This document shows, piece by piece, positions 1 through 64,000 of a DNA stretch of 64,000 nucleotides. Source of the stretch: Serripes groenlandicus (lineage: Eukaryota > Mollusca > Bivalvia > Cardiida > Cardiidae); the NCBI GenBank assembly GCA_031761405.1, contig JASEVX010000005.1, positions 32,678,869 through 32,742,868 of the forward strand, given 5' to 3'. Positions within the stretch are counted from its first letter, which is position 1. Each line of letters opens with the position of its first letter. The position numbers were made by a program, and so were the translations under genes. A model generated the notes under the pieces. The model worked only from the letters and a program-made list of their open reading frames with translations, had not been told where the DNA came from and searched no databases.

Positions 1-104
1 CGTTTGGTAAACGAATAACACATTGACTAACACTGAAACAATTCGGCCTAGTTCTGCAAATCATTACTTAAATTCATAACTCACGGGGTTTTAATGTTTG
101 ACAT

Positions 105-300
105 ACCATGAACGCAGTTCAAACGTTAAAAATAATGATTATATACTCTCCCAGCGCAGTTCTAACGTGGAAAATAATTCTTACACTCGCTGAACGCAGT
201 TCAAACGTTAAAAGTAATGCTTACGCTCTCCCAGCGCAATTCAAACGTTAAAAGTAATGCTTAAACTCGCCGAACGCAGTTCTAACTAACGTTAAAAGAT
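105..300. repeat. Minisatellite, about 41-bp unit, 5 copies
   Basis: Five imperfect units begin near 110, 152, 194, 232 and 273, each with a core like 'gaacgcagttcaaacgttaaa'. Alternate copies start 'gaacgcag' or 'cagcgcag', which suggests an 82-bp dimer as the older unit. No open frame follows it. Confidence 0.8.
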
Positions 301-970
301 AAAAGAATGTCTTTTTTTCTCGCAGTATCAGATTTGTCTATGTTGTCGATGCTCCAGGAAACCCAACCTTTGCGTACTTATAACAAGTACAGATAAAGAT
401 CAGGGTGCCAATGCCCTCGGATCTAAATAAACACTGTTTCTTGGAACCTTCTTTGAACTATTGGCAAACAGATCAACGTCAGATGCGCAGGTTTATCTTG
501 GTGCATTGATCGCTAAGGTCTTACTGTTGGTTTTAGCACATCAGCGCTCATTTTCTCTTCTCAGATGTACATACAAACGACATCGGTGAACACTATAAAT
601 TAGGCTATAAGCCCTCACACCCCTTCCTGATATCAAAGAAAAAGAAAGCATAATTAAATGATATAATAATGTAAGTTATAGTTTAGTCTTTCGATGCTTA
701 GAAAATGATATATTCTGGTATAAAGAACAGTCAATGTAAGTTCAAATAAGTTCATTGACGAAGAGTCTATCATTTCAATTCAGGTACGCATTTTGGTGAA
801 CAAAGCCAGCAGAAAATAAACCTGGTTTGCTTGGTTCCGAGCCTAGCTCATTAATTATCTTGCTGAGGAAGATCGTTTGAATTATATAAATCATTTATGT
901 TGAACTGTGACTAAGAAGGCTTCCATTTAGGTGTAAAAACGTTGATGCATCTAACAGACAGGGGGAACCC
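301..970. other. Stretch with no recognised feature
   Basis: AT-rich DNA with no long open frame, SINE head or MITE end that I can identify. The last 30 bases lead directly into a MITE cluster. Confidence 0.5.
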
Positions 971-1200
971 TTAACTCGTTCCCTCATACGACAATTCTTC
1001 AGCAGACGATTTTGAACATATTTTGTCAAAAAATAGAAAATCTCTTTAATTGAATGGATAACCTATGACTAAAAGTGGAAAACATTGTGGCAAAAGGAGA
1101 AATTGCTCGTTTTGAGCAATTTCTTCTTTTGTCACAATGTTTTCAAAAAGCCGTCTGCTGAAGAGGCGTCAGAAAGCGTCTATATGAGGAAAAGGGTTAA
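971..1200 (-). mobile_element. Family A TTAA MITE, full length
   Basis: The element runs from TTAA (971-974) to TTAA (1197-1200). Its ends read inward as mirror images: left 'ttaactcgttccctcata', right 'tatgaggaaaagggttaa'. A central palindrome lies near 1103-1140 (ggagaaattgctcg / gagcaatttcttc). There is no coding capacity. TTAA duplications with CCC...GGG ends are the signature of piggyBac transposition, and Kolobok also uses TTAA, so this is inferred to be a non-autonomous derivative. Subterminal CTGCAGCAGACG-like motifs occur near both ends. It shares its right TTAA with the next element. Confidence 0.85.
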
Positions 1201-1410
1201 CTCGTTCAGCGCCAATGGCAATATTGAGCTTTTTGCAAACAATACAGATTAAGGTGAGTCAGCTCGTAACGAGCTGTCTCCCCTGAAATCAGCATTGTTC
1301 GGCTTTTAGTTATCAAAATATTTCAGAACTCCCTAAAACATGAAAATAGAGTCGTCCAATTTTTAACATGGAAGAGTCTACTTTAAATAATATGGCGCTG
1401 AAAGAGTTAA
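1197..1410 (+). mobile_element. Family B TTAA MITE, full length
   Basis: Terminal inverted repeats of about 17 bp: 'ttaactcgttcagcgcc' and 'ggcgctgaaagagttaa'. The centre is a palindrome around 'cagctcgtaacgagctg' (about 1260-1276) with outer arms 'aaacaatacagatt'. It is non-coding, 214 bp, and shares its left TTAA with the family A copy and its right TTAA with the next element. Confidence 0.85.
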
Positions 1411-1623
1411 TGGCGTTTATACTTTTCCAAATTAAATGACGCGTTTGCAGCAGACAATTCTCAAATACATTGTGACTAAGAAGAAATTGTTAAAATATTG
1501 AGAAAATTCTCCTTTTGCAATAAATATGTATTCTTTTTTATTTATATAGATTTTCATATACTTTGTTCTCTATATACTTTAACTTGGTCTGTTGACTATT
1601 TGTTTTTAGTGGGAAAGGGTTAA
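1407..1623 (+). mobile_element. Family A MITE, degenerate
   Basis: Starts at the TTAA that closes the family B copy and ends in 'gtgggaaagggttaa'. The left end has drifted, but 'gacgcgtttgcagcagac' and the decayed hairpin (gaagaaattg ... attctccttttgc) identify it. Confidence 0.65.
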
Positions 1624-2384
1624 GAGAGAGCGTCTGTCCGAAAGTAGTGAACTATTGTATGAGTTATATCTTTAATGTTTAACACACGCAAACTTACTAC
1701 AAATGCATTTCGCCAAACCACTTCCCTGTGTGTTTGTTTGAAGTAAATACAAATAAACTCACCCAAACAGATATATGGAAGAGTACATTGTATAGACACA
1801 GGGTCCCTCTAAGAGTTTAATGGTTAATCCATCATTAGTCTAAAGATCACGTGTGGGTAATCAGAAGTAGACATGAAGAAAATCATCGGCGCGTGTTTCA
1901 AAGCAGATGGGATTTGCAGAACCCCAGACCTCTCTTCCATAATTTGTTTATTTAGCTAATGGAACGCAGTAAAATCCTTTATGCTGTCGTGCTGCGAGGT
2001 ATGCTCGCGTATATAAATCCTTTTACCCATAACATTAATCTTGTCGTTCTTTGAGGTAGAGGACGTTAACAAATGGTGATGATTTGATACCTAGAGTGTT
2101 CTCTCAAAAAAGATCAACATATATTTATTTTGATAATATGAACACTATTATAATTGTACAATATAGCCGTGTACGAATATTACTTTGATTATATTGAAGT
2201 ATTTCATTGTTTTCTTCTCCCAAATAGTGCAGATGTGAACCAGTAAAGAAATTAACATAGACTATTCTTGAAAATAAAAGGAAACATACTTTTTGTTTAA
2301 GCGTTCCTATCTTCTGGCGTTTTGTTCCCGAAACGACCGAATTAACATAAGCGTTGTTTGAAGAATAAATTCTTAAAATTGCAG
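1624..2384. other. Stretch with no recognised feature
   Basis: AT-rich sequence. Open frames are short and have no convincing protein character. Confidence 0.45.
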
Positions 2385-2464
2385 ACAAGAAGAAAACATC
2401 GGGAGCAAATGGAATTATGTCTTTGATTCTACCGCGGAGGTTAAAGTCATCGATCGGAAGATGG
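2385..2464 (+). other. Candidate internal coding exon (weak)
   Basis: An 80-bp interval lies between a possible acceptor ('aaaattgcag', ending 2384) and a strong consensus donor ('gtgagt', 2465-2470). One frame is open throughout and gives 26 residues of ordinary composition, beginning QEENIGSKWNYVFD. I do not recognise the protein. No partner exon was found and a chance match is quite possible. Confidence 0.2.
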
Positions 2465-2534
2465 GTGAGTGTGCGTCACTTTGTTGTTCCATTTCAACCG
2501 AATACATAATTAGAAGCCTAATCAGCGCTAAATA

Positions 2535-2672
2535 TTAGATGGGCGGCGCTCTCCGAAAAACGACCGTAGGGAATTTGCGACCACTCTTGATAGAGACCAG
2601 CAGGCGCATTCGCGCAGTCTTATCTGGATCTGCAATGTTCGTCAATTTGTCATAAACGACTTCAAGAACCCC
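2535..2672 (-). other. Candidate terminal coding exon (weak)
   Basis: Read on the minus strand, a pyrimidine-rich acceptor ('tcctcctgcttaacag') precedes 45 open codons ending in TAA. The peptide starts GVLEVVYDKLTNIADPDK and ends RKFPTVVFRRAPPI. The balanced composition looks coding, but I recognise no family and no upstream exon. It lies on the opposite strand from the candidate exon just to its left. Confidence 0.2.
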
Positions 2673-3221
2673 CTGTTAAGCAGGAGGACCCATTTCTATC
2701 CTTGATCGGTCTGAGTCCACACACGTGGTAATAAAAAAAAGGTTGGATTTCCTTGGACACTAATCAAATATACGGAATTAACATGTTCATAGCACCAATC
2801 ATATTGACCAACCAGAACAAAAACAGATACAGTATCTAAACAAAACATTTTCTGAGAACACCAAAAGCTTTCCATTTTGCATTTTTAATGAACTTCGTAG
2901 TAAACATTCTTGTGCTAATTCAACTTTGTCGCACCAAAGTTATTTCTGAATTCGTTTAACCTTGATTTTGCATATTACACATGGTTTCGTCAAAACGTTT
3001 CACATTCTTGGCATAGTTTGATGAAGCTAAATGTCTGTAACGTTTAAGATAGAGTTTATAGGTTGCCTGATAGATCCCGAGATAAAATTCCAGGAATTAT
3101 AAAACGTAATCAAAACCGTTTGCCTGGAATTAACAGCGATATGTTATGAGCTAACATTAAACTTGCATTATCCACTTGGATACCTTCAAAACTAGGGATC
3201 ACTGACTGAGCCCTTCACTAA
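2673..3221. other. Stretch with no recognised feature
   Basis: AT-rich, with no repeat end or long frame seen. Confidence 0.45.
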
Positions 3222-3470
3222 ATGAGCCGTTCCACGAGAAAACCAACATTATGGACCCTGCGTAATGTATCGACCCAGATCAGCCTGCGCAGTCCGCGCA
3301 GACTAATCTGGGTCGACACATTCCGTCTCAGAGGGATATAGGTATAGGGTAATGATTCATAAAACAGAAAATCTACTGGAGGCGACAAGTGTCTGGTTTA
3401 CTCTGCGCAGACTGATCTGGGTCGATACATTACGCAGACTCCGCAATGTTGGTTTTATCGTGGGACGGCT
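3222..3470 (-). mobile_element. Family E fold-back MITE
   Basis: Ends 'atgagccgttccacgagaaa' and 'tttatcgtgggacggct' are inverted copies of each other. The subterminal blocks 'gcgtaatgtatcgaccc' and 'gggtcgatacattacgc' are also inverted copies, so almost the whole element can fold on itself. It is non-coding and GC-richer than its surroundings because of the 'cagcctgcgcagtccgcgcag' type blocks. The superfamily is unclear. ATAT flanks in several copies allow a TA target site, as in Tc1/mariner elements, but do not prove it. Confidence 0.8.
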
Positions 3471-3572
3471 TTTAAAAATGTTGTTGTCGGCTTTCAAATG
3501 GGAAAATAAATTTGAACATATTGCTTCGGTGCAGATTTAATAATATTGTTGGGGATCGTTGAAGACATATGT

Positions 3573-3831
3573 ACCAAGGAAAGATCGTGATCTGGAGGTC
3601 ACGGGTTCGATACCCGGTTGCGGCGACATTCTTTCGGGCGATGTTTTCCATTGCCTCTCACCTCTGATCTATGTGAGAAAGTAGTCAGTGGCTTCGAAAG
3701 AATGTTGTGTAAGTACTGGTGTGGGAAAGCCAGGAAAACATGGGTAGGTGCACTGACCGCCGTGATATGACCAAAGCTGTTGAAAGCGGCGTTAAACTCC
3801 AAACAAACAAACAAACAAAACCAAGGAAAGA
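3573..3831 (+). mobile_element. tRNA-derived SINE with 12-bp target duplication
   Basis: The body (3585-3819) is flanked by perfect 'accaaggaaaga' copies at 3573-3584 and 3820-3831. The head is 5'-truncated and keeps only the B-box half ('ggttcgatacc'). The body includes 'tggtgtgggaaagccagg' and 'ccgtgatatgacc', followed by 'gcggcgttaaa' and an (AAAC)n tail. The perfect duplication shows LINE-type retrotransposition. Among the SINEs here this insertion has the best preserved boundaries, which suggests it is young. Confidence 0.9.
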
Positions 3832-4693
3832 CTTACTCCCAATGCTTTCTAACTACAATGCCCTTATAAGAGTTTCCTTTCTACATTTACAGTAGGAAAA
3901 TACTAACTCAATGTATATTAAAATGTTTATTCGAATGTTTACTGTCTAGTAGAACAACAGCAAAATAGTGCACACAGTGTGAAAGAAATTTCTTATTTGT
4001 AAACAATCCGTTCTCATTTCCGAATCGCCAAGGTTGCTGCCACATCGCTGTTTTCCAATGATATTTCCGATAAATTTCCAATGTCTATCAAGGAAGGAAA
4101 TTCGAACATCTGTAAAAATAAAGGAAAGGAAAAAACACCCTTATCAATGAAAAGCAGGTTATTTCCTCACTTGAAGTTTTGCTAAATAGATTCGTTTATT
4201 TCCTTCCTGTTTTTATATCCTTTTTAAATATTTTCAAGATTGAAATGATAGCGTGCTTTATGATAAGCACTTATATCCGAGTTTAGATTTTAATGATATA
4301 CAATGGTATAGTTGTAGAAACGTGTCCATTTTATCAATTTATAGAGATTTATCATTTTTCTGCCTTGATATTTTCATTTGTTGTATTAGGGGAAGGATGA
4401 ACTGAAACGTTTCTTTAACCGTTAACGGTACCCACGAAGTCCCTGACACAGAACACCAAAGTCCTCGTTCGTATCGGAGGTCAGTTACTGTTCCCATGCT
4501 ACACTGTGCTGTGATCAGATAGCATTACACGATAACTTGTAAAGTATCACTGAATAGCATGGATCTGGTTACAGAGTTATCACGTATCTGATAACTCAAA
4601 CATGTTTATCCTAGTGTTATCGTTTTTGCCAAATGCATTTGTATCTATGTCTGTTTACGGTGTTAGTTTTACTTATTTCAATGGGAGAAAGAT
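3832..4693. other. Stretch with no recognised feature
   Basis: AT-rich sequence with no identifiable repeat or gene. Confidence 0.45.
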
Positions 4694-4953
4694 TAATTGG
4701 TTGGTGTTTTACGCCGCTTTCAACACATTTTCAGTTATATCACGGCGTTTCCTGGATAAGTTACCAGTACTACTGGTCCATTTATCCTTACACCAGCCAG
4801 TCAGTCGTCATGCTGTCCCCGCAACCCCCTGGGGACCAAGGAGGGCAGCCACAACTACATTGTTTTAAAGTGTTGGCATGACCCGGCCGGGGATCGAACC
4901 CGCGACCTCTAAAACCCGAGGCGGGCGCTCTACCACTACACCGCCGAGGCGGG
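4694..4953 (-). mobile_element. tRNA-headed SINE, near full length
   Basis: Read on the minus strand, it begins with a tRNA-like head carrying an A box ('tgtagtggtagagcg') and a B box ('ggttcgatccc'), the internal RNA polymerase III promoter. It continues with a 'ggaccagtagtactggtaac' body and ends 'gcggcgtaaaacaccaa'. The bottom end of this SINE type is the sequence amplified in the array at 15.1-16.1 kb. Confidence 0.85.
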
Positions 4954-5197
4954 TCTGCAAAGGAAGATGGATCGCAGCTGCACATACCGAGACGAAAGGA
5001 GCGAAGCCCATCACATTGTTTCCTTCGTTCATCTTGTTTGGAAACACCGTTCGAAAATGTTTGGATAAAATACATTGATATAGGACAAAGTTTAACGCCC
5101 GTGGACCTAGAGTATACAATTTCCCATCCTGTGGGGTATATTAGCCACAGATGGGAGGAGGTTCAGACACAACAAACAAACAACCTCTCTGATTTCT

Positions 5198-5410
5198 TTA
5201 ACTCTTTCAGAGCCAAAGGCAATATTGAGCTTTTTGCAAACAATACAGATTCAGGTGAGTCAGCTCGTAACGAGCTGTCTCACCTGCAATCTGCATTGTT
5301 TGGCTGTGAGTTATAAAATATTCCAAAAATCCTATAACATGAAAATAGAGTCGTCCGAATTTGAACATGGAAGAGTCTACTTTAAACAATTCGGCACTGA
5401 AAGAGTTAAA
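5198..5410 (+). mobile_element. Family B TTAA MITE, full length
   Basis: TTAA to TTAA, 213 bp. Ends 'ttaactctttcagagcc' and 'ggcactgaaagagttaa'. The central palindrome around 'cagctcgtaacgagctg' has arms extending through 'aggtgagt' and 'aatctgcattgttt'. Confidence 0.85.
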
Positions 5411-5522
5411 CAGAATATTTAAAACATCAAGTCCCCTATATATATATTCAACTTTGTCGCACCACTAGAAAAGTAATTTTGCCAAGGACGTAGCCGAGAC
5501 ATATAAACACATACATGTATAT

Positions 5523-5747
5523 CGAGAAACGGTTGTAACTAAAAAACTATTTTGAAAAACCCTGGTTTAGGGGCAAGTTTGACCCCTTTGTAAACAATGC
5601 AAATTTAGGTGCCATTGCTCAGAACGAGCAATGGCACCTAAATTTCCATTGTTTACCAAGAAAAATGATTTAACGATTATAGAGACTTTATGGCGAGGTG
5701 ATTAACCTTGGTAAAAAAATACTAATTTTAGTTACAACCGTTTCACG
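5523..5747 (+). mobile_element. Family C MITE
   Basis: Ends 'gaaacggttgtaactaaaa' and 'ttttagttacaaccgtttc' are inverted copies. There is no TTAA at the termini. The long central palindrome reads 'taaacaatgcaaatttaggt', then 'gccattgctcagaac', then its mirror, ending 'aaatttccattgttta'. The outer arm matches family B and the inner loop region matches family A. Confidence 0.85.
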
Positions 5748-6381
5748 CCAAGCCCTCGATTTGTCTCTGGACATAGGAAGTGTGGTTTGCCATGGCCGCA
5801 AACAGTGTAATACTAGCATCCGATCCTATGCTATACGATTTGTTTGGAACCATTTCTTTTTTCTGTTGAATACATACAACTTACATTATTAAGTTTGATT
5901 GTTGTCAAGCTGTTGTTTACTTTATGTAGGAGTTTTCTAGGAATAAAAATGAAATGAAACGAAAAATGTCGACCAAGAATAGACCAGGAACGATGTGCTC
6001 ACATTTCCTTTTATCTAAACCATTGGTATTAATATATACGGAGATTTCACAACGCAATAAAATAGTATAAAGAATGCGCAATGTAAATCAACAACAATAG
6101 CTCATATTACTTACTGCGGGTCATATGATTTCAGTCCGTATGTGTGACATGATACATGTGATATACAGAGTTCAAAATCCTACTTAGCTAGACAGAGGCT
6201 AATTTTAGCGAGTGCAAAGTTGAATGTCCGTGCTGTCTGTATGCTATTTCATTGTCTGGGAGGCCAATAACTTGTATTTGAACGGAACAGACACAAAACA
6301 AACAAATATAACCACGGGGTACAATTAAATATGCCCAGCCACACGGAAATCTACTCTCGTAGTCTGAAACCATAATACTAA
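5748..6381. other. Stretch with no recognised feature
   Basis: AT-rich, with no supported gene or repeat. Confidence 0.45.
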
Positions 6382-6636
6382 GAGCTGTTCCACGAGAAAA
6401 CCAACATTGCGGACTACGCGTTAAGTATCGACCCGGATCAGTTTATGCATGCCGCGCAGGCGAATCCGGGCAGACACTGTTCGCCTCGTGAGGATTTCCT
6501 GTTTCGGGGATCATTAGTCTATACCTCTATCCCCCTGAGACGGAATGTGTCGGCCCGGATTAGCCTTCACAGACTGCGCAGGCTGACATGGGTCGATACA
6601 TTAATAATGTTTGTTTTTTTTATCGTAACACGGCAT
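6382..6636 (+). mobile_element. Family E MITE, decayed right end
   Basis: Left end 'agctgttccacgagaaaacc' and middle 'ccccctgagacggaatgtgtc' are clear. The right end ('ttgttttttttatcgtaaca') is mutated. Confidence 0.75.
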
Positions 6637-6943
6637 ACATTTTACGATAGAAATATGCTCCCGTCGTCTTGGTATAATAACTGTTCTAAAGAAATCTAGA
6701 TTAGAATAATATGTGTAAGCTGTTTGTACATGTGTACATATATGTACATGTATGTCTGTGTCGTACATATAAGCATCTTCATTAGTACGTTCAATGATTA
6801 CTGACGATATCATAAGGGTAAATATACTGATGTCGTGATATTAGTGAAATACTATAGTACTGTTGAAAACCCACACTTATTCAAATACCTTATTTTATTT
6901 CGGGAAATGAGATGTTATTTTAGAGTTTTAAAAGACACTAATA

Positions 6944-7160
6944 TTAACTATTTCACTGCCGAATTTCACAAAGTCGACTCTTTCGGCATGTGGAAACAAT
7001 AGACCACACCATGTTCCGTCTAACAGGAAATTTGGTAAAACGTAATGTCTAAGTGGCAAACAATGCAGATTTCAGGCGAGACAGCGCGTTATGAGCTGTC
7101 TCACATGAATCTGCATTCTTTGCAAAAGCATTTTATAGCCTTTGGCAGCGAAAGAGTTAA
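6944..7160 (-). mobile_element. Family B TTAA MITE, reverse orientation
   Basis: TTAA at 6944-6947 and 7157-7160. The right end 'ggcagcgaaagagttaa' is near consensus. The hairpin region 7055-7130 is 'caaacaatgcagatttcagg' followed by its mirror. Confidence 0.8.
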
Positions 7161-7580
7161 TTGTTTTTTCTTCAGTTGTATGCCGAAAACGAGGCTTGGC
7201 TGTTGCCTTAATTCAACTTACCCACAATTATGGCTTTTAAGTTTTAACTGATTGCCTCATATGCCATCATGAAAGTCGTCTGTTTTAAAAATCTTTAGAA
7301 AAAAATAAAAAGAAACCCGTTAGAATGTATATTTGAAAGTTTTGAAGACGTCGTATGAACATAAAAAAACTACTCATATTGTTGAGCAAATAATGTTTTC
7401 CTTCTGGTGATTATACGGCTCCACAATTTAACCACAAACGTACCACTAAAACATGACAAATTAGCTCCAAAATAGCTCAACGACTGGGTATAAATTCGAT
7501 CCCGAGTCACGACATTTTTTATGAACATCCCTTTCTCCTATAAAACCCAGCTGTCTTAACTCATTCCAACATGGACCACT

Positions 7581-7810
7581 TTAACCCTTTCCCATATATA
7601 GACGCTTTCTGACGCCTCTGCATCAGACGATTTTTGAAAACAGTGTGACAAAACAAGACATTGCTTAAAGTAAAACTATCATTTTTTCCTTTTGCCACAA
7701 TATTTTCAAATTTGTTCACTAATAATTCCCTCTTTTATAAAGATTTTCTATAGTTTTATCCACATGTTTCCAATGTCGTCTGCTGCAGAATTGTGGTATG
7801 TGGAAAAGGG
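7581..7810 (+). mobile_element. Family A MITE
   Basis: Left 'ttaaccctttcccatata' with 'gacgctttctgacgcctctg'. Right 'ggtatgtggaaaaggg'. The terminal TTAA on the right and the hairpin core have decayed. Confidence 0.75.
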
Positions 7811-8028
7811 AAAAATATATGCTTTCTATAGTTGAAGAAAAAAAAAAACATAACAAATAGTTAACAAACTTACGGATTTTAGGATTTGGACAAACTCATG
7901 ATTAATAACAAATTTGAAAACATTCATATTCTTGCTCTTAATTACCTATTTTAGTGTTTACTTTTATGCGATATAAAGAATAGATGCGAACATATGAAGC
8001 CAATATTCAGACTGTTTCAGCAAGGCTT

Positions 8029-8217
8029 TTAACCGTTTCCTACATACACCAAATTTGCAGTAGACGACTTGACAACATCTCAACGATAATATGGAAAATC
8101 TCCCTAAATGAAGACATCCTTATTGAATAGAGTTGAAAATATTGTGTCAAAAGGATAAATTGATCGTTTTGAGCAATTTCTTCTTTTGTCACAAAGTTTT
8201 CAAAAGTCTGAAAGTAC
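8029..8217 (-). mobile_element. Family A MITE, right end missing
   Basis: Starts 'ttaaccgtttcctacata'. The core palindrome half 'gatcgttttgagcaatttc' is present. The sequence stops matching after 'gttttcaaaagtc'. Confidence 0.7.
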
Positions 8218-8580
8218 TACTTTAGCCTTGATGCTTCTCCTTTTCAAGCAAGCCCATGCTTAAAACATGTAAAGGTATCCAATATCACAACAGGGTTGCC
8301 ATGGAATTCAAACAAGCACCCCTCACAGATGTTTCTTATCAATTCCTAGCGCACGTGCGTATATTTTTTTCTGTTTAAAAGAGATGAGTCAAACATATGA
8401 GCTTATCGTGCCCAGCTTGACACGCAAAAACATTAATTATTAGCCCGAAATGACATCTGAAAAAGGGCTCTTCGGAACGACCTATTGAACATTTCTGGGT
8501 TATGTGTTAAATTGAAGTTAAAAATGATTTTAAACCCCGATTTCGAATCTATTTACAGAGGCGCAAAACAATAAATACAT

Positions 8581-8728
8581 TTTAACCATTTCCCAAAGTC
8601 AACAAATCCGCAGCCAACGACTTTGAAAATATCCGGGCAATATTATGAACACTCTTTTAATATAGTGCTTGAATAATTGTGTAAATGCTGTGTCAAAAGG
8701 AGATATTGTTCATTATGGAAAATTACAT
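8581..8728 (-). mobile_element. Family A MITE fragment
   Basis: Left end 'ttaaccatttcccaaag' and 'gacgactttgaaaat' match. The rest is lost. It runs into a 30-bp minisatellite. Confidence 0.55.
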
Positions 8729-8774
8729 GCATTTATCCGAAAGTTTAAGTTCCTCTTTCGGTTCGATGTTTTAT

Positions 8775-8957
8775 TTACATCAACAACTAAAACGGGAGTT
8801 TATTCTACATCAACAACTAAAAAGGGGGTTTATTCTACAAGCAACAACTAAAACGGGGATTTATTCTACATCAACAACTAAAAGGGGGTTTATTCTACAT
8901 CAACAATTAAAAAGGTGGTTTATTCTACATTAACAACTAAAAAGAGTGTTTATTCTG
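8775..8957. repeat. Minisatellite, 30-bp unit, about 6 copies
   Basis: Units such as 'ctacatcaacaactaaaa' plus 'gggggtttatt' repeat every 30-31 bases with point changes. Short open frames across it are a by-product of the unit length. Confidence 0.85.
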
Positions 8958-9000
8958 ATTTCATTCAGACTTGCAAGGGTGATTCACAATAATAAGACTG

Positions 9001-9073
9001 GGGCGCAGTTGTTGAACGTTGACCTCTCGTACTACCAAAGGTTCAGAGTTCGATTCTTTTAATGAGCGGGTTC
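9001..9073 (+). mobile_element. Possible SINE head (tRNA-like)
   Basis: 'ggttcagagttcgattc' resembles a B box and 'gcgcagttgttgaacgttg' may be a decayed A-box half. No body follows that I can match. Confidence 0.3.
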
Positions 9074-9175
9074 TGTCTTTGGAATATTTTCACACAAGAG
9101 GCGGGGAGTACTCGGTCTAGTGTGAATAATGAAAACTGAAAGTTTGTTTCGCAATCGATGTAGAATAAATAGGTT

Positions 9176-9404
9176 TTAACCCTTTCCTACATATAGACGC
9201 TTTCTGACGCCTCTGGAGCAGACGGCTTTTGAAAACATTGTGACAAAAGAAGATATTGCTCAAAACGAGCAATTTCTCCTTTTGCCACAATGTTTTCAAC
9301 TGTATTCTTTAGTTACATATTTATCTAAAGAGATTTTTCATATTTTTGTCTAATTGTTTTCAAAGTCGTTGGCTGCAGATGTGCTGTATGTGGGAAAGGG
9401 TTAA
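9176..9404 (+). mobile_element. Family A MITE, full length
   Basis: 229 bp, TTAA to TTAA, ends 'aaccctttcctacata' and 'tatgtgggaaagggtt'. The core 'attgctcaaaacgagcaat' is intact. Confidence 0.88.
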
Positions 9405-9623
9405 TTTATCTAATTCACTTACAATTATTCCCTTAGCCAAATACAACAAGCACCGCTGATATTGACTGGCGCAATTGGTATCTGCGTTATATCCTCCAAA
9501 CTTCACATCTGATCCTTGCAGTCCGATCAGAATCATCTCCGTTTTTCACCTGGCCATGCAGATATGATGGAAGACTCTGGTCACCAAGCATGACAAAAAA
9601 GGAGACGATAAAGGAACGTATCT

Positions 9624-9813
9624 TTAACCCTTTCCCTCATACGACAATTCTGCAGCAGACGACTTTGAACATATTTTGCCAACACATAGAAAAATCTTTA
9701 TAATAGAATGGATAACCTATGACTAAAAGTGGAAAACATTGTGGCAACAGGAGAAATTGATCATATTGAGCTGCAGAGGCATCAGAAAGCGTCTATATGA
9801 GGGAAAGGGTTAA
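9624..9813 (-). mobile_element. Family A MITE, internally deleted
   Basis: Both ends and both TTAAs are intact, but about 40 bp covering the right half of the hairpin is gone: 'gagaaattgatcatattgag' joins directly to 'ctgcagaggcatcag'. Loss of a palindrome arm is typical of replication slippage. Confidence 0.85.
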
Positions 9814-11424
9814 CGCAATAACCATTACTTTCAACAATTTCCTCGAGACAATTGTCGGTGACGTGTATGATATCACGACGCTGGGCGGGGCCGGGACACA
9901 CCTTTTGTTTTTCGTGTAGCTGTAACACGCAATATTATTTTACGGTGTTACAGTTTGAGTTATCATTTGTTCACCGCATCATACCTTAACCCTTATACTG
10001 CTGAATTATGAACGGCTTGTATCACCATATATGGTCAGAGACGAATCTTTTCTCAACATTGATAAATGAAAAGTGAACAATGTCGATTCATAAAAGACTA
10101 TGCGAAACTGTAGCTTAATCTTGGTCTACACTGCTCGTACTTACACTCTGATGTTTTACGAAAGAGTTCTCGTAAAATCGCGCGTGAAGTCCCGTTAATA
10201 AAGGGTTTAGTTTATTTTAATAACTGTCTTGGAAACAGACAGAATCGGATATGTAAAGATAAATAAAACTTCTGTCGTAGATAGATACCAGACGGGTATC
10301 ATTTTAGCGTGTATATCATGATGCTATATATTACAATGTTACATTTGTTTTCGTAAACTGTGATCTAGGATCAAATTCCACATGAATCACTTCAATTTGC
10401 GTCTGCATTGTTAACAAATGTTTGATATATACATACATATTTTTACCACAATGACATAATAAAAAACTTATGAAAGATGTAGAAATGCGAATGAAACGCA
10501 TACATAAAGAAGAATAAAGATAAACAGGAACGTGGAAATCTTGAGAAACTATAAAAAGCAACAAAACATTACCTAAGTAAAGAAAGAAGCAATTAAATGA
10601 CTCTTTCAAGCACTTTTTGTTGTCAATTATTTTTATTTATGTTTTAATTTGAAATTTACAGCTTTTAGCTTGAACAGGTAAATTGTATTGTACTTCAGCT
10701 TTATAAACACTTTTAACAAGTTTTAAATTATTTTATGGAGTAGGGTTTGATACATATTGGTACTAAGTGTCGAACATTGTGAATAAGGATTAGAAGGCAC
10801 GAATATGATGACTTGCCTTAGTCTTTATTGTTCGCAAACGAATTTTTACTGAAATCAAGCAAGATAGGGGTTCAAAAAGACCCTCATTTATTGAAATTTG
10901 ACATAATAACGTATACTGGCTATTTTCTCTACGAATGTTCCGTGTGGTAATATTAACTTTTATCTTGCAATGAGCAGATTATGGGATAGACCAAAGGCTC
11001 AACAATTATTAATTCTCCCAACCTCAACAAATAAAGTTCATATCTTAAGTCAAATATCTTAAGTCAAGGACGAAATATTCTCTATTTATGAATCGTTATC
11101 TGACACTGAGCAAGATTAAAACTTTGATTTTCATTGGACTTATATATGACTACACACACTTTAAGATTGAGAGAGAAAGTCATAAATATATCAGAAACAA
11201 TATAGACCCGGGATTAGTTATTAGGACTAAAATAGATACTAATTTCATGCTTTCCTTGTCATTAAGTAAATTATCGGTAATAAAAGCTCACACGTGGTCA
11301 AAATGCAATGTGAATGTATCGCTAGATCAAGATTCGACCAGCACAGATGCAGATCGGTTCACGGACCTATGTAACGTTTTGGCGCTGTATGTTTAGTATA
11401 AATTAGATTCCAATGTACATGTTT
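9814..11424. other. Long stretch with no recognised feature
   Basis: The largest unassigned block in the left half. An open frame of 102 codons (11088-11396, plus strand) has no recognisable motif and AT-driven composition. No SINE or MITE ends were seen. Confidence 0.45.
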
Positions 11425-11680
11425 ATATGAGCCGTCCCGCGAGAAAACCAACACTATGGTCTCTGCGTAATGTATCGACCAGATCAGCGTGCGCAGTCCG
11501 CGCAGACTGATCCGGGCCGACACATTCCATCTCATGGGGATAGAGGTAGAAAGTAATGATTCCTGAAACAGAAAATCCACAAGAGGCGAAATATGTTTCT
11601 CCAGGTAAGCCTGCGCGACATGCTTAGGCTGATCAGGGTCGATACTTAACGCAGATACCATACTGATGGGCGGCTCATAT
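11425..11680 (-). mobile_element. Family E MITE
   Basis: Ends 'atatgagccgtcccgcgag' and 'gatgggcggctcatat'. The outer 12 bp of the inverted repeat are near perfect, with a small deletion inside the right end. Confidence 0.85.
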
Positions 11681-11741
11681 ATATTACCACGTTAAACTTT
11701 GCCCCGCTGACATCCTGCAACGGGTACCACAACCATTGGTG

Positions 11742-11913
11742 TTAACCCTTCCTTTTCCCATATACTAACGCTTTCTGACGCCATTGCAACAGACGACTTT
11801 TGACAACATTGCAGTAAGTGTACCTCTTCATATATAGAGAGTTTCCATGTGTTTGCCTAGATCTTGTCAAAAAGTCGTCTGCTGCAGATTAGTTGTATGT
11901 GGTAAAGCGTTAA
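11742..11913 (+). mobile_element. Family A MITE, internally deleted
   Basis: 'ttaacccttccttttccca' to 'tggtaaagcgttaa'. The hairpin core is absent, leaving about 172 bp. Confidence 0.7.
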
Positions 11914-12055
11914 ACAGCGAACAATAGATAAGTAGATCAATATCAGAATTACACGAATGTACAGACTGATCTTGGTCTAGACTGTTTGTAGTCTTTTGCA
12001 GTTGTATTTTTGAAGTAATGCATTACAGAAAAGCGAATTGTAGACCAGGCAAGGG

Positions 12056-12277
12056 TTAACCCTTTCCCTCATATAGACGCTTTCTGACACCTCTGCAGCA
12101 GACGGCTTTTTGTAAACATAGTGACAAAAGTAGAAATTGCTCAAAACGAGCAATTTCTCCTTTTGCCACAATGTTTTCCACTTTTAGTCATAGGTTATCC
12201 TAAGAAATTTTCTATTGTTTGAGAAAATATGTTCAAAGTCGTCTGCTGGAGCATTTTTCTATGTGGGAGAGGGTTAA
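12056..12277 (+). mobile_element. Family A MITE, full length
   Basis: TTAA at both ends. The core 'gaaattgctcaaaacgagc' is intact, with 'ctgcagcagacggc' on the left. Confidence 0.88.
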
Positions 12278-12528
12278 AGTGTTGGGCATCTCTTTTCGGT
12301 ATCTGTAGATGTTTTCCACATCAAAGCAACCCGTCGTTAACAGCCATGAAAACAGACAAAAGATCGGAAAAACTTCAAACAGTAACGCGCGTATGTCACA
12401 AAACATGCTTTAATGGGTTTCTTAATGACCTCTCCACTGTATCTCTCCCTGCAACATTGTTGTTTACGTATCTAAGCGTGATATGCTTACAATAGAACCC
12501 TTACCTCCGTTCCATTTCGAGGTCTTAG

Positions 12529-12756
12529 CGTGAAACAGTTGTAACTAAAAACCTATTTTGAAAACCCTGGTTTAGGGGTAATTTTTGACCCTTTTGTAAA
12601 CAATGCAAATTTAGGTGCCATTGCTCAGAACGAGCAATGGCACCTACATTTCCATTGTTTACAAAGAAAAAATGAGTTAACGTTTATAAAGACTTTATGG
12701 CGAGGTGATTAACCTTGGTAAAAAAAAATACCAAATTTAGTTACAACCGTTTCACG
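12529..12756 (+). mobile_element. Family C MITE
   Basis: Ends 'cgtgaaacagttgtaact' and 'agttacaaccgtttcacg'. Internal sequence and the perfect inner palindrome 'ccattgctcagaacgagca' match the copy at 5523. The bases AG before and CT after may extend the inverted repeat. Confidence 0.87.
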
Positions 12757-12829
12757 CTCTCTTTCAATCGTCTCGATTTGCGTCATGTCATCGGAGAATC
12801 AACAGCAGTGTTTTTTTTTCTGACAATGT

Positions 12830-13110
12830 GCCGCCTCGGTTGTGTAGTGGCACTGGCAGAACGTCCACCTCTGCGCCGGAGGTTGCGGGTTCGATCGACG
12901 ACAGGGATGTATAAATAACTTTAAACACGGTAGTAATGGATGGCCTTGTGCTCGGGGATTGTGGGGTTAACCATACGACTGACTCGCTGATGTCATGAAA
13001 AATGGACCAGTGCAACTGGGAACGTACCCAGAGCACGCAGTGATATACATGAAAACGTGGTTGAAAGCGACGTAAACACTATGCAGAAAGAAAGAAAGAA
13101 ACAAACACAT
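12830..13110 (+). mobile_element. tRNA-headed SINE
   Basis: Head 'ccgcctcggttgtgtagtgg' and B-box 'ggttcgatcga', a body with 'atggaccagtgcaactgg', then a decayed 3' end 'gaaagcgacgtaaac' and an (AAAG)n-rich tail. Confidence 0.75.
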
Positions 13111-13228
13111 AATGTATGACAGGTGGAGATAAAGATGTAATATCAGTCTATATGCAGTCTGATCTTACATCTACACAACGCGTTATATGTTTCGATAAAG
13201 TATCAGTAGCTCATCGGTGATCAGCTTA

Positions 13229-13308
13229 ATTGGTTAATTGATTGATTGATTGATTGATTGATTTATTTATTTATTGATGATTAATTGATTGGTTGATTGA
13301 TTTCAGCT
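13229..13308. repeat. (ATTG)n microsatellite
   Basis: Runs of ATTG and ATTT tetranucleotides, like the tails of the SINEs nearby. It is probably the remnant tail of a lost SINE. Confidence 0.8.
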
Positions 13309-13355
13309 GAAAGACGTCGTCTGCTGCAGTTTTGATGTATGTGGGAAAGAGTTGA
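13309..13355 (+). mobile_element. Family A MITE right-end fragment
   Basis: 'gtcgtctgctgcagttt' followed by 'gtatgtgggaaagagtt'. Only about 47 bp remains. Confidence 0.6.
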
Positions 13356-13461
13356 AGTATTTAAATCATTAGGCATGTTTTTATTATTCCTGTATGCGAA
13401 TCAAGCCGATAACTTATTCTCTTTTATATTTGTTGTACATGTATATGATAAGTTTAATAAC

Positions 13462-13731
13462 ATATGAGCCGTTCCACGAGAGAACCAACATTGCGTAATG
13501 TATCGACCCAGATCAGATCAGCCTGCGCAGTCCGCGCAAGCTAATCCGGACCAACACACTCCGCCTCAGGGGGATAGAGATATACACGAAGAGTAATGAT
13601 TCCCGAAACAGAAAATCCTCAGGAGGTGAAAAGTGTCTTTCCGGGTAAGCCTGCGCGGCATGCTTAGGCTGATCCGGGTCGATACTTTACGCAGAGTCAC
13701 AATGTTGGTTTTCTCGTGGAACGGCTCATAT
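13462..13731 (-). mobile_element. Family E MITE, well preserved
   Basis: Terminal repeats 'atatgagccgttccacgaga' and 'tctcgtggaacggctcatat' are almost perfect inverses, and the element is about 270 bp. It is a good reference copy for the family. Confidence 0.9.
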
Positions 13732-14485
13732 ATTTCAAATCGACTATAAAACAAACCCCAAAAAGTTGTCGGTTTCCTGGAGACAATACTATTGCTCGCG
13801 CCAATGATATGCATGAAAAATCAAAATGGTTGACCACAATGTCTGCGAAATCGACTATAAACTCTTCAAAGAGTTCAGCTTAATGAAGCTCTGAGGGTGT
13901 GTTCCAGTGTTACATGTCTGCATTTTGCACTCGAATACTCTACTCATAGGCATATTGCTAAAGTGAACAATTTATCATTTTCAGTAGGTTTTATTGTTAT
14001 ATTCTCATGTCGTCTGTTGTGTGGGCGGTAAGGGTCAGCGTGGGCGGTAAGGGTCACCACGTACCAAGAGGAAGGAGAAACGATGAAACGGAAACGAAGA
14101 ACAAAGACATTTTTGTCATTACAATGCTATAGAACTGACATGTTTGTATCTGTTTTATAAACTTATTGTTATTTTATAATCCTTACCAACATGCAAACTT
14201 ATGTTGAAACATCGTGAACAAAGGAGAAATTAATCATAGTGTTTTGAACTTTTTAAAAAAAAAAAATGCTTTCATTCATAGTGAATATCCATATTTTTGC
14301 CTAAATGTTGTACATGCTTGGTATTTGTAGCAATAACATAAATGTGTCCAAACACAAAGGGTAACGTTGACCGCTTTTATCATTTACCTTATCATTTTTT
14401 GAACATTGACGGATGACAATTCAAATAAAAATCTGTTCACCTGAATCTGTTTTGTTTAAAAAAACATCCTCAATATTACATTTAT
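13732..14485. other. Stretch with no recognised gene
   Basis: AT-rich. The only structure seen is a short direct duplication 'gtgggcggtaagggtca' at about 14019-14058. Confidence 0.5.
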
Positions 14486-14488
14486 AAT

Positions 14489-14521
<33 letters not shown>

Positions 14522-14604
14522 TATTATTATTATAATAATAATTATAATAATTATAATAATAATAATAATAATTATAATAATAATAATAATAATAATAATA
14601 AAGG
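14486..14604. repeat. (TAA)n/(TTA)n microsatellite
   Basis: Long run of TAA triplets that switches to ATT near 14520 and back again, making it partly self-complementary. The poly-isoleucine frame on the minus strand is an artefact of it. Confidence 0.95.
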
Positions 14605-14861
14605 CTTCATTCAGATTCGCGCTTTGACTCTTTGTTGAATACCCAATTGATAGCTGTGTGGATAGCTCATGGCTATATATTCGATAATATGGCGGACACC
14701 CAACTACTAGCTGGCTGTTTATTCGTACTCTGGCAGTAGATTGAATACCCAACCACCAATAACCAACTAACTGCTAACTTCACACACCTACATATCTGCA
14801 TGGAATAAATTGGTCTCTACGCGTAGTGTTTCTTGAAAATTGAATAGTGTTTTTTAAATAG

Positions 14862-15081
14862 TGTTAAATCACGGCTTTTCCTGGGTAAATAACCTCATCT
14901 ACCGGTATGATTTTATCATAACACCGATGCACCAGTCGTATTGCTATCCCCGCAACCATGAACGCCAAGGAAGGACGCCATTGTTGCCATGTGTAAAGTC
15001 TTCGGAATGACCAAACCGGGGATGGAACCCTGGTCTCCAACTCCAAATGCAGACGCTCTTACCACTACGCCATGGAGACGT
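14862..15081 (-). mobile_element. tRNA-headed SINE, 3' end truncated
   Basis: Minus-strand reading: head 'ccatggcgtagtggtaagag' (A box), B-box-like 'ggttccatccc', body ending at 'ttacccaggaaaagccgtga'. It stops where the neighbouring plus-strand SINE's array begins to resemble it. Confidence 0.75.
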
Positions 15082-15094
15082 CTGGTTCTTCACA

Positions 15095-16070
15095 AGTTAC
15101 GACTAACTGGCTGGTATCAGTAGTACTGGTAACTTACCCAGGAAACACCGTGATATAACTGAACACTTGTTGAACACGACGTAAAACACCGTGATATAAC
15201 TGAACACTTGTTGAACACGACGTAAAACACCGTGATATAACTGAACACTTGTTGAACACGACGTAAAACACCGTGATATAACTGAACACTTGTTGAACAC
15301 GACGTAAAACACCGTGATATAACTGAACACTTGTTGAACACGACGTAAAACACCGTGATATAACTGAACACTTGTTGAACACGACGTAAAACACCGTGAT
15401 ATAACTGAACACTTGTTGAACACGACGTAAAACACCGTGATATAACTGAACACTTGTTGAACACGACGTAAAACACCGTGATATAACTGAACACTTGTTG
15501 AACACGACGTAAAACACCGTGATATAACTGAACACTTGTTGAACACGACGTAAAACACCGTGATATAACTGAACACTTGTTGAACACGACGTAAAACACC
15601 GTGATATAACTGAACACTTGTTGAACACGACGTAAAACACCGTGATATAACTGAACACTTGTTGAACACGACGTAAATCACCGTGATATAACTGAACACT
15701 TGTTGAACACGACGTAAAACACCGTGATATAACTGAACACTTGTTGAACACGACGTAAAACACCGTGATATAACTGAACACTTGTTGAACACGACGTAAA
15801 ACACCGTGATATAACTGAACACTTGTTGAACACGACGTAAAACACCGTGATATAACTGAACACTTGTTGAACACGACGTAAAACACCGTGATATAACTGA
15901 ACACTTGTTGAACACGACGTAAAACACCGTGATATAACTGAACACTTGTTGAACACGACGTAAAACACCGTGATATAACTGAACACTTGTTGAACACGAC
16001 GTAAAACACCGTGATATAACTGAACACTTGTTGAACACGACGTAAAACACCGAACAATCAATTAATCTGT
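15095..16070 (+). mobile_element. SINE 3' body with expanded tail
   Basis: The plus-strand SINE body starts 'acgactaactggctggtatc' and 'agtagtactggtaacttacc'. It then runs into 22 copies of its own 3' segment and closes with the expected 'caatcaattaat' tail near 16056. The head is absent. Confidence 0.8.
15143..16052. repeat. 41-bp minisatellite from a SINE 3' end, about 22 copies
   Basis: Each unit reads 'aaaacaccgtgatataactg' followed by 'aacacttgttgaacacgacgt'. I saw a single substitution in the whole array (near 15678), so it is extremely uniform. The unit is the normal bottom of the SINE ('acaccgtgatataactgaa...gcggcgtaaa'). Because 41 is not divisible by 3, the peptide repeats every 41 residues, and frames stay open by chance, giving three long minus-strand frames (up to 315 codons) that are not genes. 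Confidence 0.95.
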
Positions 16071-16106
16071 TCGAATTGTAGGAGGACAGTGAAGGCTCAT
16101 GTTAGA

Positions 16107-16315
16107 ATAACCGTTTCCCTCATACAACAAAACTGCAGCAGACGACTTTGAAAAACATTGTGACAAAAACCTGAAAAGTCTCCACTAAAGATAGCTTAAG
16201 TGTTATATAAAATTGTAAACATCGTGGCCAAAGGAGAATCTAATTGTTAATCATGAGCAATTTCCCCTTTAGCCACAATGTCGTCAAAATGCGTCTGCAT
16301 GTGGGAAGGGGTTAA
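16107..16315 (-). mobile_element. Family A MITE
   Basis: 'ccgtttccctcatacaac' to 'tgtgggaaggggttaa', with core 'gttaatcatgagcaatttcc'. The left TTAA has become ATAA. Confidence 0.8.
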
Positions 16316-16448
16316 ACGTATTCACATGCCGACATAAGTCTTCACAGTTGGCACATGAACCAGGAACCCATGTCACAGGACAGGGTTTATATACTCTTAA
16401 CAAAGTTCACTATCACAATAGATATACGAAACTAATGCACTTCTCCAT

Positions 16449-16681
16449 ATAACCCTTTCACACAAACAGACGCCATTTGACGCACCAACAGCTAACGACA
16501 TTTGAAAACATTGTAACAAAAGTAGAAATTGCTCATCATGAGCAATTTCTACTTTTGACACAATATTTTCAACTATACTCAATAATTATACTTTCAATTA
16601 TAGAAATTTTCTATATTTTCACTAGATTTCCATTTCAAAATCGCCTGCCTCCGATATGAATTACACGTGGGAAAGGGTTAG
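16449..16681 (+). mobile_element. Family A MITE with perfect core hairpin
   Basis: 'aaccctttcacacaaac' to 'cacgtgggaaagggtta'. The core 'gtagaaattgctcat' / 'atgagcaatttctac' is a perfect inverted repeat around one C. Terminal TTAAs have mutated to ATAA and TTAG. Confidence 0.82.
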
Positions 16682-17377
16682 ACATCTGGTTAAGTACTTT
16701 TTGTCCCATTGTGAAGAAACAACATGATGATAAACACATTGTTTAGAAGATTTATTTGTTACTATGGTGTTACGCCAAAGTGTTCTAATAGCATTTTTGC
16801 CGTGAATCTGTCGTCAAACGATAACGCACTCGGTTGGACAACAAATAATGTAAGCCCTTTTCACTGATAACAGTCAGCTCGACGCATACTTATTCCATTG
16901 TTTTAAGCAGGAAATACCTCTCGGGCGCCATGGATCTCGAAAGGTGTAACGGAAATTCACATGTACGCTATCTAAACAGATCACACCTGTATGCCGCGGC
17001 TTAGTCGGTAAACTACTATAGGCCAGCTGGCATTATTAAATGATAAATGTCCACTTAAGCACTTACTTATAGTACACCGCTGTGAGACTAAACATAGGTT
17101 AAGGGGCGCTCTTCAACCCCGTTCTACAACTGGACCAAGGTTCAAGTAGGTATTAAATCCACACTTTTTTCTAGGCACTGGTTGCCGTCGTACAACAATG
17201 GGTTAATGATCCCTTTGTAATCATATATAGGAATACAGTCGAGCCGGGCGAAGCGGGGGTCGTGCGGCATCTGCCTTCACAGTCTCGTCAGTCTTCACTC
17301 TCTGCATGCAGGTTTGAGTGACCCGGATGTAACTTCACACACGAACATACGCCATACAGGAACCTAACCGCAAGACG
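16682..17377. other. Stretch with no recognised feature
   Basis: No repeat ends or convincing frame. A short ATG-led frame at about 16930 (MDLERCNGNSHVRYL) has no support beyond being open. Confidence 0.45.
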
Positions 17378-17645
17378 CGACTCATTCCACGGGAAAACTA
17401 ACATTATGGAATCTTCGTAATGTATGGACCCAGATCAGCCTGCGCAATCCGCGCAGGCTAATCCGGGCCGACACATTCCGTCTCAGGAGGGAATGAGGTA
17501 TAGAGTAATGATTCCTGAAACCGAAATTCCACAGGAGGCGAAAAGTGCCTGTTAGGATTAGTGCGCGCGGCACGGTAAGGCTGATCTGGGTCGTTGCATT
17601 ACGCAGCGTCCACACTGTTGGTTTTCTCTTGGAACGGCTCAAATG
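17378..17645 (-). mobile_element. Family E MITE
   Basis: Ends 'actcattccacgggaaaact' and 'ggttttctcttggaacggct'. The internal blocks 'cagcctgcgcaatccgcgc' and 'gtcgttgcattacgcag' are preserved. Confidence 0.85.
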
Positions 17646-17680
17646 ATAAACTTCACCATAACCCTGATGTTACTATATAG

Positions 17681-17887
17681 TTGACCCTTTCCCACATACA
17701 ACACATCTTCAGCAAACGTTTGTAAAATATATATTCATGAAGATATAATTATTTTCTGAATTTAAAAACATTGTGGCAAAAGGGGGAATTGCTCATGTTG
17801 AGCAATTACCCTTTTTGTCACAGTAGTTTCAAAAAACAACTGCTGCGGATGCGTGAAAGTGCGTCTGCAATTTGGAAAGGTTTTTAA
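17681..17887 (-). mobile_element. Family A MITE, diverged
   Basis: 'gaccctttcccacatac' to 'tttggaaaggtttttaa'. Core 'gaattgctcatgttgagcaatt' carries changes on both arms. Confidence 0.75.
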
Positions 17888-18137
17888 GTTCAACAAGTGA
17901 TTTTAATCACTATCGATATAGTTCCAACATGTCCGCCTGTCGACTGTTTGTATGTGACGATCCCACACTTTAACTCCGCTTTCATGGGAATTGATACCGT
18001 AACGTTTAGACCAGAAAGTCGGCGCTTTAAACGTAATATGCTTGAAAATGTATTGAGAAAACATTGAGAAATTAGAAAATGGCGAAGTTTAATTGTGTTA
18101 TAGAGTTGGACAATTTATATACAATACAATATAGTAC

Positions 18138-18648
18138 AATATACCAGGGACGTAGATAAGAGGGATAGGCAACTCCAGCTGTACACCTGTTATCTGATTA
18201 AAATATCACATGAAGAAATAAAATTGTCCAAATATTCACATATTGTAGCAAATAAAACACAATTGGCACATAAACAAAACATACATATTCTGAAAGCTTA
18301 AAATTTCAATTAAAGTTAGAGATACAATGAACAACTGGAATTTCTTTGTATTTTGAACAATGACTGGTTTAAAAGACACAGATATTGGGATTTCTGAATT
18401 ATATTATCTTTTTCCAAAAGTTAATAGACATACATTTTTCATAAGGATAAAATATAATCAAAATCTGTAGTATATTAAAATATTTGTATCTACTGCAATA
18501 GAAGAATGTTTAAACTTCCAGAAAATAATTTCTTTATTTTCATATCTAGAATAGTTTTTTAGTTTTACTTGCTACAAATGTTGGCACGGGTGATATTTTA
18601 GTATATAATTTGGTTACTTATCCCTCTTATCTACGTCCCTGAATATAC
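18138..18648. mobile_element. hAT-like non-autonomous element with 7-bp target duplication
   Basis: The element at 18145-18641 (497 bp) starts 'cagggacgtagataagaggg' and ends in the inverted copy 'cccctct'-type sequence 'ccctcttatctacgtccctg'. Direct copies of 'aatatac' flank it at 18138-18144 and 18642-18648. The interior is very AT-rich and non-coding. CAGGG...CCCTG ends resemble hAT-type termini, but hAT normally duplicates 8 bp, so the superfamily is uncertain. Confidence 0.85.
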
Positions 18649-18892
18649 TTTGCTTCATAAAAAGAAATTTTAGCAAACTTTAAACAAACAGAAATCATAA
18701 TAAATGGCAATAACTTTTTTGAACAACGGTACATATATAACCAAAAAGTGTTGCAAATTTCACACCATACACGATAATGGGCAATTTCCCCTTTTCTCAC
18801 AACGTTTTCCAAAATGGTCTGCTTCAGAGCTATTAGGTTTGCAAACAAAGAATAAGAACAGTTTAATACAAATATTAGACTTAGTTAAGTGA

Positions 18893-19123
18893 TTAACCCT
18901 TTCCCTCATACGACAATTCTGCAGCAGACGACTTTGAGCATATTTCGTCAAAAGAAATGAAAATCTCTATAATTGAATGAATAATCTATGACTTAAAGTG
19001 GAAAACATTGTGTCAAAATGAGTAATTGCTCGTTTTGAGCAATTTCCACTTTTGTCACTATGTTTTCAAAAAGCCGTCTGCTGCAGAGGCATCAGAAAAC
19101 GTATATATGAGGGAAAGGGTTAA
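18893..19123 (-). mobile_element. Family A MITE, full length
   Basis: 231 bp, TTAA to TTAA, ends 'aaccctttccctcatacg' and 'tatgagggaaagggtt'. Core 'attgctcgttttgagcaat' is intact. Confidence 0.9.
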
Positions 19124-19620
19124 AGTATATCAAATACTATCCAGGAGATAATCACCGTATTGAGTATGCACTTGTAGGTCGTCAAGCGTCCAACTGAAAG
19201 ACAAACTTATGTCATATTTCATAGTGTGACATCGGGAGATCTATTCAGATGTATCGAGCACAGTAGTCGTTAAATAGCTGTTAGTTTTAACAGATATCTA
19301 AACGATCGATTTGTTACGTTATCTAATTGTTCAAGTTGTATGTCAACTTTGTTAGGTAAATATGAATGCAACCCTGTAGTCTAAAATGTAGATTTGTAAT
19401 ATTTTTTCACATTTCTCTTAAAAAAATACAAAAAACGCAAACCTAACCGGGGGTGACACAATCTCAAGCGAAACTGTGACACAGTCACTACACGCCATGT
19501 TTGTTTGCGTCGAAAGCCGTACGTAATTATTATTCAAAATCATTATGAATAATTTGGTTGTCTAAAAACCGTTCCATCTACTTGATTCGTGTCTCCCAAA
19601 ATGGTACGAACAGCGAGCGA
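19124..19620. other. Stretch with no recognised feature
   Basis: No repeat or gene seen. Confidence 0.45.
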
Positions 19621-19795
19621 GTTGAAATCGTTGTGGGAAAGGTAAATGTTTCTCGGTACGATCAAATGTAAATCTACCCTTGTTGAAAACAAATAAGAAG
19701 CAAACATTTTGGCAAAAGGATGAATTGCCCTTTATTTGCAATTTCTCCTTTATCAAGAAGTTTTCAAAAGTCGTTTGTTGAAGGTGCGGCACAAT
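19621..19795 (-). mobile_element. Family A MITE remnant
   Basis: 'gtgggaaagg' near 19633 and the core-like 'ggcaaaaggatgaattgcc' ... 'gcaatttctcctttatcaag' with 'gttttcaaaagtcgtttg' identify a heavily decayed copy. Confidence 0.5.
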
Positions 19796-19850
19796 ACGTG
19801 CAGTAACCTAAACTGATAGGGTTCATCATTCTGTTTTTGCGCGATATGAC

Positions 19851-20061
19851 TTTACCCTTTCCAACATACAACAAATCTGCAACGACTTTGAGAAAACATT
19901 TGGCAAAATAAAGACAAATCTTTAGAAAAAAAAAATAAAAAAATGATGCTGTCAAAAGGTGAAATTGCTCACATTGAGGAATTTCTCCTTTCGCCGCAAT
20001 GTTTCCAAAAGTCGCCTGATGAATAGACGTCAGAAGACGTCTGCGAGTGGAAATTGGTTAA
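19851..20061 (-). mobile_element. Family A MITE
   Basis: 'accctttccaacatacaac' to 'gtggaaattggttaa'. An A-rich tract (about 19925-19942) has expanded inside the left arm. Confidence 0.75.
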
Positions 20062-20339
20062 ATACAAAACATGGCCGCCCACGTGTGGCAGCCAACAAAT
20101 TAGGTGCGGAATGGTAATCAAGAATTTAATGGCCGCTGTCAGGATTTCGAGTTATTGCCTGACAAATCCCCTTTGATGCGGACATTGATCATTCTATTCG
20201 CGGAATTTCTTGGCAGGACCATTTACAGGGCATTTTCATAATGGAAGAATGTCCGTGGATATGGCAAATGACCGTTATTTTAAAACACTTTGCATTAAGT
20301 TAATCCCTTCACTAAAATGTTGTTAATCCCTGTTTACTG

Positions 20340-20480
20340 CAATTGTGTTTCCCCGCGTCCCACATTCAGGCGCGTTCTGATGCCTCTGTTTTATTTGAAA
20401 AAATATTGGCAAAAGGCGAAATTGCACCATTTGCCACAATGTTTTCAGCTCTATTAAATAATTACACTGTTTCCATATGT
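20340..20480 (+). mobile_element. Family A MITE fragment
   Basis: 'gcgcgttctgatgcctctg' and 'gccacaatgttttcagc' align with the left two thirds of family A. The hairpin is reduced to 'gaaattgcacc'. Confidence 0.5.
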
Positions 20481-20685
20481 TAGGCTAGCAGATTTTTGGT
20501 GATGATGGGATGATATGTTGGAATAGTTTAACCAATAATCAGGCATAGCAGAAGGAAGAACGAACATCTATGGTTTTGTTTTTTATATAAAAGTGAATAA
20601 TCAACACAGTTTCGAGTCGACCTATCAGTTATAACACCTACATTGTTACCCGGATCAATTACCTACCAGTATTACATATCCTGAT

Positions 20686-21008
20686 ACCGACAGTGGCGTA
20701 GCTCCCTTTATGCCACTGTAGGCACGTGCCTACACATTCTTTCTCAAAATGCCCCAAAATGCGGCTGCGGCGATAGTCATCTACGTAATGTATCGACCAG
20801 ATCAGCCTGCGCTGTCCGCGCAGACTGATACGGCCGACACATTCCGTCTCAACAGAAAATCCACAGGAGGCGAAAATTGTATATCCGGGTACGCCTGTGT
20901 GGCAAGCTTAGGCTGATCCGGGTCGATACTTTACGCACAGTCCACAATGTTGTTTTTCTCACGAGACGGCCTACACATTGATTATTGCCAAGCTACGCCC
21001 CTGACCGA
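20686..21008 (-). mobile_element. Family F composite element with 5-bp target duplication
   Basis: The element at 20691-21003 starts 'cagtggcgtagct' and ends 'agctacgcccctg'. Perfect 'accga' copies flank it (20686-20690 and 21004-21008). Inside, from about 20782 to 20970, lies a family E-type core missing one terminus ('tacgtaatgtatcgacc' ... 'ttttctcacgagacggcc'). The 'taggcacgtgcctacacatt' segment belongs to F itself. CAGGGGCGTAGC ends with a 5-bp duplication are hAT-like in style. Confidence 0.85.
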
Positions 21009-21021
21009 TGCCTCAGTCGCA

Positions 21022-21930
21022 ATGATAGCCCCTGAAATCATGATAGCCCCTGAAACCATGAGAGCCCCTGAAACCATGATAGCCCCTGAAACCATGATAG
21101 CCCATGAAACCATGATAGCCCCTGAAACCATGATAGCCCCTGAAACCATGATAGCCCCTGAAACCATGAGAGCCCCTGAAACCATGAGAGCCCCTGAAAC
21201 CATGAGAGCCCCTGAAACCATGAGAGCCCCTGAAACCATGAGAGCCCCTGAAACCATGAGAGCCCCTGAAACCATGAGAGCCCCTGAAACCATGATAGCC
21301 CCTGAAACCATGATAGCCCCTGAAACCATGAGAGCCCCTGAAACCATGAGAGCCCCTGAAACCATGAGAGCCCCTGAAAGCATGAGAGCCCCTGAAACCA
21401 TGATAGCCCCTGAAACCATGAGAGCCCCTGAAACCATGAGAGCCCCTGAAACCATGATAGCCCCTGAAACCATGAGAGCCCCTGAAACCATGAGAGCCCC
21501 TGAAACCATGAGAGCCCCTGAAACCATGATAGCCCCTGAAACCATGATAGCCCCTGAAACCATGATAGCCCCTGAAACCATGATAGCCCCGGAAACCATG
21601 ATGGCCCCTGAAACCATGATGGCCCCTGAAACCATGAGGGCCCCTGAAACCATGAGAGCCCCTGAAACCATGATAGCCCCTGAAACCATGATAGCCCCTG
21701 AAACCATGATAGCCCCTGAAACCATGATAGCCCCTGAAACCATGAGGGCCCCTGAAACCATGAGGGCCCCTGAAACCATGAGAGCCCCTGAAACCATGAG
21801 GGCCCCTGAAACCATGAGGGCCCCTGAAACCATGAGAGCCCCTGAAACCATGAGGGCCCCTGAAACCATGAGGGCCCCTGAAACCATGAGGGCCCCTGAA
21901 ACCATGAGGGCCCCTGAAACCATGAGAGCC
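21022..21930. repeat. 18-bp minisatellite, about 50 copies
   Basis: Unit 'atgagagcccctgaaacc' with variants ATAGCC, AGGGCC and ATGGCC at one position. Because 18 is a multiple of 3, frames stay open for more than 300 codons on both strands: repeating M-R/I-A-P-E-T on plus and M-V-S-G-A-L/I on minus. The plus frame's ATG (20947) lies inside the F element and nothing unique follows, so I do not call a gene. Variant types cluster in blocks, and AGGG dominates the right end. Confidence 0.92.
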
Positions 21931-21943
21931 AAGTAAGGTTTGT

Positions 21944-22206
21944 TTGATTGTATAGTGTTTTATGCCGCTTTCAAAAAAAAAAAAAAAAGAATCAAGTTAC
22001 ATCACAGCGTTTCCTGGATAATTTGCTAGCACTACTGGTCCATTTGTCCTGACACCAGCCAGTCAGTCGTAATGCTAATGAACTCCACAAGCCTGAGCAC
22101 CAAGGTGGAAACGCCATAACTGCCATTTTCAAAGTCTTTGATATGACCCGGCCGGGAATCGAACCCGCACCCGGGGGCGCACGCTCTACGACTACACCAC
22201 CAAGGT
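21944..22206 (-). mobile_element. tRNA-headed SINE
   Basis: Minus strand: head with 'ggtggtgtagtcgtagagcg' and B-box 'ggttcgattccc', body with 'actggctggtgtcagg', 3' end 'tgaaagcggcataaaac'. A 17-base A run (about 21972) interrupts the 3' end. Confidence 0.8.
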
Positions 22207-23149
22207 GGTGTTAGGGAGGGAAGCCATTACAACAATATTTTGTTTAAAGTATTTGGTATGACCCATCCTTGGATCGTACTCTAGTCTTCCACTATCGAGG
22301 CGGACGTTCACAGCGAACAACTGATACAGTATTATTTGACACTGTGTTAGATTACTTGAATTCATCCCAGGTGTATACGTAGATTAAATGAAAATACACA
22401 ACAAAAAACCAACCCAATATATATATCATTTTCAGATAGATACACTGAATACAGCCCAGGTGTATACGTAGATTAAATAAAAATACACAACAAAAAACAA
22501 ATCCAATATTTATCATTTTCAGATAGATACACGGGCTACATTCTTCATATATCATCGACAATCAGAAAACGACGCAAATATTTGATTAATAGGTACACGG
22601 TTTTTCCAGGAATTTAAAGGTGCAACCTTTGAATGTCTATGAAAATGTCAAACCGGATTTCGGGCAAGCTTTGAATACCATGAACATAATAAATTATTTG
22701 AACATCATCAATGTCCACCTTGTGCATAAATAACTTTCTCCAAAAATCAACATCTGGAAAAATAATTTCTTCTGAATAATCATTTAAAAATGTCATCGTT
22801 TTGCAGATGTTAAGACTCACAAGTTATAAATGACCAGGCTATGAATCATTTGTCATTTGTATGTAAACTCTGCGTTTTAGGCGCGAACATGTCGATGTCT
22901 GATAACCCAGCTGGCTTTGGACAAATTTTATGGCCAATTTAAAGACCGAGGTATGTCTAATGAAATAACTCTATTACCGGGACTAATTAACACGAGGCCA
23001 TATGTTTATTTATGGTAATGAACAAACTGTTTCTATCTCTCCTCTATTCGACACACTCATTTGCTACGGAGCTTGGTAATTACACATTTAGGCCGCTACA
23101 AGAGAGAATGATTTCTTATTCAATGTAAATGTATTATTAATGGAGGAGA
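22207..23149. other. Stretch with a short tandem duplication
   Basis: A segment of about 85 bp is duplicated in tandem at 22365-22540 (shared 'ccaggtgtatacgtagatta' and 'cattttcagatagatacac'). A 68-codon minus frame at 22614-22820 has ordinary protein-like composition, but I cannot link it to any family. No other feature seen. Confidence 0.5.
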
Positions 23150-23151
23150 GA

Positions 23152-23470
23152 CCGCCGACCGCTCGAGCTCTTGAAATCAATAACGGTCAATGTTTGTATA
23201 GTCATGATGTACCGCTTCGATGGTGTAGTGTTAGAGTGTCCGGCTCGGGCGCGGGAGGACGCGGGTTTGTTCCCCTATCGGGTTATACCAAATACTTCTA
23301 AACCCATGACTTATTTTGACCGCGTCACAGAAACCGACCGTTCGAGCTCATGAAATCAATAACGATCAATTATGTTATAGTCATGATGTACCTCCTCGGT
23401 TGTGAAGTGGTAGAGCGTCCGGCTCGGGTGCAGAAAGGCTGTGGGTTTGTTCCCCGGCCGGGTCATCCAC
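23152..23470 (+). repeat. Tandem duplication (179 bp) carrying SINE heads
   Basis: Two copies offset by 179 bp share 'gaaatcaataacg' and 'atagtcatgatgtacc', each followed by a tRNA-like head: 'tggtgtagtgttagagtgtc' (23219) and 'tgtgaagtggtagagcgtcc' (23400), each with a B-box-like 'gggtttgttcccc'. The heads were therefore copied together with flanking DNA, not inserted separately. Both lack a clear SINE body. Confidence 0.8.
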
Positions 23471-23705
23471 AAAACGTTTGTTATCAGCTTGATTGGTATT
23501 GTTGAAATCATCATACGGGACGTTCAACGTAGTTTTACTTGACAGATCTTAGACAAACATGTGTCATTGATCTCTATCAAACCTATTATGCAGAGCTGTA
23601 AGACAGGTAAGTGTCCATGACATGACATGTCCATTTATTTGCATTACCTATCAAAATAGTTGAAATTAAATATCCGGCGAGTTTTGATGTAAGGCTTGTA
23701 TTGTC

Positions 23706-23965
23706 TGTCCTCCGTGGTGTAGTGGTCAAAGCATCTACCTCCCTCGAAGCGGAAGGACTAGGTTTAATCTTTGGATGCGTTGTAACAATGATACTTAAAA
23801 GATTAGTAATCGCTTTCACCTGTTTGCCTAGCAAGGGTTAAGAGTAAAGCATCACGACTGACGCACCGGTGTCAGGGTAAATGATAGCGGATATAATTGA
23901 TAAATCACCATGAAAACTCCGTGATGCAACTGAAGTATTGTTGAAAATGGCATTAAAACAAACAA
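23706..23965 (+). mobile_element. tRNA-headed SINE, diverged
   Basis: Head 'tccgtggtgtagtggtcaaa', body 'gactgacgcaccggtgtcag', 3' end 'ccgtgatgcaactgaag' and 'ggcattaaaacaaacaaa'. Confidence 0.7.
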
Positions 23966-25375
23966 AAATGTATACACTTTATGTAATTAGAAAAGTTCTT
24001 TTACTAACAAACCGGTAACATTTAGAATACGTTTAACTTATTGTTATTTTAAATGTGTGAATCGTTTGATAGTCCCTTAAGGTCAAATTACGCTAAATAC
24101 ATTCTTCTATAGTCCCTAAAAAAACACTTTGTTTGCGTAGAAATGAGTGTATACCATCCCCAGAATGCATTGAATATATGACATTGAGTTTAAATGCATT
24201 GTGAATGTGTATAGGATGCACTTGAAATGATTGATTTGATCACTTTTAGTATTTTGACCTTGTTTGAAAGTGAAAGTAGAGATTGCTAGACACTGGTTTT
24301 GTCTGGGCCCGATTTGGTCCAAAATGACGGTTACCATTTTCACCTGGTGAGTTCTTTCTTGCATAATGCATTACCCCACATTTTCTTTGGATTGCTTTAA
24401 AGCTATGAGGTAACTCTTTTCAATGATACATGAGAAACGCTTAGAAAGTGTGACAATTGAGGACTGAAACTGGTCGATTTACATGGAAACAAAAAAGGAT
24501 TATTTTTGGTGTATTGTAACCTAAAGCGTATAGGCAAAGTCTGAATGTAAAAAACAACGCAGTTAATTCTATAAAATTTCATTCAAAACGATTTTTGCAT
24601 TTTAATACGAAATACGTGATATTTCGATTACAAGTAACAGCTGTTTCTGGGAGTACACGCGACTGTTTCAATTAGGAAACAAAAACATCCGCGGACTGCG
24701 TGACATGGGCGCACGCTTGGAATTTTAAGAACGAGAAAGCCTATAGCGGAAACACACGCTTGTCCAAACAGCTGAACTCTAGTGAATGCGCCGGCGTATG
24801 CTGACCCTTTTAGCAATGGAAACAATAATATGTCATTTATACGCTATTTTGTGGTTATAGCACCGTCAAATATTATATGTATACTCTCTGAGAGTGGAAT
24901 AAGAACTTCAGTAGAATAATTTGTCTTATTTTTAATATGCTATTTTATTACCGTTTTAATCCATTACTTGTTCTTTGTGTTCCTTTTCCGATAACGACAA
25001 CTGTTTTCAGTTACTCCTTTATAATATTATCCGAGGGCACTTTACGATATGTTGTCTTATCACCTGTTTATGGCATGTCGCAAATTTCATGGTCACGTGG
25101 CTGGAATTCACACAGCGCAACGCTATCGGTTGACGTTAATTCTCCTGTTTCGCGGTCTTTGCCATTAAATACGTTTCAAGAGCAGCTAGATCGATGGTCC
25201 TTAAATGCTAATGACATATACTATATCAAGGACATTATGCTATTAGATGACAACGTTCGTCATGCTCTTGCTTTATCCAGTGTAACACATGTACGCAACG
25301 ACACATCTGTCAATCTTTGATATTTCCAACACGAGTCGGGTGTGGCGATTTCGAGTCTTAGAGTGAACATACCTT
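23966..25375. other. Long stretch with no recognised feature
   Basis: AT-rich. The plus-strand frame 24937-25320 (127 codons, ATG to TGA) has ordinary composition and a hydrophobic first 35 residues, but shows no motif, no splice context and no similarity I recognise. It is left uncalled. Confidence 0.45.
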
Positions 25376-25618
25376 TTAACCCCACCCTTTCCGACATACA
25401 GCACATTTGCAGCAGACGACTTTGAAAACATAGTGACAAAAACCCTGAAAAGTCTCAATGAAAGATAGCTTAATTGTTAAATAAAGTTGACAACATTGTG
25501 GCCAAAGGAGAAATTGCTCATCATGAGCAATTTCTCCTTTGGCCACACTGTTTCAAAAGTCGTCTACTGCTATTGCGTCAAAATGCGTCAAAATGCGTCT
25601 GCAGGTGGGAAAGGTTGT
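25376..25618 (-). mobile_element. Family A MITE with longest perfect palindrome
   Basis: 'ttaaccccaccctttccg' to 'gtgggaaaggttgttg'. The core at 25498-25546 is a perfect inverted repeat: two 24-nt arms ('gtggccaaaggagaaattgc' to 'tcat') around a single C. Both arms carry GGCC in place of the family's GGCA, a matched change. 'gcgtcaaaat' is tandemly doubled on the right. Confidence 0.88.
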
Positions 25619-25793
25619 TGATTTCCGTATAAATTCGTAAGAGATCGTTATTTTTCCTTGACTTGTCTGACATTTTCACCGGACAATAAGTCCACAAACA
25701 ATGCCGAGCTCTTACGACTTAGGACACAAAATTGCCGAGCCTAAATGAACGACAATGAGTGAAAGTCATTGCTACCATTTGTAAAGAATAAGG

Positions 25794-25862
25794 TATGGCC
25801 CAGCTGAACCCGTGACCTCCCGCATCCGAGTCGGACGCTTTACCACTGCACATCCGAGGCGG
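25794..25862 (-). mobile_element. SINE head fragment
   Basis: Minus strand 'ccgcctcggatgtgcagtgg' and 'aggtcacgggttcagc', giving A- and B-box-like blocks only. Confidence 0.6.
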
Positions 25863-26299
25863 TAACATACAGAAGTGAAGATTCTAATAAAACCCTGCTC
25901 AACTGAGCATAAACAACAACATTAGTGTGTTTATCGAGCGATTTATTGCAATTCCGTAACGGATAAGTGGAATAACAATAGCATCCCCCCTCCAGAATGT
26001 GCACCTGTGTATCTGCTACTTGCAGACGTGTAGTCAAGGTACGTTCTCCTCTTAAGCTTTTCTGTACGCTGATGCAACACAGCCTCTTTTCGCTAGACAC
26101 TGCCCCTGTAGGTGAATGTAGTTATGTTCGATGTTAGGTATTTTTGTTCACATTACGATCAGTCTGTATGTATATAAATGACCTCTTAGTTTCGTACACA
26201 TTCATCGCTGCTGATTTATATTCTATAACTAACATGTCCTATTTGAAATGTGCATGAACTCATCAAAAGTCATGGGACTGTTAGCCCTTGTGGGAGGGA
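25863..26299. other. Stretch with no recognised feature
   Basis: No repeat ends or convincing frame seen. Confidence 0.4.
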
Positions 26300-26447
26300 G
26301 GGAGGGGTTGAGGGGTGGGGGTGGAAGACGAATGACGCTTGTCACATTGCCTTTTATCAATCGTCGGAAAGAATGCCGGCCAAGTTGGGGTATGAACTCA
26401 CAATCCCTGGATTGACAGCCCGCGTCGCTACCGACAGGGCTACCAGA
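26300..26447 (-). mobile_element. SINE of the 'cccggtagctcagtcgg' type, partial
   Basis: Minus strand: 'ctggtagccctgtcggtagc', 'gggctgtcaatccaggg', then 'ttctttccgacg' and 'gtcattcgtcttccacc', matching the copies at 29.5 and 41.8 kb. A G-rich tract replaces the rest of the body. Confidence 0.75.
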
Positions 26448-26664
26448 AGAAGCAACTTATAAAACGGTATCCTGTGTTGTTTTCTCTCTTTTAATTAAAG
26501 AATACTCATTGAGTAAAGGTTAAAACATTAAAGCAAACGTAGACGTTACTTATCATTTATTAAGCATTTTTTTCTTTTCAACGTCCGTTGCAGATTCGCC
26601 AAAATACAGCGCAAGAGGGATAGAGTAATTAAACCAGTTCCGTCCGACAAGCAGGTAAATATTT

Positions 26665-26877
26665 TTAACCCTCTCCCTCATGTATTCGCTTTATGACGCC
26701 TCTGAAGCAGACGGCTTTTTGAAAACATAGTGACAAAACGAGCAATTTCTCCTTTTGCCACAATGTTTTCCACTTTTAGTCATAGGTTATCCATTCAATT
26801 ATAGAGATTTTCTATGTTTTGACAAAATATGTCCGAAGTCGTCTGCTGCAGAATTGGCGCATGAGGGAAAGTGTTAA
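26665..26877 (+). mobile_element. Family A MITE, hairpin arm deleted
   Basis: TTAA to TTAA. 'gtgacaaaacgagcaattt' shows that about 16 bp of the left palindrome arm are missing. Confidence 0.85.
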
Positions 26878-27009
26878 AAACACCGTGTTTACAATTTCTA
26901 TCAGATTTACTTGTAATGTAATGTAATTATTATTATAGAGACCAATTGCTCTGATCAAACATAAGCGTTCTAGCTTCTATAGGCCCATTTGGTAGTGTAC
27001 ACACATCTA

Positions 27010-27293
27010 ACAGTTGCAGATAAATTCAAGGGACAGAGTTAGATACAAGGGAGTCCGGGTGTGCGATACCCTAGCTCTTTCCGAAAAGACCCCTTGGTTC
27101 TTTAACGTGCTCAATGTAAAGCATCGATACACGCGAGGCACTTTTCCCTGGAATGGACCAGTACTTGACCTCTAGTTGGGTGGAAACACTTAAATCACCT
27201 CAGAAAAATCCAAGCCCGGACCGGGATTTGAACCCCCAGACCTCTGGATTGACAGTCAAACGTGTTAACCACTAGATCACCATGCCACTCACA
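27010..27293 (-). mobile_element. SINE with tRNA-Asp-like head
   Basis: Minus strand: 'gtggcatggtgatctagtgg' (A box), a loop 'ctgtcaa' with GTC in the anticodon place, and B-box 'ggttcaaatccc'. The body contains 'gatgctttacattgagcacg' and 'gggtatcgcacacccgg'. The body is unlike the other two SINE types here, so this is a third type. Confidence 0.7.
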
Positions 27294-27621
27294 CGTACAT
27301 TACAATAGATGTTCCATACTTTTGTCATGCTGTTTCCGAGTCGGCTCCTACATAGTTATAGTATGGGGGTAAGAGTAAAGATGAATCATTTAGTTGAAAT
27401 AATTTATTCATGGCCAAGTTAGCAACATATGATGCGCAATTTATTAATTTCGGTGTGTCATAGATCACCGAGTTTATTTTATCCGTGCAGCATGATTCAA
27501 ACGCATTGTCGCGCTACGTATCCCGGATTCACAATGCAAACAATCATACATATAAAGCGACTGTTGATAGAAACGATGTAATGATCTCTACCAGGTGAAA
27601 AGAGATATTCTTCTTCTTGCA

Positions 27622-27629
27622 GTCAGTCG

Positions 27630-27665
<36 letters not shown>

Positions 27666-27875
27666 TATTTATTTATTTATTGTTTGATTGATTGATTGAT
27701 TGGTTGTGGTTTAACGTCGTTTTCCACAATGTTTCAGTTATATCACCGTGGTCAGTTCACCTTCTCATATGTTTCCTGGTTTACTCACACCAGTAATCCA
27801 CACAACAAACCGTTCCAAGCAACTATCTGCTTTTCCACATAGACTCTTAGTCTATTGGTGAACATGCCACAACCA
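27622..27875 (-). mobile_element. SINE 3' half with long (CAAT)n tail
   Basis: Minus-strand 3' end: tail of CAAT/AAAT repeats (27627-27700) preceded by 'aacgacgttaaaccac' and a body with 'cacggtgatataactgaaac'. The head is missing. Confidence 0.75.
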
Positions 27876-28088
27876 GGCAATAAAGAGATTTTTTGCGGTC
27901 AATTAAGAGATATTTTTGCGGTCAATTTTGCGAGGTCGTGCATATGCACAGTCTTGTCAGAGCCTTCCTGTTCCACGTACAATCAATGGAATAGATATAG
28001 CTTCTGACATTAAGGTAAACATGTAGCCATACAACGTTTTTGTCCAAACATCGTTCAGAAGATGCCGATACGGAGAAGCGTTTCTAAC

Positions 28089-28357
28089 ATATGAGCCGTT
28101 TCACGAGAAAACCAACATTGTGGACTATGCGTAAAGTATCGACCCGGATCAGCCGATGCTTGCCGCGCAGACTTACCCGTAGAGATACTATTCGCCTCCT
28201 GTGGATGTTCTGTTTCGGGAATCATTACTGTATACCTCTAGTCCCCTGGTACGGAATGTGTCGGCCTGGATTAGCCTGCGCGGACTGCGCAGGCTGATCT
28301 GGGTGGATACATTACGCAGAGTCCACAATGTTGGTTTACTCGTTAATTGGCTCATAT
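28089..28357 (+). mobile_element. Family E MITE
   Basis: 'atatgagccgtttcacgaga' to 'actcgttaattggctcatat'. The right repeat has a short replacement. Confidence 0.85.
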
Positions 28358-28373
28358 GAAAATTATGCATTTA

Positions 28374-28560
28374 ACGACTTTGAAAAAATCAAAACAAAAA
28401 TATGGATTTTTTTTTAATATGAATGCATAAGTATTGAACAAAGTTGAAAACATTGTGGCAAATGGCAAATATGCTCGCTTTTGGGCAATTTCGCCCTTTG
28501 TCACAATGTTTCCAAAAGAAGTTTGCTGCAGAGGCCCCAGAAAGCCTCACTATTAGGGAA
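28374..28560 (-). mobile_element. Family A MITE, left end lost
   Basis: 'acgactttgaaaaaatc', then 'gttgaaaacattgtggcaaa' and 'gtttgctgcagaggccccag'. The outermost CCC end is gone. Confidence 0.65.
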
Positions 28561-29173
28561 TGACGCAGCACCTAATATAGGTTATGTCGAAACAGAACTA
28601 AGTACTTCTTGTAACAGTAAATAGGTACGTCTGTTTGTAAATAAACCAGCGAGATGCCAATCAATAAAACGTGTCTATCAACGAAGACAATATCGACAGT
28701 TAATATATGTTAATATACATTTAATATACATTTATAAAACAGCTAATTGTACTTCATATAGTTTCAGTTTTACAATAGTTGTTAACTATAAGTTTAACAG
28801 CTGTTACATTGTCATCTATAGAGACAGTTAAGCTATTGTCATTTATAGAAACAATATTCGACGTTTCTTCAATATATTACATGTAATGATCGTTGACTTT
28901 TTCACCCTCGACATATTGTTACGCAATTTGCATTATTTGTTGATGAATTTCTGCACATTCTGTATCACGCGGTTAAAGCATGCTTTCCATTCACAGGTAC
29001 GAAATAGATCGTGATACATACATAGTTGTGGTTTGAAAGATTCTTAAAATACATATTATAAGATATTCCCATGACGTCATATGATAATAGAGTGAAAACG
29101 AGGATTACTTGAATTTCCAACTATCTATATATACGATAAAATGTGATTAAGTGCATGCAGTATAAAAATGCAT
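28561..29173. other. Stretch with no recognised feature
   Basis: AT-rich. It includes short near-repeats of 'ttaatatacattta' at about 28705-28735. Confidence 0.45.
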
Positions 29174-29350
29174 TTAACCCTTTCGCTTCAAATGGCTATT
29201 GAAGACTGTTGCAAACAATGCAGATTCGGGTGAGACAGCTCGTAAGGAGCTGCTCCTCCTGAAATATGCAGTGTTTGCCACTGAAACATTAAAACTTACT
29301 AAAGTTCCTTTCACGCAATATTTTTGATGTTTTGTTTGTGTTTCAGTTAA
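29174..29350 (+). mobile_element. Family B MITE, right end lost
   Basis: 'ttaaccctttcgcttcaaa' and the core 'cagctcgtaaggagctg'. The right side lacks the GGCGCTGAAAGAG terminus but still abuts the TTAA that starts the next copy. Confidence 0.65.
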
Positions 29351-29856
29351 GTCTTTCGCTGCTAAAGGCAATTAAAGGCTTTTGTAAACAATGCAGATTT
29401 CAGGAGAGACAGCTCGTAACGAGCTGTCTCTCCTGAAATCTGCATTGTTTACCATTTAGACCTTGCATTTTGTCGAGTCCCGGTAGCTCAGTCGGTAACG
29501 ACGCGGGCTGTCAATTCAGGGGTTGTGAGATCGAATCCCGGCTCGGCCAACTTTCTTTCCGACGTTTGACAAAAGTCATTGCGACATGCGTCATTTGTCT
29601 TCCACCAATGTACTAAGTCTATGTGGAAAAGCAGCCAGTTGCTTGGAAAGATTGTTGTGTGGAGTACTGGTGTGCGAAAACCAGGAAACATATGAGTAGG
29701 TGAACTGGCCGCCGTAATATGACTGAGAAATTGTTAAAAACGGCGTTAAACCCCAATCAATCAATCAATCAATCAAACATTACATTTTACCAAATTGCAT
29801 GTTGGATAACAAATTGAGCGGTCCAATTTTCAACATGGACTTTGTGAAAGGATTAA
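29347..29856 (+). mobile_element. Family B MITE interrupted by a SINE
   Basis: Starts 'ttaagtctttcgctgc'. The perfect palindrome 'aaacaatgcagatttcagga' ... with its mirror lies at about 29387-29451. It resumes after the SINE at about 29789 ('ccaattttcaacatggac') and ends 'tttgtgaaaggattaa'. The SINE therefore inserted after the MITE. Confidence 0.8.
29472..29779 (+). mobile_element. SINE of the 'cccggtagctcagtcgg' type, full length
   Basis: Head with A box 'tagctcagtcggtaacg' and B box 'gatcgaatccc', body 'ttctttccgacgtttgac' and 'gccagttgcttggaaagat', 3' end 'aacggcgttaaacccc' and a (CAAT)n tail. Flanks 'ttgcatttt' (29463-29471) and 'ttacatttt' (29780-29788) form a 9-bp target duplication with one mismatch. 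Confidence 0.87.
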
Positions 29857-30221
29857 AAACATTATTATGATTAACGTCTACTATTTCGTTCTAGACGACT
29901 CATTTCCTTTAGCTTTCCCCGTTTTAGCCCTGTTTTACGTAAACCATCTATAACAGTGAAGATCAGACCAACTTGCACATCCGCATAGGTTGTGTTGAGT
30001 CTGTGCCGTTTTCAAATTAGTCACATGAATTTCCAATAAACGTCTAGCAAAGAGTGTCCAATGTGTGACGAGATAGTGAGAATGTGGACACACATCTCTT
30101 CCCAAACATTTCAATATTGACTTTGTAAAGGGATGTGTCTAGCTTTTTAATTGGAAAAGTCCATAGACAATTATACGATTGTTGTAAACAAAATGTTAAG
30201 TTGAGTATCTATATAACTAAC
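29857..30221. other. Stretch with no recognised feature
   Basis: No repeat end or convincing frame seen. Confidence 0.4.
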
Positions 30222-30484
30222 CGCCCGGTGGTAAAGTGGTAGAGCGTCCGCCTCGATTGTGGGAGTTCGCGGGTTAGATCCCCGGTCGGGTCAAACCAAA
30301 GACTTTTAAAAAATAGTAGTAATGACAGCCCTCCTTGGAGCTCAGTGCTGCGTGGTCAGCAATTACGACTGACTGGCTGGTGTCGGGATAAATGGACCCG
30401 TAGTACCGTTAACTTACTCCGGAAACACCGTGATAAAACTGGACAATTTTTGAAAGCGGCGATGAACACAAAACAATCAATCAC
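30222..30484 (+). mobile_element. tRNA-headed SINE, full length
   Basis: Head 'ccgcccggtggtaaagtgg' with B-box variant 'gggttagatcccc', body 'gactgactggctggtgtcgg', then 'aacaccgtgataaaactgg', 'gaaagcggcgatgaac' and a 'caatcaatcaca' tail. Confidence 0.8.
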
Positions 30485-30660
30485 ATACAGCCTGGTCAGG
30501 GGTCGCAGATATACCGGCAGGCGTGGTTCTATATTGGTGACAGAGACATCACAAGCATCAGGTGCAGCAGTCTCATAGAGTGATTAAAACTTATTGGAAT
30601 GAACAAGACATTCAAAACACTTTCAAGACAGGGGTATGAAGATGTTGGAAAAGACAAATA

Positions 30661-30697
30661 AATAACATAACATAACATAACATAACATAACATAATA
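30661..30697. repeat. (CATAA)n microsatellite
   Basis: Seven or so CATAA pentanucleotides in a row. Confidence 0.95.
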
Positions 30698-31039
30698 TAT
30701 ATTGGCATTAAACATTAACAATATTTATAGCCATAAATAAACTAAACAACGTTTGGACATTATCGCAATAGTCTCATTATCTTATCATGGCTCGGAATAG
30801 TTGTGGTTTAATGTCTGGGTCATGGTTTACGACGGTTAAGTTGGTTTATCACTTTGGTATGAGACAGCGGTCAAAGTTGAGTGATAAATATGTCCACACT
30901 ATTTAACCCTCCCTTTTAAACTTTAAACTTGTTTATTTTACATCGATTGCGAAACAAGCTTTCAGCTTATATTTATCACGCCCGATGTCTGCTTCCTGGA
31001 GACTAAACCAGTGGTCGCGCCGTTTGTGTTGAAAAAATA
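30698..31039. other. Stretch with no recognised feature
   Basis: Unassigned. The right end may be the body of the SINE whose head follows. Confidence 0.4.
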
Positions 31040-31126
31040 CCGTAGTCAGAAAGCCACTCATCACGGAACTCGAACCAGGGACCTTTGGTATGAGAGGCCG
31101 GCGCTCTACCTCTGCACCACTGTCTA
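31040..31126 (-). mobile_element. SINE head fragment
   Basis: Minus strand 'acagtggtgcagaggtagag' (A box) and 'ggttcgagttcc' (B box). Confidence 0.6.
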
Positions 31127-31127
31127 A

Positions 31128-31268
31128 CCTTCCCTATTACCACATACAAGAAATCTGCGGCAGACGGCTATGAAAACATCTAGGCAAAAGCATGGAAAAT
31201 CTTTATAAAATAAAAGAAAAGAAGTTGAAAAAATTGAAAATATTGTGGCAAAAGTAGAAATATATGTA
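31128..31268 (-). mobile_element. Family A MITE, right half missing
   Basis: 'ccacatacaagaaatctgcg' 'gcagacggctatgaaaacat' then 'gaaaatattgtggcaaaagt'. It ends inside the hairpin. Confidence 0.65.
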
Positions 31269-32884
31269 GTGGAAAAATGTTTCAGTTTTTGCTGAGGAGA
31301 TCTCATTCATAATTATACGTACTTATACTGACTTTTAATATCTAGCTTATTTTTCCTTTAAAAATAACGTTTCTAGAATGGATCTATTCGAATGGTACTT
31401 TCCATATCTGCCTATCTATTATTTTCGTTATGAAGTAAAACGATACCAACAAAATACGTTTTCCATTTTTTGTTTGGTTTATCTTTGTTTTCTTTGGGTT
31501 TTTTCTTATTTTCTTTCTTTTGAAAGTGACTTATAGACCCATGGGCCGGGTGTTATTTATTACTTTTTATACCATTGTTTTGTTGATGTACATACACATG
31601 TCACTATAATAAAATAGTTAAAAATTACTTAATATAAATAAACTTACTTACATCAAATTAACACTACCCTACATACACATTTGTCCATTCGCAGCAGACA
31701 AAGGGAGAACTAGCTCCAAAGGGTATGGGAAACTAATAAAATGCAATGAGTTCTGCCAAATTTAAAATGAACAAACACTATTTAGAAATGGTGGACCATG
31801 AAACGACACAGACATATCGTGCCAGATGCAAAATATCGGATCACAAACTGTTGTAAGGAACGGACTAGTTTTTTACTGGTCATTAATTTAATATGAAATT
31901 TTAAAATCAGTTATATGCAATTAAACCCGCTAATGCTAATAAAATGGGTACATCTTTTGTTATCTCTATCTAAATGATACAACGATACTGCTTTAAACAA
32001 AACGCAATCAAACTGCAGCAATATATTCAATGTATTTTTGCATTAATAATGAGCATTAAAGCGCATTAGAGTGTCATTAAAGATTGAAACAGTATCAGTA
32101 ACGCGCATGACATAGGCTTAACGCAGATTTTTAATATGCCACCCAGTCTGTGATCTTCTCATATTCATAGCCTTAATTAATATTATAACGGCTTCAAACC
32201 GAGGCATTAAAACTGGAGAATACCACACTAAAACGAACCCAGATATCTTGATAAAAGGGAAGATCCAGATCGGCATGCGTTCCACATTTATTCGTGCAAA
32301 CATCTTGGAAACCTGAATAATTAAATTTGCAAACAAATCTAATTTTAAACAATATTATACTTATTTCAAGCAAATATGCAATAATAAAAATAGTACCAAA
32401 AACTATTGAAAACCTACATCGGGACTTATGAATTGACATGTAGTCATTGTTACAACCCCTCTCCCTAGGTAAGATGTCCTGTCTTTCGTTACGAAGGTAG
32501 GCTTGAATTTCATCCGTTCATACCTAGTACTTCTGAGAATTAAACAAAGAAGAAGTACGTATGTACTGAAATACGCATTGTGCCTATCATCATACCTCAG
32601 CCGAGCCCCGTAGCTCAGGTTCAAAGTTTATTCGAATTTGAAATCAAAATCTGAAAAACCTGTAAAATAGGACTGATTAATATAAACAATCATTTTGCAA
32701 CGTCCAGACACAATTTTTGAAAAAAGCAGCACCTGAACTGATAATCAAACTATGTACATGTGTATGCTATATTGTAAAATGTAGAGTATAAAGTAGAATC
32801 GCCTAACTTAGGTCCAAGAAGGAAATGGAAAAGTCTTGTTCGTTTAAAGGTGCGAAGGAAGTACTTGTGGTGATGATTTGAATT
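31269..32884. other. Long stretch with no recognised feature
   Basis: AT-rich. Weak traces of a family A end ('ccctacatacac', 'gcagcagacaa') at 31664-31702. A minus-strand open region at 32403-32624 has mixed composition without a motif I recognise. Confidence 0.45.
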
Positions 32885-33084
32885 NNNNNNNNNNNNNNNN
32901 NNNNNNNNNNNNNNNNNNNNNNNNNNNNNNNNNNNNNNNNNNNNNNNNNNNNNNNNNNNNNNNNNNNNNNNNNNNNNNNNNNNNNNNNNNNNNNNNNNNN
33001 NNNNNNNNNNNNNNNNNNNNNNNNNNNNNNNNNNNNNNNNNNNNNNNNNNNNNNNNNNNNNNNNNNNNNNNNNNNNNNNNNNNN
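32885..33084. other. Assembly gap (200 N)
   Basis: A run of exactly 200 N, a typical placeholder length. CT-rich simple repeat starts immediately to its right, so the gap probably hides a longer CT microsatellite. Open frames drawn across it are meaningless. Confidence 0.99.
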
Positions 33085-33185
33085 TATTTTTCTCTCCCTC
33101 TCATTCTCTCTCTCTTCTGTCAGTCGCTCGCTCTCTCATATATATATATGACAGTCTCTCTTTTATGTCTTTCTCTCTTCAAACA
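33085..33185. repeat. CT-rich simple repeat beside the gap
   Basis: 'ctctccctctcattctctc' and similar, with a short TA run 'atatatatatat' in the middle. Confidence 0.85.
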
Positions 33186-33611
33186 TTTTCTGATGACATG
33201 AATACACTATGATAGATTAATACTTAACTAAGTCACTGACCTTCTCAATTCGTATACATGTTCATAAACTACGCAAGTTATGATGAAAATGTTGGGATTC
33301 TGATAATATTTAGATGTATCACATTTCGTGGAATTTTAAATTCATCTGGATATTTTTTGTAAAACCCCCTCACTTCAACGACGCATATAGATGATGCACT
33401 TAACTTTGGGCATCCAAAAAGCAATGCTTGGTGTTGCGTCTACGAACAATGACTGTAAATAAAATTATAATTTGAGTCTCCACTTTCCGCCTTGTTATTG
33501 AAAATTTTAACCAAGATTTATCTCACTCTCAAAATTAAAATTTATTTTCAATATCTCGTCAGATAAATAGTGTGTATTTTCTTCAGATGAAAGTTAAAAC
33601 AAGCCAGTGGA
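33186..33611. other. Stretch with no recognised feature
   Basis: AT-rich and unassigned. Confidence 0.4.
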
Positions 33612-33692
33612 TTCAGCCGTGGCCGAGTAGTTAACGTCGGCGGTTGAAACCGGCGTCCCCGGGTTCGATCCACAAGCGCGGCGGTCATGATG
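33612..33692 (+). mobile_element. SINE head of tRNA-Ser/Leu-like type
   Basis: 'gtggccgagtagttaacg' resembles the A-box region of class II tRNAs, and 'gggttcgatcc' is a B box. The fold is not a proper tRNA, and 'tcatgatggaatgccgtctg' follows as body. Confidence 0.55.
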
Positions 33693-33901
33693 GAATGCCG
33701 TCTGACCTCAACATTTTTTTATTTTATCTTAGCAATTTTAGTTGTGGCTGTGGATTCGTCCAACAGAAAAGCTGGACAAATCCATTTTAATAATTCAGCA
33801 TTGAAATGGTTTACCTCCTTACACTGTTAGGTTACTCTGAAAGGTCTTCGGCTTTTCCAGTCAAGGATCATACAAGGTGTTCTGAGGCCGTGGTGTAACA
33901 T

Positions 33902-34151
33902 ATATGAGCCGCCCCGCGAGAACACCAACAGTGTGGACTCTGCGTTTAGTTTCGACCCGGGTCAGCCTAAGCATGCCGCGCAGGCTAACACGGACATACA
34001 CTTTTCGCCCCCCTGAGAATTTTCTGTTTCAGGAATCATTACTGTATACCTCTATCCTCCGGAGACGGAATGTGTCGGCCCGGATAAGCCTGCGCGGACT
34101 GCGCAGGCTGATCCGGGCCGACACATTACGCAGATGCGGGGCGGCTCAAAT
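33902..34151 (+). mobile_element. Family E MITE
   Basis: 'atatgagccgccccgcgag' to 'cagatgcggggcggctcaaat'. The inner part of the right repeat (TTGGTTTTCTC) is deleted. Confidence 0.85.
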
Positions 34152-34187
34152 ACCGTTTACTGTTACACTCAAGAATTGTGTTTTGTT

Positions 34188-34367
34188 TTAACCCTTTACC
34201 TCATATAGACGCTTTCTGACGCCTCTGACAAAGCGTGCAATTTCTCCTTTTGCCACAATGTTTTCCACTTTTTGTCATAGGTTATCCATTCAATTATACA
34301 GACTTTCTATAACAAAATGTGTTCAAAGTCGTCTGCTGCAGAAATGTCGTATGAGGGAAAGGGTTAA
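34188..34367 (+). mobile_element. Family A MITE, hairpin deleted
   Basis: TTAA to TTAA with 'ctgacgcctctgacaaagcg': about 50 bp, including the left hairpin arm, are missing. Confidence 0.85.
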
Positions 34368-34399
34368 TGTTGTGTTTGTCGTTTTCCTTTCCGCGTTTA

Positions 34400-34652
34400 G
34401 CCGCCTCGCTGTAGTAGTGGTGGAGCCTCCGACTCGGCTGTTCGTTGCAGGTTCGATCCCCGGCCGTGTCATACCAACATTTTAGAAATGTTAGTAATGA
34501 CTGCTCTCCTTTGCGCTCAGGGAATACAACCGACTGACTGGTGTCAGGATGAACGGACCAGTAGTACTGGTAACTTACCCAGAAAACGCCCGCCGTGATG
34601 TCACTGAAAAATTGTTAAAAGCGGCGTAAAAAAACCAAAATTAATCAGTCAT
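34400..34652 (+). mobile_element. tRNA-headed SINE, full length
   Basis: Head 'gccgcctcgctgtagtagtg', B box 'ggttcgatccc', body 'gaacggaccagtagtactgg', 3' end 'aaagcggcgtaaaaaaacc'. Confidence 0.82.
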
Positions 34653-34757
34653 AAATTTATACTTCATTATTATTTATAGTAGTATGTGAAGTAACAGATG
34701 GTCAGGATCCATATGACCATTGATTATATATTAATGAAACATTAAAACTAGCAGCAC

Positions 34758-34829
34758 GGGGATATAGCTCAGTGGTAGAGCATTCGATTGCAGATCGAGA
34801 GGTCCCTGGTTCGAACCCGGGTGTCCCCT
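34758..34829 (+). tRNA. tRNA-Cys (GCA)
   Basis: A 72-nt cloverleaf with every arm paired: acceptor GGGGATA/TGTCCCC, D arm GCTC...GAGC, anticodon stem TTCGA/TCGAG with loop TTGCAGA (anticodon GCA at 34790-34792), five-base variable loop, and T arm CCTGG/CCGGG with loop TTCGAAC. Discriminator base is T. The A box (tagctcagtgg) and B box (ggttcgaaccc) fit polymerase III transcription. A T run downstream ('ctttttgttttaa') could terminate. It decodes UGC/UGU and appears functional. SINE heads nearby do not fold like this. Confidence 0.95.
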
Positions 34830-34882
34830 TTATATTTTATCACTCTTTTTGTTTTAATATTTGACTAAGATTATTCTAATCA

Positions 34883-34932
34883 CCATTCGACTGCAGATCG
34901 AGAGATACCTGGTTCGATCCAGTGTGTTCCCT
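34883..34932 (+). pseudogene. tRNA-Cys 3'-half pseudogene
   Basis: 'cattcgactgcagatcgaga' followed by 'tggttcgatccagtgtgttccct' is the tRNA-Cys from the anticodon stem to the 3' end, lacking the acceptor 5' strand and D arm. Downstream DNA is duplicated too: 'ttatcac(t/g)ctttttgttt' and 'atatttgact(a/c)aga' occur after both copies (34837-34870 and about 34940-34972). So a tandem duplication of about 104 bp, not retroposition, made it. Confidence 0.85.
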
Positions 34933-35161
34933 TAAATGTTATCACGCTTTTTGTTTTTATATTTGACTCAGAACATTTTGATCACGATTGTAATCTATCC
35001 CTCGCTTCGAAGCTATACGGTCAGGTATAAATGGAATTGACCTCTCTGAAAACTCTGAAAATCATCATTTCTGGTAGAGCCATATGTTTATTCTGTTTAT
35101 AGGTTTTAGTTATGTAAATATACCATAGCTGTTTTACTAATCCGTCAACAGTAACAACATA

Positions 35162-35371
35162 TCAACCCTTTCTCACGTACAACAAAACTGCAGCAGACGA
35201 CTATTGGAGAAAAATTGGACACCAATCTCTATAACTTACAGTTTAATTGTTAGAAAAAGTTAAAAACATTGCAGCAAAAGGAGAAATTGCTCATTATGAG
35301 CAATTTCTACTTTTGCCACAATTATTTCAAAAATCGTCTGCTGCAGATTTGTTGTGTGTGTGAAAGGGTAA
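35162..35371 (-). mobile_element. Family A MITE
   Basis: 'aaccctttctcacgtacaac' to 'gtgtgtgtgaaagggtaa'. Core 'gaaattgctcattatgagcaat' is nearly perfect. Confidence 0.85.
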
Positions 35372-35476
35372 GGTAAACACTCTATGCGCGTATAATTGTT
35401 AGCCTTGAGGGAAATTAATACAGTCCCTATCAAAAATGGCCATGTAAAAAACTGTTGGACGGTATTGTCCCCTGAC

Positions 35477-35706
35477 TGCCTCGGAGGTGCTGGTGTCGCG
35501 GGGTTGCGTGTTCGATTTCAGACCGGGTCACACCGGGGACCTTCAAAACGGCTTTCTCTCCTCCTCGGCGCACAGGATTCCGGGTTTAGCATTACCACCG
35601 ACTCGCTGCTGTTAAATGGACCAGTAGTACTGGTAACTTACCTAGGAATCGCCGCGATAAAACTGAAAAATAGTTGAAAGCCATGTTTAACACCATACAA
35701 TCAAAA
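35477..35706 (+). mobile_element. tRNA-headed SINE, diverged
   Basis: Decayed head ('gcctcggaggtgctggtgtc', 'gtgttcgatttc'), body 'tggaccagtagtactggtaa', 3' end 'aaagccatgtttaacacc' and 'caatcaaaac'. Confidence 0.75.
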
Positions 35707-35787
35707 CAAAACTCCGTGTAAATTCACAAGGACAATACAATGTCGTTAGGAAAATTATAACCTGCATCAGTGAACTCTACACAGTAT

Positions 35788-35859
35788 GGGGATATAGCTC
35801 AGTGGTAGAGCATTCGACTGCAGGTTGAAAGGTCCCCGGTTCGTACCCGGGTGTCCCCT
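35788..35859 (+). tRNA. tRNA-Cys (GCA), T-loop variant
   Basis: 72 nt, the same acceptor and D arm as the 34758 copy. Anticodon stem TTCGA/TTGAA around CTGCAGG (GCA) keeps pairing through a G-T, and the T stem CCCGG/CCGGG is perfect. The T loop is TTCGTAC, not TTCGAAC, so the near-invariant A58 is T. This weakens the T54-A58 tertiary contact and the B box, so it may be poorly expressed or inactive. It is about 1 kb downstream of the other copy in the same direction. Confidence 0.8.
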
Positions 35860-36003
35860 AATACTTTCATAACATTGAAAATATATAATTTGAGAGTAAT
35901 TAATTTTACTGTGTTTCGAATGCAATTTGTGGTTGTTTCATTGTGACTTAATATGGTACTACATGCAAATGACGGCAACACATCCGAACATCGCTAAAGA
36001 TAC

Positions 36004-36120
36004 ATTCAAATAATGAATAGAATTGATCATTTTACGAACAGTTTCTTCTTTTGCAACAAAACTTTCAAGATTTCTCATCTGCTACAGATGCGTCAAATTA
36101 CGTCTGCATGTGAAAAAGGA
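36004..36120 (-). mobile_element. Family A MITE right-half fragment
   Basis: 'gaacagtttcttcttttgc' 'tgctacagatgcgtcaaa' 'cgtctgcatgtgaaaaagga' align to the right half. Confidence 0.55.
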
Positions 36121-36605
36121 TCACATGAATAAATTACACAACAAAGCCACAAGCATATCTGCGAAAAAGCCAGACGGTCAGCAGGTCACGTTGCAGACAT
36201 TATTGTGTTAACCGTTTATAATTATTTTCAAACTTTAATGCTTTAATTGCATCAGAGTTCATATTAGGTCAGCTCCCCTTTATCAAAAAGGTTCAATGTC
36301 CACTGATGTCCACTATTTGACTGGTCATCGGTCAGTGTAAATATAGAATTTGCGTAAATAATCAGCAATAACTAGGTATAGGTCAAGGTCGATATCCGTT
36401 TCGTTATCTCATTTTCATATAACACAAATTTAAAATTCAACCTCTTAAAACTCAGAATCAATTCAATGATTTGCATACTGTCTACGTGATAGCAATATGT
36501 GTTTACAATGGATGGCGTATAACGGAGGGGATGGTTCCGGTAAGTAACCGAGCTCGAGGTCATAGGCTGCTCTTTCACTTCAATTTCCGGCATCACATCA
36601 CTATT
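36121..36605. other. Stretch with no recognised feature
   Basis: No repeat end or convincing frame. Confidence 0.4.
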
Positions 36606-36886
36606 TCAGCCGTCCCGCGAGAAAACCAACATTGTGGTCTCTCTGAAAACTTATAATGCGTAAAGTATCGACCGTATCAGCCTAAGCATGCCGCGCAAGC
36701 TTACCCGGATAGACACTTTTCGCCTCCTGTGCATTTTCTGTTTCAGGAATCATTATTCTATCCCACTATCCCCCTGAGACGGAATGTGTCGGCCCGGATC
36801 AGTCTGCGCAGACTGCGCAGGTTGATCTGGGTCGATACATTACGCAGTGGTCATAATGTTGGTTTTCTCGTGGAATGACTCATATA
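36606..36886 (+). mobile_element. Family E MITE
   Basis: 'cagccgtcccgcgagaaaac' to 'tctcgtggaatgactcatat'. An extra 'tgaaaacttata' lies near the left end. Confidence 0.85.
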
Positions 36887-37111
36887 TAATATATTTTATC
36901 TATCCTGAATGTTAAATATTTGATTTTGTGTATATTTCATGTTTATTGCAATTGATTGTACATTCTTATATTGTATTATGCTACTATGAAGTGTTGTTTA
37001 ACTAGACATTATGTAGTTTATTTACGTCAATACAAAATATTGTCATAACATTTGGTTGGAAGGGAGATAATGTGATTAGTGGAGTGCTGATATGAGAACT
37101 CGAGATGACAG

Positions 37112-38035
37112 ACACATAGTTAGATGAACTCGTGCACATGGTTAGATGAACTCGTGCACATGGTTATATGAACTCTTACACATGGTTAGATGAACTCGTG
37201 CACATGGTTATATGAACTCGTACATATGGTTAGATGAACTCGTGCACATGGTTATATGAACTCGTACACATGGTTAGATGAACTCGTGCACATGGTTATA
37301 TGAACTCTTACACATGGTTATATGAACTCTTACACATGGTTATATGAACTCTTACACATGGTTATATGAAATCTTACACATGGTTAGATGAACTCGTGCA
37401 CATGGTTATATGAACTCGTGCACATGGTTATATGAACTCGTACACATGGTTAGATGAACTCGTGCACATGGTTATATGAACTCGTACATATGGTTAGATG
37501 AACTCGTGCACATGGTTATATGAACTCGTACACATGGTTATATGAACTCGTACATATGGTTATATGAACTCGTGCACATGGTTATATGAACTCGTTCACA
37601 TGGTTAGATGAACTCGTACACATGGTTAGATGAACTCGTACACATGGTTAGACGAACTCTTGCACATGGTTATATGAACTCGTGTACATGGTTAGATGAA
37701 CTCTTGCACATGGTTAGATGAACTCGTACACATGGTTAGACGAACTCTTGCACATGGTTATATGAACTCGTGTACATGGTTAGATGAACTCTTGCACATG
37801 GTTAGATGAACTCGTGATGGTTAGATGAACTCGTACACATGGTTAGACGAACTCGTGCACATGGTTAGATGAACTCTTGCACATGGTTAGATGAACTCGT
37901 GATGGTTAGATGAACTCGTACACATGGTTAGATGAACTCGTACACATGGTTAGATGAACTCGTGATGGTTAGATGAACTCGTGCACATGGTTAGATGAAC
38001 TCGTGCACATGGTTAGATGAACTCGTGCGGATACA
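37112..38035. repeat. 22-bp minisatellite, about 42 copies
   Basis: Unit 'gttagatgaactcgtgcacatg' read in two pieces as 'gttagatgaactcg' and 'tgcacatg'. Variants at fixed positions (gttaga/gttata/gttagac; cgtgca/cgtaca/cttaca/cttgca; and deletions 'cgtgatg') recur in the same order, so higher-order units of two or more repeats were copied. The left half is rich in GTTATA and the right half in GTTAGA. Confidence 0.95.
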
Positions 38036-38062
38036 TAGTTTGAATACTGTTGGAAAACAACG

Positions 38063-38296
38063 TTCAATCCTTTCCCACATAACACAAATATCCAGCAGAT
38101 GGCTCTGAAAACGTCGAAGCAAAAAAAAACACGTAAACCTTTTAAATGAAAGTACAATAATTGAATAAAGTTGAAAACCTGGTGACAAAAGGAGATATTT
38201 CTAGTTTATAGCAATTTCTATTTTTGTCGCCATGTTTTCAAAAAGCCGTCTGCTGCAGAGGCGTCAGAAAGCGTCTATATGATGGAAAGGGTTCAA
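38063..38296 (-). mobile_element. Family A MITE
   Basis: 'ttcaatcctttcccacata' to 'gatggaaagggttcaa'. Both flanks read TTCAA, not TTAA: either a variant target site or parallel change. Confidence 0.8.
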
Positions 38297-39202
38297 CTCC
38301 AACCAACCAATCGTACCTGGTGTGTTAATATTTTCCCTTATCAATTTTTATTTGTTTGGAACAAACAAATTTAGTGATAGCTGAAATTCTGAAGCCATAC
38401 GTCTTATGGAAAATTCCCTAAATTTCATACGCGTGAAAGTAGTACTCAATACTTGCTCTTACTTTTCAAATGTATCACGATATTTGAAATAATGATATAT
38501 TTATATCGTCTTTGTTTTCTTATGTGGTTCTTATTCTCAAAGAGAATTTGGAAATAAAATGAAACATTGTATTTTAAAACATGAACGCGAAGAGATTTAT
38601 AAATCTCAATGAGTGAACTGCTACAGGGAGAACTATTTCCGATTTAAGCTCCAGATATGGTATTTGAATTTTCAATCACGCATTGAAAATGTAGATAAAA
38701 ACAGAATTGAAAATATTTTCTTTGTGCCTTGGCGGCCATATAAATATAGTATAAATAATTAAAAAATGCAAATATGTGCGTCATAAAATGCCTTTAAAAT
38801 GAGAGTAACACATTTGCAGAGAAATCGTGATCGTCGAATTCTATTTATAAATACAACGATATTGGGGGAGGGTCTAAGAGCGGACGCGATCTGCGGACAA
38901 ATGCATTATAGAGGGAAAATGAGGACAAATGCAATATAGAGGGAAAATGCGGACGCTATGATTTGTTGTAAAAAATGTTTAATTAAAGATGGGCAAATGT
39001 GTATAATTTGTTACATATGATCATATCCGGGGTTTTCTGTTTAAATATATAATGTGTTTGATTGCTTTTATCAGTGATATAGATTAAACCAAAATTCGAG
39101 ATCATGCTGAAATGGAATCTCTTTGTAAAGTGTTTTAACGACTTTATAAATCTTTATATCATATCTATAGATATCAATAACGCGAATTGATGGATTGATT
39201 TT
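38297..39202. other. Stretch with no recognised gene
   Basis: AT-rich. A short tandem duplication at 38895-38955 ('tagagggaaaatg(a/c)ggac') is the only structure seen. Confidence 0.45.
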
Positions 39203-39320
39203 CCGACAAGTAAATGTCTTTTGACGCATCTGCAGCGGACGAAATTTGAAAACATTGCAAGAATAGAATAGGTTGCTAGTAACTAGCCATAGGTTTTGCT
39301 TCAATTATATCCTCTCCTTT
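39203..39320 (+). mobile_element. Family A MITE fragment
   Basis: 'cttttgacgcatctgcagcg' 'gacgaaatttgaaaacattg' and 'ctagccataggttttgc'. Confidence 0.55.
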
Positions 39321-39639
39321 ACAATCGATTGAAGGGTCATGGGTTCTAGTTATTGTTTGGCCTCTTCATTTTCTACTTTGTAACTTTCAACAGTTTTCCA
39401 TGTGCCATACTACGAGGCAAATGATCCATGCAACATTCTATTCTGTAGGGTACTTGGAAGGGGCAGAACAATTTAAAAAACAAATAAACAATAAGTATAT
39501 ATATATATATACAACACTTTTAATCTTAATTTGTTTCTAGTAATTATATATATATATATATATACAACAATAATACTAATCTATAACAAATAAGTTAAAT
39601 GTTTTTTTCTTGCTGTGTAAACAGTAAAAAGCAACATAT

Positions 39640-39712
39640 ATTGAAAACATTGTGGGAAAAGGAGAATTTGCTTATTTAAACAATTTCTTAATTCCCATAA
39701 CCTTTCTTTACC
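39640..39712 (-). mobile_element. Family A MITE core fragment
   Basis: 'gaaaacattgtgggaaaagg' then 'gcttatttaaacaatttc': the decayed central hairpin only. Confidence 0.4.
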
Positions 39713-39813
39713 GTCGTATAAACCAAATTTGTATTTGAAGGCTGTTATAAGTAAAAAACTTAAATGTTGCCAATTTAATCACATATCTTATCATTATAAT
39801 AGCCAAATAATTA

Positions 39814-39951
39814 ACAAAAGTTACAATTAAAGTCCGCATCTGTTGTCGAAATATCCACAGGTGCATTAACACAAGATTTGTGAAACCAATTTGTGCATAT
39901 ATCACATTGTACCATGACGGTATCGACACATCCCGGCAAGTTACAAATACA
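39814..39951 (-). pseudogene. PHD-finger fragment of a decayed ORF
   Basis: Minus strand, 46 residues with the full C4HC3 pattern: C-I-C, then C-D-I-C (C-x2-C), W-F-H, K-S-C, and C-N-F-C before a TAA stop (39811-39813). 'VMVQCDICTNWFHKSC' is the classic central PHD signature. The frame upstream (to about 40070) reads on with several stops and fragments such as PYTVNYHC and NYKCNPFS, so the gene is dead. PHD fingers bind histone tails in chromatin proteins and also occur in ORF1 of CR1-like retrotransposons and some transposases. Here a transposon source is the more likely. A longer 168-codon frame over the same DNA is a shadow. Confidence 0.7.
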
Positions 39952-40317
39952 TAAATGTATATGATAGGTTTATTGGGAAAAGGGGTTACATTTATAATTT
40001 GTTTAGAATGACACTCGTACACAATGGTAATTAACAGTGTATGGTCACGCATCCTTAATTGATTTGGCTTAAGCTTAAAAAACCTTTGAAACAGCGGCCA
40101 GCTTAGGTGTATACTGTAGAGTAAAATTGGGACGGCACAGGTATTGGTTTTCTCTGGAGCATTTAATCCTTTTATAATGCAAATGAATTCAAGAGCCTCT
40201 GAAGTCTGAAGCATGTTTCTTTTAAAGTGCTCATATAAATATTAGTACTGCCTTTTTCCACAATATTTTCTACATGATTTCAACTACTCTTTCATTTGGA
40301 TAGATGTTTCTTTTTTA

Positions 40318-40995
40318 GCTCACCTGAGCACGAAGTGCTGAAAGTTAGTTATTGTGATCTCCTTTTGTCCGGCGTCTGTCGTCCGTCAACATATTCTCCT
40401 CAGTAACGAGTGGGTCAATTGAGATGAAACTTCACAGAAAGCATCCTCTCATTGACCTCACCCGAATTCCTTCAAATGTTTGTGATTCATGCAGAATTAT
40501 GGTTTCCATGGCAACGAAAATAAAATAACTTTAAAATTCTTCTTTTACCAAACTGGTTGACAGATTTTCAAATTATTTTAAAGAAGTGTTCCTTGGCCGC
40601 CAGGGAGCGGGGCTTTTTTGCCTTATATGGCTATAGTGTAAACTCAAAAAAAAATTCTCCTCCAAAAGTGTGAGGCCGATTTTCAAATAATTGTGTAGAA
40701 ATGTTTCAAGGGTGACCCTCTATCAGATTCCTTCCAGCCAAGTTGATTGGTCGTAAAACATGGCCGCCAGCGGGCGGGGCTTTTTTGCCTAATATGGCTA
40801 TAGTAAAAACTTGAAAAATCTTCTCCTCCGAAAATGTTTGGCCAATATTCAATTCTTTTTGTAGAAATGTTCATTGGGAAACCATCTATCAGATTCCTCC
40901 AAGCCATGTTGATTGGTCGAAAAACATGGCCGACAGGGGGCAGGGCTATTTGGCCTTATATGGCTATAGTGAAAACTTGAAAAATCTCTTGTTAA
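40318..40995. repeat. Mollusc-type repeat with 166-bp tandem units
   Basis: Begins 'gctcacctgagcacgaagtg'. It then has three units at about 40594, 40761 and 40926, each 'tggccgccaggg(a/c)gcggggc' plus 'tatggctatagt' and 'cttgaaaaatct'. I recall the lead sequence as common in bivalve genomes. Function unknown, and no frame is conserved between units. Confidence 0.75.
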
Positions 40996-41446
40996 GCAGG
41001 AAGCTTTTGAGTAAGATTTTAGAAAACCCTTGGTCAATTGTGATTTTCTTTTGTAACAAAAATTGGTAAATACTTAAATGAGTGAGTCGGGGCCATAATG
41101 GTTATCCATTTGTTTTACATGTTTTTTGAAAGTTGGAAATTAAATATAATATTCACATGTATGTCTCATGATTTATTCTTATAGACAACTAAAATGGCAT
41201 TTAATTTTAACGGATGCGTCATTTATTCTTTTACCCGAAGTTGTAATATTTATAAACAATGCATAGTTTATAAATCACACATCTATGCAAAGGCAAATGT
41301 TTGGACAGTTTTATGTACCCAAACAAAATATTGTGCCTTCAGCGCTTTGATTTCAAGTGCATCTGCTTTAGACATTTGAAGAATTATACGGGAAAAGTAA
41401 ATAGAGAAAATTCTCCACATATCACATTGATTTTATCGCGATAGCT
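40996..41446. other. Stretch with no recognised feature
   Basis: AT-rich and unassigned. Confidence 0.4.
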
Positions 41447-41534
41447 TAACCCTTTCTTTTTTTGTCACTGTTTTTCAAAAAGCCGTCTGCTGCAAGGGCG
41501 TCAAGATGGTATTTCTAGTCAATGGCGGTTAAGA
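41447..41534 (-). mobile_element. Family A MITE, large internal deletion
   Basis: 'ttaaccctttctttttttg' is joined to 'caaaaagccgtctgctgcaa', and 'ggcggttaag' ends it. Confidence 0.5.
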
Positions 41535-41819
41535 TCAGTGTGTAAATATTAGCTAACATAATGTACACAAGTATACAGACGCGTCTAACAACCTTGTGTG
41601 AGTAATACATGAACAGTGTAGATCTTGATCAGACTGTTCGGATTCACAGGTTGATACGGATCGATACTGTTCACAATGTGTACCGTTTCCCATGCACTGG
41701 CTGAACTAGAGAAATCCTTGAGCTAAAATGTATTTTTTTAGGAATGGATCAACAGATGAGGATACTCTAGTATAGAGAAAAGTCAAATCTAGTGGATTAT
41801 ATGAGACACTTATAAATTC

Positions 41820-42107
41820 GAGTCCCGGTAGCTCAGTCGGTAACTACGCAGACTGTTAATCCAGGGGTTGTGAGTTCGAATCCCGGCTCGGCCAACTTTC
41901 TTTCCGACGTTTGACAAAAGTCATTGCGACATGCGTCATGTGTCTTCCACCAATGGGATAAGTCTATGTTGAAAAGCAGCCAGTTGCTTGGGAAGATTGT
42001 TGTGTGGAGTACTGGTGTGAGAAAGCCAGAAAACACATGAGTAGGTGAACTGGCCGCCGTGATATGACTGAGAAATTGTTAAAAACGGCGTTAAACCCCA
42101 ATCAATG
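41820..42107 (+). mobile_element. SINE of the 'cccggtagctcagtcgg' type, full length
   Basis: B box 'gagttcgaatccc' is intact. Body and 3' end 'aaacggcgttaaaccccaat' closely match the 29472 copy. The tail is a single CAAT. This is the best-preserved head of this type. Confidence 0.88.
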
Positions 42108-42275
42108 TAAATTTAACAAGTATGACTCGTGTAATTAAAATATTGCATTTATGTGATTTAGACCGAATGCACAATGTGTGTCATATGTTTCTTTAAACCT
42201 TCTATTACTAAGATCAGTGCATACCCTAAATTAAAACTGCGTTGATGCGCAGATGATCTGGATGTCGCATTAGCC

Positions 42276-42504
42276 TTAACCCTTTCCCTCATATAAACGC
42301 TTTCTGACGCCTCTGCAGCAGACGGCTTTTTGAAAACATAGTGACAAAAGAAGAAATTGCTCAAAACGAGCAATTTCTCCTTTGGCACAATGTTTTCCGC
42401 TTTTAGTCATAGGTTATCCATTTAATTATAGAGATTTTCTATTTTTTGACAAAATATGTTCAAAGTCGTCTGCTGCAGAATTGTCGTATGAGGGAAAGGG
42501 TTAA
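42276..42504 (+). mobile_element. Family A MITE, best-preserved copy
   Basis: 229 bp, TTAA to TTAA. 'aaccctttccctcatata' and 'cgtatgagggaaagggtt', 'tctgcagcagacggc' and 'gtcgtctgctgcagaatt' near the two ends, core 'gaaattgctcaaaacgagc'. It can serve as the family reference. Confidence 0.92.
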
Positions 42505-42988
42505 GGTTGTTTTTTTCTGACCGCTTTCTTTCACGTGTTAAATGTCTCTGTTAAAACCGCCATAGCAATGATTCAGTTGTGTGGAAAACAATCCATATGT
42601 TTAATCGAAAATAGGTCAAAGTCGCACGAATGTGTTTACGTTTTATTTGTACAAAAGTAGGTCGTGAGAATACAAACTAACCAATGTACATGAAGCATGC
42701 CTGGGGGGCTTAGAAACTGATATAAATCAAACTCAAAAATCGCACAGTTTTTTAAGGGATGGTGTATGTATGCAACAACGTTGAATGAACGAACTTTTCC
42801 CCACATTCGATGCAGATGCAATTACTTATGATAATCGATGGTAATGTACTCTCTCCAGTATATATACATTTGTGTACCAAACATGCAGTGTACGACAGTA
42901 TATATCAAACATGCAGTGCAAGACTTTGAAATATGAAAAGTATTGGCAAGTTTGACAGATATTTTGCAAAAATAGGGGGAAAATGCTC
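42505..42988. other. Stretch with no recognised feature
   Basis: No repeat or gene seen. 'aaacatgcagtg' occurs twice at 42878-42919. Confidence 0.4.
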
Positions 42989-43220
42989 TTAACCTTTTCC
43001 CTAATACGAAAATTCTGCAGCAGATGTCTTTGAACATATTTTGTCAAATAATTGAAAATCTCTATAATTGTATGGATTTTAACCTTTGACTAAAAGTGGA
43101 AAACATTGTGTCAAAATCTGAAATTGCTCGTTTTGAGCAATTTCACCTTTTATTTCAATGTTTTTAAAAGCCGTCTGCAACATCAGGCGTCAAATGTCGT
43201 CTGTGTGAAGTAATGGGTTT
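42989..43220 (-). mobile_element. Family A MITE
   Basis: 'ttaaccttttccctaatacg' to 'gtgtgaagtaatgggttt'. Core 'attgctcgttttgagcaat' is intact. A stray left-end piece 'ctgacgcctctgcagcagac' (43221-43254) follows at once. Confidence 0.8.
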
Positions 43221-43383
43221 CTGACGCCTCTGCAGCAGACGGCTTTTTGAAAACTATCCAGATAGAAAATGCGAATATTTAAGAAAAGTTATTTGGATAA
43301 AATTCAAAAAGTGCTTTGATTTCGAGGACTGTACCAAATATGTATTCACAATCTTCCGTTTGAATCAATTCAACAATTACAAT

Positions 43384-43650
43384 TTAACCCTTTACCTCAT
43401 GTAGACGCTTTCTGACGCCGCTGCAGCAGATGGCTTTTTGAAAAATAGTGACAAAAGAAGAAATTGCTCAAAACGAGCAATTTCTCATTTTGCCACAATG
43501 TTTTCAACTTTTAGTCATAGGCAATCCATTCAATTATATAGATTTTCTAGTTTTTGACAAAATATGTTCAAAGTCGTCTGCTGCAGAAGTGTCGTATGAG
43601 GGGAGGGTTAAGTCGTCTGCTGCAGAATTGTCGTATGAGGGAAAGGATTT
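43384..43650 (+). mobile_element. Family A MITE with duplicated right end
   Basis: TTAA (43384) to TTAA (43608-43611). The last 38 bp ('agtcgtctgctgcagaattg' through 'gagggaaagga') are then repeated at 43611-43650. It resembles the first step from MITE end to tandem array. Confidence 0.85.
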
Positions 43651-44098
43651 AGGAATTCGGTGGAATAAGGGTTAACCCAAACAGGCCTGGTACCCATACG
43701 CAGATTTACTCACGTTCTCGTTAGCCACGCGAGATCTAGGTCAATGTAAAACGGTTTGTAATTGAGTGTGTGAGCGTAATACTATTAAATTACGTGTCAA
43801 CCCTCTCAGATACAATAAATTATGTCACGTGACAAGCGAAAAGCGCGCGAAAATTGTCATACGCGATAACAAACTGTCGCATGACCGCTCAAGGTTACGT
43901 TAACTGCATTATTTTTGTATAATGTTTAAGTAAAAGTCACCTGTATAGCAATCTGACTAAAGAACACGATTTGACCAAATATGCGTAGCGTTAATAGGAG
44001 ATGATTTTAATGAGATTGCCTGTATACATATATATATATACAAACAACAGCAATGGTTCTTATACTCAAATACGATGTTAGTTAGTTACATGACTGGT
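43651..44098. other. Stretch with no recognised feature
   Basis: No repeat end or convincing frame. Confidence 0.4.
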
Positions 44099-44292
44099 AG
44101 AGGTCCGGATAAGGAGGGGGTATTCAGCTCCTTTTCCCCACAATATCTTTCTTATTATTAAAGCAAACCCTATGTTGTGGGTACTCAAAAGAATCGTCTC
44201 ACTGAGACGATTCTTTTGAGTACTCACAACATAGGGTTATATGGTCAAATAAGCATTTCAGAACATGAAAAACGCCCCTTATCTAGAGCTCT
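44099..44292. mobile_element. Family D MITE with 36-nt hairpin arms
   Basis: Imperfect ends 'agaggtccggataaggag' and (inverted) 'agagctctagataagggg'. The centre 44166-44238 is a giant hairpin: 36-nt arms around one C with a single mismatch ('aaccctatgttgtg', then 'gtactcaaaagaatcgtctc'). It is non-coding. If transcribed, it would give a near-perfect dsRNA stem. Confidence 0.8.
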
Positions 44293-44446
44293 GAATGGAG
44301 ACTTGTTTCTGTATAGTTCACTTGCAATAGGTGAATACGATTAGGCGTGGTTAACATAAACGGTATGGAGGCAAAGGAATTATAAACACAAATAAGTGGG
44401 GCATTATTCATATTAATCATGTACCAGTTTTGCCCATGATTTCCCC

Positions 44447-44677
44447 TTAACCCTTTCCCTCATACGGCAATTCTGCAGAAGACGACGTAGAACGTATTTT
44501 GTCAAACAATAGAAAATCTCCATAATTGAATGGATAACCTATGACAAAAAAGTGGAAAACATTGTGGCAAAAGGAGAAATTGCACGTTTTGTGCAATTTC
44601 TTCTTTTGTCACTATGTTTTCAAAAATCTGTCTGCTGCAGAGGCGTCAGAAAGCGTCTATATGAGGGAAAGGGTTAA
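44447..44677 (-). mobile_element. Family A MITE with changed core pairs
   Basis: 231 bp, TTAA to TTAA. The core is 'attgcacgttttgtgcaat': GCTC/GAGC has become GCAC/GTGC on both arms. Confidence 0.9.
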
Positions 44678-44696
44678 CATTAACTTCTATTAAAAG

Positions 44697-44879
44697 CTAA
44701 CCCTTTCCAACATATAGACGCTTTCTGGAGCCTCTGTAGTAGCATAGACGTCTTTTGAGGACATTGCTACAAAAGTAGAACTCGCTAAAAAAACAAACAC
44801 TTCATTTATAGAGATTTTTCATATCCGGCCAAGAAGTTTTAAAAGTCGTCTGCTGCATATGTGAGTGACAACGGGTTAA
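44697..44879 (+). mobile_element. Family A MITE, hairpin lost
   Basis: 'taaccctttccaacatatag' to 'gtgagtgacaacgggttaa'. The core is reduced to 'gaactcgctaaaaaaac'. Confidence 0.75.
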
Positions 44880-45069
44880 ACAATTTAAGGTCAATGCTAC
44901 ACTATCTGATCCAGAGCAGTAGAGATAGTAGTTTTCCGAAATGTGTGTAAATCATGCATGCATTGAGCGCGTGAACTTTTGGTTAGATTATACATTTACT
45001 TAAAGATCATGAAAGATAAATATAATGTGCATTGAACGGAGATGTAGTAATGCCTTCCCGTGATCAACA

Positions 45070-47116
45070 CGACACTGACTTAGACGTTTCCGCAGCAGAA
45101 ATACGACACTGACTTAGACGTTTCCGCAGCAGAAATACGACACTGACTTAGACGTCTCTGCAGCAGATGATGTTTGAAGGACGGCACTGACTTAGACGTA
45201 TATGGAGCAGATGATGTTTGAAAGACGACACGTATGTAGACCTATCTGCAGCAGATGTTTGAAGGACGGCACTCACTTAGACGTATCTGCAGCAGACGAT
45301 GTTGAAAGGCGACACTGACTTATGCGTATCTGCCGCAGACGATGTTTGAAAGATGACACTGACTTAGACGTATCTGCGACAGAAGATGTTTGAAAAGACG
45401 ACACTGACTTAGACGTATCTGCAGCAGATGATGTTTGAAAGACGACACTGACTAAGACGTTTCTGCAGCAGACGATGTTTAATGGACGACACTGACTTAG
45501 ACGTATCTGCAGTAGATGATGTTTGAAAGATGACACTGACTAAGACGTTTCTGCAGCAGACGATGTTTGAAAGACGACACTGACTTAGACGTATCTGCAG
45601 CAGATGATGTTTGAACGATGACACTGACTTAGACGTCTCTGCAGCAGATGATGTTTGGACGTCTCCCCAGCAGATGACGTTTCAAAGACGACACTGACTT
45701 AGACGTATCTGCAGCATATGGATGTTTGGACGTCTCCCCAGCAGATGACGTTTGAAAGTCGACACTGACTTAGACGTCTCTGCAGCATATGGATGTTTGG
45801 ACGTCTCCCCAGCAGATGACGTTTGAAAGTCGACACTGACTTAGACGTCTCTGCAGCAGATGACGTTTGAAAGACGACGCTGACTTAGACGTCTCTGCAG
45901 CAGATGACGTTTGAAAGTCGACACTGACTTAGACGTCTCTGCAGCAGATGATGTTTGAAAGACGACACGTATGTAGACCTATCTGCAGCAGAAGATTTTT
46001 GAAAGACGACACTGACTAAGACGTCTCTGCAGCAGACGATGTTTGAAAGTCGACGCTGACTTAGACGTCTCTGCAGCAGACGATGTTTGAAAGTCGACGC
46101 TGACTTAGACGTCTCTGCAGCAGATGATGTTTGAAAGACGACACTGACTAAGACGTCTCCCCAGCAGATGACGTTTGAAAGTCGACGCTGACTTAGACGT
46201 CTCTGCAGCAGATGATGTTTGAAAGACGACACTGACTAAGACGTCTCCCCAGCAGATGACGTTTGAAAGTCGACGCTGACTTAGACGTCTCTGCAGCAGA
46301 CGATGTTTGAAAGTCGACGCTGACTTAGACGTCTCTGCAGCAGACGATGTTTGAAAGTCGACGCTGACTTAGACGTCTCTGCAGCAGACGATGTTTGAAA
46401 GACGACGCTGACTTAGACGTCTCTGCAGCAGACGATGTTTGAAAGTCGACGCTGACTTAGACGTCTCTGCAGCAGACGATGTTTGAAAGTCGACGCTGAC
46501 TTAGACGTCTCTGCAGCAGACGATGTTTGAAAGACGACACTGACTTAGACGTCTCTGCAGCAGACGATGTTTGAAAAACGACACTGACTTAGACGTCTCT
46601 GCAGCATATGGATGTTTGGACGTCTCCCCAGCAGACGATGTTTGAAACTGCAGCAGACGATGTTTGAAAGTCGACACTGACTTAGACGTCTCTGCAGCAT
46701 ATGGATGTTTGGACGTCTCCCCAGCAGATGACGTTTGAAAGTCGACGCTGACTTAGACGTCTCCCCAGCAGACGATGTTTGAAAGACGACACTGACTTAG
46801 ACGTCTCCCCAGCAGATGACGTTTGAAAGACGACACTGACTTAGACGTCTCTGCAGCAGATGATGTTTGAAAACGACACTGACTTAGACGTCTCCGCAGC
46901 AGACGATGTTTGAAACTGCAGCAGACGATGTTTGAAAGACGACACTGACTTAGACGTCTCTGCAGCAGACGATGTTTGAAAGACGACACTGACTTAGACG
47001 TCTCTGCAGCAGACGATGTTTGAAAGACGACACTGACTTAGACGTCACTGCAGCAGACGATGTTTGAAAGACGACACTGATGTAGACCTCTCTGCAGCAG
47101 ACGATGTTTGAAAATA
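45070..47116. repeat. 44-bp minisatellite derived from the family A end, about 46 copies
   Basis: Unit 'gacactgacttagacgtctc' + 'tgcagcagacgatgtttgaa' + 'agtc'. It parallels the family A subterminal block 'tagacgctttctgacgcctctgcagcagacgg' followed by 'ttttgaaaac'. The final unit runs into 'gtttgaaaatattgct', as a MITE would. Left units are shorter (about 34 bp) and more varied. The right part is uniform, with CGACGC/CGACAC and TGCAGC/CCCAGC variants. Minus-strand frames of 70-115 codons here are shadows. Confidence 0.9.
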
Positions 47117-47636
47117 TTGCTAAAAACAATTTTGATTTTAGTCAGTATGGTTGAAGTAAGAAACACCGTTCATTTCCCTAGTTGTTGTATTTTTGTGTTT
47201 GGGTTTTCTAAGCAGACGACGCTAGAAGATTGTTATATCACGTAAAGTTTTAACACCACCTAGACTCGATATGCATGCAATGTGCACTCAAAAACGGCAT
47301 TACACTTTATTAACATGTTGTTGTCCCAGTATTTCAACCTTTCCTGTACAGTCTTAGGACTTCCTCGAGAGTATTCTCGTTCTGTTCAGATAAGAATCAA
47401 TCTGGCATGTCAATTGATTTGCACAGCGTTTATCAAATGACCATTACCTCTCCCCATGGTGCTATAGGTAACGGTACACAGATAACATCTCCACTAGTGG
47501 ACAGAATATAGTTTGGGTCAGGTCACAAAGTGAAAACTCTTCTGTGTTTTAAAAGATGTCTAGCTACCGTTAGTTCAGACAAGAGAATACATGAGTGTTA
47601 TTCATTTTATCTGTGGAAATACATTTGAAATACATA
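47117..47636. other. Stretch with no recognised feature
   Basis: The first 60 bases may be the decayed rest of a family A element. Otherwise unassigned. Confidence 0.4.
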
Positions 47637-47816
47637 TTAAACTTTTCCCACATACAACAAATCTGCAGTAGACGACTTTGAAAAACATCTAAGCAAAAAT
47701 ATGGAAAATCTCTGTGAATGATAGTATAATGAGAAAATTCTCTATTTTTCACAATGATTTTCAAAATGTGTCCGCATCATGGAATCAGAAAGTGTTTGTA
47801 TAAGGGAAGGGTTTAA
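47637..47816 (-). mobile_element. Family A MITE, hairpin deleted
   Basis: 'ttaaacttttcccacatac' to 'taagggaagggtttaa', with 'ctgcagtagacgactttg'. The core is missing ('gagaaaattctctattttt'). Confidence 0.75.
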
Positions 47817-47859
47817 ATAAAATAAGTCAGATAAGTATTTGAAGATAAAAAGAAAAGTT

Positions 47860-48095
47860 AACCATTTCCCTGATACATACAGCATTTGACACCTCTAGAG
47901 CAAAAATAAACATTTGCAAATATTTTAGGAAATGGCTCATAATGTATTTCTTTTTCTTTTCTCAAAGTTTTTTCAACTTTGATTCTGAACAGTACTTCCA
48001 TACGTGTTTATAAATATTTCAGGAAATAGCTCATAATGTATTTTTTCTTCTTTTCTCATTTTTTTTTCAAATTTGATTCTCAACAGTACTTCCAA
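47860..48095. repeat. MITE fragment and 93-bp tandem duplication
   Basis: A family A left end ('ttaaccatttccctgatac') leads into two copies of a block with 'aggaaat(g/a)gctcataatg' and 'gattct(g/c)aacagtacttcc'. Confidence 0.7.
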
Positions 48096-48594
48096 ATTTA
48101 TTCATGTTTCATAGTTTTGCTTATATGTTTGCACAGCAGACATGTAACTCTGAAAACAGCAAATCAGTTGAAAGGTAAATTCATGCAAAGAACTATCTCT
48201 CATTCCAAGTATAGTTGTCAGATATATTTTGAGATGTAATGGTTGTTAACAGAATATAACATGGGGAAAGTGGTTGTGGTCCATTTTCAAAATTCAATGT
48301 GTTGACCCAGTATCTACACAATGTTCGAACTATGCATGGTCTTTATAAAAAAGATTTTCACCACGTTAACCTGGTTACGAAAATTACAAAACAAAGCGTA
48401 TATTTGGCAGTTTATCCCAATAATGTTTAAAAAGGTATGAGTACAATTGTTAACTCTTTTCTGTAATGGTTCTAATTGGCAGTGTACATTTGTGTTTATA
48501 AACTTGTTATTATATAAGGACACAATTCCGTTAATCTTTCTTTAACTTTCCATGCACAATAACTAGTTGAGGCTACAAGTTTAGATTTTACTGA
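48096..48594. other. Stretch with no recognised feature
   Basis: AT-rich region between the duplication and the 3' end of the decayed gene. It may hold that gene's former 3' untranslated region. Confidence 0.4.
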
Positions 48595-49150
48595 TTATGT
48601 GAATGTGTGTAATATGAATAAACTTGTCTGAAGCTGTACAGTGTCCATAAACAAGACAACCCTTTTCCCTTTTGATACAGATGACAATGCTATACCAGTG
48701 ATGCTGTACCGCTTGCAGTCTTCGGTATCCTTTGGTAGATTTTTAGATGCCTTATAACTTATTCTGCGCATTGTTATGTTTTTGCCAACAGTTGCTCTAC
48801 GGATTAAATGACTTGGACCATCTAGAACTGAAAGTTCAGGTACTTGTTCTTTACATAATCCAAAATATTTTTTAAAAAAATACTTGCCCACATTGTAAGA
48901 ATGTGTGTCCAAAATTTCGCAAGGTAATGGTTTTTCTTGACACTCATAAATATGATGAGGCATGATTGATTCTCCTCTACCAAACCCATTTCCTTGTACA
49001 ATGAGTCGAACCAAAGGTTTTATGTGTATCCAGTCTTTCTTGGTCAAGTTAATTTTAAAGTTCCCTGAAGATATATCTTTTAAACATGTCTCATCAGACT
49101 TTGAAAGATCTTCAGGACCAGAAAATAAATGTTCTTTTGCTAGTTCGCAA
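48595..49150 (-). pseudogene. Decayed gene, C-terminal segment
   Basis: Resumes in a new frame with CELAKEHLFSGPEDLSKSDE. It then continues through 49047 (MTKKDWIHIKPLVRLIVQ) with GKYFFKKYFGLC, GPSHLIRRATVGKNI and YSITGIALSSVSKGKRVV, to a TAA near 48595. This is likely the original C-terminus. Confidence 0.6.
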
Positions 49151-49159
49151 GATGATCAA

Positions 49160-50110
49160 CTATTGCCATTCTCGGTACAACTGTTTGAAGGGTTGATCTT
49201 GGTCGAAAACCTTTAAGGGCGTCTTTGTGATCAATTTCATTTTCATATTGTTATGGAAGAATCCAGCAGAGTAATGTTCATGTAAAACGTCTACACAGAA
49301 GGACGCATATGAAGAAGCACCATTTAAAAATGCAAATGGAAGAGAACTTTTCATTGCTGACAGAAGGAGCCTGTGACCATTTTCACCACCAAGGTGTTCT
49401 GCAGTGATTATTGCAACAATCTTGTTGCAATGCAACATAAAGTCTCTATGTAAGGCAAAAGTTACGTTTCTTGAGCATCCATTTTGAGCAAATACTGATA
49501 GTTGCTTTCCCCAATGTTGTTCAAGGTCGGCCGTCTCGCAAATGTTCATATCATTATGTAACTTTTGCTGGTAACTGGGTTCAAGCTGTTCATAAAATGC
49601 GATGTTAAAGGCTAAGTGAAGTGCAACTGCAAGTCGTGTAATATTTTTTGAAGCTGTTTCAATATGCTGTATAGAAATTAACTTCATCCAGTTGTCCTCT
49701 TGTTCCTCATCTTTCATAAACTTTAGAAGATGTAGAAGTCCAGCATCTTTATATGCTCCAAACAGGTTAACTATTTTAGATTTATGCAAATGTAAAGCAG
49801 GAAACTCTGGCAGAAATTGTCGATAAAATACATCTTCTTGCATCAACTTGAAAAGACTTTTTGAAATTTTATGATCGGGTGCAAAGATAATTCGATATAC
49901 GGGTGTCCTACATAATTTCTTAACTGTGTCTTTCAGGATTGATTTTAAATTGGCTATATCGTCATCACGTCCAGTAGCTGGTGATGGGTGCCTACACAGT
50001 AATTCTGGCACTTTGAACTTTGTAAGAAAACTCGCGTTTTCCTGCTTGACATTTCGTGATGTGCTGCCAGACTCAACTGTGCTTTTTTCCAACTTCTCCA
50101 TCAAAATCAT
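49160..50110 (-). pseudogene. Decayed gene, longest open segment (316 codons)
   Basis: The best-preserved part. Blocks that look strongly conserved: FAPDHKISKSLFKLMQED, FLPEFPALHLHKSKIVN, FGAYKDAGLLHLLKFM, ITRLAVALHLAFNIAFYEQL, SRNVTFALHRDFMLHCNK and FLNGASSYASFCVDVLHEHY. It is mostly helical and soluble, with no membrane segment. PDHKI...LPEFPALHLHKS followed by a G-LL-LL helix resembles transposase-fold-derived domains, but I cannot place catalytic residues. It ends at a frameshift near YREWQ. Confidence 0.65.
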
Positions 50111-50499
50111 TTAAGGGGTTATCAATATGCAGAGAAGAGTTAAGTCTTTGCTCAATATATTCTATTGTTTGGTTCCAATCAGAAGTGTTCATTGGGGTTT
50201 CTTTTTCATTTAACCAGTTTGCACTGGATGATACATTTGTGATATCATTCTCAACTGAAAGGGATGTTATTATTTCATTTATATCTGGTGAAATGTCTCC
50301 CATCGTATTAGTGATACAATTCTTTCCATATCAATGCCTCGTCTTCAGTGGCTGCCATTAGAAGAGTAATATCCTCTTGGCTAAGTTGGACTCCTTTCAT
50401 ACATTTACACGATGTAAGATGATCATTTTCGCATTCTTCATTTTGCCAATTTTCAGAAATAACATGATCTCTTGGTAAGCCTTTCAGTGTAAGGTACAT
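50073..50499 (-). pseudogene. Decayed gene, acidic linker segment
   Basis: Two consecutive frames (50499-50308 and 50303-50073). The first has CENDHLTSCKCMKG and EDITLLMAATEDEALIW. The second is acidic and Asn/Ser-rich (SPDINEIITSLSVEND), like a disordered linker. It overlaps the start of the next segment in another frame. Confidence 0.55.
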
Positions 50500-50774
50500 A
50501 TTTGTGATGTTCTGTTCTGGCCTGGATTGGGATCATCATGTGTTGTTAGTTTGACTAAGTTGTCCATAAAGAACACTATATAACAGCAACGGAGATTGAC
50601 ATTATGCAACCGTACAGATTGATCATGAACTGCCTGATATCTCATCGGATACTGCATAATGTATGTTTCAAAGTATAATTTGTCTTCATCCGCTGCTGCC
50701 TTTAACCATCGATCGGCTGTTTTAAGGCTCTGTGTTGTTCCAGCATTTGACGTTATAGAAAAGATTGTTGCCAA
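50484..50774 (-). pseudogene. Decayed gene, fourth segment
   Basis: 96 open codons: SLKTADRWLKAAADEDKL, then CCYIVFFMDNLVKL and HDDPNPGQNRTSQICTLH. It has no ATG, so it is a fragment of the larger frame. The next segment (YLTLKGLPRDHVISENW, 50499-50308) overlaps by 16 bases in another frame, which marks a frameshift. Confidence 0.6.
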
Positions 50775-50895
50775 AACATTATGGTCTACAACAAGTTCCT
50801 GTGTGTTGAGCTACTGCAGGACGCCACAATACAGTTTGTTGAATAGAGTTAGTCCTCAATCAAATAAAGCAATAATCTTAGCCAGTTTTTTCTTC

Positions 50896-51138
50896 TCAGA
50901 GACACTGAATGGGGCTCGACTTCACGACAGCTTCATTGTAGAAGCAAGCTGTAAAGAATTCCTAGATTTCGATGGGTGTGTGTAGAATCCATTCATCCAC
51001 TACATCAACATTTCGCCAATCTAACGATATACCTATCCATTTCTCATTGTTATTGAAGCAACAGTCACAGAACTTTACCCCATTTTTATGGTCAATTGTT
51101 TTTGGTTCTCCAGCAATTTCTGCATCATTAGGTTTCCA
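50896..51138 (-). pseudogene. Decayed gene, third segment
   Basis: Starts WKPNDAEIAGEPKTIDHK, then KFCDCCFNNNEKWIG (a C-x-C-C cluster, perhaps part of the same zinc site) and DWRNVDVVDEW. Two in-frame stops follow in EI*EFFTACFYNEAVV and CL*EEK. Confidence 0.6.
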
Positions 51139-51141
51139 AGT

Positions 51142-51608
51142 TTAAATCACTGAGTGTGAAAATGAATTATATAAATATGAATCTTGAAGATAAAGGCGAT
51201 GGACATTGCCTTTTACACAGTATTTGCATGTGTATTTTCCAAGAGTTCCTGCAGTTAAGACCATTGTACTGGTTGAAAGCAATGAATGTTTGTTGGCCAG
51301 TTCGCAGCTGAAAATGGTGGCAACGTCGTCCAAGTCTTCCATAACTTTTACTTCTATAAAAAGTTGAACGCCTTCAAAAGTTACGTCTCTTATCTTTACA
51401 TTATCAAAAACTGACACACATTTGTTCGCTGGTCCTGAGTACAGGTCTAGACATTTACAGAGTAAAAAGTAAATCGTTGAAAAAGTGAATGGGTCACAGA
51501 ATTCTGAACAAAGGTTTATGTTGAAATTGGAACTTTTACAATCTTGGGACATTGCTGTGCTGCCGTGCGGCTTAAATTCTGTATATTTTTTATATTTGTG
51601 AGGAATTG
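51142..51608 (-). pseudogene. Decayed gene, second segment
   Basis: Enters by a frameshift as NYEEIAIPHKYKKYTEF, then continues through the ATG at 51552 (MSQDCKSSNFNINLCSEF) to a stop at 51142. It is cysteine-rich, ending with C-K-Y-C-V-K-G-N-V-H-R-L, which could be half of a zinc site. Not a recognised domain. Confidence 0.6.
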
Positions 51609-52079
51609 CTATTTCTTCATAATTGTCTTATCATAATCAAATATAATACTGTTTTCCTTGGCAAAATGTTGTTCAAAGAGGCATATTTTCTGCCATTGAG
51701 AATCAGTGAAATTATGCTTGTAGATAGAACTTAACGTCTCACTTTCACCTATTTCAACACCACAAAGAAAATCTTCTGACCACACTGATGTTTATAAACA
51801 AGCAATGTCATTGTATAAATCAAGTGTTGAATTCGACTGTTGATTCAGTTTAAATGGTGTCTGTAGGATTTCATCGAGAACTGTTTTGCAGATTTTGAAA
51901 CTGTCATAATGCTTTGATATGTATCTTATACAGGACGAAAGCTTAACCAAACGGTCTATCCCTGAATTTTTGTGAGTTCTTAATTCACAGAGAATATTAC
52001 TTGGGCGTATAATAGGTTCATTCTCTAGTCTTTGATTGAGAAGGAAGGCTATGAACTGTCTATGAAAATGTCTCCATTG
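51609..52079 (-). pseudogene. Decayed gene, N-terminal segment
   Basis: 157 codons starting QWRHFHRQFIAFLLNQ, with one in-frame TAA after about 95 codons (DIACL*TSVW). The true start was not found: an ATG frame just upstream (MSNITSLSNQ) enters after a frameshift. The segment is helix-rich and charged, with no known motif. Confidence 0.6.
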
Positions 52080-52308
52080 TGTTTAATAAATGTTACTTGA
52101 TTTGACAGCGATGTAATGTTACTCATTTTGAATTTCCATTCTTGAAGCACACACCTAAAATAAATTTAAAAACTCTTAAGTACAAGAAAAGAGTGTTTTT
52201 CAAATGTGCAAGAAGAACTTATTCTCAGATTGTCTTGTGAATACGGAGGAACAGAGAGGTAAATGCAAATTTAACATTAATCCATTAATCCAATTGACAA
52301 AATCTGAA

Positions 52309-52314
52309 CCCCCC

Positions 52315-52345
<31 letters not shown>

Positions 52346-52346
52346 A
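52309..52346. repeat. C27-A11 homopolymer tract
   Basis: 27 C followed by 11 A, next to a minus-strand SINE head. Length is likely unstable. The tract can form a G-quadruplex on the other strand. Confidence 0.95.
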
Positions 52347-52351
52347 CCAAA

Positions 52352-52425
52352 GTTGGCCGAGCCGGGATTCAAACTCAAAACCCCTGGATTGCCAGCTCGC
52401 GTCCCTACCGACTGAGCTACCAGGG
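52352..52425 (-). mobile_element. SINE head of the 'cggtagctcagtcgg' type
   Basis: Minus strand: 'ccctggtagctcagtcggta' (A box), 'ggcaatccaggggttttgag', 'ttgaatcccggctcggcc' (B box). The body is replaced by the C27-A11 tract. Confidence 0.75.
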
Positions 52426-52435
52426 ATCGGCTTTC

Positions 52436-52632
52436 TTTCCTGCATACACCAATTTTGCAGCAGACGCACATCTAGAAAAAGCCAGGGAACATTTTTAACT
52501 AAAAGAGTATTATCATTGAAAAGAGACAAAAACATTATGACAAAAGGAACAATTTCCCCTTTTGCCACAATGTTCTTAAAAGTTGTTGGCTGCAGAGGTG
52601 TCAGAAAGCGACTGTATGTTGAAATGGTTGAA
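52436..52632 (-). mobile_element. Family A MITE
   Basis: 'cctgcatacaccaattttgc' to 'gtatgttgaaatggttgaa', with 'gacaaaaggaacaatttcc' and its mirror. The termini have drifted. Confidence 0.65.
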
Positions 52633-53496
52633 TACTTGTTATGGGAATTTTTAGACTATTTTGCCTTACACAATGTTTGAAGAAAAGAAAAGAACCATTA
52701 TTATGGGCAAAGACACAGTTACAGGACACGACTTGAAAACAATTGCAATGGCACAATGTTTTCAATATGTATGGAATAATCTACACTTTTGTTTTTAAAA
52801 TATGCCTGTAAGAAGGTAATAGTACCCTGCAATCAGCAACTTTTAGTCATATTTGCTTTTCATTCTAAGTATGATTTTCAGTTCCTTTTGCTAAAGTATA
52901 TACCAAGATCAGCCTGCGTATATACATCCACTCGATATGTCTTGTTTGTTACTCGTTTATAGGTATAAGCAAACCATATACAATTCATTTATATCACATG
53001 CTGAAAATCCGGATATAAGGGTTAAATTTGTTTTTATTCAAGTCATGTTTTCAAAAGTCATGATTCCTGCAACAATATCAAACGGTGCTTATATTTCACA
53101 AAACTTAAAATTATAAGTTAGTTTAAAAGTTTAAAGATAATTTTTAATTAGTAAGTTTTTCCTATCGAATATTACAAGTAGATAATTCCTGCAGCAGAAA
53201 AGGGAAAATGCTCTGGTTCTCAGTCAACTTTGTCGCAAAATAAAAAATTAATATGTCCATATATTACAATTCAATTCAGTTAATTTCATTCATAATATAT
53301 TTTGAAATTTGAAAATTCTTAAATACCTAATAAGGGAAAGGATTACATTCAAAAGAAAAAAAACATGGATCTACCTTGAGCATTTTTTCCTCTGATGCAA
53401 AAATCACGATTCTATAAAAACTCAGTAAAACTTGAAATTCTCTAGTACCAGTGACCATTACTGTAAATGCTTATCGGATTCTGCCCATTAATTTAG
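52633..53496. other. Stretch with no recognised feature
   Basis: AT-rich. Possible family A traces at 53180-53345 ('tcctgcagcagaaaaggg', 'aagggaaaggatta') are too weak to call. Confidence 0.4.
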
Positions 53497-53661
53497 GTGA
53501 TAAAATCTCCCCCTTGCTGTGCTGACCCTCGTAAGCCAGATCAAAGAATACTGGAAACAAGTATGATTTTGGGAGGATGTCCTAGGACTGGTACTTTTCC
53601 TGTTGTAGTTGGGGAACTCAATCGTAAACTCGGTCAAGTAAACAACATGGATTTCGGTTAA
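53497..53661 (+). other. Candidate terminal coding exon (weak)
   Basis: A possible acceptor ('ctgcccattaatttag', ending 53496) opens 54 codons ending in TAA: it begins VIKSPPCCADPRKPDQRI, and GCPRTGTFPVVVGELNRK is central. Composition is balanced, unlike the AT-rich frames nearby, but nothing is recognised and no partner exon was found. Confidence 0.18.
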
Positions 53662-53679
53662 CAGTATCTACTACTTCTT

Positions 53680-53733
53680 TGATGTAGACGACATTTGACG
53701 CATCTGCAGCAGACGAACATTGAAAGCATTGAG
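53680..53733 (+). mobile_element. Family A MITE left-end fragment
   Basis: 'gtagacgacatttgacgcat' 'ctgcagcagacgaacattga'. Confidence 0.5.
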
Positions 53734-53757
53734 TACTGCGTTCATATTAACACCATT

Positions 53758-53923
53758 GTAAACTCAGCCCGGATCAGCATTAGCATGCCGCGCAGGCTTA
53801 CGCGGACAGACACTGTTCGCCTACTGTGGATTTTCTGTTTCAGGAATCAATACTCTATACCTTTATCCCTCTAAGACGGAATGGTCGGCGTTAAATGCGC
53901 AGGCTGATCTGGATCGATACATT
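53758..53923 (+). mobile_element. Family E MITE, both ends lost
   Basis: 'cggatcagcattagcatgcc' 'gattttctgtttcaggaatc' and 'gctgatctggatcgatacat' remain. Confidence 0.7.
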
Positions 53924-54247
53924 TTGGGGAAAATCCTCGAAAAGTATACACAAACGACGAATTTATCCTTTCAGAAAGAAATTCTATTTAACGAAGTTGT
54001 ATAAGTGTGTGGCAAAACTCGGTTATATGGGGAAAGGAGATGTGAAAGGATAATTTATGTATTCTAATTTATTTTGAATGAACAGATAATAATCATGGCA
54101 TTGAATATATAGTTTATTAAAATCTTGCCTTCAAACCGACATTAAATTTTACTTCCAACGTATGGGTCAGTGCAATAAACTGACCATTGTAGCAGTGGCT
54201 TTGGTCCGCAATTTTCTCTGCTGCAGACAACTTACGAAAACATATTC
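53924..54247. other. Stretch with no recognised feature
   Basis: Unassigned AT-rich sequence. Confidence 0.4.
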
Positions 54248-54455
54248 ATAAAACGCAGTCCGCACAGGCTAATCCGGGCCGACACATTCCATCTCAGGTG
54301 GATAGAGCTGTAGAGTAATGATTCATGAAACAGAAAATGCACAGAAGGCGTAAAGTGTCTGTCCGGGTAAGCCTTCGCGGTCTGCTTAGGCTGATCCGGG
54401 TCGATACTTTACGTAAAGTTCACAATGTTGGTTTTCTCATGGAACGTCTCATATA
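54248..54455 (-). mobile_element. Family E MITE, left end lost
   Basis: Enters at 'aacgcagtccgcacaggcta' and ends with the intact terminus 'tctcatggaacgtctcatat'. Confidence 0.8.
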
Positions 54456-54942
54456 TTGAGCGTGGTAAACTAATTATATCGCTAGAGCTCTTTCTGGTGC
54501 CACAGTATAAACACGATAACTAGGTCGGTGACGCGGTGTAAACTAGGTCATAGTAAAAAAAGGTATCTTTACTCTATCGGCGATACGACGTGGCCCGTGT
54601 TAGTTACATCGACTCAGTTTATTCGGTGTTGAACCCCCGACACCTCAAATGGGCAATCGAGAATATTTCCGTAACGTCACTTATTAAACACGTATCTACA
54701 GAAGGGATATTGGGATACATTTCTAGCGGAAAGTTAATAAAAGACGGTGAAGTGACAACTTGAAATGTGTGGAAGTAGAGAGTCTGATGTGACTTTACGT
54801 CATGTACATGCTCGTCTGGGCATTAGCTTTTCGTTACGATGTTGTGTGCATCGTTTTTGAAATGCCGTAGCACGAGCACCGTTGAATCAGAGTAATTGAA
54901 AACACATGGCGAAGAGATATCTTCTATTTACAAACAAAACCT
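54456..54942. other. Stretch with no recognised feature
   Basis: Unassigned. Somewhat higher CpG content than neighbouring AT-rich DNA. Confidence 0.4.
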
Positions 54943-55155
54943 TTAACCCTTTCAGCGCCGATTTGTTTAAAGTAGACTCTTCCATGTTCAAACTCGGACG
55001 ACTCTATTTCAGGTTATAGGATTTTTGGAATATTCTTTATAACTCACAGCCAAACAATGCAGATTTCAGGTGAGACAGCTCGTTACGAGCTGACTCACCT
55101 GAATCTGCATTGTTTGCAAAAAGCTCAATATTGCCTTTGGCGCTGAAAGAGTTAA
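54943..55155 (-). mobile_element. Family B TTAA MITE, full length
   Basis: 213 bp. Ends 'ttaaccctttcagcgcc' and 'ggcgctgaaagagttaa' are the cleanest in the window. Core 'cagctcgttacgagctg' lies within 'aaacaatgcagatttcaggt' and its mirror. Confidence 0.9.
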
Positions 55156-55902
55156 ACAGACTGTTTCAGTTAAATTTCGAGATGTTTTGCGTTTGTTTTT
55201 TTCGCGAGAAAAATTGTCTGTGACCAAAGTTATGAATTTATACACTGGTTGTCTTGCGAAGGCCATTCATCGTCCAAAAACGGATGATGTTTATTGTTCG
55301 TAATACAGCCGTCACACCGGACTTGCGTCCCTACGGCGTCCCTACGGCGACCCAGGACGTGGAAGGGACGCCATGGACGCCGTAGGGTCGTGGTGAGAAC
55401 GCATCAAGACGCCGTGGGGACCCCAAGGACGCCGAAGGTCGCAGAGCGACGGCGTTTACTTTGGACATGTTCAAAGTAAACGCCGAGGTTCGGCGTCCTG
55501 AGCGCGTCCTGGCTCAGGACGCCGTGGGATCGCCCTGAGGTCGCCATGGTCGCTGTAGCATCGCAGTAGGAACCCGAACAACGCCAAAGGAACGTAGTAC
55601 AGACGTGGTAGAGTCGCCATGTAAACGCGGAGAAAAGGATCGGGGGAACCAATGGCGACCTTACTGCGTCCTTACCACGTCTATGGGGTTCTTACCACGA
55701 CCCCATCACGTCTATGGCGTCCTTACCGCGATGTCAGGGCGGATATTTCGGGATTTGAGCTATTGTCCGCGACCTTACAACGTTCTCAATGCGTCCCTGC
55801 GGCGTTAATGGCGTTTCTACGGGGTGCCTACTACGACTATTGCGTTTCTACGGAGTTTGCACTGCGTTCCTAGCGCGTTCCTACTGTTCGCCCTCGAAGA
55901 GC

Positions 55903-55908
55903 TATAAA
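55903..55908 (+). promoter_or_regulatory. TATA box of the Harbinger fragment
   Basis: 'tataaa' about 65 bp upstream of the ATG at 55974, in the only AT-rich window of an otherwise CpG-rich element. It is plausibly the transposase promoter core. No experimental support. Confidence 0.4.
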
Positions 55909-55973
55909 ACCCAATATTTCATCCTATCTTTATCAGTGTATTTCTCGTACTCACCATCATCAGGGCCGAATAA

Positions 55974-56243
55974 ATGATGAACTTGCTCGCACTGCAACAT
56001 ATACTTATTGTCCAGCAGCAGCAGCAGGCAGATGATCATGTCATAGCTGTAAAACTGATCAGACGGCGAAGGAGAAGAAGGGCAAGGCTAAGAAGATGCT
56101 GGGTTAGACCATGGCTCGGTGATGTCCGAAGAGAACAGTTTGGCCACTTCAACCGCCTCATGCCTGAGCTGAGGTTTATACTCGCAGCGAGGACGCCGTT
56201 GGGTCGCCCTGCAGTCGCCGTGGGAACGCCATGCACGCGGTAA
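55974..56243 (+). pseudogene. Harbinger transposase N-terminal fragment
   Basis: 90-codon frame from ATG. Residues 16-20 are poly-Gln and 29-40 are Arg-rich (RRRRRRRARLRR). The diagnostic block follows, CWVRPWLGDVRREQFGHFN then RLMPELR. The Arg run plus 'WVRPWL...(Y/F)..L..ELR' is the usual start of HARBI1-like transposases. After ELRF the frame leaves homology and enters the CpG-rich right arm (ILAARTPLGRPAVAV), so the DDE catalytic core (about 300 residues) is missing and the fragment cannot catalyse transposition. Confidence 0.8.
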
Positions 56244-56667
56244 GGTCGTGGTAGAAACGCTAATAACGCAGTGGGGTCGCAGTGGGGTCGCCGCTGATCA
56301 CCGTATGGACGCCGCAGTGACGCCGTGTAAACTCAATAGAAGCTCCAAGGACGCAGTAAAAACGCGGTAAGGTCGTGTTGGGTTGGGAACGCCATACATA
56401 CACAGATCGCAGAGCACAGAACTCCGGTGTGACGGCTGACTCGAAATCTGGATTTATTTTAGAAAAATCATTGGCGTTCTCAATGCGACCATCGGCGTTC
56501 TCGAAAATATGACAGTTTAGGACGCGGTAAGGACGCCAGTCCGGTGTGACGGCAGTATAACCAAATGACACATGTATTTAAAATGAAGGAAAAGCAACGT
56601 AAAATGAGTTTTTATCAACACAAAAACTAACTGTTTTTCTCCTACTGTCTTGACTCGACCGTTCCCT

Positions 56668-56896
56668 GTGACCCTTTCCCACATACAACAATTATGCAGC
56701 TGGTGACCTTGAAAGTATCTAGGCAAACACACAGAAAAGCTGAATAAATGTAGGTTTAATTACTGAAAAAGAGTTGAACACATTGTGGCAAAAGAAGAAT
56801 TGCTCGTATTGAGCAATTTCTTCTTTTGTCACAGCGTTTTCAAAAGACGTCTACTGCAGAGGCGTCAGCAAGCGTCTATATTTGGGAAAATAGTTG
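56668..56896 (-). mobile_element. Family A MITE
   Basis: 'gaccctttcccacatacaac' to 'tatatttgggaaaatagttg'. Core 'attgctcgtattgagcaat' is nearly intact. Confidence 0.82.
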
Positions 56897-57176
56897 ACTA
56901 AATGACCATTAACGTTCTCTATTAACAAACACAGAACATGATGTGTTCAAAACTAATCATCTGTATCAGGAAAGAGATCGTTTTAACCCAAATAATCACC
57001 ATCAACTTTGTAACTTTGGAGTCAACCTATTCTGCAACTTCACAAACAAAATTATTGTAATTATTCGCTATGATCCATACCATAACGAGTGTCCTGTGAT
57101 CTCGAAAATCTACATTAAGACTTGAAATAGTTTCATCTATGTAAATGTAAATAGTAAAACGATGTTTATATAAATC

Positions 57177-58065
<889 letters not shown>

Positions 58066-58543
58066 TAATAATAAATTGCTGATGTAAATCTTAACCTTGC
58101 GGACTCATTCCAGCCTTAAATACACCGCGCATGGGAACTAGGTGAAGGCCAAGGTCATAAAAACCTCCAGACAAACAGGAGAGTAACGAGTGTAGATTCC
58201 ATTATGATAACACAAGACGTCATGTGACACAATGGGAATATTGTTCATAGTGTTTTTCCCACTGCAACTGTTTGTTGGTTATTTTGGTTGACATTGAGTG
58301 CTTCAGCACATTTTCATTATGATATCGATGTCGTTAGGTCCAAAGAGATGTAGCAACACGTCGGTACAATAGATAGTTACATGCCCTTCGAACCAACAAA
58401 GAGGTTCCCATGTTTCTTCCTCCTACGAGCAAATGTTTGAACTTTACAATTTTTCTACAAATCCATTTTGTTTGCAATTGCAAAAACATGTTTGAGGGAA
58501 AGCTAGTATGTTTCAGTAGTTTTCCATAATAGACGGCTTCGTT
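58066..58543. other. Stretch with no recognised feature
   Basis: No repeat ends or convincing frame. Confidence 0.4.
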
Positions 58544-58760
58544 TTAAACCCTTTCCCTCATACACAACAATTCTGCAGCAGACGACTTTGAACATATTTT
58601 GTCAAAAAATAGAAAATCTCCATTATTGAATGGATGACTAAAAGTGGAAAACATTGTGGCAAAAGGAGAAATTGCACGTTTTGTGCAATTTCTTCTTTTG
58701 TCACTATGTTTTCAAAAAGGCGTCTGCTGCAGAGGCGTCAGATATGGGGGAAAGGGTTAA
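58544..58760 (-). mobile_element. Family A MITE with changed core pairs
   Basis: TTAA to TTAA. Core 'attgcacgttttgtgcaat' has the same paired change as the 44447 copy. About 12 bp are missing before 'gactaaaagtgg' and again near the right end. Confidence 0.88.
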
Positions 58761-58954
58761 TGAGGTGAAAGGTTGTTTTTTACATTTAGCTGTAAACTGT
58801 TGCGTCTATCGAATGCAGGGCAACATACTTCCAAAACTGAGACCATCTGAATACAATTATTAATATTAGATCAAATTGATTATGATACATTGTAACATAA
58901 AACAAAATGGAGGTATAACACAATATTCTACCAGAAGCGGCTTTTCAAAAGGAT

Positions 58955-60240
58955 AAAAAGCAAGAGGGCCAAGACGCCCTAAATCGATCACCTGATTGAT
59001 AGTAAATTAGTTGCAAATATTTAACTGCAAATATCTGGGAAATATTTGATCAAAGAGTGCAATTGAAACCTGCAAGGAGTGGACACTGTTAAAGAAATAG
59101 CTTATCAGTAAAGGCCATTTATATCTTGAAATATAACAAGAACTTTAATAAGATTGGAATTATATTTTTTTTTTGTCATTTTGCACCTTTCCTGATGCCG
59201 CCTTGCATCCGTTGTCAACGAAATCAATATAGCTTCAACAGTTTTTTTAGAGGGCCACTTAAGGAACATTCTATCTTGAATCGGACAAGCAGATTATGGA
59301 GGAAAAGATTTTAAAGTTTGGGTATTTTCTCACTTTTTGATGCAGCAACCAAATATCTACACAGAATAAAAGTCTTTGAACAATTTAGATAGAGGACCAG
59401 CAAAGGAACATTCCTGTGAAGTTAAGTTGAAATTGGTCCATTGGAATGGTAGGAGTTGGTTGTCGTTTGTAGCTATAAGTTCAATTTACCCTTCTTGTGA
59501 TGCCGCCTTGTTGCTATGGTTTTGTAACCAATTAATACAGCTTAAAACAATTAAGTAGAGGATCATTGAAGTAAGATTCTTATTATGTATTTTTAAAATC
59601 AGACAAGCACTTTCATAAAAATGGAATTTTCAAATTTTGGAACTTTTGCCCCTTTTCTGATGCAGCCTGACTGCCATGTTTTCGAACAATCAGATATGGC
59701 TTGAACATTTTTTGTAGAGGATCATCCAAGAATATTTCTTCCAAATTATATTGGAATCTAACAGGCAGATTTGGAGAAGAGAAGTTCGGACATTTTGCCA
59801 CCTTTCTGATGCCGCAGCAACCAAAATTCTCAATGGAATTTAAGCCTTTGAACACTTTTGAAAGAGGACCACCAAAGGAACATTCCTGCAATGTTTTTTA
59901 AGATTCCTAGTATATATTCTTAAAATCAGACAGGCACTTACATAAATATGGAATTTTTGTCATTTTTGTCATTTTCCCCATTTTTCTGATGCTGCCTGAC
60001 TACAATGTTTCGACCAATCAGCATGGGCTTGAACAATTTGTGTAGAGGGGTCACTCAAGGAAAGTTTCTACCAAAATGATATTGGAATCTGACAGTCAGA
60101 TTCGGAGGAGAAGATTTTTAAAGTTTGGACATTTTGCCCCCTTTCTGATGCCGCAGCAACCGAATTCTCAATGGAATTTTTAACCTTTGAACGATTTTGA
60201 AAGAGGACCACCAAAGGAACATTCCTGTGATGTCTTGTGG
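58955..60240. repeat. Diverged tandem repeats, about 160-bp unit
   Basis: Starts 'agcaagagggccaagacgcc'. Recurring block 'agaggaccaccaaaggaaca' and variants at about 59246, 59393, 59552, 59712, 59862, 60040 and 60199. Alternate units are more alike ('gatgccgcagcaacc' vs 'gatgcagcctgactgcc'), so the real period is a dimer. Short frames on both strands repeat with it and are not supported as genes. Confidence 0.8.
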
Positions 60241-60340
60241 AAATTGTTCCTGCGGTTCAGGGGGAGATTATGTTTAAAACTAAAAGTAAACGACGGATGG
60301 ACAGAGTGTATTTGTGGGGTTATTCTCTTTCTGTTTGAAT

Positions 60341-60410
60341 CTTGTGGGTTGCACCCCACAAGTATGCTATTCATTCCGTAATTATTCCCCTTTTACGGAA
60401 TGAATAGCAT
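60341..60410. other. Two adjacent hairpins
   Basis: First: 'cttgtggg' / 'cccacaag' with a 6-nt loop (60341-60362). Second: 18-nt perfect arms 'atgctattcattccgtaa' at 60364-60381 and 60393-60410 with an 11-nt loop. They end the tandem repeat region and could be an element terminus or a transcript 3' end structure. Confidence 0.7.
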
Positions 60411-60520
60411 TAATATGCAAATGAGATACCCGTTATAAAACAAAGAAAACTAATTTTTATCTAAGTGTCTTTATAAAGGTGGTGGGTGGCGAAGTACTCG
60501 GTCACCAGGACGGACTCTGG

Positions 60521-60712
60521 TGATCTAAAAAGAAACGGGACTACATCAGGCAATCTGAATTTCTGGTAACAGTATATCATTAAAACCTATGTTGATGGAG
60601 CTCAAAAGAATCGTCTAACTGCGACGATTCCCTTAAAACGCACAACATAGTTTTGCAGGTCAAATAAAGACCTAAAAACATGAACCACAACCCCTTTTCT
60701 AGAATTCTATAA
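60521..60712. mobile_element. Family D MITE, diverged
   Basis: Central 'ctcaaaagaatcgtctaac' / 'gcgacgattcccttaaaac' and 'ctatgttg' / 'caacatag' match the 44099 copy, as do 'ggtcaaataaagac' and 'ccccttttctagaattct' on the right. The hairpin now has several mismatches. Confidence 0.65.
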
Positions 60713-60849
60713 TTTGTCACTATTTTTGGGATTACTCAATGTTCTGGTTTCATGTTGACGATTATGACATCATTAGGGATCCCAATTCTTTATTTCCGAA
60801 CTACTGTAGGCGTTTTTACTTCCGTGTATACAAGTGAAAAGACCAGGAT

Positions 60850-60936
60850 ATGTGGGAAATGAATACAGAAAGTGGAGGCGCGTCAGACGATAAGTGGTCT
60901 AATCACATCTCCGAGTTAGTGTATCGCATAAAAAAG
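60850..60936 (+). other. Candidate first coding exon (weak)
   Basis: ATG at 60850 (second ATG at 60859) opens 29 codons, MWEMNTESGGASDDKWSNH then ISELVYRIKK, ending at a possible donor 'aaaag|gtgaat' (60936/60937). The acidic, Ser-rich start looks more coding than its surroundings. No following exon was identified. Confidence 0.18.
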
Positions 60937-61077
60937 GTGAATATGCTTAGACCTCGAGGAGTTTCATGTCTATTGTTTAATGTGGCCCGAAGTTCCATTT
61001 TGAGCTTTAACCAATTAAATCGGACAGTGATAACTCTGATGAGACTGTGCGTGTGCATTCGATCGAACCTTCTCATT

Positions 61078-61305
61078 TTAACCCTTTCCCTCATATAGAC
61101 GCTTTCTGACGCCTCTGCAGCAGACGGCTTTTTGAAAACATAGTGACAAAGAAGAAATTGCACAAAACGTGCAATTTCTCCTTTTGCCACAATGTTTTCC
61201 ACTTTTTGTCATAGGTTATCCATTCAATTATGGAGATTTTCTATTTTTTGACAAAAAACGTTCAAAGTCGTCTGCTGCAGAATTGTCGTATGAGGAAAGG
61301 GTTAA
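61078..61305 (+). mobile_element. Family A MITE with changed core pairs
   Basis: 228 bp, TTAA to TTAA. Core 'attgcacaaaacgtgcaat' carries the GCAC/GTGC change on both arms, in the orientation opposite to the 44447 copy. Very close to the 42276 copy elsewhere. Confidence 0.9.
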
Positions 61306-61610
61306 AGACGCTATAATAATGTTTTTTCTCAAAATCCCAACATTTTCATCCCTTTTTGGAAAATCTGAATCATAGAAATAGACAAGATTATAGTAATTAT
61401 GAAACACGTGATATCAGTATATAAAGAACATTTAAGCACACTCCATAATTGAAAGACTTCCGCGTTTTGGTAACACAAATTGAAGCTTGCTGATCGTATG
61501 TTTTCAGTTTAATTTTCTAGTTTTTACACATGGGATTGAGTGTACGAATCAATTCAGTTTTGAAATTAAACTTTTAAATGGATTCATAATCACTCGAAGA
61601 CCAGGGGACC
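61306..61610. other. Stretch with no recognised feature
   Basis: Unassigned AT-rich sequence. Confidence 0.4.
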
Positions 61611-62080
61611 TAATCGATGGATTGATTAATTGATTAATTGATTAATTGATTAATTAATTAACTTGGGTTTAACGCCGTTTTCAAGCAGTTGTCTAAGTCA
61701 TATCACGGTGGTCAGTTCGCCTACCCACGAAGTTAATAACTTTCCCAGTACTAGTACTCCATACAAAAGTATCAACTGTCTGCTTTACCTCTAGATTGCA
61801 TTCCTTTGACCAAAGTGATCAGTGGTCACTGTTCAGAGAGGGTATTGACACATTGATCGGATGTTGACGTTTCAGAGTTATAGTTCGATGGACGCTATAT
61901 ATATATACTGAATTTATACACCAGATTCAATAAGTCGATGGTCCAAGCAACTGTCCACTCCGCCCTATAGACTGTTAGCCATTGTTAGCACATTGGTGTA
62001 AGACGAATGACCCTATAAATCAACGGTCAATGGTCACAGAGGGTTCTGACTTGTCGGTCCGGATGTTACTGTATGAGAAT
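61611..62080 (-). mobile_element. SINE 3' half with (TTAA/CAAT)n tail and body duplication
   Basis: Minus-strand 3' end: (TTAAT)-type tail at 61617-61665, 'aaaacggcgttaaaccc', then 'ccaccgtgatatgac'. Body blocks ('caactgtctgctttacctc', 'ggtcactgttcagagagggt') recur about 190 bp further as 'caactgtccactccgcc' and 'ggtcacagagggttctgac', so the body is duplicated. No head. Confidence 0.65.
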
Positions 62081-62098
62081 TATGGTAGGAGAACGAAT

Positions 62099-62366
62099 AT
62101 ATGAGCTTCCCGCGAGAAAACCAACATTGTGGACTCTGCGTAAAGTATTGAACCGGATCAGACTAAGCACGTTGCGCAGGCTAACCAGATATACACTTTT
62201 CGCCTCCTGCTGATTTTCTGTTTCAGGAATAATTTCTATATTACCTCTATCCCCCTGAGACGGAATGTGTCGGCCCGGATCGGTCTGCGCGGACTGCGAA
62301 GGCTGATCCGGGTCGATACATTACGCAGAGACCATAATGTTGGTTTCTCGTGGGACGGCTCATATA
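62099..62366 (+). mobile_element. Family E MITE
   Basis: 'atatgagcttcccgcgagaa' to 'tctcgtgggacggctcatat'. All internal blocks are present. Confidence 0.88.
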
Positions 62367-62426
62367 CTATTGTAACACACCATTATTAATTAATTGAGGG
62401 TCAAAGAACTGTAAGAAAAGTCAGTC

Positions 62427-62655
62427 TTTACCCTTTCCCACATTCGTCAAATATAAAGCAGAAGAATTCGAGAAATACTTTTACAAAATTATGAAATATC
62501 TCTATAAATGAAACTTCAATTAATGAACAAATTTGAAAATATTATTGCAAACAGAGGAATTTGCTAATTATGAGCATTTTTATTATTTTACCACAATTTG
62601 TTTTGAAAGTCGATCTGAAAGTAGTGGCGTCAGAAAGCTTGTGTATATGGGGATA
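62427..62655 (-). mobile_element. Family A MITE, diverged
   Basis: 'taccctttcccacattcg' to 'gtgtatatggggatataag'. Core 'gaatttgctaattatgagc' is decayed. Confidence 0.7.
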
Positions 62656-62820
62656 TAAGAACAAACATAGTTATATTTAACGTCAATTCTAGATCAAATC
62701 GCCAATGTCGTGCAGTATTTCTTGGAAATCAGACTTTTATAATGTGTATAGTCTTTGCTCATGTAACAACAACCAATTAACTATCAAAGAGGATTAAACT
62801 AGTTACAAACATACATCAGC

Positions 62821-63168
62821 ATAATCAGGGGCGTAGCTTTGCACTAATCAATGTGTAGGCCGTCTCGTGAGAAAATCAACATTGTGGACTCTGCGTAAAG
62901 TATTCGACCCGGATCAGCCTAAGCATGCCACACAGGTCTACCCGGATAGATACTGTTCGCCTCCTGTGGATTTTCTGTTTCAGGAATAACTACTCTATAC
63001 ATCTATTCTCCTAAGACGGAATGTGTCGGTCGGATCAGTCTGCGCGGATTTAGTCGCAGGCTGATCTGGTCGATATATTACGCAGATATCTATCGCCGCA
63101 GCTGCAGTCTTTGTAGAATGTGTAGGCACATGCCTACAGTGCCTTATGGGAGCTACGCCCCTGATAAT
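62821..63168 (+). mobile_element. Family F composite element with 5-bp target duplication
   Basis: The element at 62826-63163 (338 bp) has 'caggggcgtagct' and 'agctacgcccctg' as perfect 13-bp inverted ends, flanked by 'ataat' on both sides. It contains the E-like core ('gccgtctcgtgagaaaatca' to 'gatatattacgcagata') followed by 'tatcgccgcagctgcag' and 'taggcacatgcctacag'. The junctions are the same as in the 20691 copy. Confidence 0.9.
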
Positions 63169-63552
63169 GGCTACTTTTCCATAAGTAGAAGGTAGTGTTT
63201 GCGTTTCAAAAAAGAAAGAAAACTAAACGTGGTTTAAAAAGTTAATGATATCGTACCAGAAATGACTACGTAACTTAGCAATTACAAATCAAACAAAAAG
63301 GACATTACGAGCTGTGCGTGCTGTTGTACGTGTCCTGAATGCTGTCCCGGATGAATCTGTTTACTTTTGTTGTAAACAATACTGTGAATGCATACAGATT
63401 AATCAAACTAACTATTTACTACACCGCATTTAGTTGATAAATTTAACTAATGGCAAGACGTGTTACTTCGAGTGTCGTCTACAAATACATGTAATGAGGA
63501 ACATGTATCATCAAACAAATTAGAGGAATGATTTAATTACAAAACATTGTGT
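63169..63552. other. Stretch with no recognised feature
   Basis: Unassigned AT-rich sequence. Confidence 0.4.
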
Positions 63553-63805
63553 TTAACCCTTTCCCACATACGATAAATCTGCAGCAGAGCGACTTTGACC
63601 ATATACCCCCCCCCCCCTCCCCCGCCGACCCCCCCCCCCCCCCCTCCCCCGCCGACCCCCCCCCCCCCCCCCCCCCCCCCACCCCCCCACCCCAATAGTG
63701 GCAATTAGAGAAATTGCAGATCATGAGCAATTTCTCCATTTGCTACAATGATTTCAAGAGTTGCGTGCTGTAGTGTCAGAAAGCGTGTATGTGGGGAAGG
63801 GTTAA
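63553..63805 (-). mobile_element. Family A MITE with a C-rich expansion inside
   Basis: 'ttaaccctttcccacatacg' to 'gtatgtggggaagggttaa', core 'gaaattgcagatcatgagc'. About 88 bp of C-rich repeat (63606-63693) replaces the normal 'tatttttgcc...' section of the left arm. Confidence 0.88.
63606..63693. repeat. Poly-C tract with repeated 'ctcccccgccga'
   Basis: Runs of C interrupted by two copies of 'ctcccccgccga' and by A or CA near the right end. It can form an i-motif, or a G-quadruplex on the minus strand, and is likely length-unstable. Confidence 0.93.
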
Positions 63806-64000
63806 AGGAGAATTCGCCCGTCTAGAGTATTGTTTCCCCTTTTAAACAATGTATCAGTGACACGGTCGTATATAATTGATTCTAAGAATGGACGCGAATA
63901 CATTTGTAGCAAAAATTGAAATCTTGAAACATAAATATGATAATTGGGGGAGAAAAGGAAACGTTCTGAGAAAGCACAAAATTTAAAAAAAATGAAGAAT

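What the first reader, a model, noticed from the sequence alone, without database searches (positions are those of the whole stretch)
1197..61305. Three MITE families with different ends share parts of one central palindrome
Family A has 'attgctcaaaacgagcaat' at its centre. Family C has 'attgctcagaacgagcaat', flanked by 'aaacaatgcaaattt..aggtg'. Family B has 'aaacaatgcagattt..aggtg' around 'cagctcgtaacgagctg'. C therefore shares its inner core with A and its outer arm with B, although C's ends (CGTGAAAC...) are unrelated to the TTAA-CCC ends of A and B. Either the palindromes descend from one module moved between families by recombination or gene conversion, or they are kept alike by a shared function such as a protein-binding site or a processed hairpin RNA.
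Basis: partly seen in the sequence, partly recalled or inferred. Interest (0 to 1): 0.75.

Follow-up and report, generated by a model that had tools for sequence, protein, structure and literature searches.

The report
Hairpin module shared by unrelated MITEs
Two high-copy families of small jumping DNA with unrelated ends carry the same 87-base hairpin-forming block, which the younger family probably took over once from the older; a third family clearly shares only the hairpin's tip, so this looks like part-swapping between mobile elements, and no function has been shown.

Summary
The strings are present and the families are real. A (229-230 bp) and B (213 bp) are TTAA elements. B and C share a bounded module: B-old vs C 65/88 identical, 0/1000 shuffles, no likeness detected outside it. 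It includes a 19-nt non-palindromic flank (16/19), so common descent explains it better than convergent palindromes. C is young and its module forms one clade: one transfer, probably B to C. No exchange is visible now: exact patterns give C-end+C-tip 7026, C-end+B-tip 0, B-end+B-tip 5677, B-end+C-tip 0. A shares the tip; without it likeness is weak. A's outer arm also occurs unpaired in one piggyBac-like element with A's ends, so A's hairpin is probably home-made. Coral CMITEs are a precedent, described as TTAA elements only. Function is untested.

The parts
5523..5758 (+). family C copy (consensus 12-246 of 246, 96%)
   Evidence: BLAST of consensus; sequence
12518..12757 (+). family C copy (consensus 1-236 of 246, 95%)
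   Evidence: sequence; genome relatives
5586..5660 (+). C hairpin, ATTGCTC-AGAAC-GAGCAAT tip
   Evidence: z -13.2
12593..12665 (+). C hairpin
   Evidence: z -13.1
1197..1410 (+). family B (young) copy, full length, 90%
5198..5409 (+). family B (young) copy, full length, 97%; used as genome query
54943..55155 (-). family B (young) copy, full length, 98%
6944..7160 (-). B-old copy, full length, 89%
29174..29309 (+). B-old copy, left end and hairpin, 85%
   Evidence: sequence
29347..29471 (+). B-old copy, left end and hairpin, 93%; groups with C in the module tree at 86/87 (not starred)
29384..29452 (+). perfect B-old hairpin, 33 pairs and a 3-nt loop in the fold
   Evidence: z -16.8
971..1200 (-). 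A1 copy, full length, 96%
12056..12277 (+). A1 copy, full length, 90%
18893..19123 (-). A1 copy, full length, 93%
42276..42504 (+). A1 copy, full length, 97%
42989..43219 (-). A1 copy, consensus 3-230 of 230, 84%
43384..43611 (+). A1 copy, full length, 93%
44447..44677 (-). A1 copy with GCAC/GTGC tip, full length, 95%
58547..58760 (-). A1 copy with GCAC/GTGC tip, 90%
61078..61305 (+). A1 copy with GCAC/GTGC tip, full length, 97%
9176..9404 (+). A copy, full length, 88% to the A0 consensus; used as genome query
16450..16680 (+). A0 (old) copy, nearly full length, 82%
25384..25614 (-). A0 (old) copy, tip GCTCATCATGAGC, 81%

Best explanation
A, B and C are non-autonomous MITE families in a 1.76-Gb genome (perhaps a bivalve; the species is not given), each with a hairpin of about 67 nt left of its middle. 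B and C share one homologous 87-bp module (about 19 nt of left flank, the hairpin, CCA) set between unrelated ends. Shown: the module's identity and limits, different ends and target duplications, a young C, C's module as one clade, and no exchange visible today. Inferred: the module of an old B-type element was built once into an element with C ends, most simply by template switching while an excision gap in a C-type parent was repaired (a nested insertion trimmed by deletions is the alternative); the chimera then spread to about 7000 or more copies, presumably with another transposase. A's hairpin is probably mostly separate: its outer arm resembles the inner part of A's own end and a subterminal stretch of one piggyBac-like element with A's ends. 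What A shares with B and C is the 13-19 bp tip, of unresolved origin.
For: Module B-old vs C 65/88, 0/1000 shuffles; outside it 596/1000 left and 855/1000 right (B has only 20 nt on the left, so that side is a weak test). B-young vs C left half 34/40, score 28 vs null maximum 17; the 19-nt flank outside the palindrome alone 16/19, 0/4000. Without loop and GCTC B-C is still 0/1500 on both arms and 0/600. C duplication 4 bp exact in 22 of 29 loci with both ends found, never longer, none TTAA; B TTAA in 25 of 30. Median identity of incidentally met copies to their consensus: A 75%, B 76%, C 95% (144, 23 and 9 copies). Module tree of 40 rows (12 C): C one clade 100/100, next to window copy 29386 at 86/87, in the half that holds 3 of 5 B-old rows. 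Linkage: 7026 vs 0 and 5677 vs 0 exact patterns; 20 of 20 chosen cores lie nearest to their own family's ends. A: L132, TTAA to TTAA 3009 bp, 14-nt perfect inverted ends (TTAA included), PF13843 match E 2.8e-82 without stops, A's right end 78% over 88 bp; A's hairpin outer arm and the 9 nt after it 24/29 in its last 330 nt, 0/2000 shuffles (1/300 against the whole element).
Against: The direction B to C rests on relative age and on an unstarred branch with a midpoint root drawn for display; 2 of 5 B-old rows fall in the other half. A lost third donor is not excluded. No C-type parent without the module was found (C end hits without a core nearby: 0 of 77), so the transfer itself is not seen, and C's transposase is unknown. 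The A statement rests on one element of four fetched, and the gapped alignment of A's whole right half places the arm elsewhere in that element. The exact-pattern counts see only unmutated copies, and B copies with other left ends (such as B-old) are outside them.
Confidence: 0.72

Rival explanations
1. Shared function: the hairpin is kept alike in different families because it is used, for example as a protein site, a transposition enhancer or a processed hairpin RNA.
For: Between B-young and B-old consensuses the hairpin is 65/67 identical while the right spacer is 61/91 and the left spacer 15/20. The families keep near-perfect palindromes although their arm sequences differ. One A pair changed on both sides in 15 of 98 copies (T-A to A-T). 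With copies chosen by the right end, hairpin arms differ from consensus less than the left spacer in four of five sets: A0 26-28% vs 33%, B-young 3.5-3.7% vs 4.2%, B-old 19-25% vs 30.5% (5 copies), C 1.8-2.4% vs 5.2%.
Against: B-C likeness extends into 19 nt that are not palindromic. In A, single-sided changes far outnumber paired ones (773 against 70 cells, 99 copies). In A1 the hairpin arms differ more than the left spacer (19-23% vs 15%). The 97% figure comes from copies found with the core, so it is biased upward. No Rfam match but 2 tRNAs at the gathering threshold. No RNA or binding data exist here.
Confidence: 0.15
2. One ancestral hairpin for all three: A's core descends from the same module as B's and C's and has diverged, ends having been replaced at least once.
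For: Tip GCTC-NNAAC-GAGC is common to B, C and young A; the old-A tip GCTCATAATGAGC is what CpG decay would make of B's GCTCGTAACGAGC, and two B-old-type copies (L089, L113) show exactly that string. A0-B-old and A0-C with tip 0/600. A-C left half 2/4000.
Against: With tip removed 12/600 (A0-B-old), 29/600 (A0-C), 31/600 (A0-B-young), 28-138/600 for A1; A-C right arm 315/1500, A-B 179 and 300/1500. The tip-included test also gave 0/600 for the unrelated control pair A0-E at a score of 4, so it over-calls. A's outer arm has another likely source in its own piggyBac-like relative.
Confidence: 0.25
3. C is a mosaic: outer arm from B, tip by recombination or gene conversion from young A.
For: C's tip equals the A1 AAAAC tip at 18 of 19 sites, and C's loop AGAAC occurs in 6 of 151 A copies, plus 1 in the opposite sense.
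Against: Compared by hand with B-old, only 2 arm sites and 1 loop site group A with C, and one arm site groups A with B. Among the listed rows of 327 core variants (the list is cut) I saw none that joins both B arm sites to a C tip or the reverse; two rows have one of the two arm sites of the other family. B and C already share GCTC and AAC.
Confidence: 0.12
4. Chance likeness of short GC-capped palindromes in A/T-rich DNA.
For: Adequate for the outer arms of A versus B.
Against: Excluded for B-C; two unrelated palindromic families from the same DNA (D, E) show no such likeness to B or C with tip removed (95 to 600 of 600 shuffles reach the score).
Confidence: 0.03

Closest known systems
CMITE families of Acropora corals (Wang et al. 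2010, PMC2872659; abstract, section 10 and search passages seen)
   Same: MITE families with different TIRs share a conserved 75-bp internal region; ends CCCTTTCCC... and CCCTTTCACTGCCA resemble A's CCCTTTCCC and B-old's CCCTTTCGCTGC; linked to piggyBac-like elements; origin of the region unexplained; one element had another family's internal region.
   Different: The coral elements are described with TTAA duplications, whereas C has a 4-bp duplication and other ends. The words palindrom- and hairpin do not occur in that paper's main text.
piggyBac superfamily and its TTAA MITEs
   Same: A: TTAA, CCCTTTCCC ends, same ends as a PF13843 element in this genome. B: TTAA (25 of 30), CCCTTTC ends in the old form.
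   Different: None of the 4 PF13843 places fetched (of 81 matches) showed a match to the B consensus; C does not fit (no TTAA).
Palindromic MITE-like repeats of Anopheles gambiae (PMC3212995, search passages seen)
   Same: Palindromic MITE-like repeats; internal regions of unknown origin, with conversion after a double-strand break named there as one possibility.
   Different: No module shared between families with unlike ends appears in the passages seen; there some families share TIRs but not interiors, the reverse of this case.

Membership tests
piggyBac/TTAA MITE (family A) | TTAA target duplication | tested here: met
   Consensus TTAACCC...GGGTTAA; not counted copy by copy
piggyBac/TTAA MITE (family A) | CC[C/T]T terminal motif (as given in PMC2872659) | tested here: met
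   CCCTTTCCC
piggyBac/TTAA MITE (family A) | Same ends as a piggyBac transposase element | tested here: met
   L132 only, 1 of 4 places fetched of 81 PF13843 matches
piggyBac/TTAA MITE (family B) | TTAA target duplication | tested here: met
   25 of 30
piggyBac/TTAA MITE (family B) | CC[C/T]T terminal motif | tested here: inconclusive
   B-old CCCTTTC at the left end; B-young CTCTTTC left, CCCTTTC from the right end
piggyBac/TTAA MITE (family B) | Same ends as a piggyBac transposase element | tested here: inconclusive
   No B match in the 4 places fetched; the other matches were not read
piggyBac/TTAA MITE (family C) | TTAA target duplication | tested here: not met
   22 exact 4-bp duplications of 29, none TTAA
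Superfamilies with 4-bp duplications such as Sola, Ginger, Chapaev (recalled) (family C) | TIR motif and related transposase | not tested
   A defining paper looked up by a recalled DOI is not held; no autonomous C element was sought
CMITE-like group (shared interior, unlike ends) | Internal region more alike between families than the ends | tested here: met
   B-C module 65/88, no likeness detected outside it
CMITE-like group (shared interior, unlike ends) | TTAA duplication in every member | tested here: not met
   C
CMITE-like group (shared interior, unlike ends) | Homology to the coral internal region | not testable with these tools
   The section that describes it prints no internal sequence, only a figure legend and a table of ends
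microRNA-like hairpin | Processed small RNAs | not testable with these tools
   No RNA data; no Rfam match other than 2 tRNAs at the gathering threshold

The most novel reading that the evidence does not exclude
The hairpin module is a portable amplification aid: it raises the mobility or survival of whatever MITE carries it, independent of the transposase, which is why hairpins of this kind sit in abundant families with two kinds of ends and why a B-type module reappears in the C burst.
Probability: 0.1. Interest if true: 0.75.

Novelty: new variant of a known kind. Interest (0 to 1): 0.45.

Why it matters
It shows with clear limits that an internal block can pass between MITE families that differ in ends and target duplication, and that the chimera can then reach thousands of copies. 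That bears on an open question, where MITE interiors come from, and it parallels in another animal the unexplained pattern reported for coral CMITEs, with a new feature (a near-perfect hairpin). It also carries a practical warning: repeat annotation by internal similarity could merge B and C, while annotation by ends would separate them.

Tried and rejected
Rejected: ongoing shuffling between B and C (0 recombinants in exact counts); a further carrier family among 20 chosen cores (all nearest to B or C ends); whole-element homology of B and C; remains of B's left end in C (only AACCCT matches, 596/1000). Not settled: slower decay of the hairpin in copies (lower than the left spacer in four of five sets, higher in A1).

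Led nowhere: exact patterns for the C and B hairpins in viral contigs (0 matches); Rfam; the paper searches on superfamily classification and on the presumed host. Six searches were aimed at a described case of this kind; only led to a close precedent (PMC2872659). In those six I saw no report of this case; subscription papers are not covered. The species was not established; a bivalve such as Dreissena is a guess from recall.

Rows and limits: counts include some window copies twice, because loci L001, L009 and L039 overlap the window; the flank scan overlaps the window in the same way through L009 and L039. Of the 247 core hits, 20 do not pair with their own ends (11 with none, 5 beside C ends, 4 beside B ends); by eye these are A cores, most of them degraded, some next to a B or C copy. 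The loci are best matches to one query and over-represent copies like it. In one search, 20 rows were chosen from the cut list, odd ones first; L095 is 6 and 6 mismatches from the B end probes and L104 matches C by its right end only. One search used 12 of 39 C copies. The threefold repeat of A's outer arm was read by eye, without a shuffle test.
Full report
What is there. The window lies in a 1.76-Gb genome of 1739 contigs, eukaryotic by its size and repeats. A systematic scan finds 25 short-loop palindromes of score 14 or more in the window against none in three block shuffles, and 54 in 199,660 bases of flanks of fetched loci, simple repeats left out (a few overlap the window). By eye most belong to A, B or C, and most of the rest to two other palindromic families, here called D and E.

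Families. Genome searches with one copy each gave 3083 candidates for C, 2362 for B and 5055 for A at the first look, 40 scored in each. C duplicates 4 bp: 22 of 29 loci exact, none longer (ATAT 9, AAAT 6, ACAT 2, ATAC 2, AGAT 2, AATA 1); B has TTAA on both sides in 25 of 30. A splits into old A0 and young A1. B splits into B-young and B-old, the latter confirmed with 20 fetched copies. Among copies met by chance, median identity to the consensus is 75% for A (144 copies), 76% for B (23) and 95% for C (9).

The shared module. B and C align over the hairpin and over 19 nt to its left that are not palindromic: 34/40 for left flank plus outer left arm, 16/19 for the flank alone, 0/4000 shuffles each. 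With B-old the module runs 87 bp, 65/88 identical, and outside it C and B are no more alike than shuffles (596/1000 left, where B has only 20 nt; 855/1000 right). Removing loop and GCTC, which any such palindrome could share, leaves B-C at 0/1500 on each arm and 0/600. The control families D and E are not like B or C in that test (95 to 600 of 600 shuffles reach the observed score).

Family A is a weaker case. With the tip included A scores above nearly all shuffles against B and C (0-1 of 600), but so does one unrelated control pair at a low score (A0-E, score 4, 0/600), so this test over-calls. Without the tip: A0-B-old 12/600, A0-C 29/600, A0-B-young 31/600, A1-B-old 28/600, A1-C 31/600, A1-B-young 138/600; A-C left 11/1500, right 315/1500. 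The tip GCTC-NNAAC-GAGC is common to B, C and A1. The A0 tip GCTCATAATGAGC is the form that CpG decay of B's tip would give, and the same string occurs in B copies L089 and L113. A1 loops are AAAAC in 17 of 32 and AGAAC, C's loop, in 3 of 32; 11 did not fit the tip pattern. Only two or three sites therefore speak for a C tip taken from A rather than inherited.

Where A's hairpin may come from. By eye, A's outer arm resembles the inner end of its own right terminal repeat, so that the segment occurs three times in the element. The genome has 81 matches, many of them pieces, to the piggyBac transposase family PF13843. Of four places fetched, one (L132) is bounded by TTAA with 14-nt perfect inverted ends (TTAA included) that start like A, is 3009 bp long, and matches A's right end at 78% over 88 bp. 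A's hairpin outer right arm plus the 9 nt after it is found near that end without a mirror arm (24/29, 0/2000 shuffles against the last 330 nt, 1/300 against the whole element). A gapped alignment of A's whole right half in the same call put the arm elsewhere, so this is suggestive only. It would fit an origin of A's palindrome by inverted duplication of subterminal sequence.

Transfer and timing. In 247 core hits of the window and 68 loci, core type and end type agree in 133 A, 55 B and 39 C; the 20 others are A cores with no recognised ends or beside a B or C copy. Twenty cores chosen from the list, odd ones first, all lay nearest to their own family's ends. Whole-genome exact patterns give C end with C tip 3504+3522, C end with B tip 0, B end with B tip 2758+2919, B end with C tip 0, reversed-pattern controls 0. 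So no exchange is visible now; it happened before C spread. In a tree of 40 modules C (12 rows) is one clade (100/100) next to window copy 29386 (86/87, not starred), in the half that holds 3 of 5 B-old rows; the root is a midpoint for drawing.

Function. Between B-young and B-old the hairpin is 65/67 identical and the spacers 67-75%, which would fit constraint on source elements, but copies were found with the core, which biases this. Selecting copies by their right end, hairpin arms differ from consensus less than the left spacer in A0, B-young, B-old and C, and more in A1. In A, single-sided changes outnumber paired ones 773 to 70, with one clear both-sided change. No conclusion on function is possible.

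Known context. Coral CMITEs are piggyBac-type MITE families with unlike ends and a shared 75-bp interior of unknown origin (PMC2872659: abstract, section 10 and passages). The present case differs in that one carrier is not a TTAA element and in the hairpin. MITEs occupy a considerable share of bivalve genomes (PMC10294476, passages). Verdict: a real, well-bounded module shared by two families, most likely by one transfer; tip-only and unresolved for the third; a new variant of a known kind.

Noticed in passing
44166-44238: Near-perfect palindrome AACCCTATGTTGTGGGTACTC... (family D), also in the flanks of L011, L013, L032, L041 and L046; no likeness to A, B or C found.
   Followed up: partly
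3264-3322, 34069-34127, 36783-36841: Another palindromic repeat, AATGT(A/G)TCG(G/A)CC...GATCAGCCTGCGCAG... (family E); a related repeat family (D14, 24 copies) often comes in pairs about 122 bp apart.
   Followed up: no
9624-9813 and 34188-34367: Two A1 copies lack almost the same stretch (consensus 45-83 and 41-86: left spacer and left hairpin arm); either a deletion subfamily or repeated hairpin-linked deletion.
   Followed up: no
14979-16180: 41-bp tandem array with many identical units; further arrays from 20860 (18 bp), 36959 (22 bp) and 45132 (44 bp).
   Followed up: no
44447-44879: A copies in opposite orientation side by side, giving a long inverted repeat at 44638-44736.
   Followed up: no
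34758-34829 and 35788-35859: Two tRNA matches by Rfam; by eye a tRNA-like stretch also follows the B-old copy that ends at 29471 (sequence).
   Followed up: no
L098: C copy in normal orientation whose loop reads GTTCT instead of AGAAC, as if the hairpin tip had inverted.
   Followed up: no
L130 and L131: Two other PF13843 elements with long open frames (536 and 583 aa) each show an end TTAACCCTCANTATGCGGGACACAAGAATA, a different family from A.
   Followed up: no
44579-44597, 58671-58689 and 61157-61175: A tips with GCAC/GTGC in place of GCTC/GAGC: both arms changed together, in 15 of 98 A copies at that pair.
   Followed up: partly
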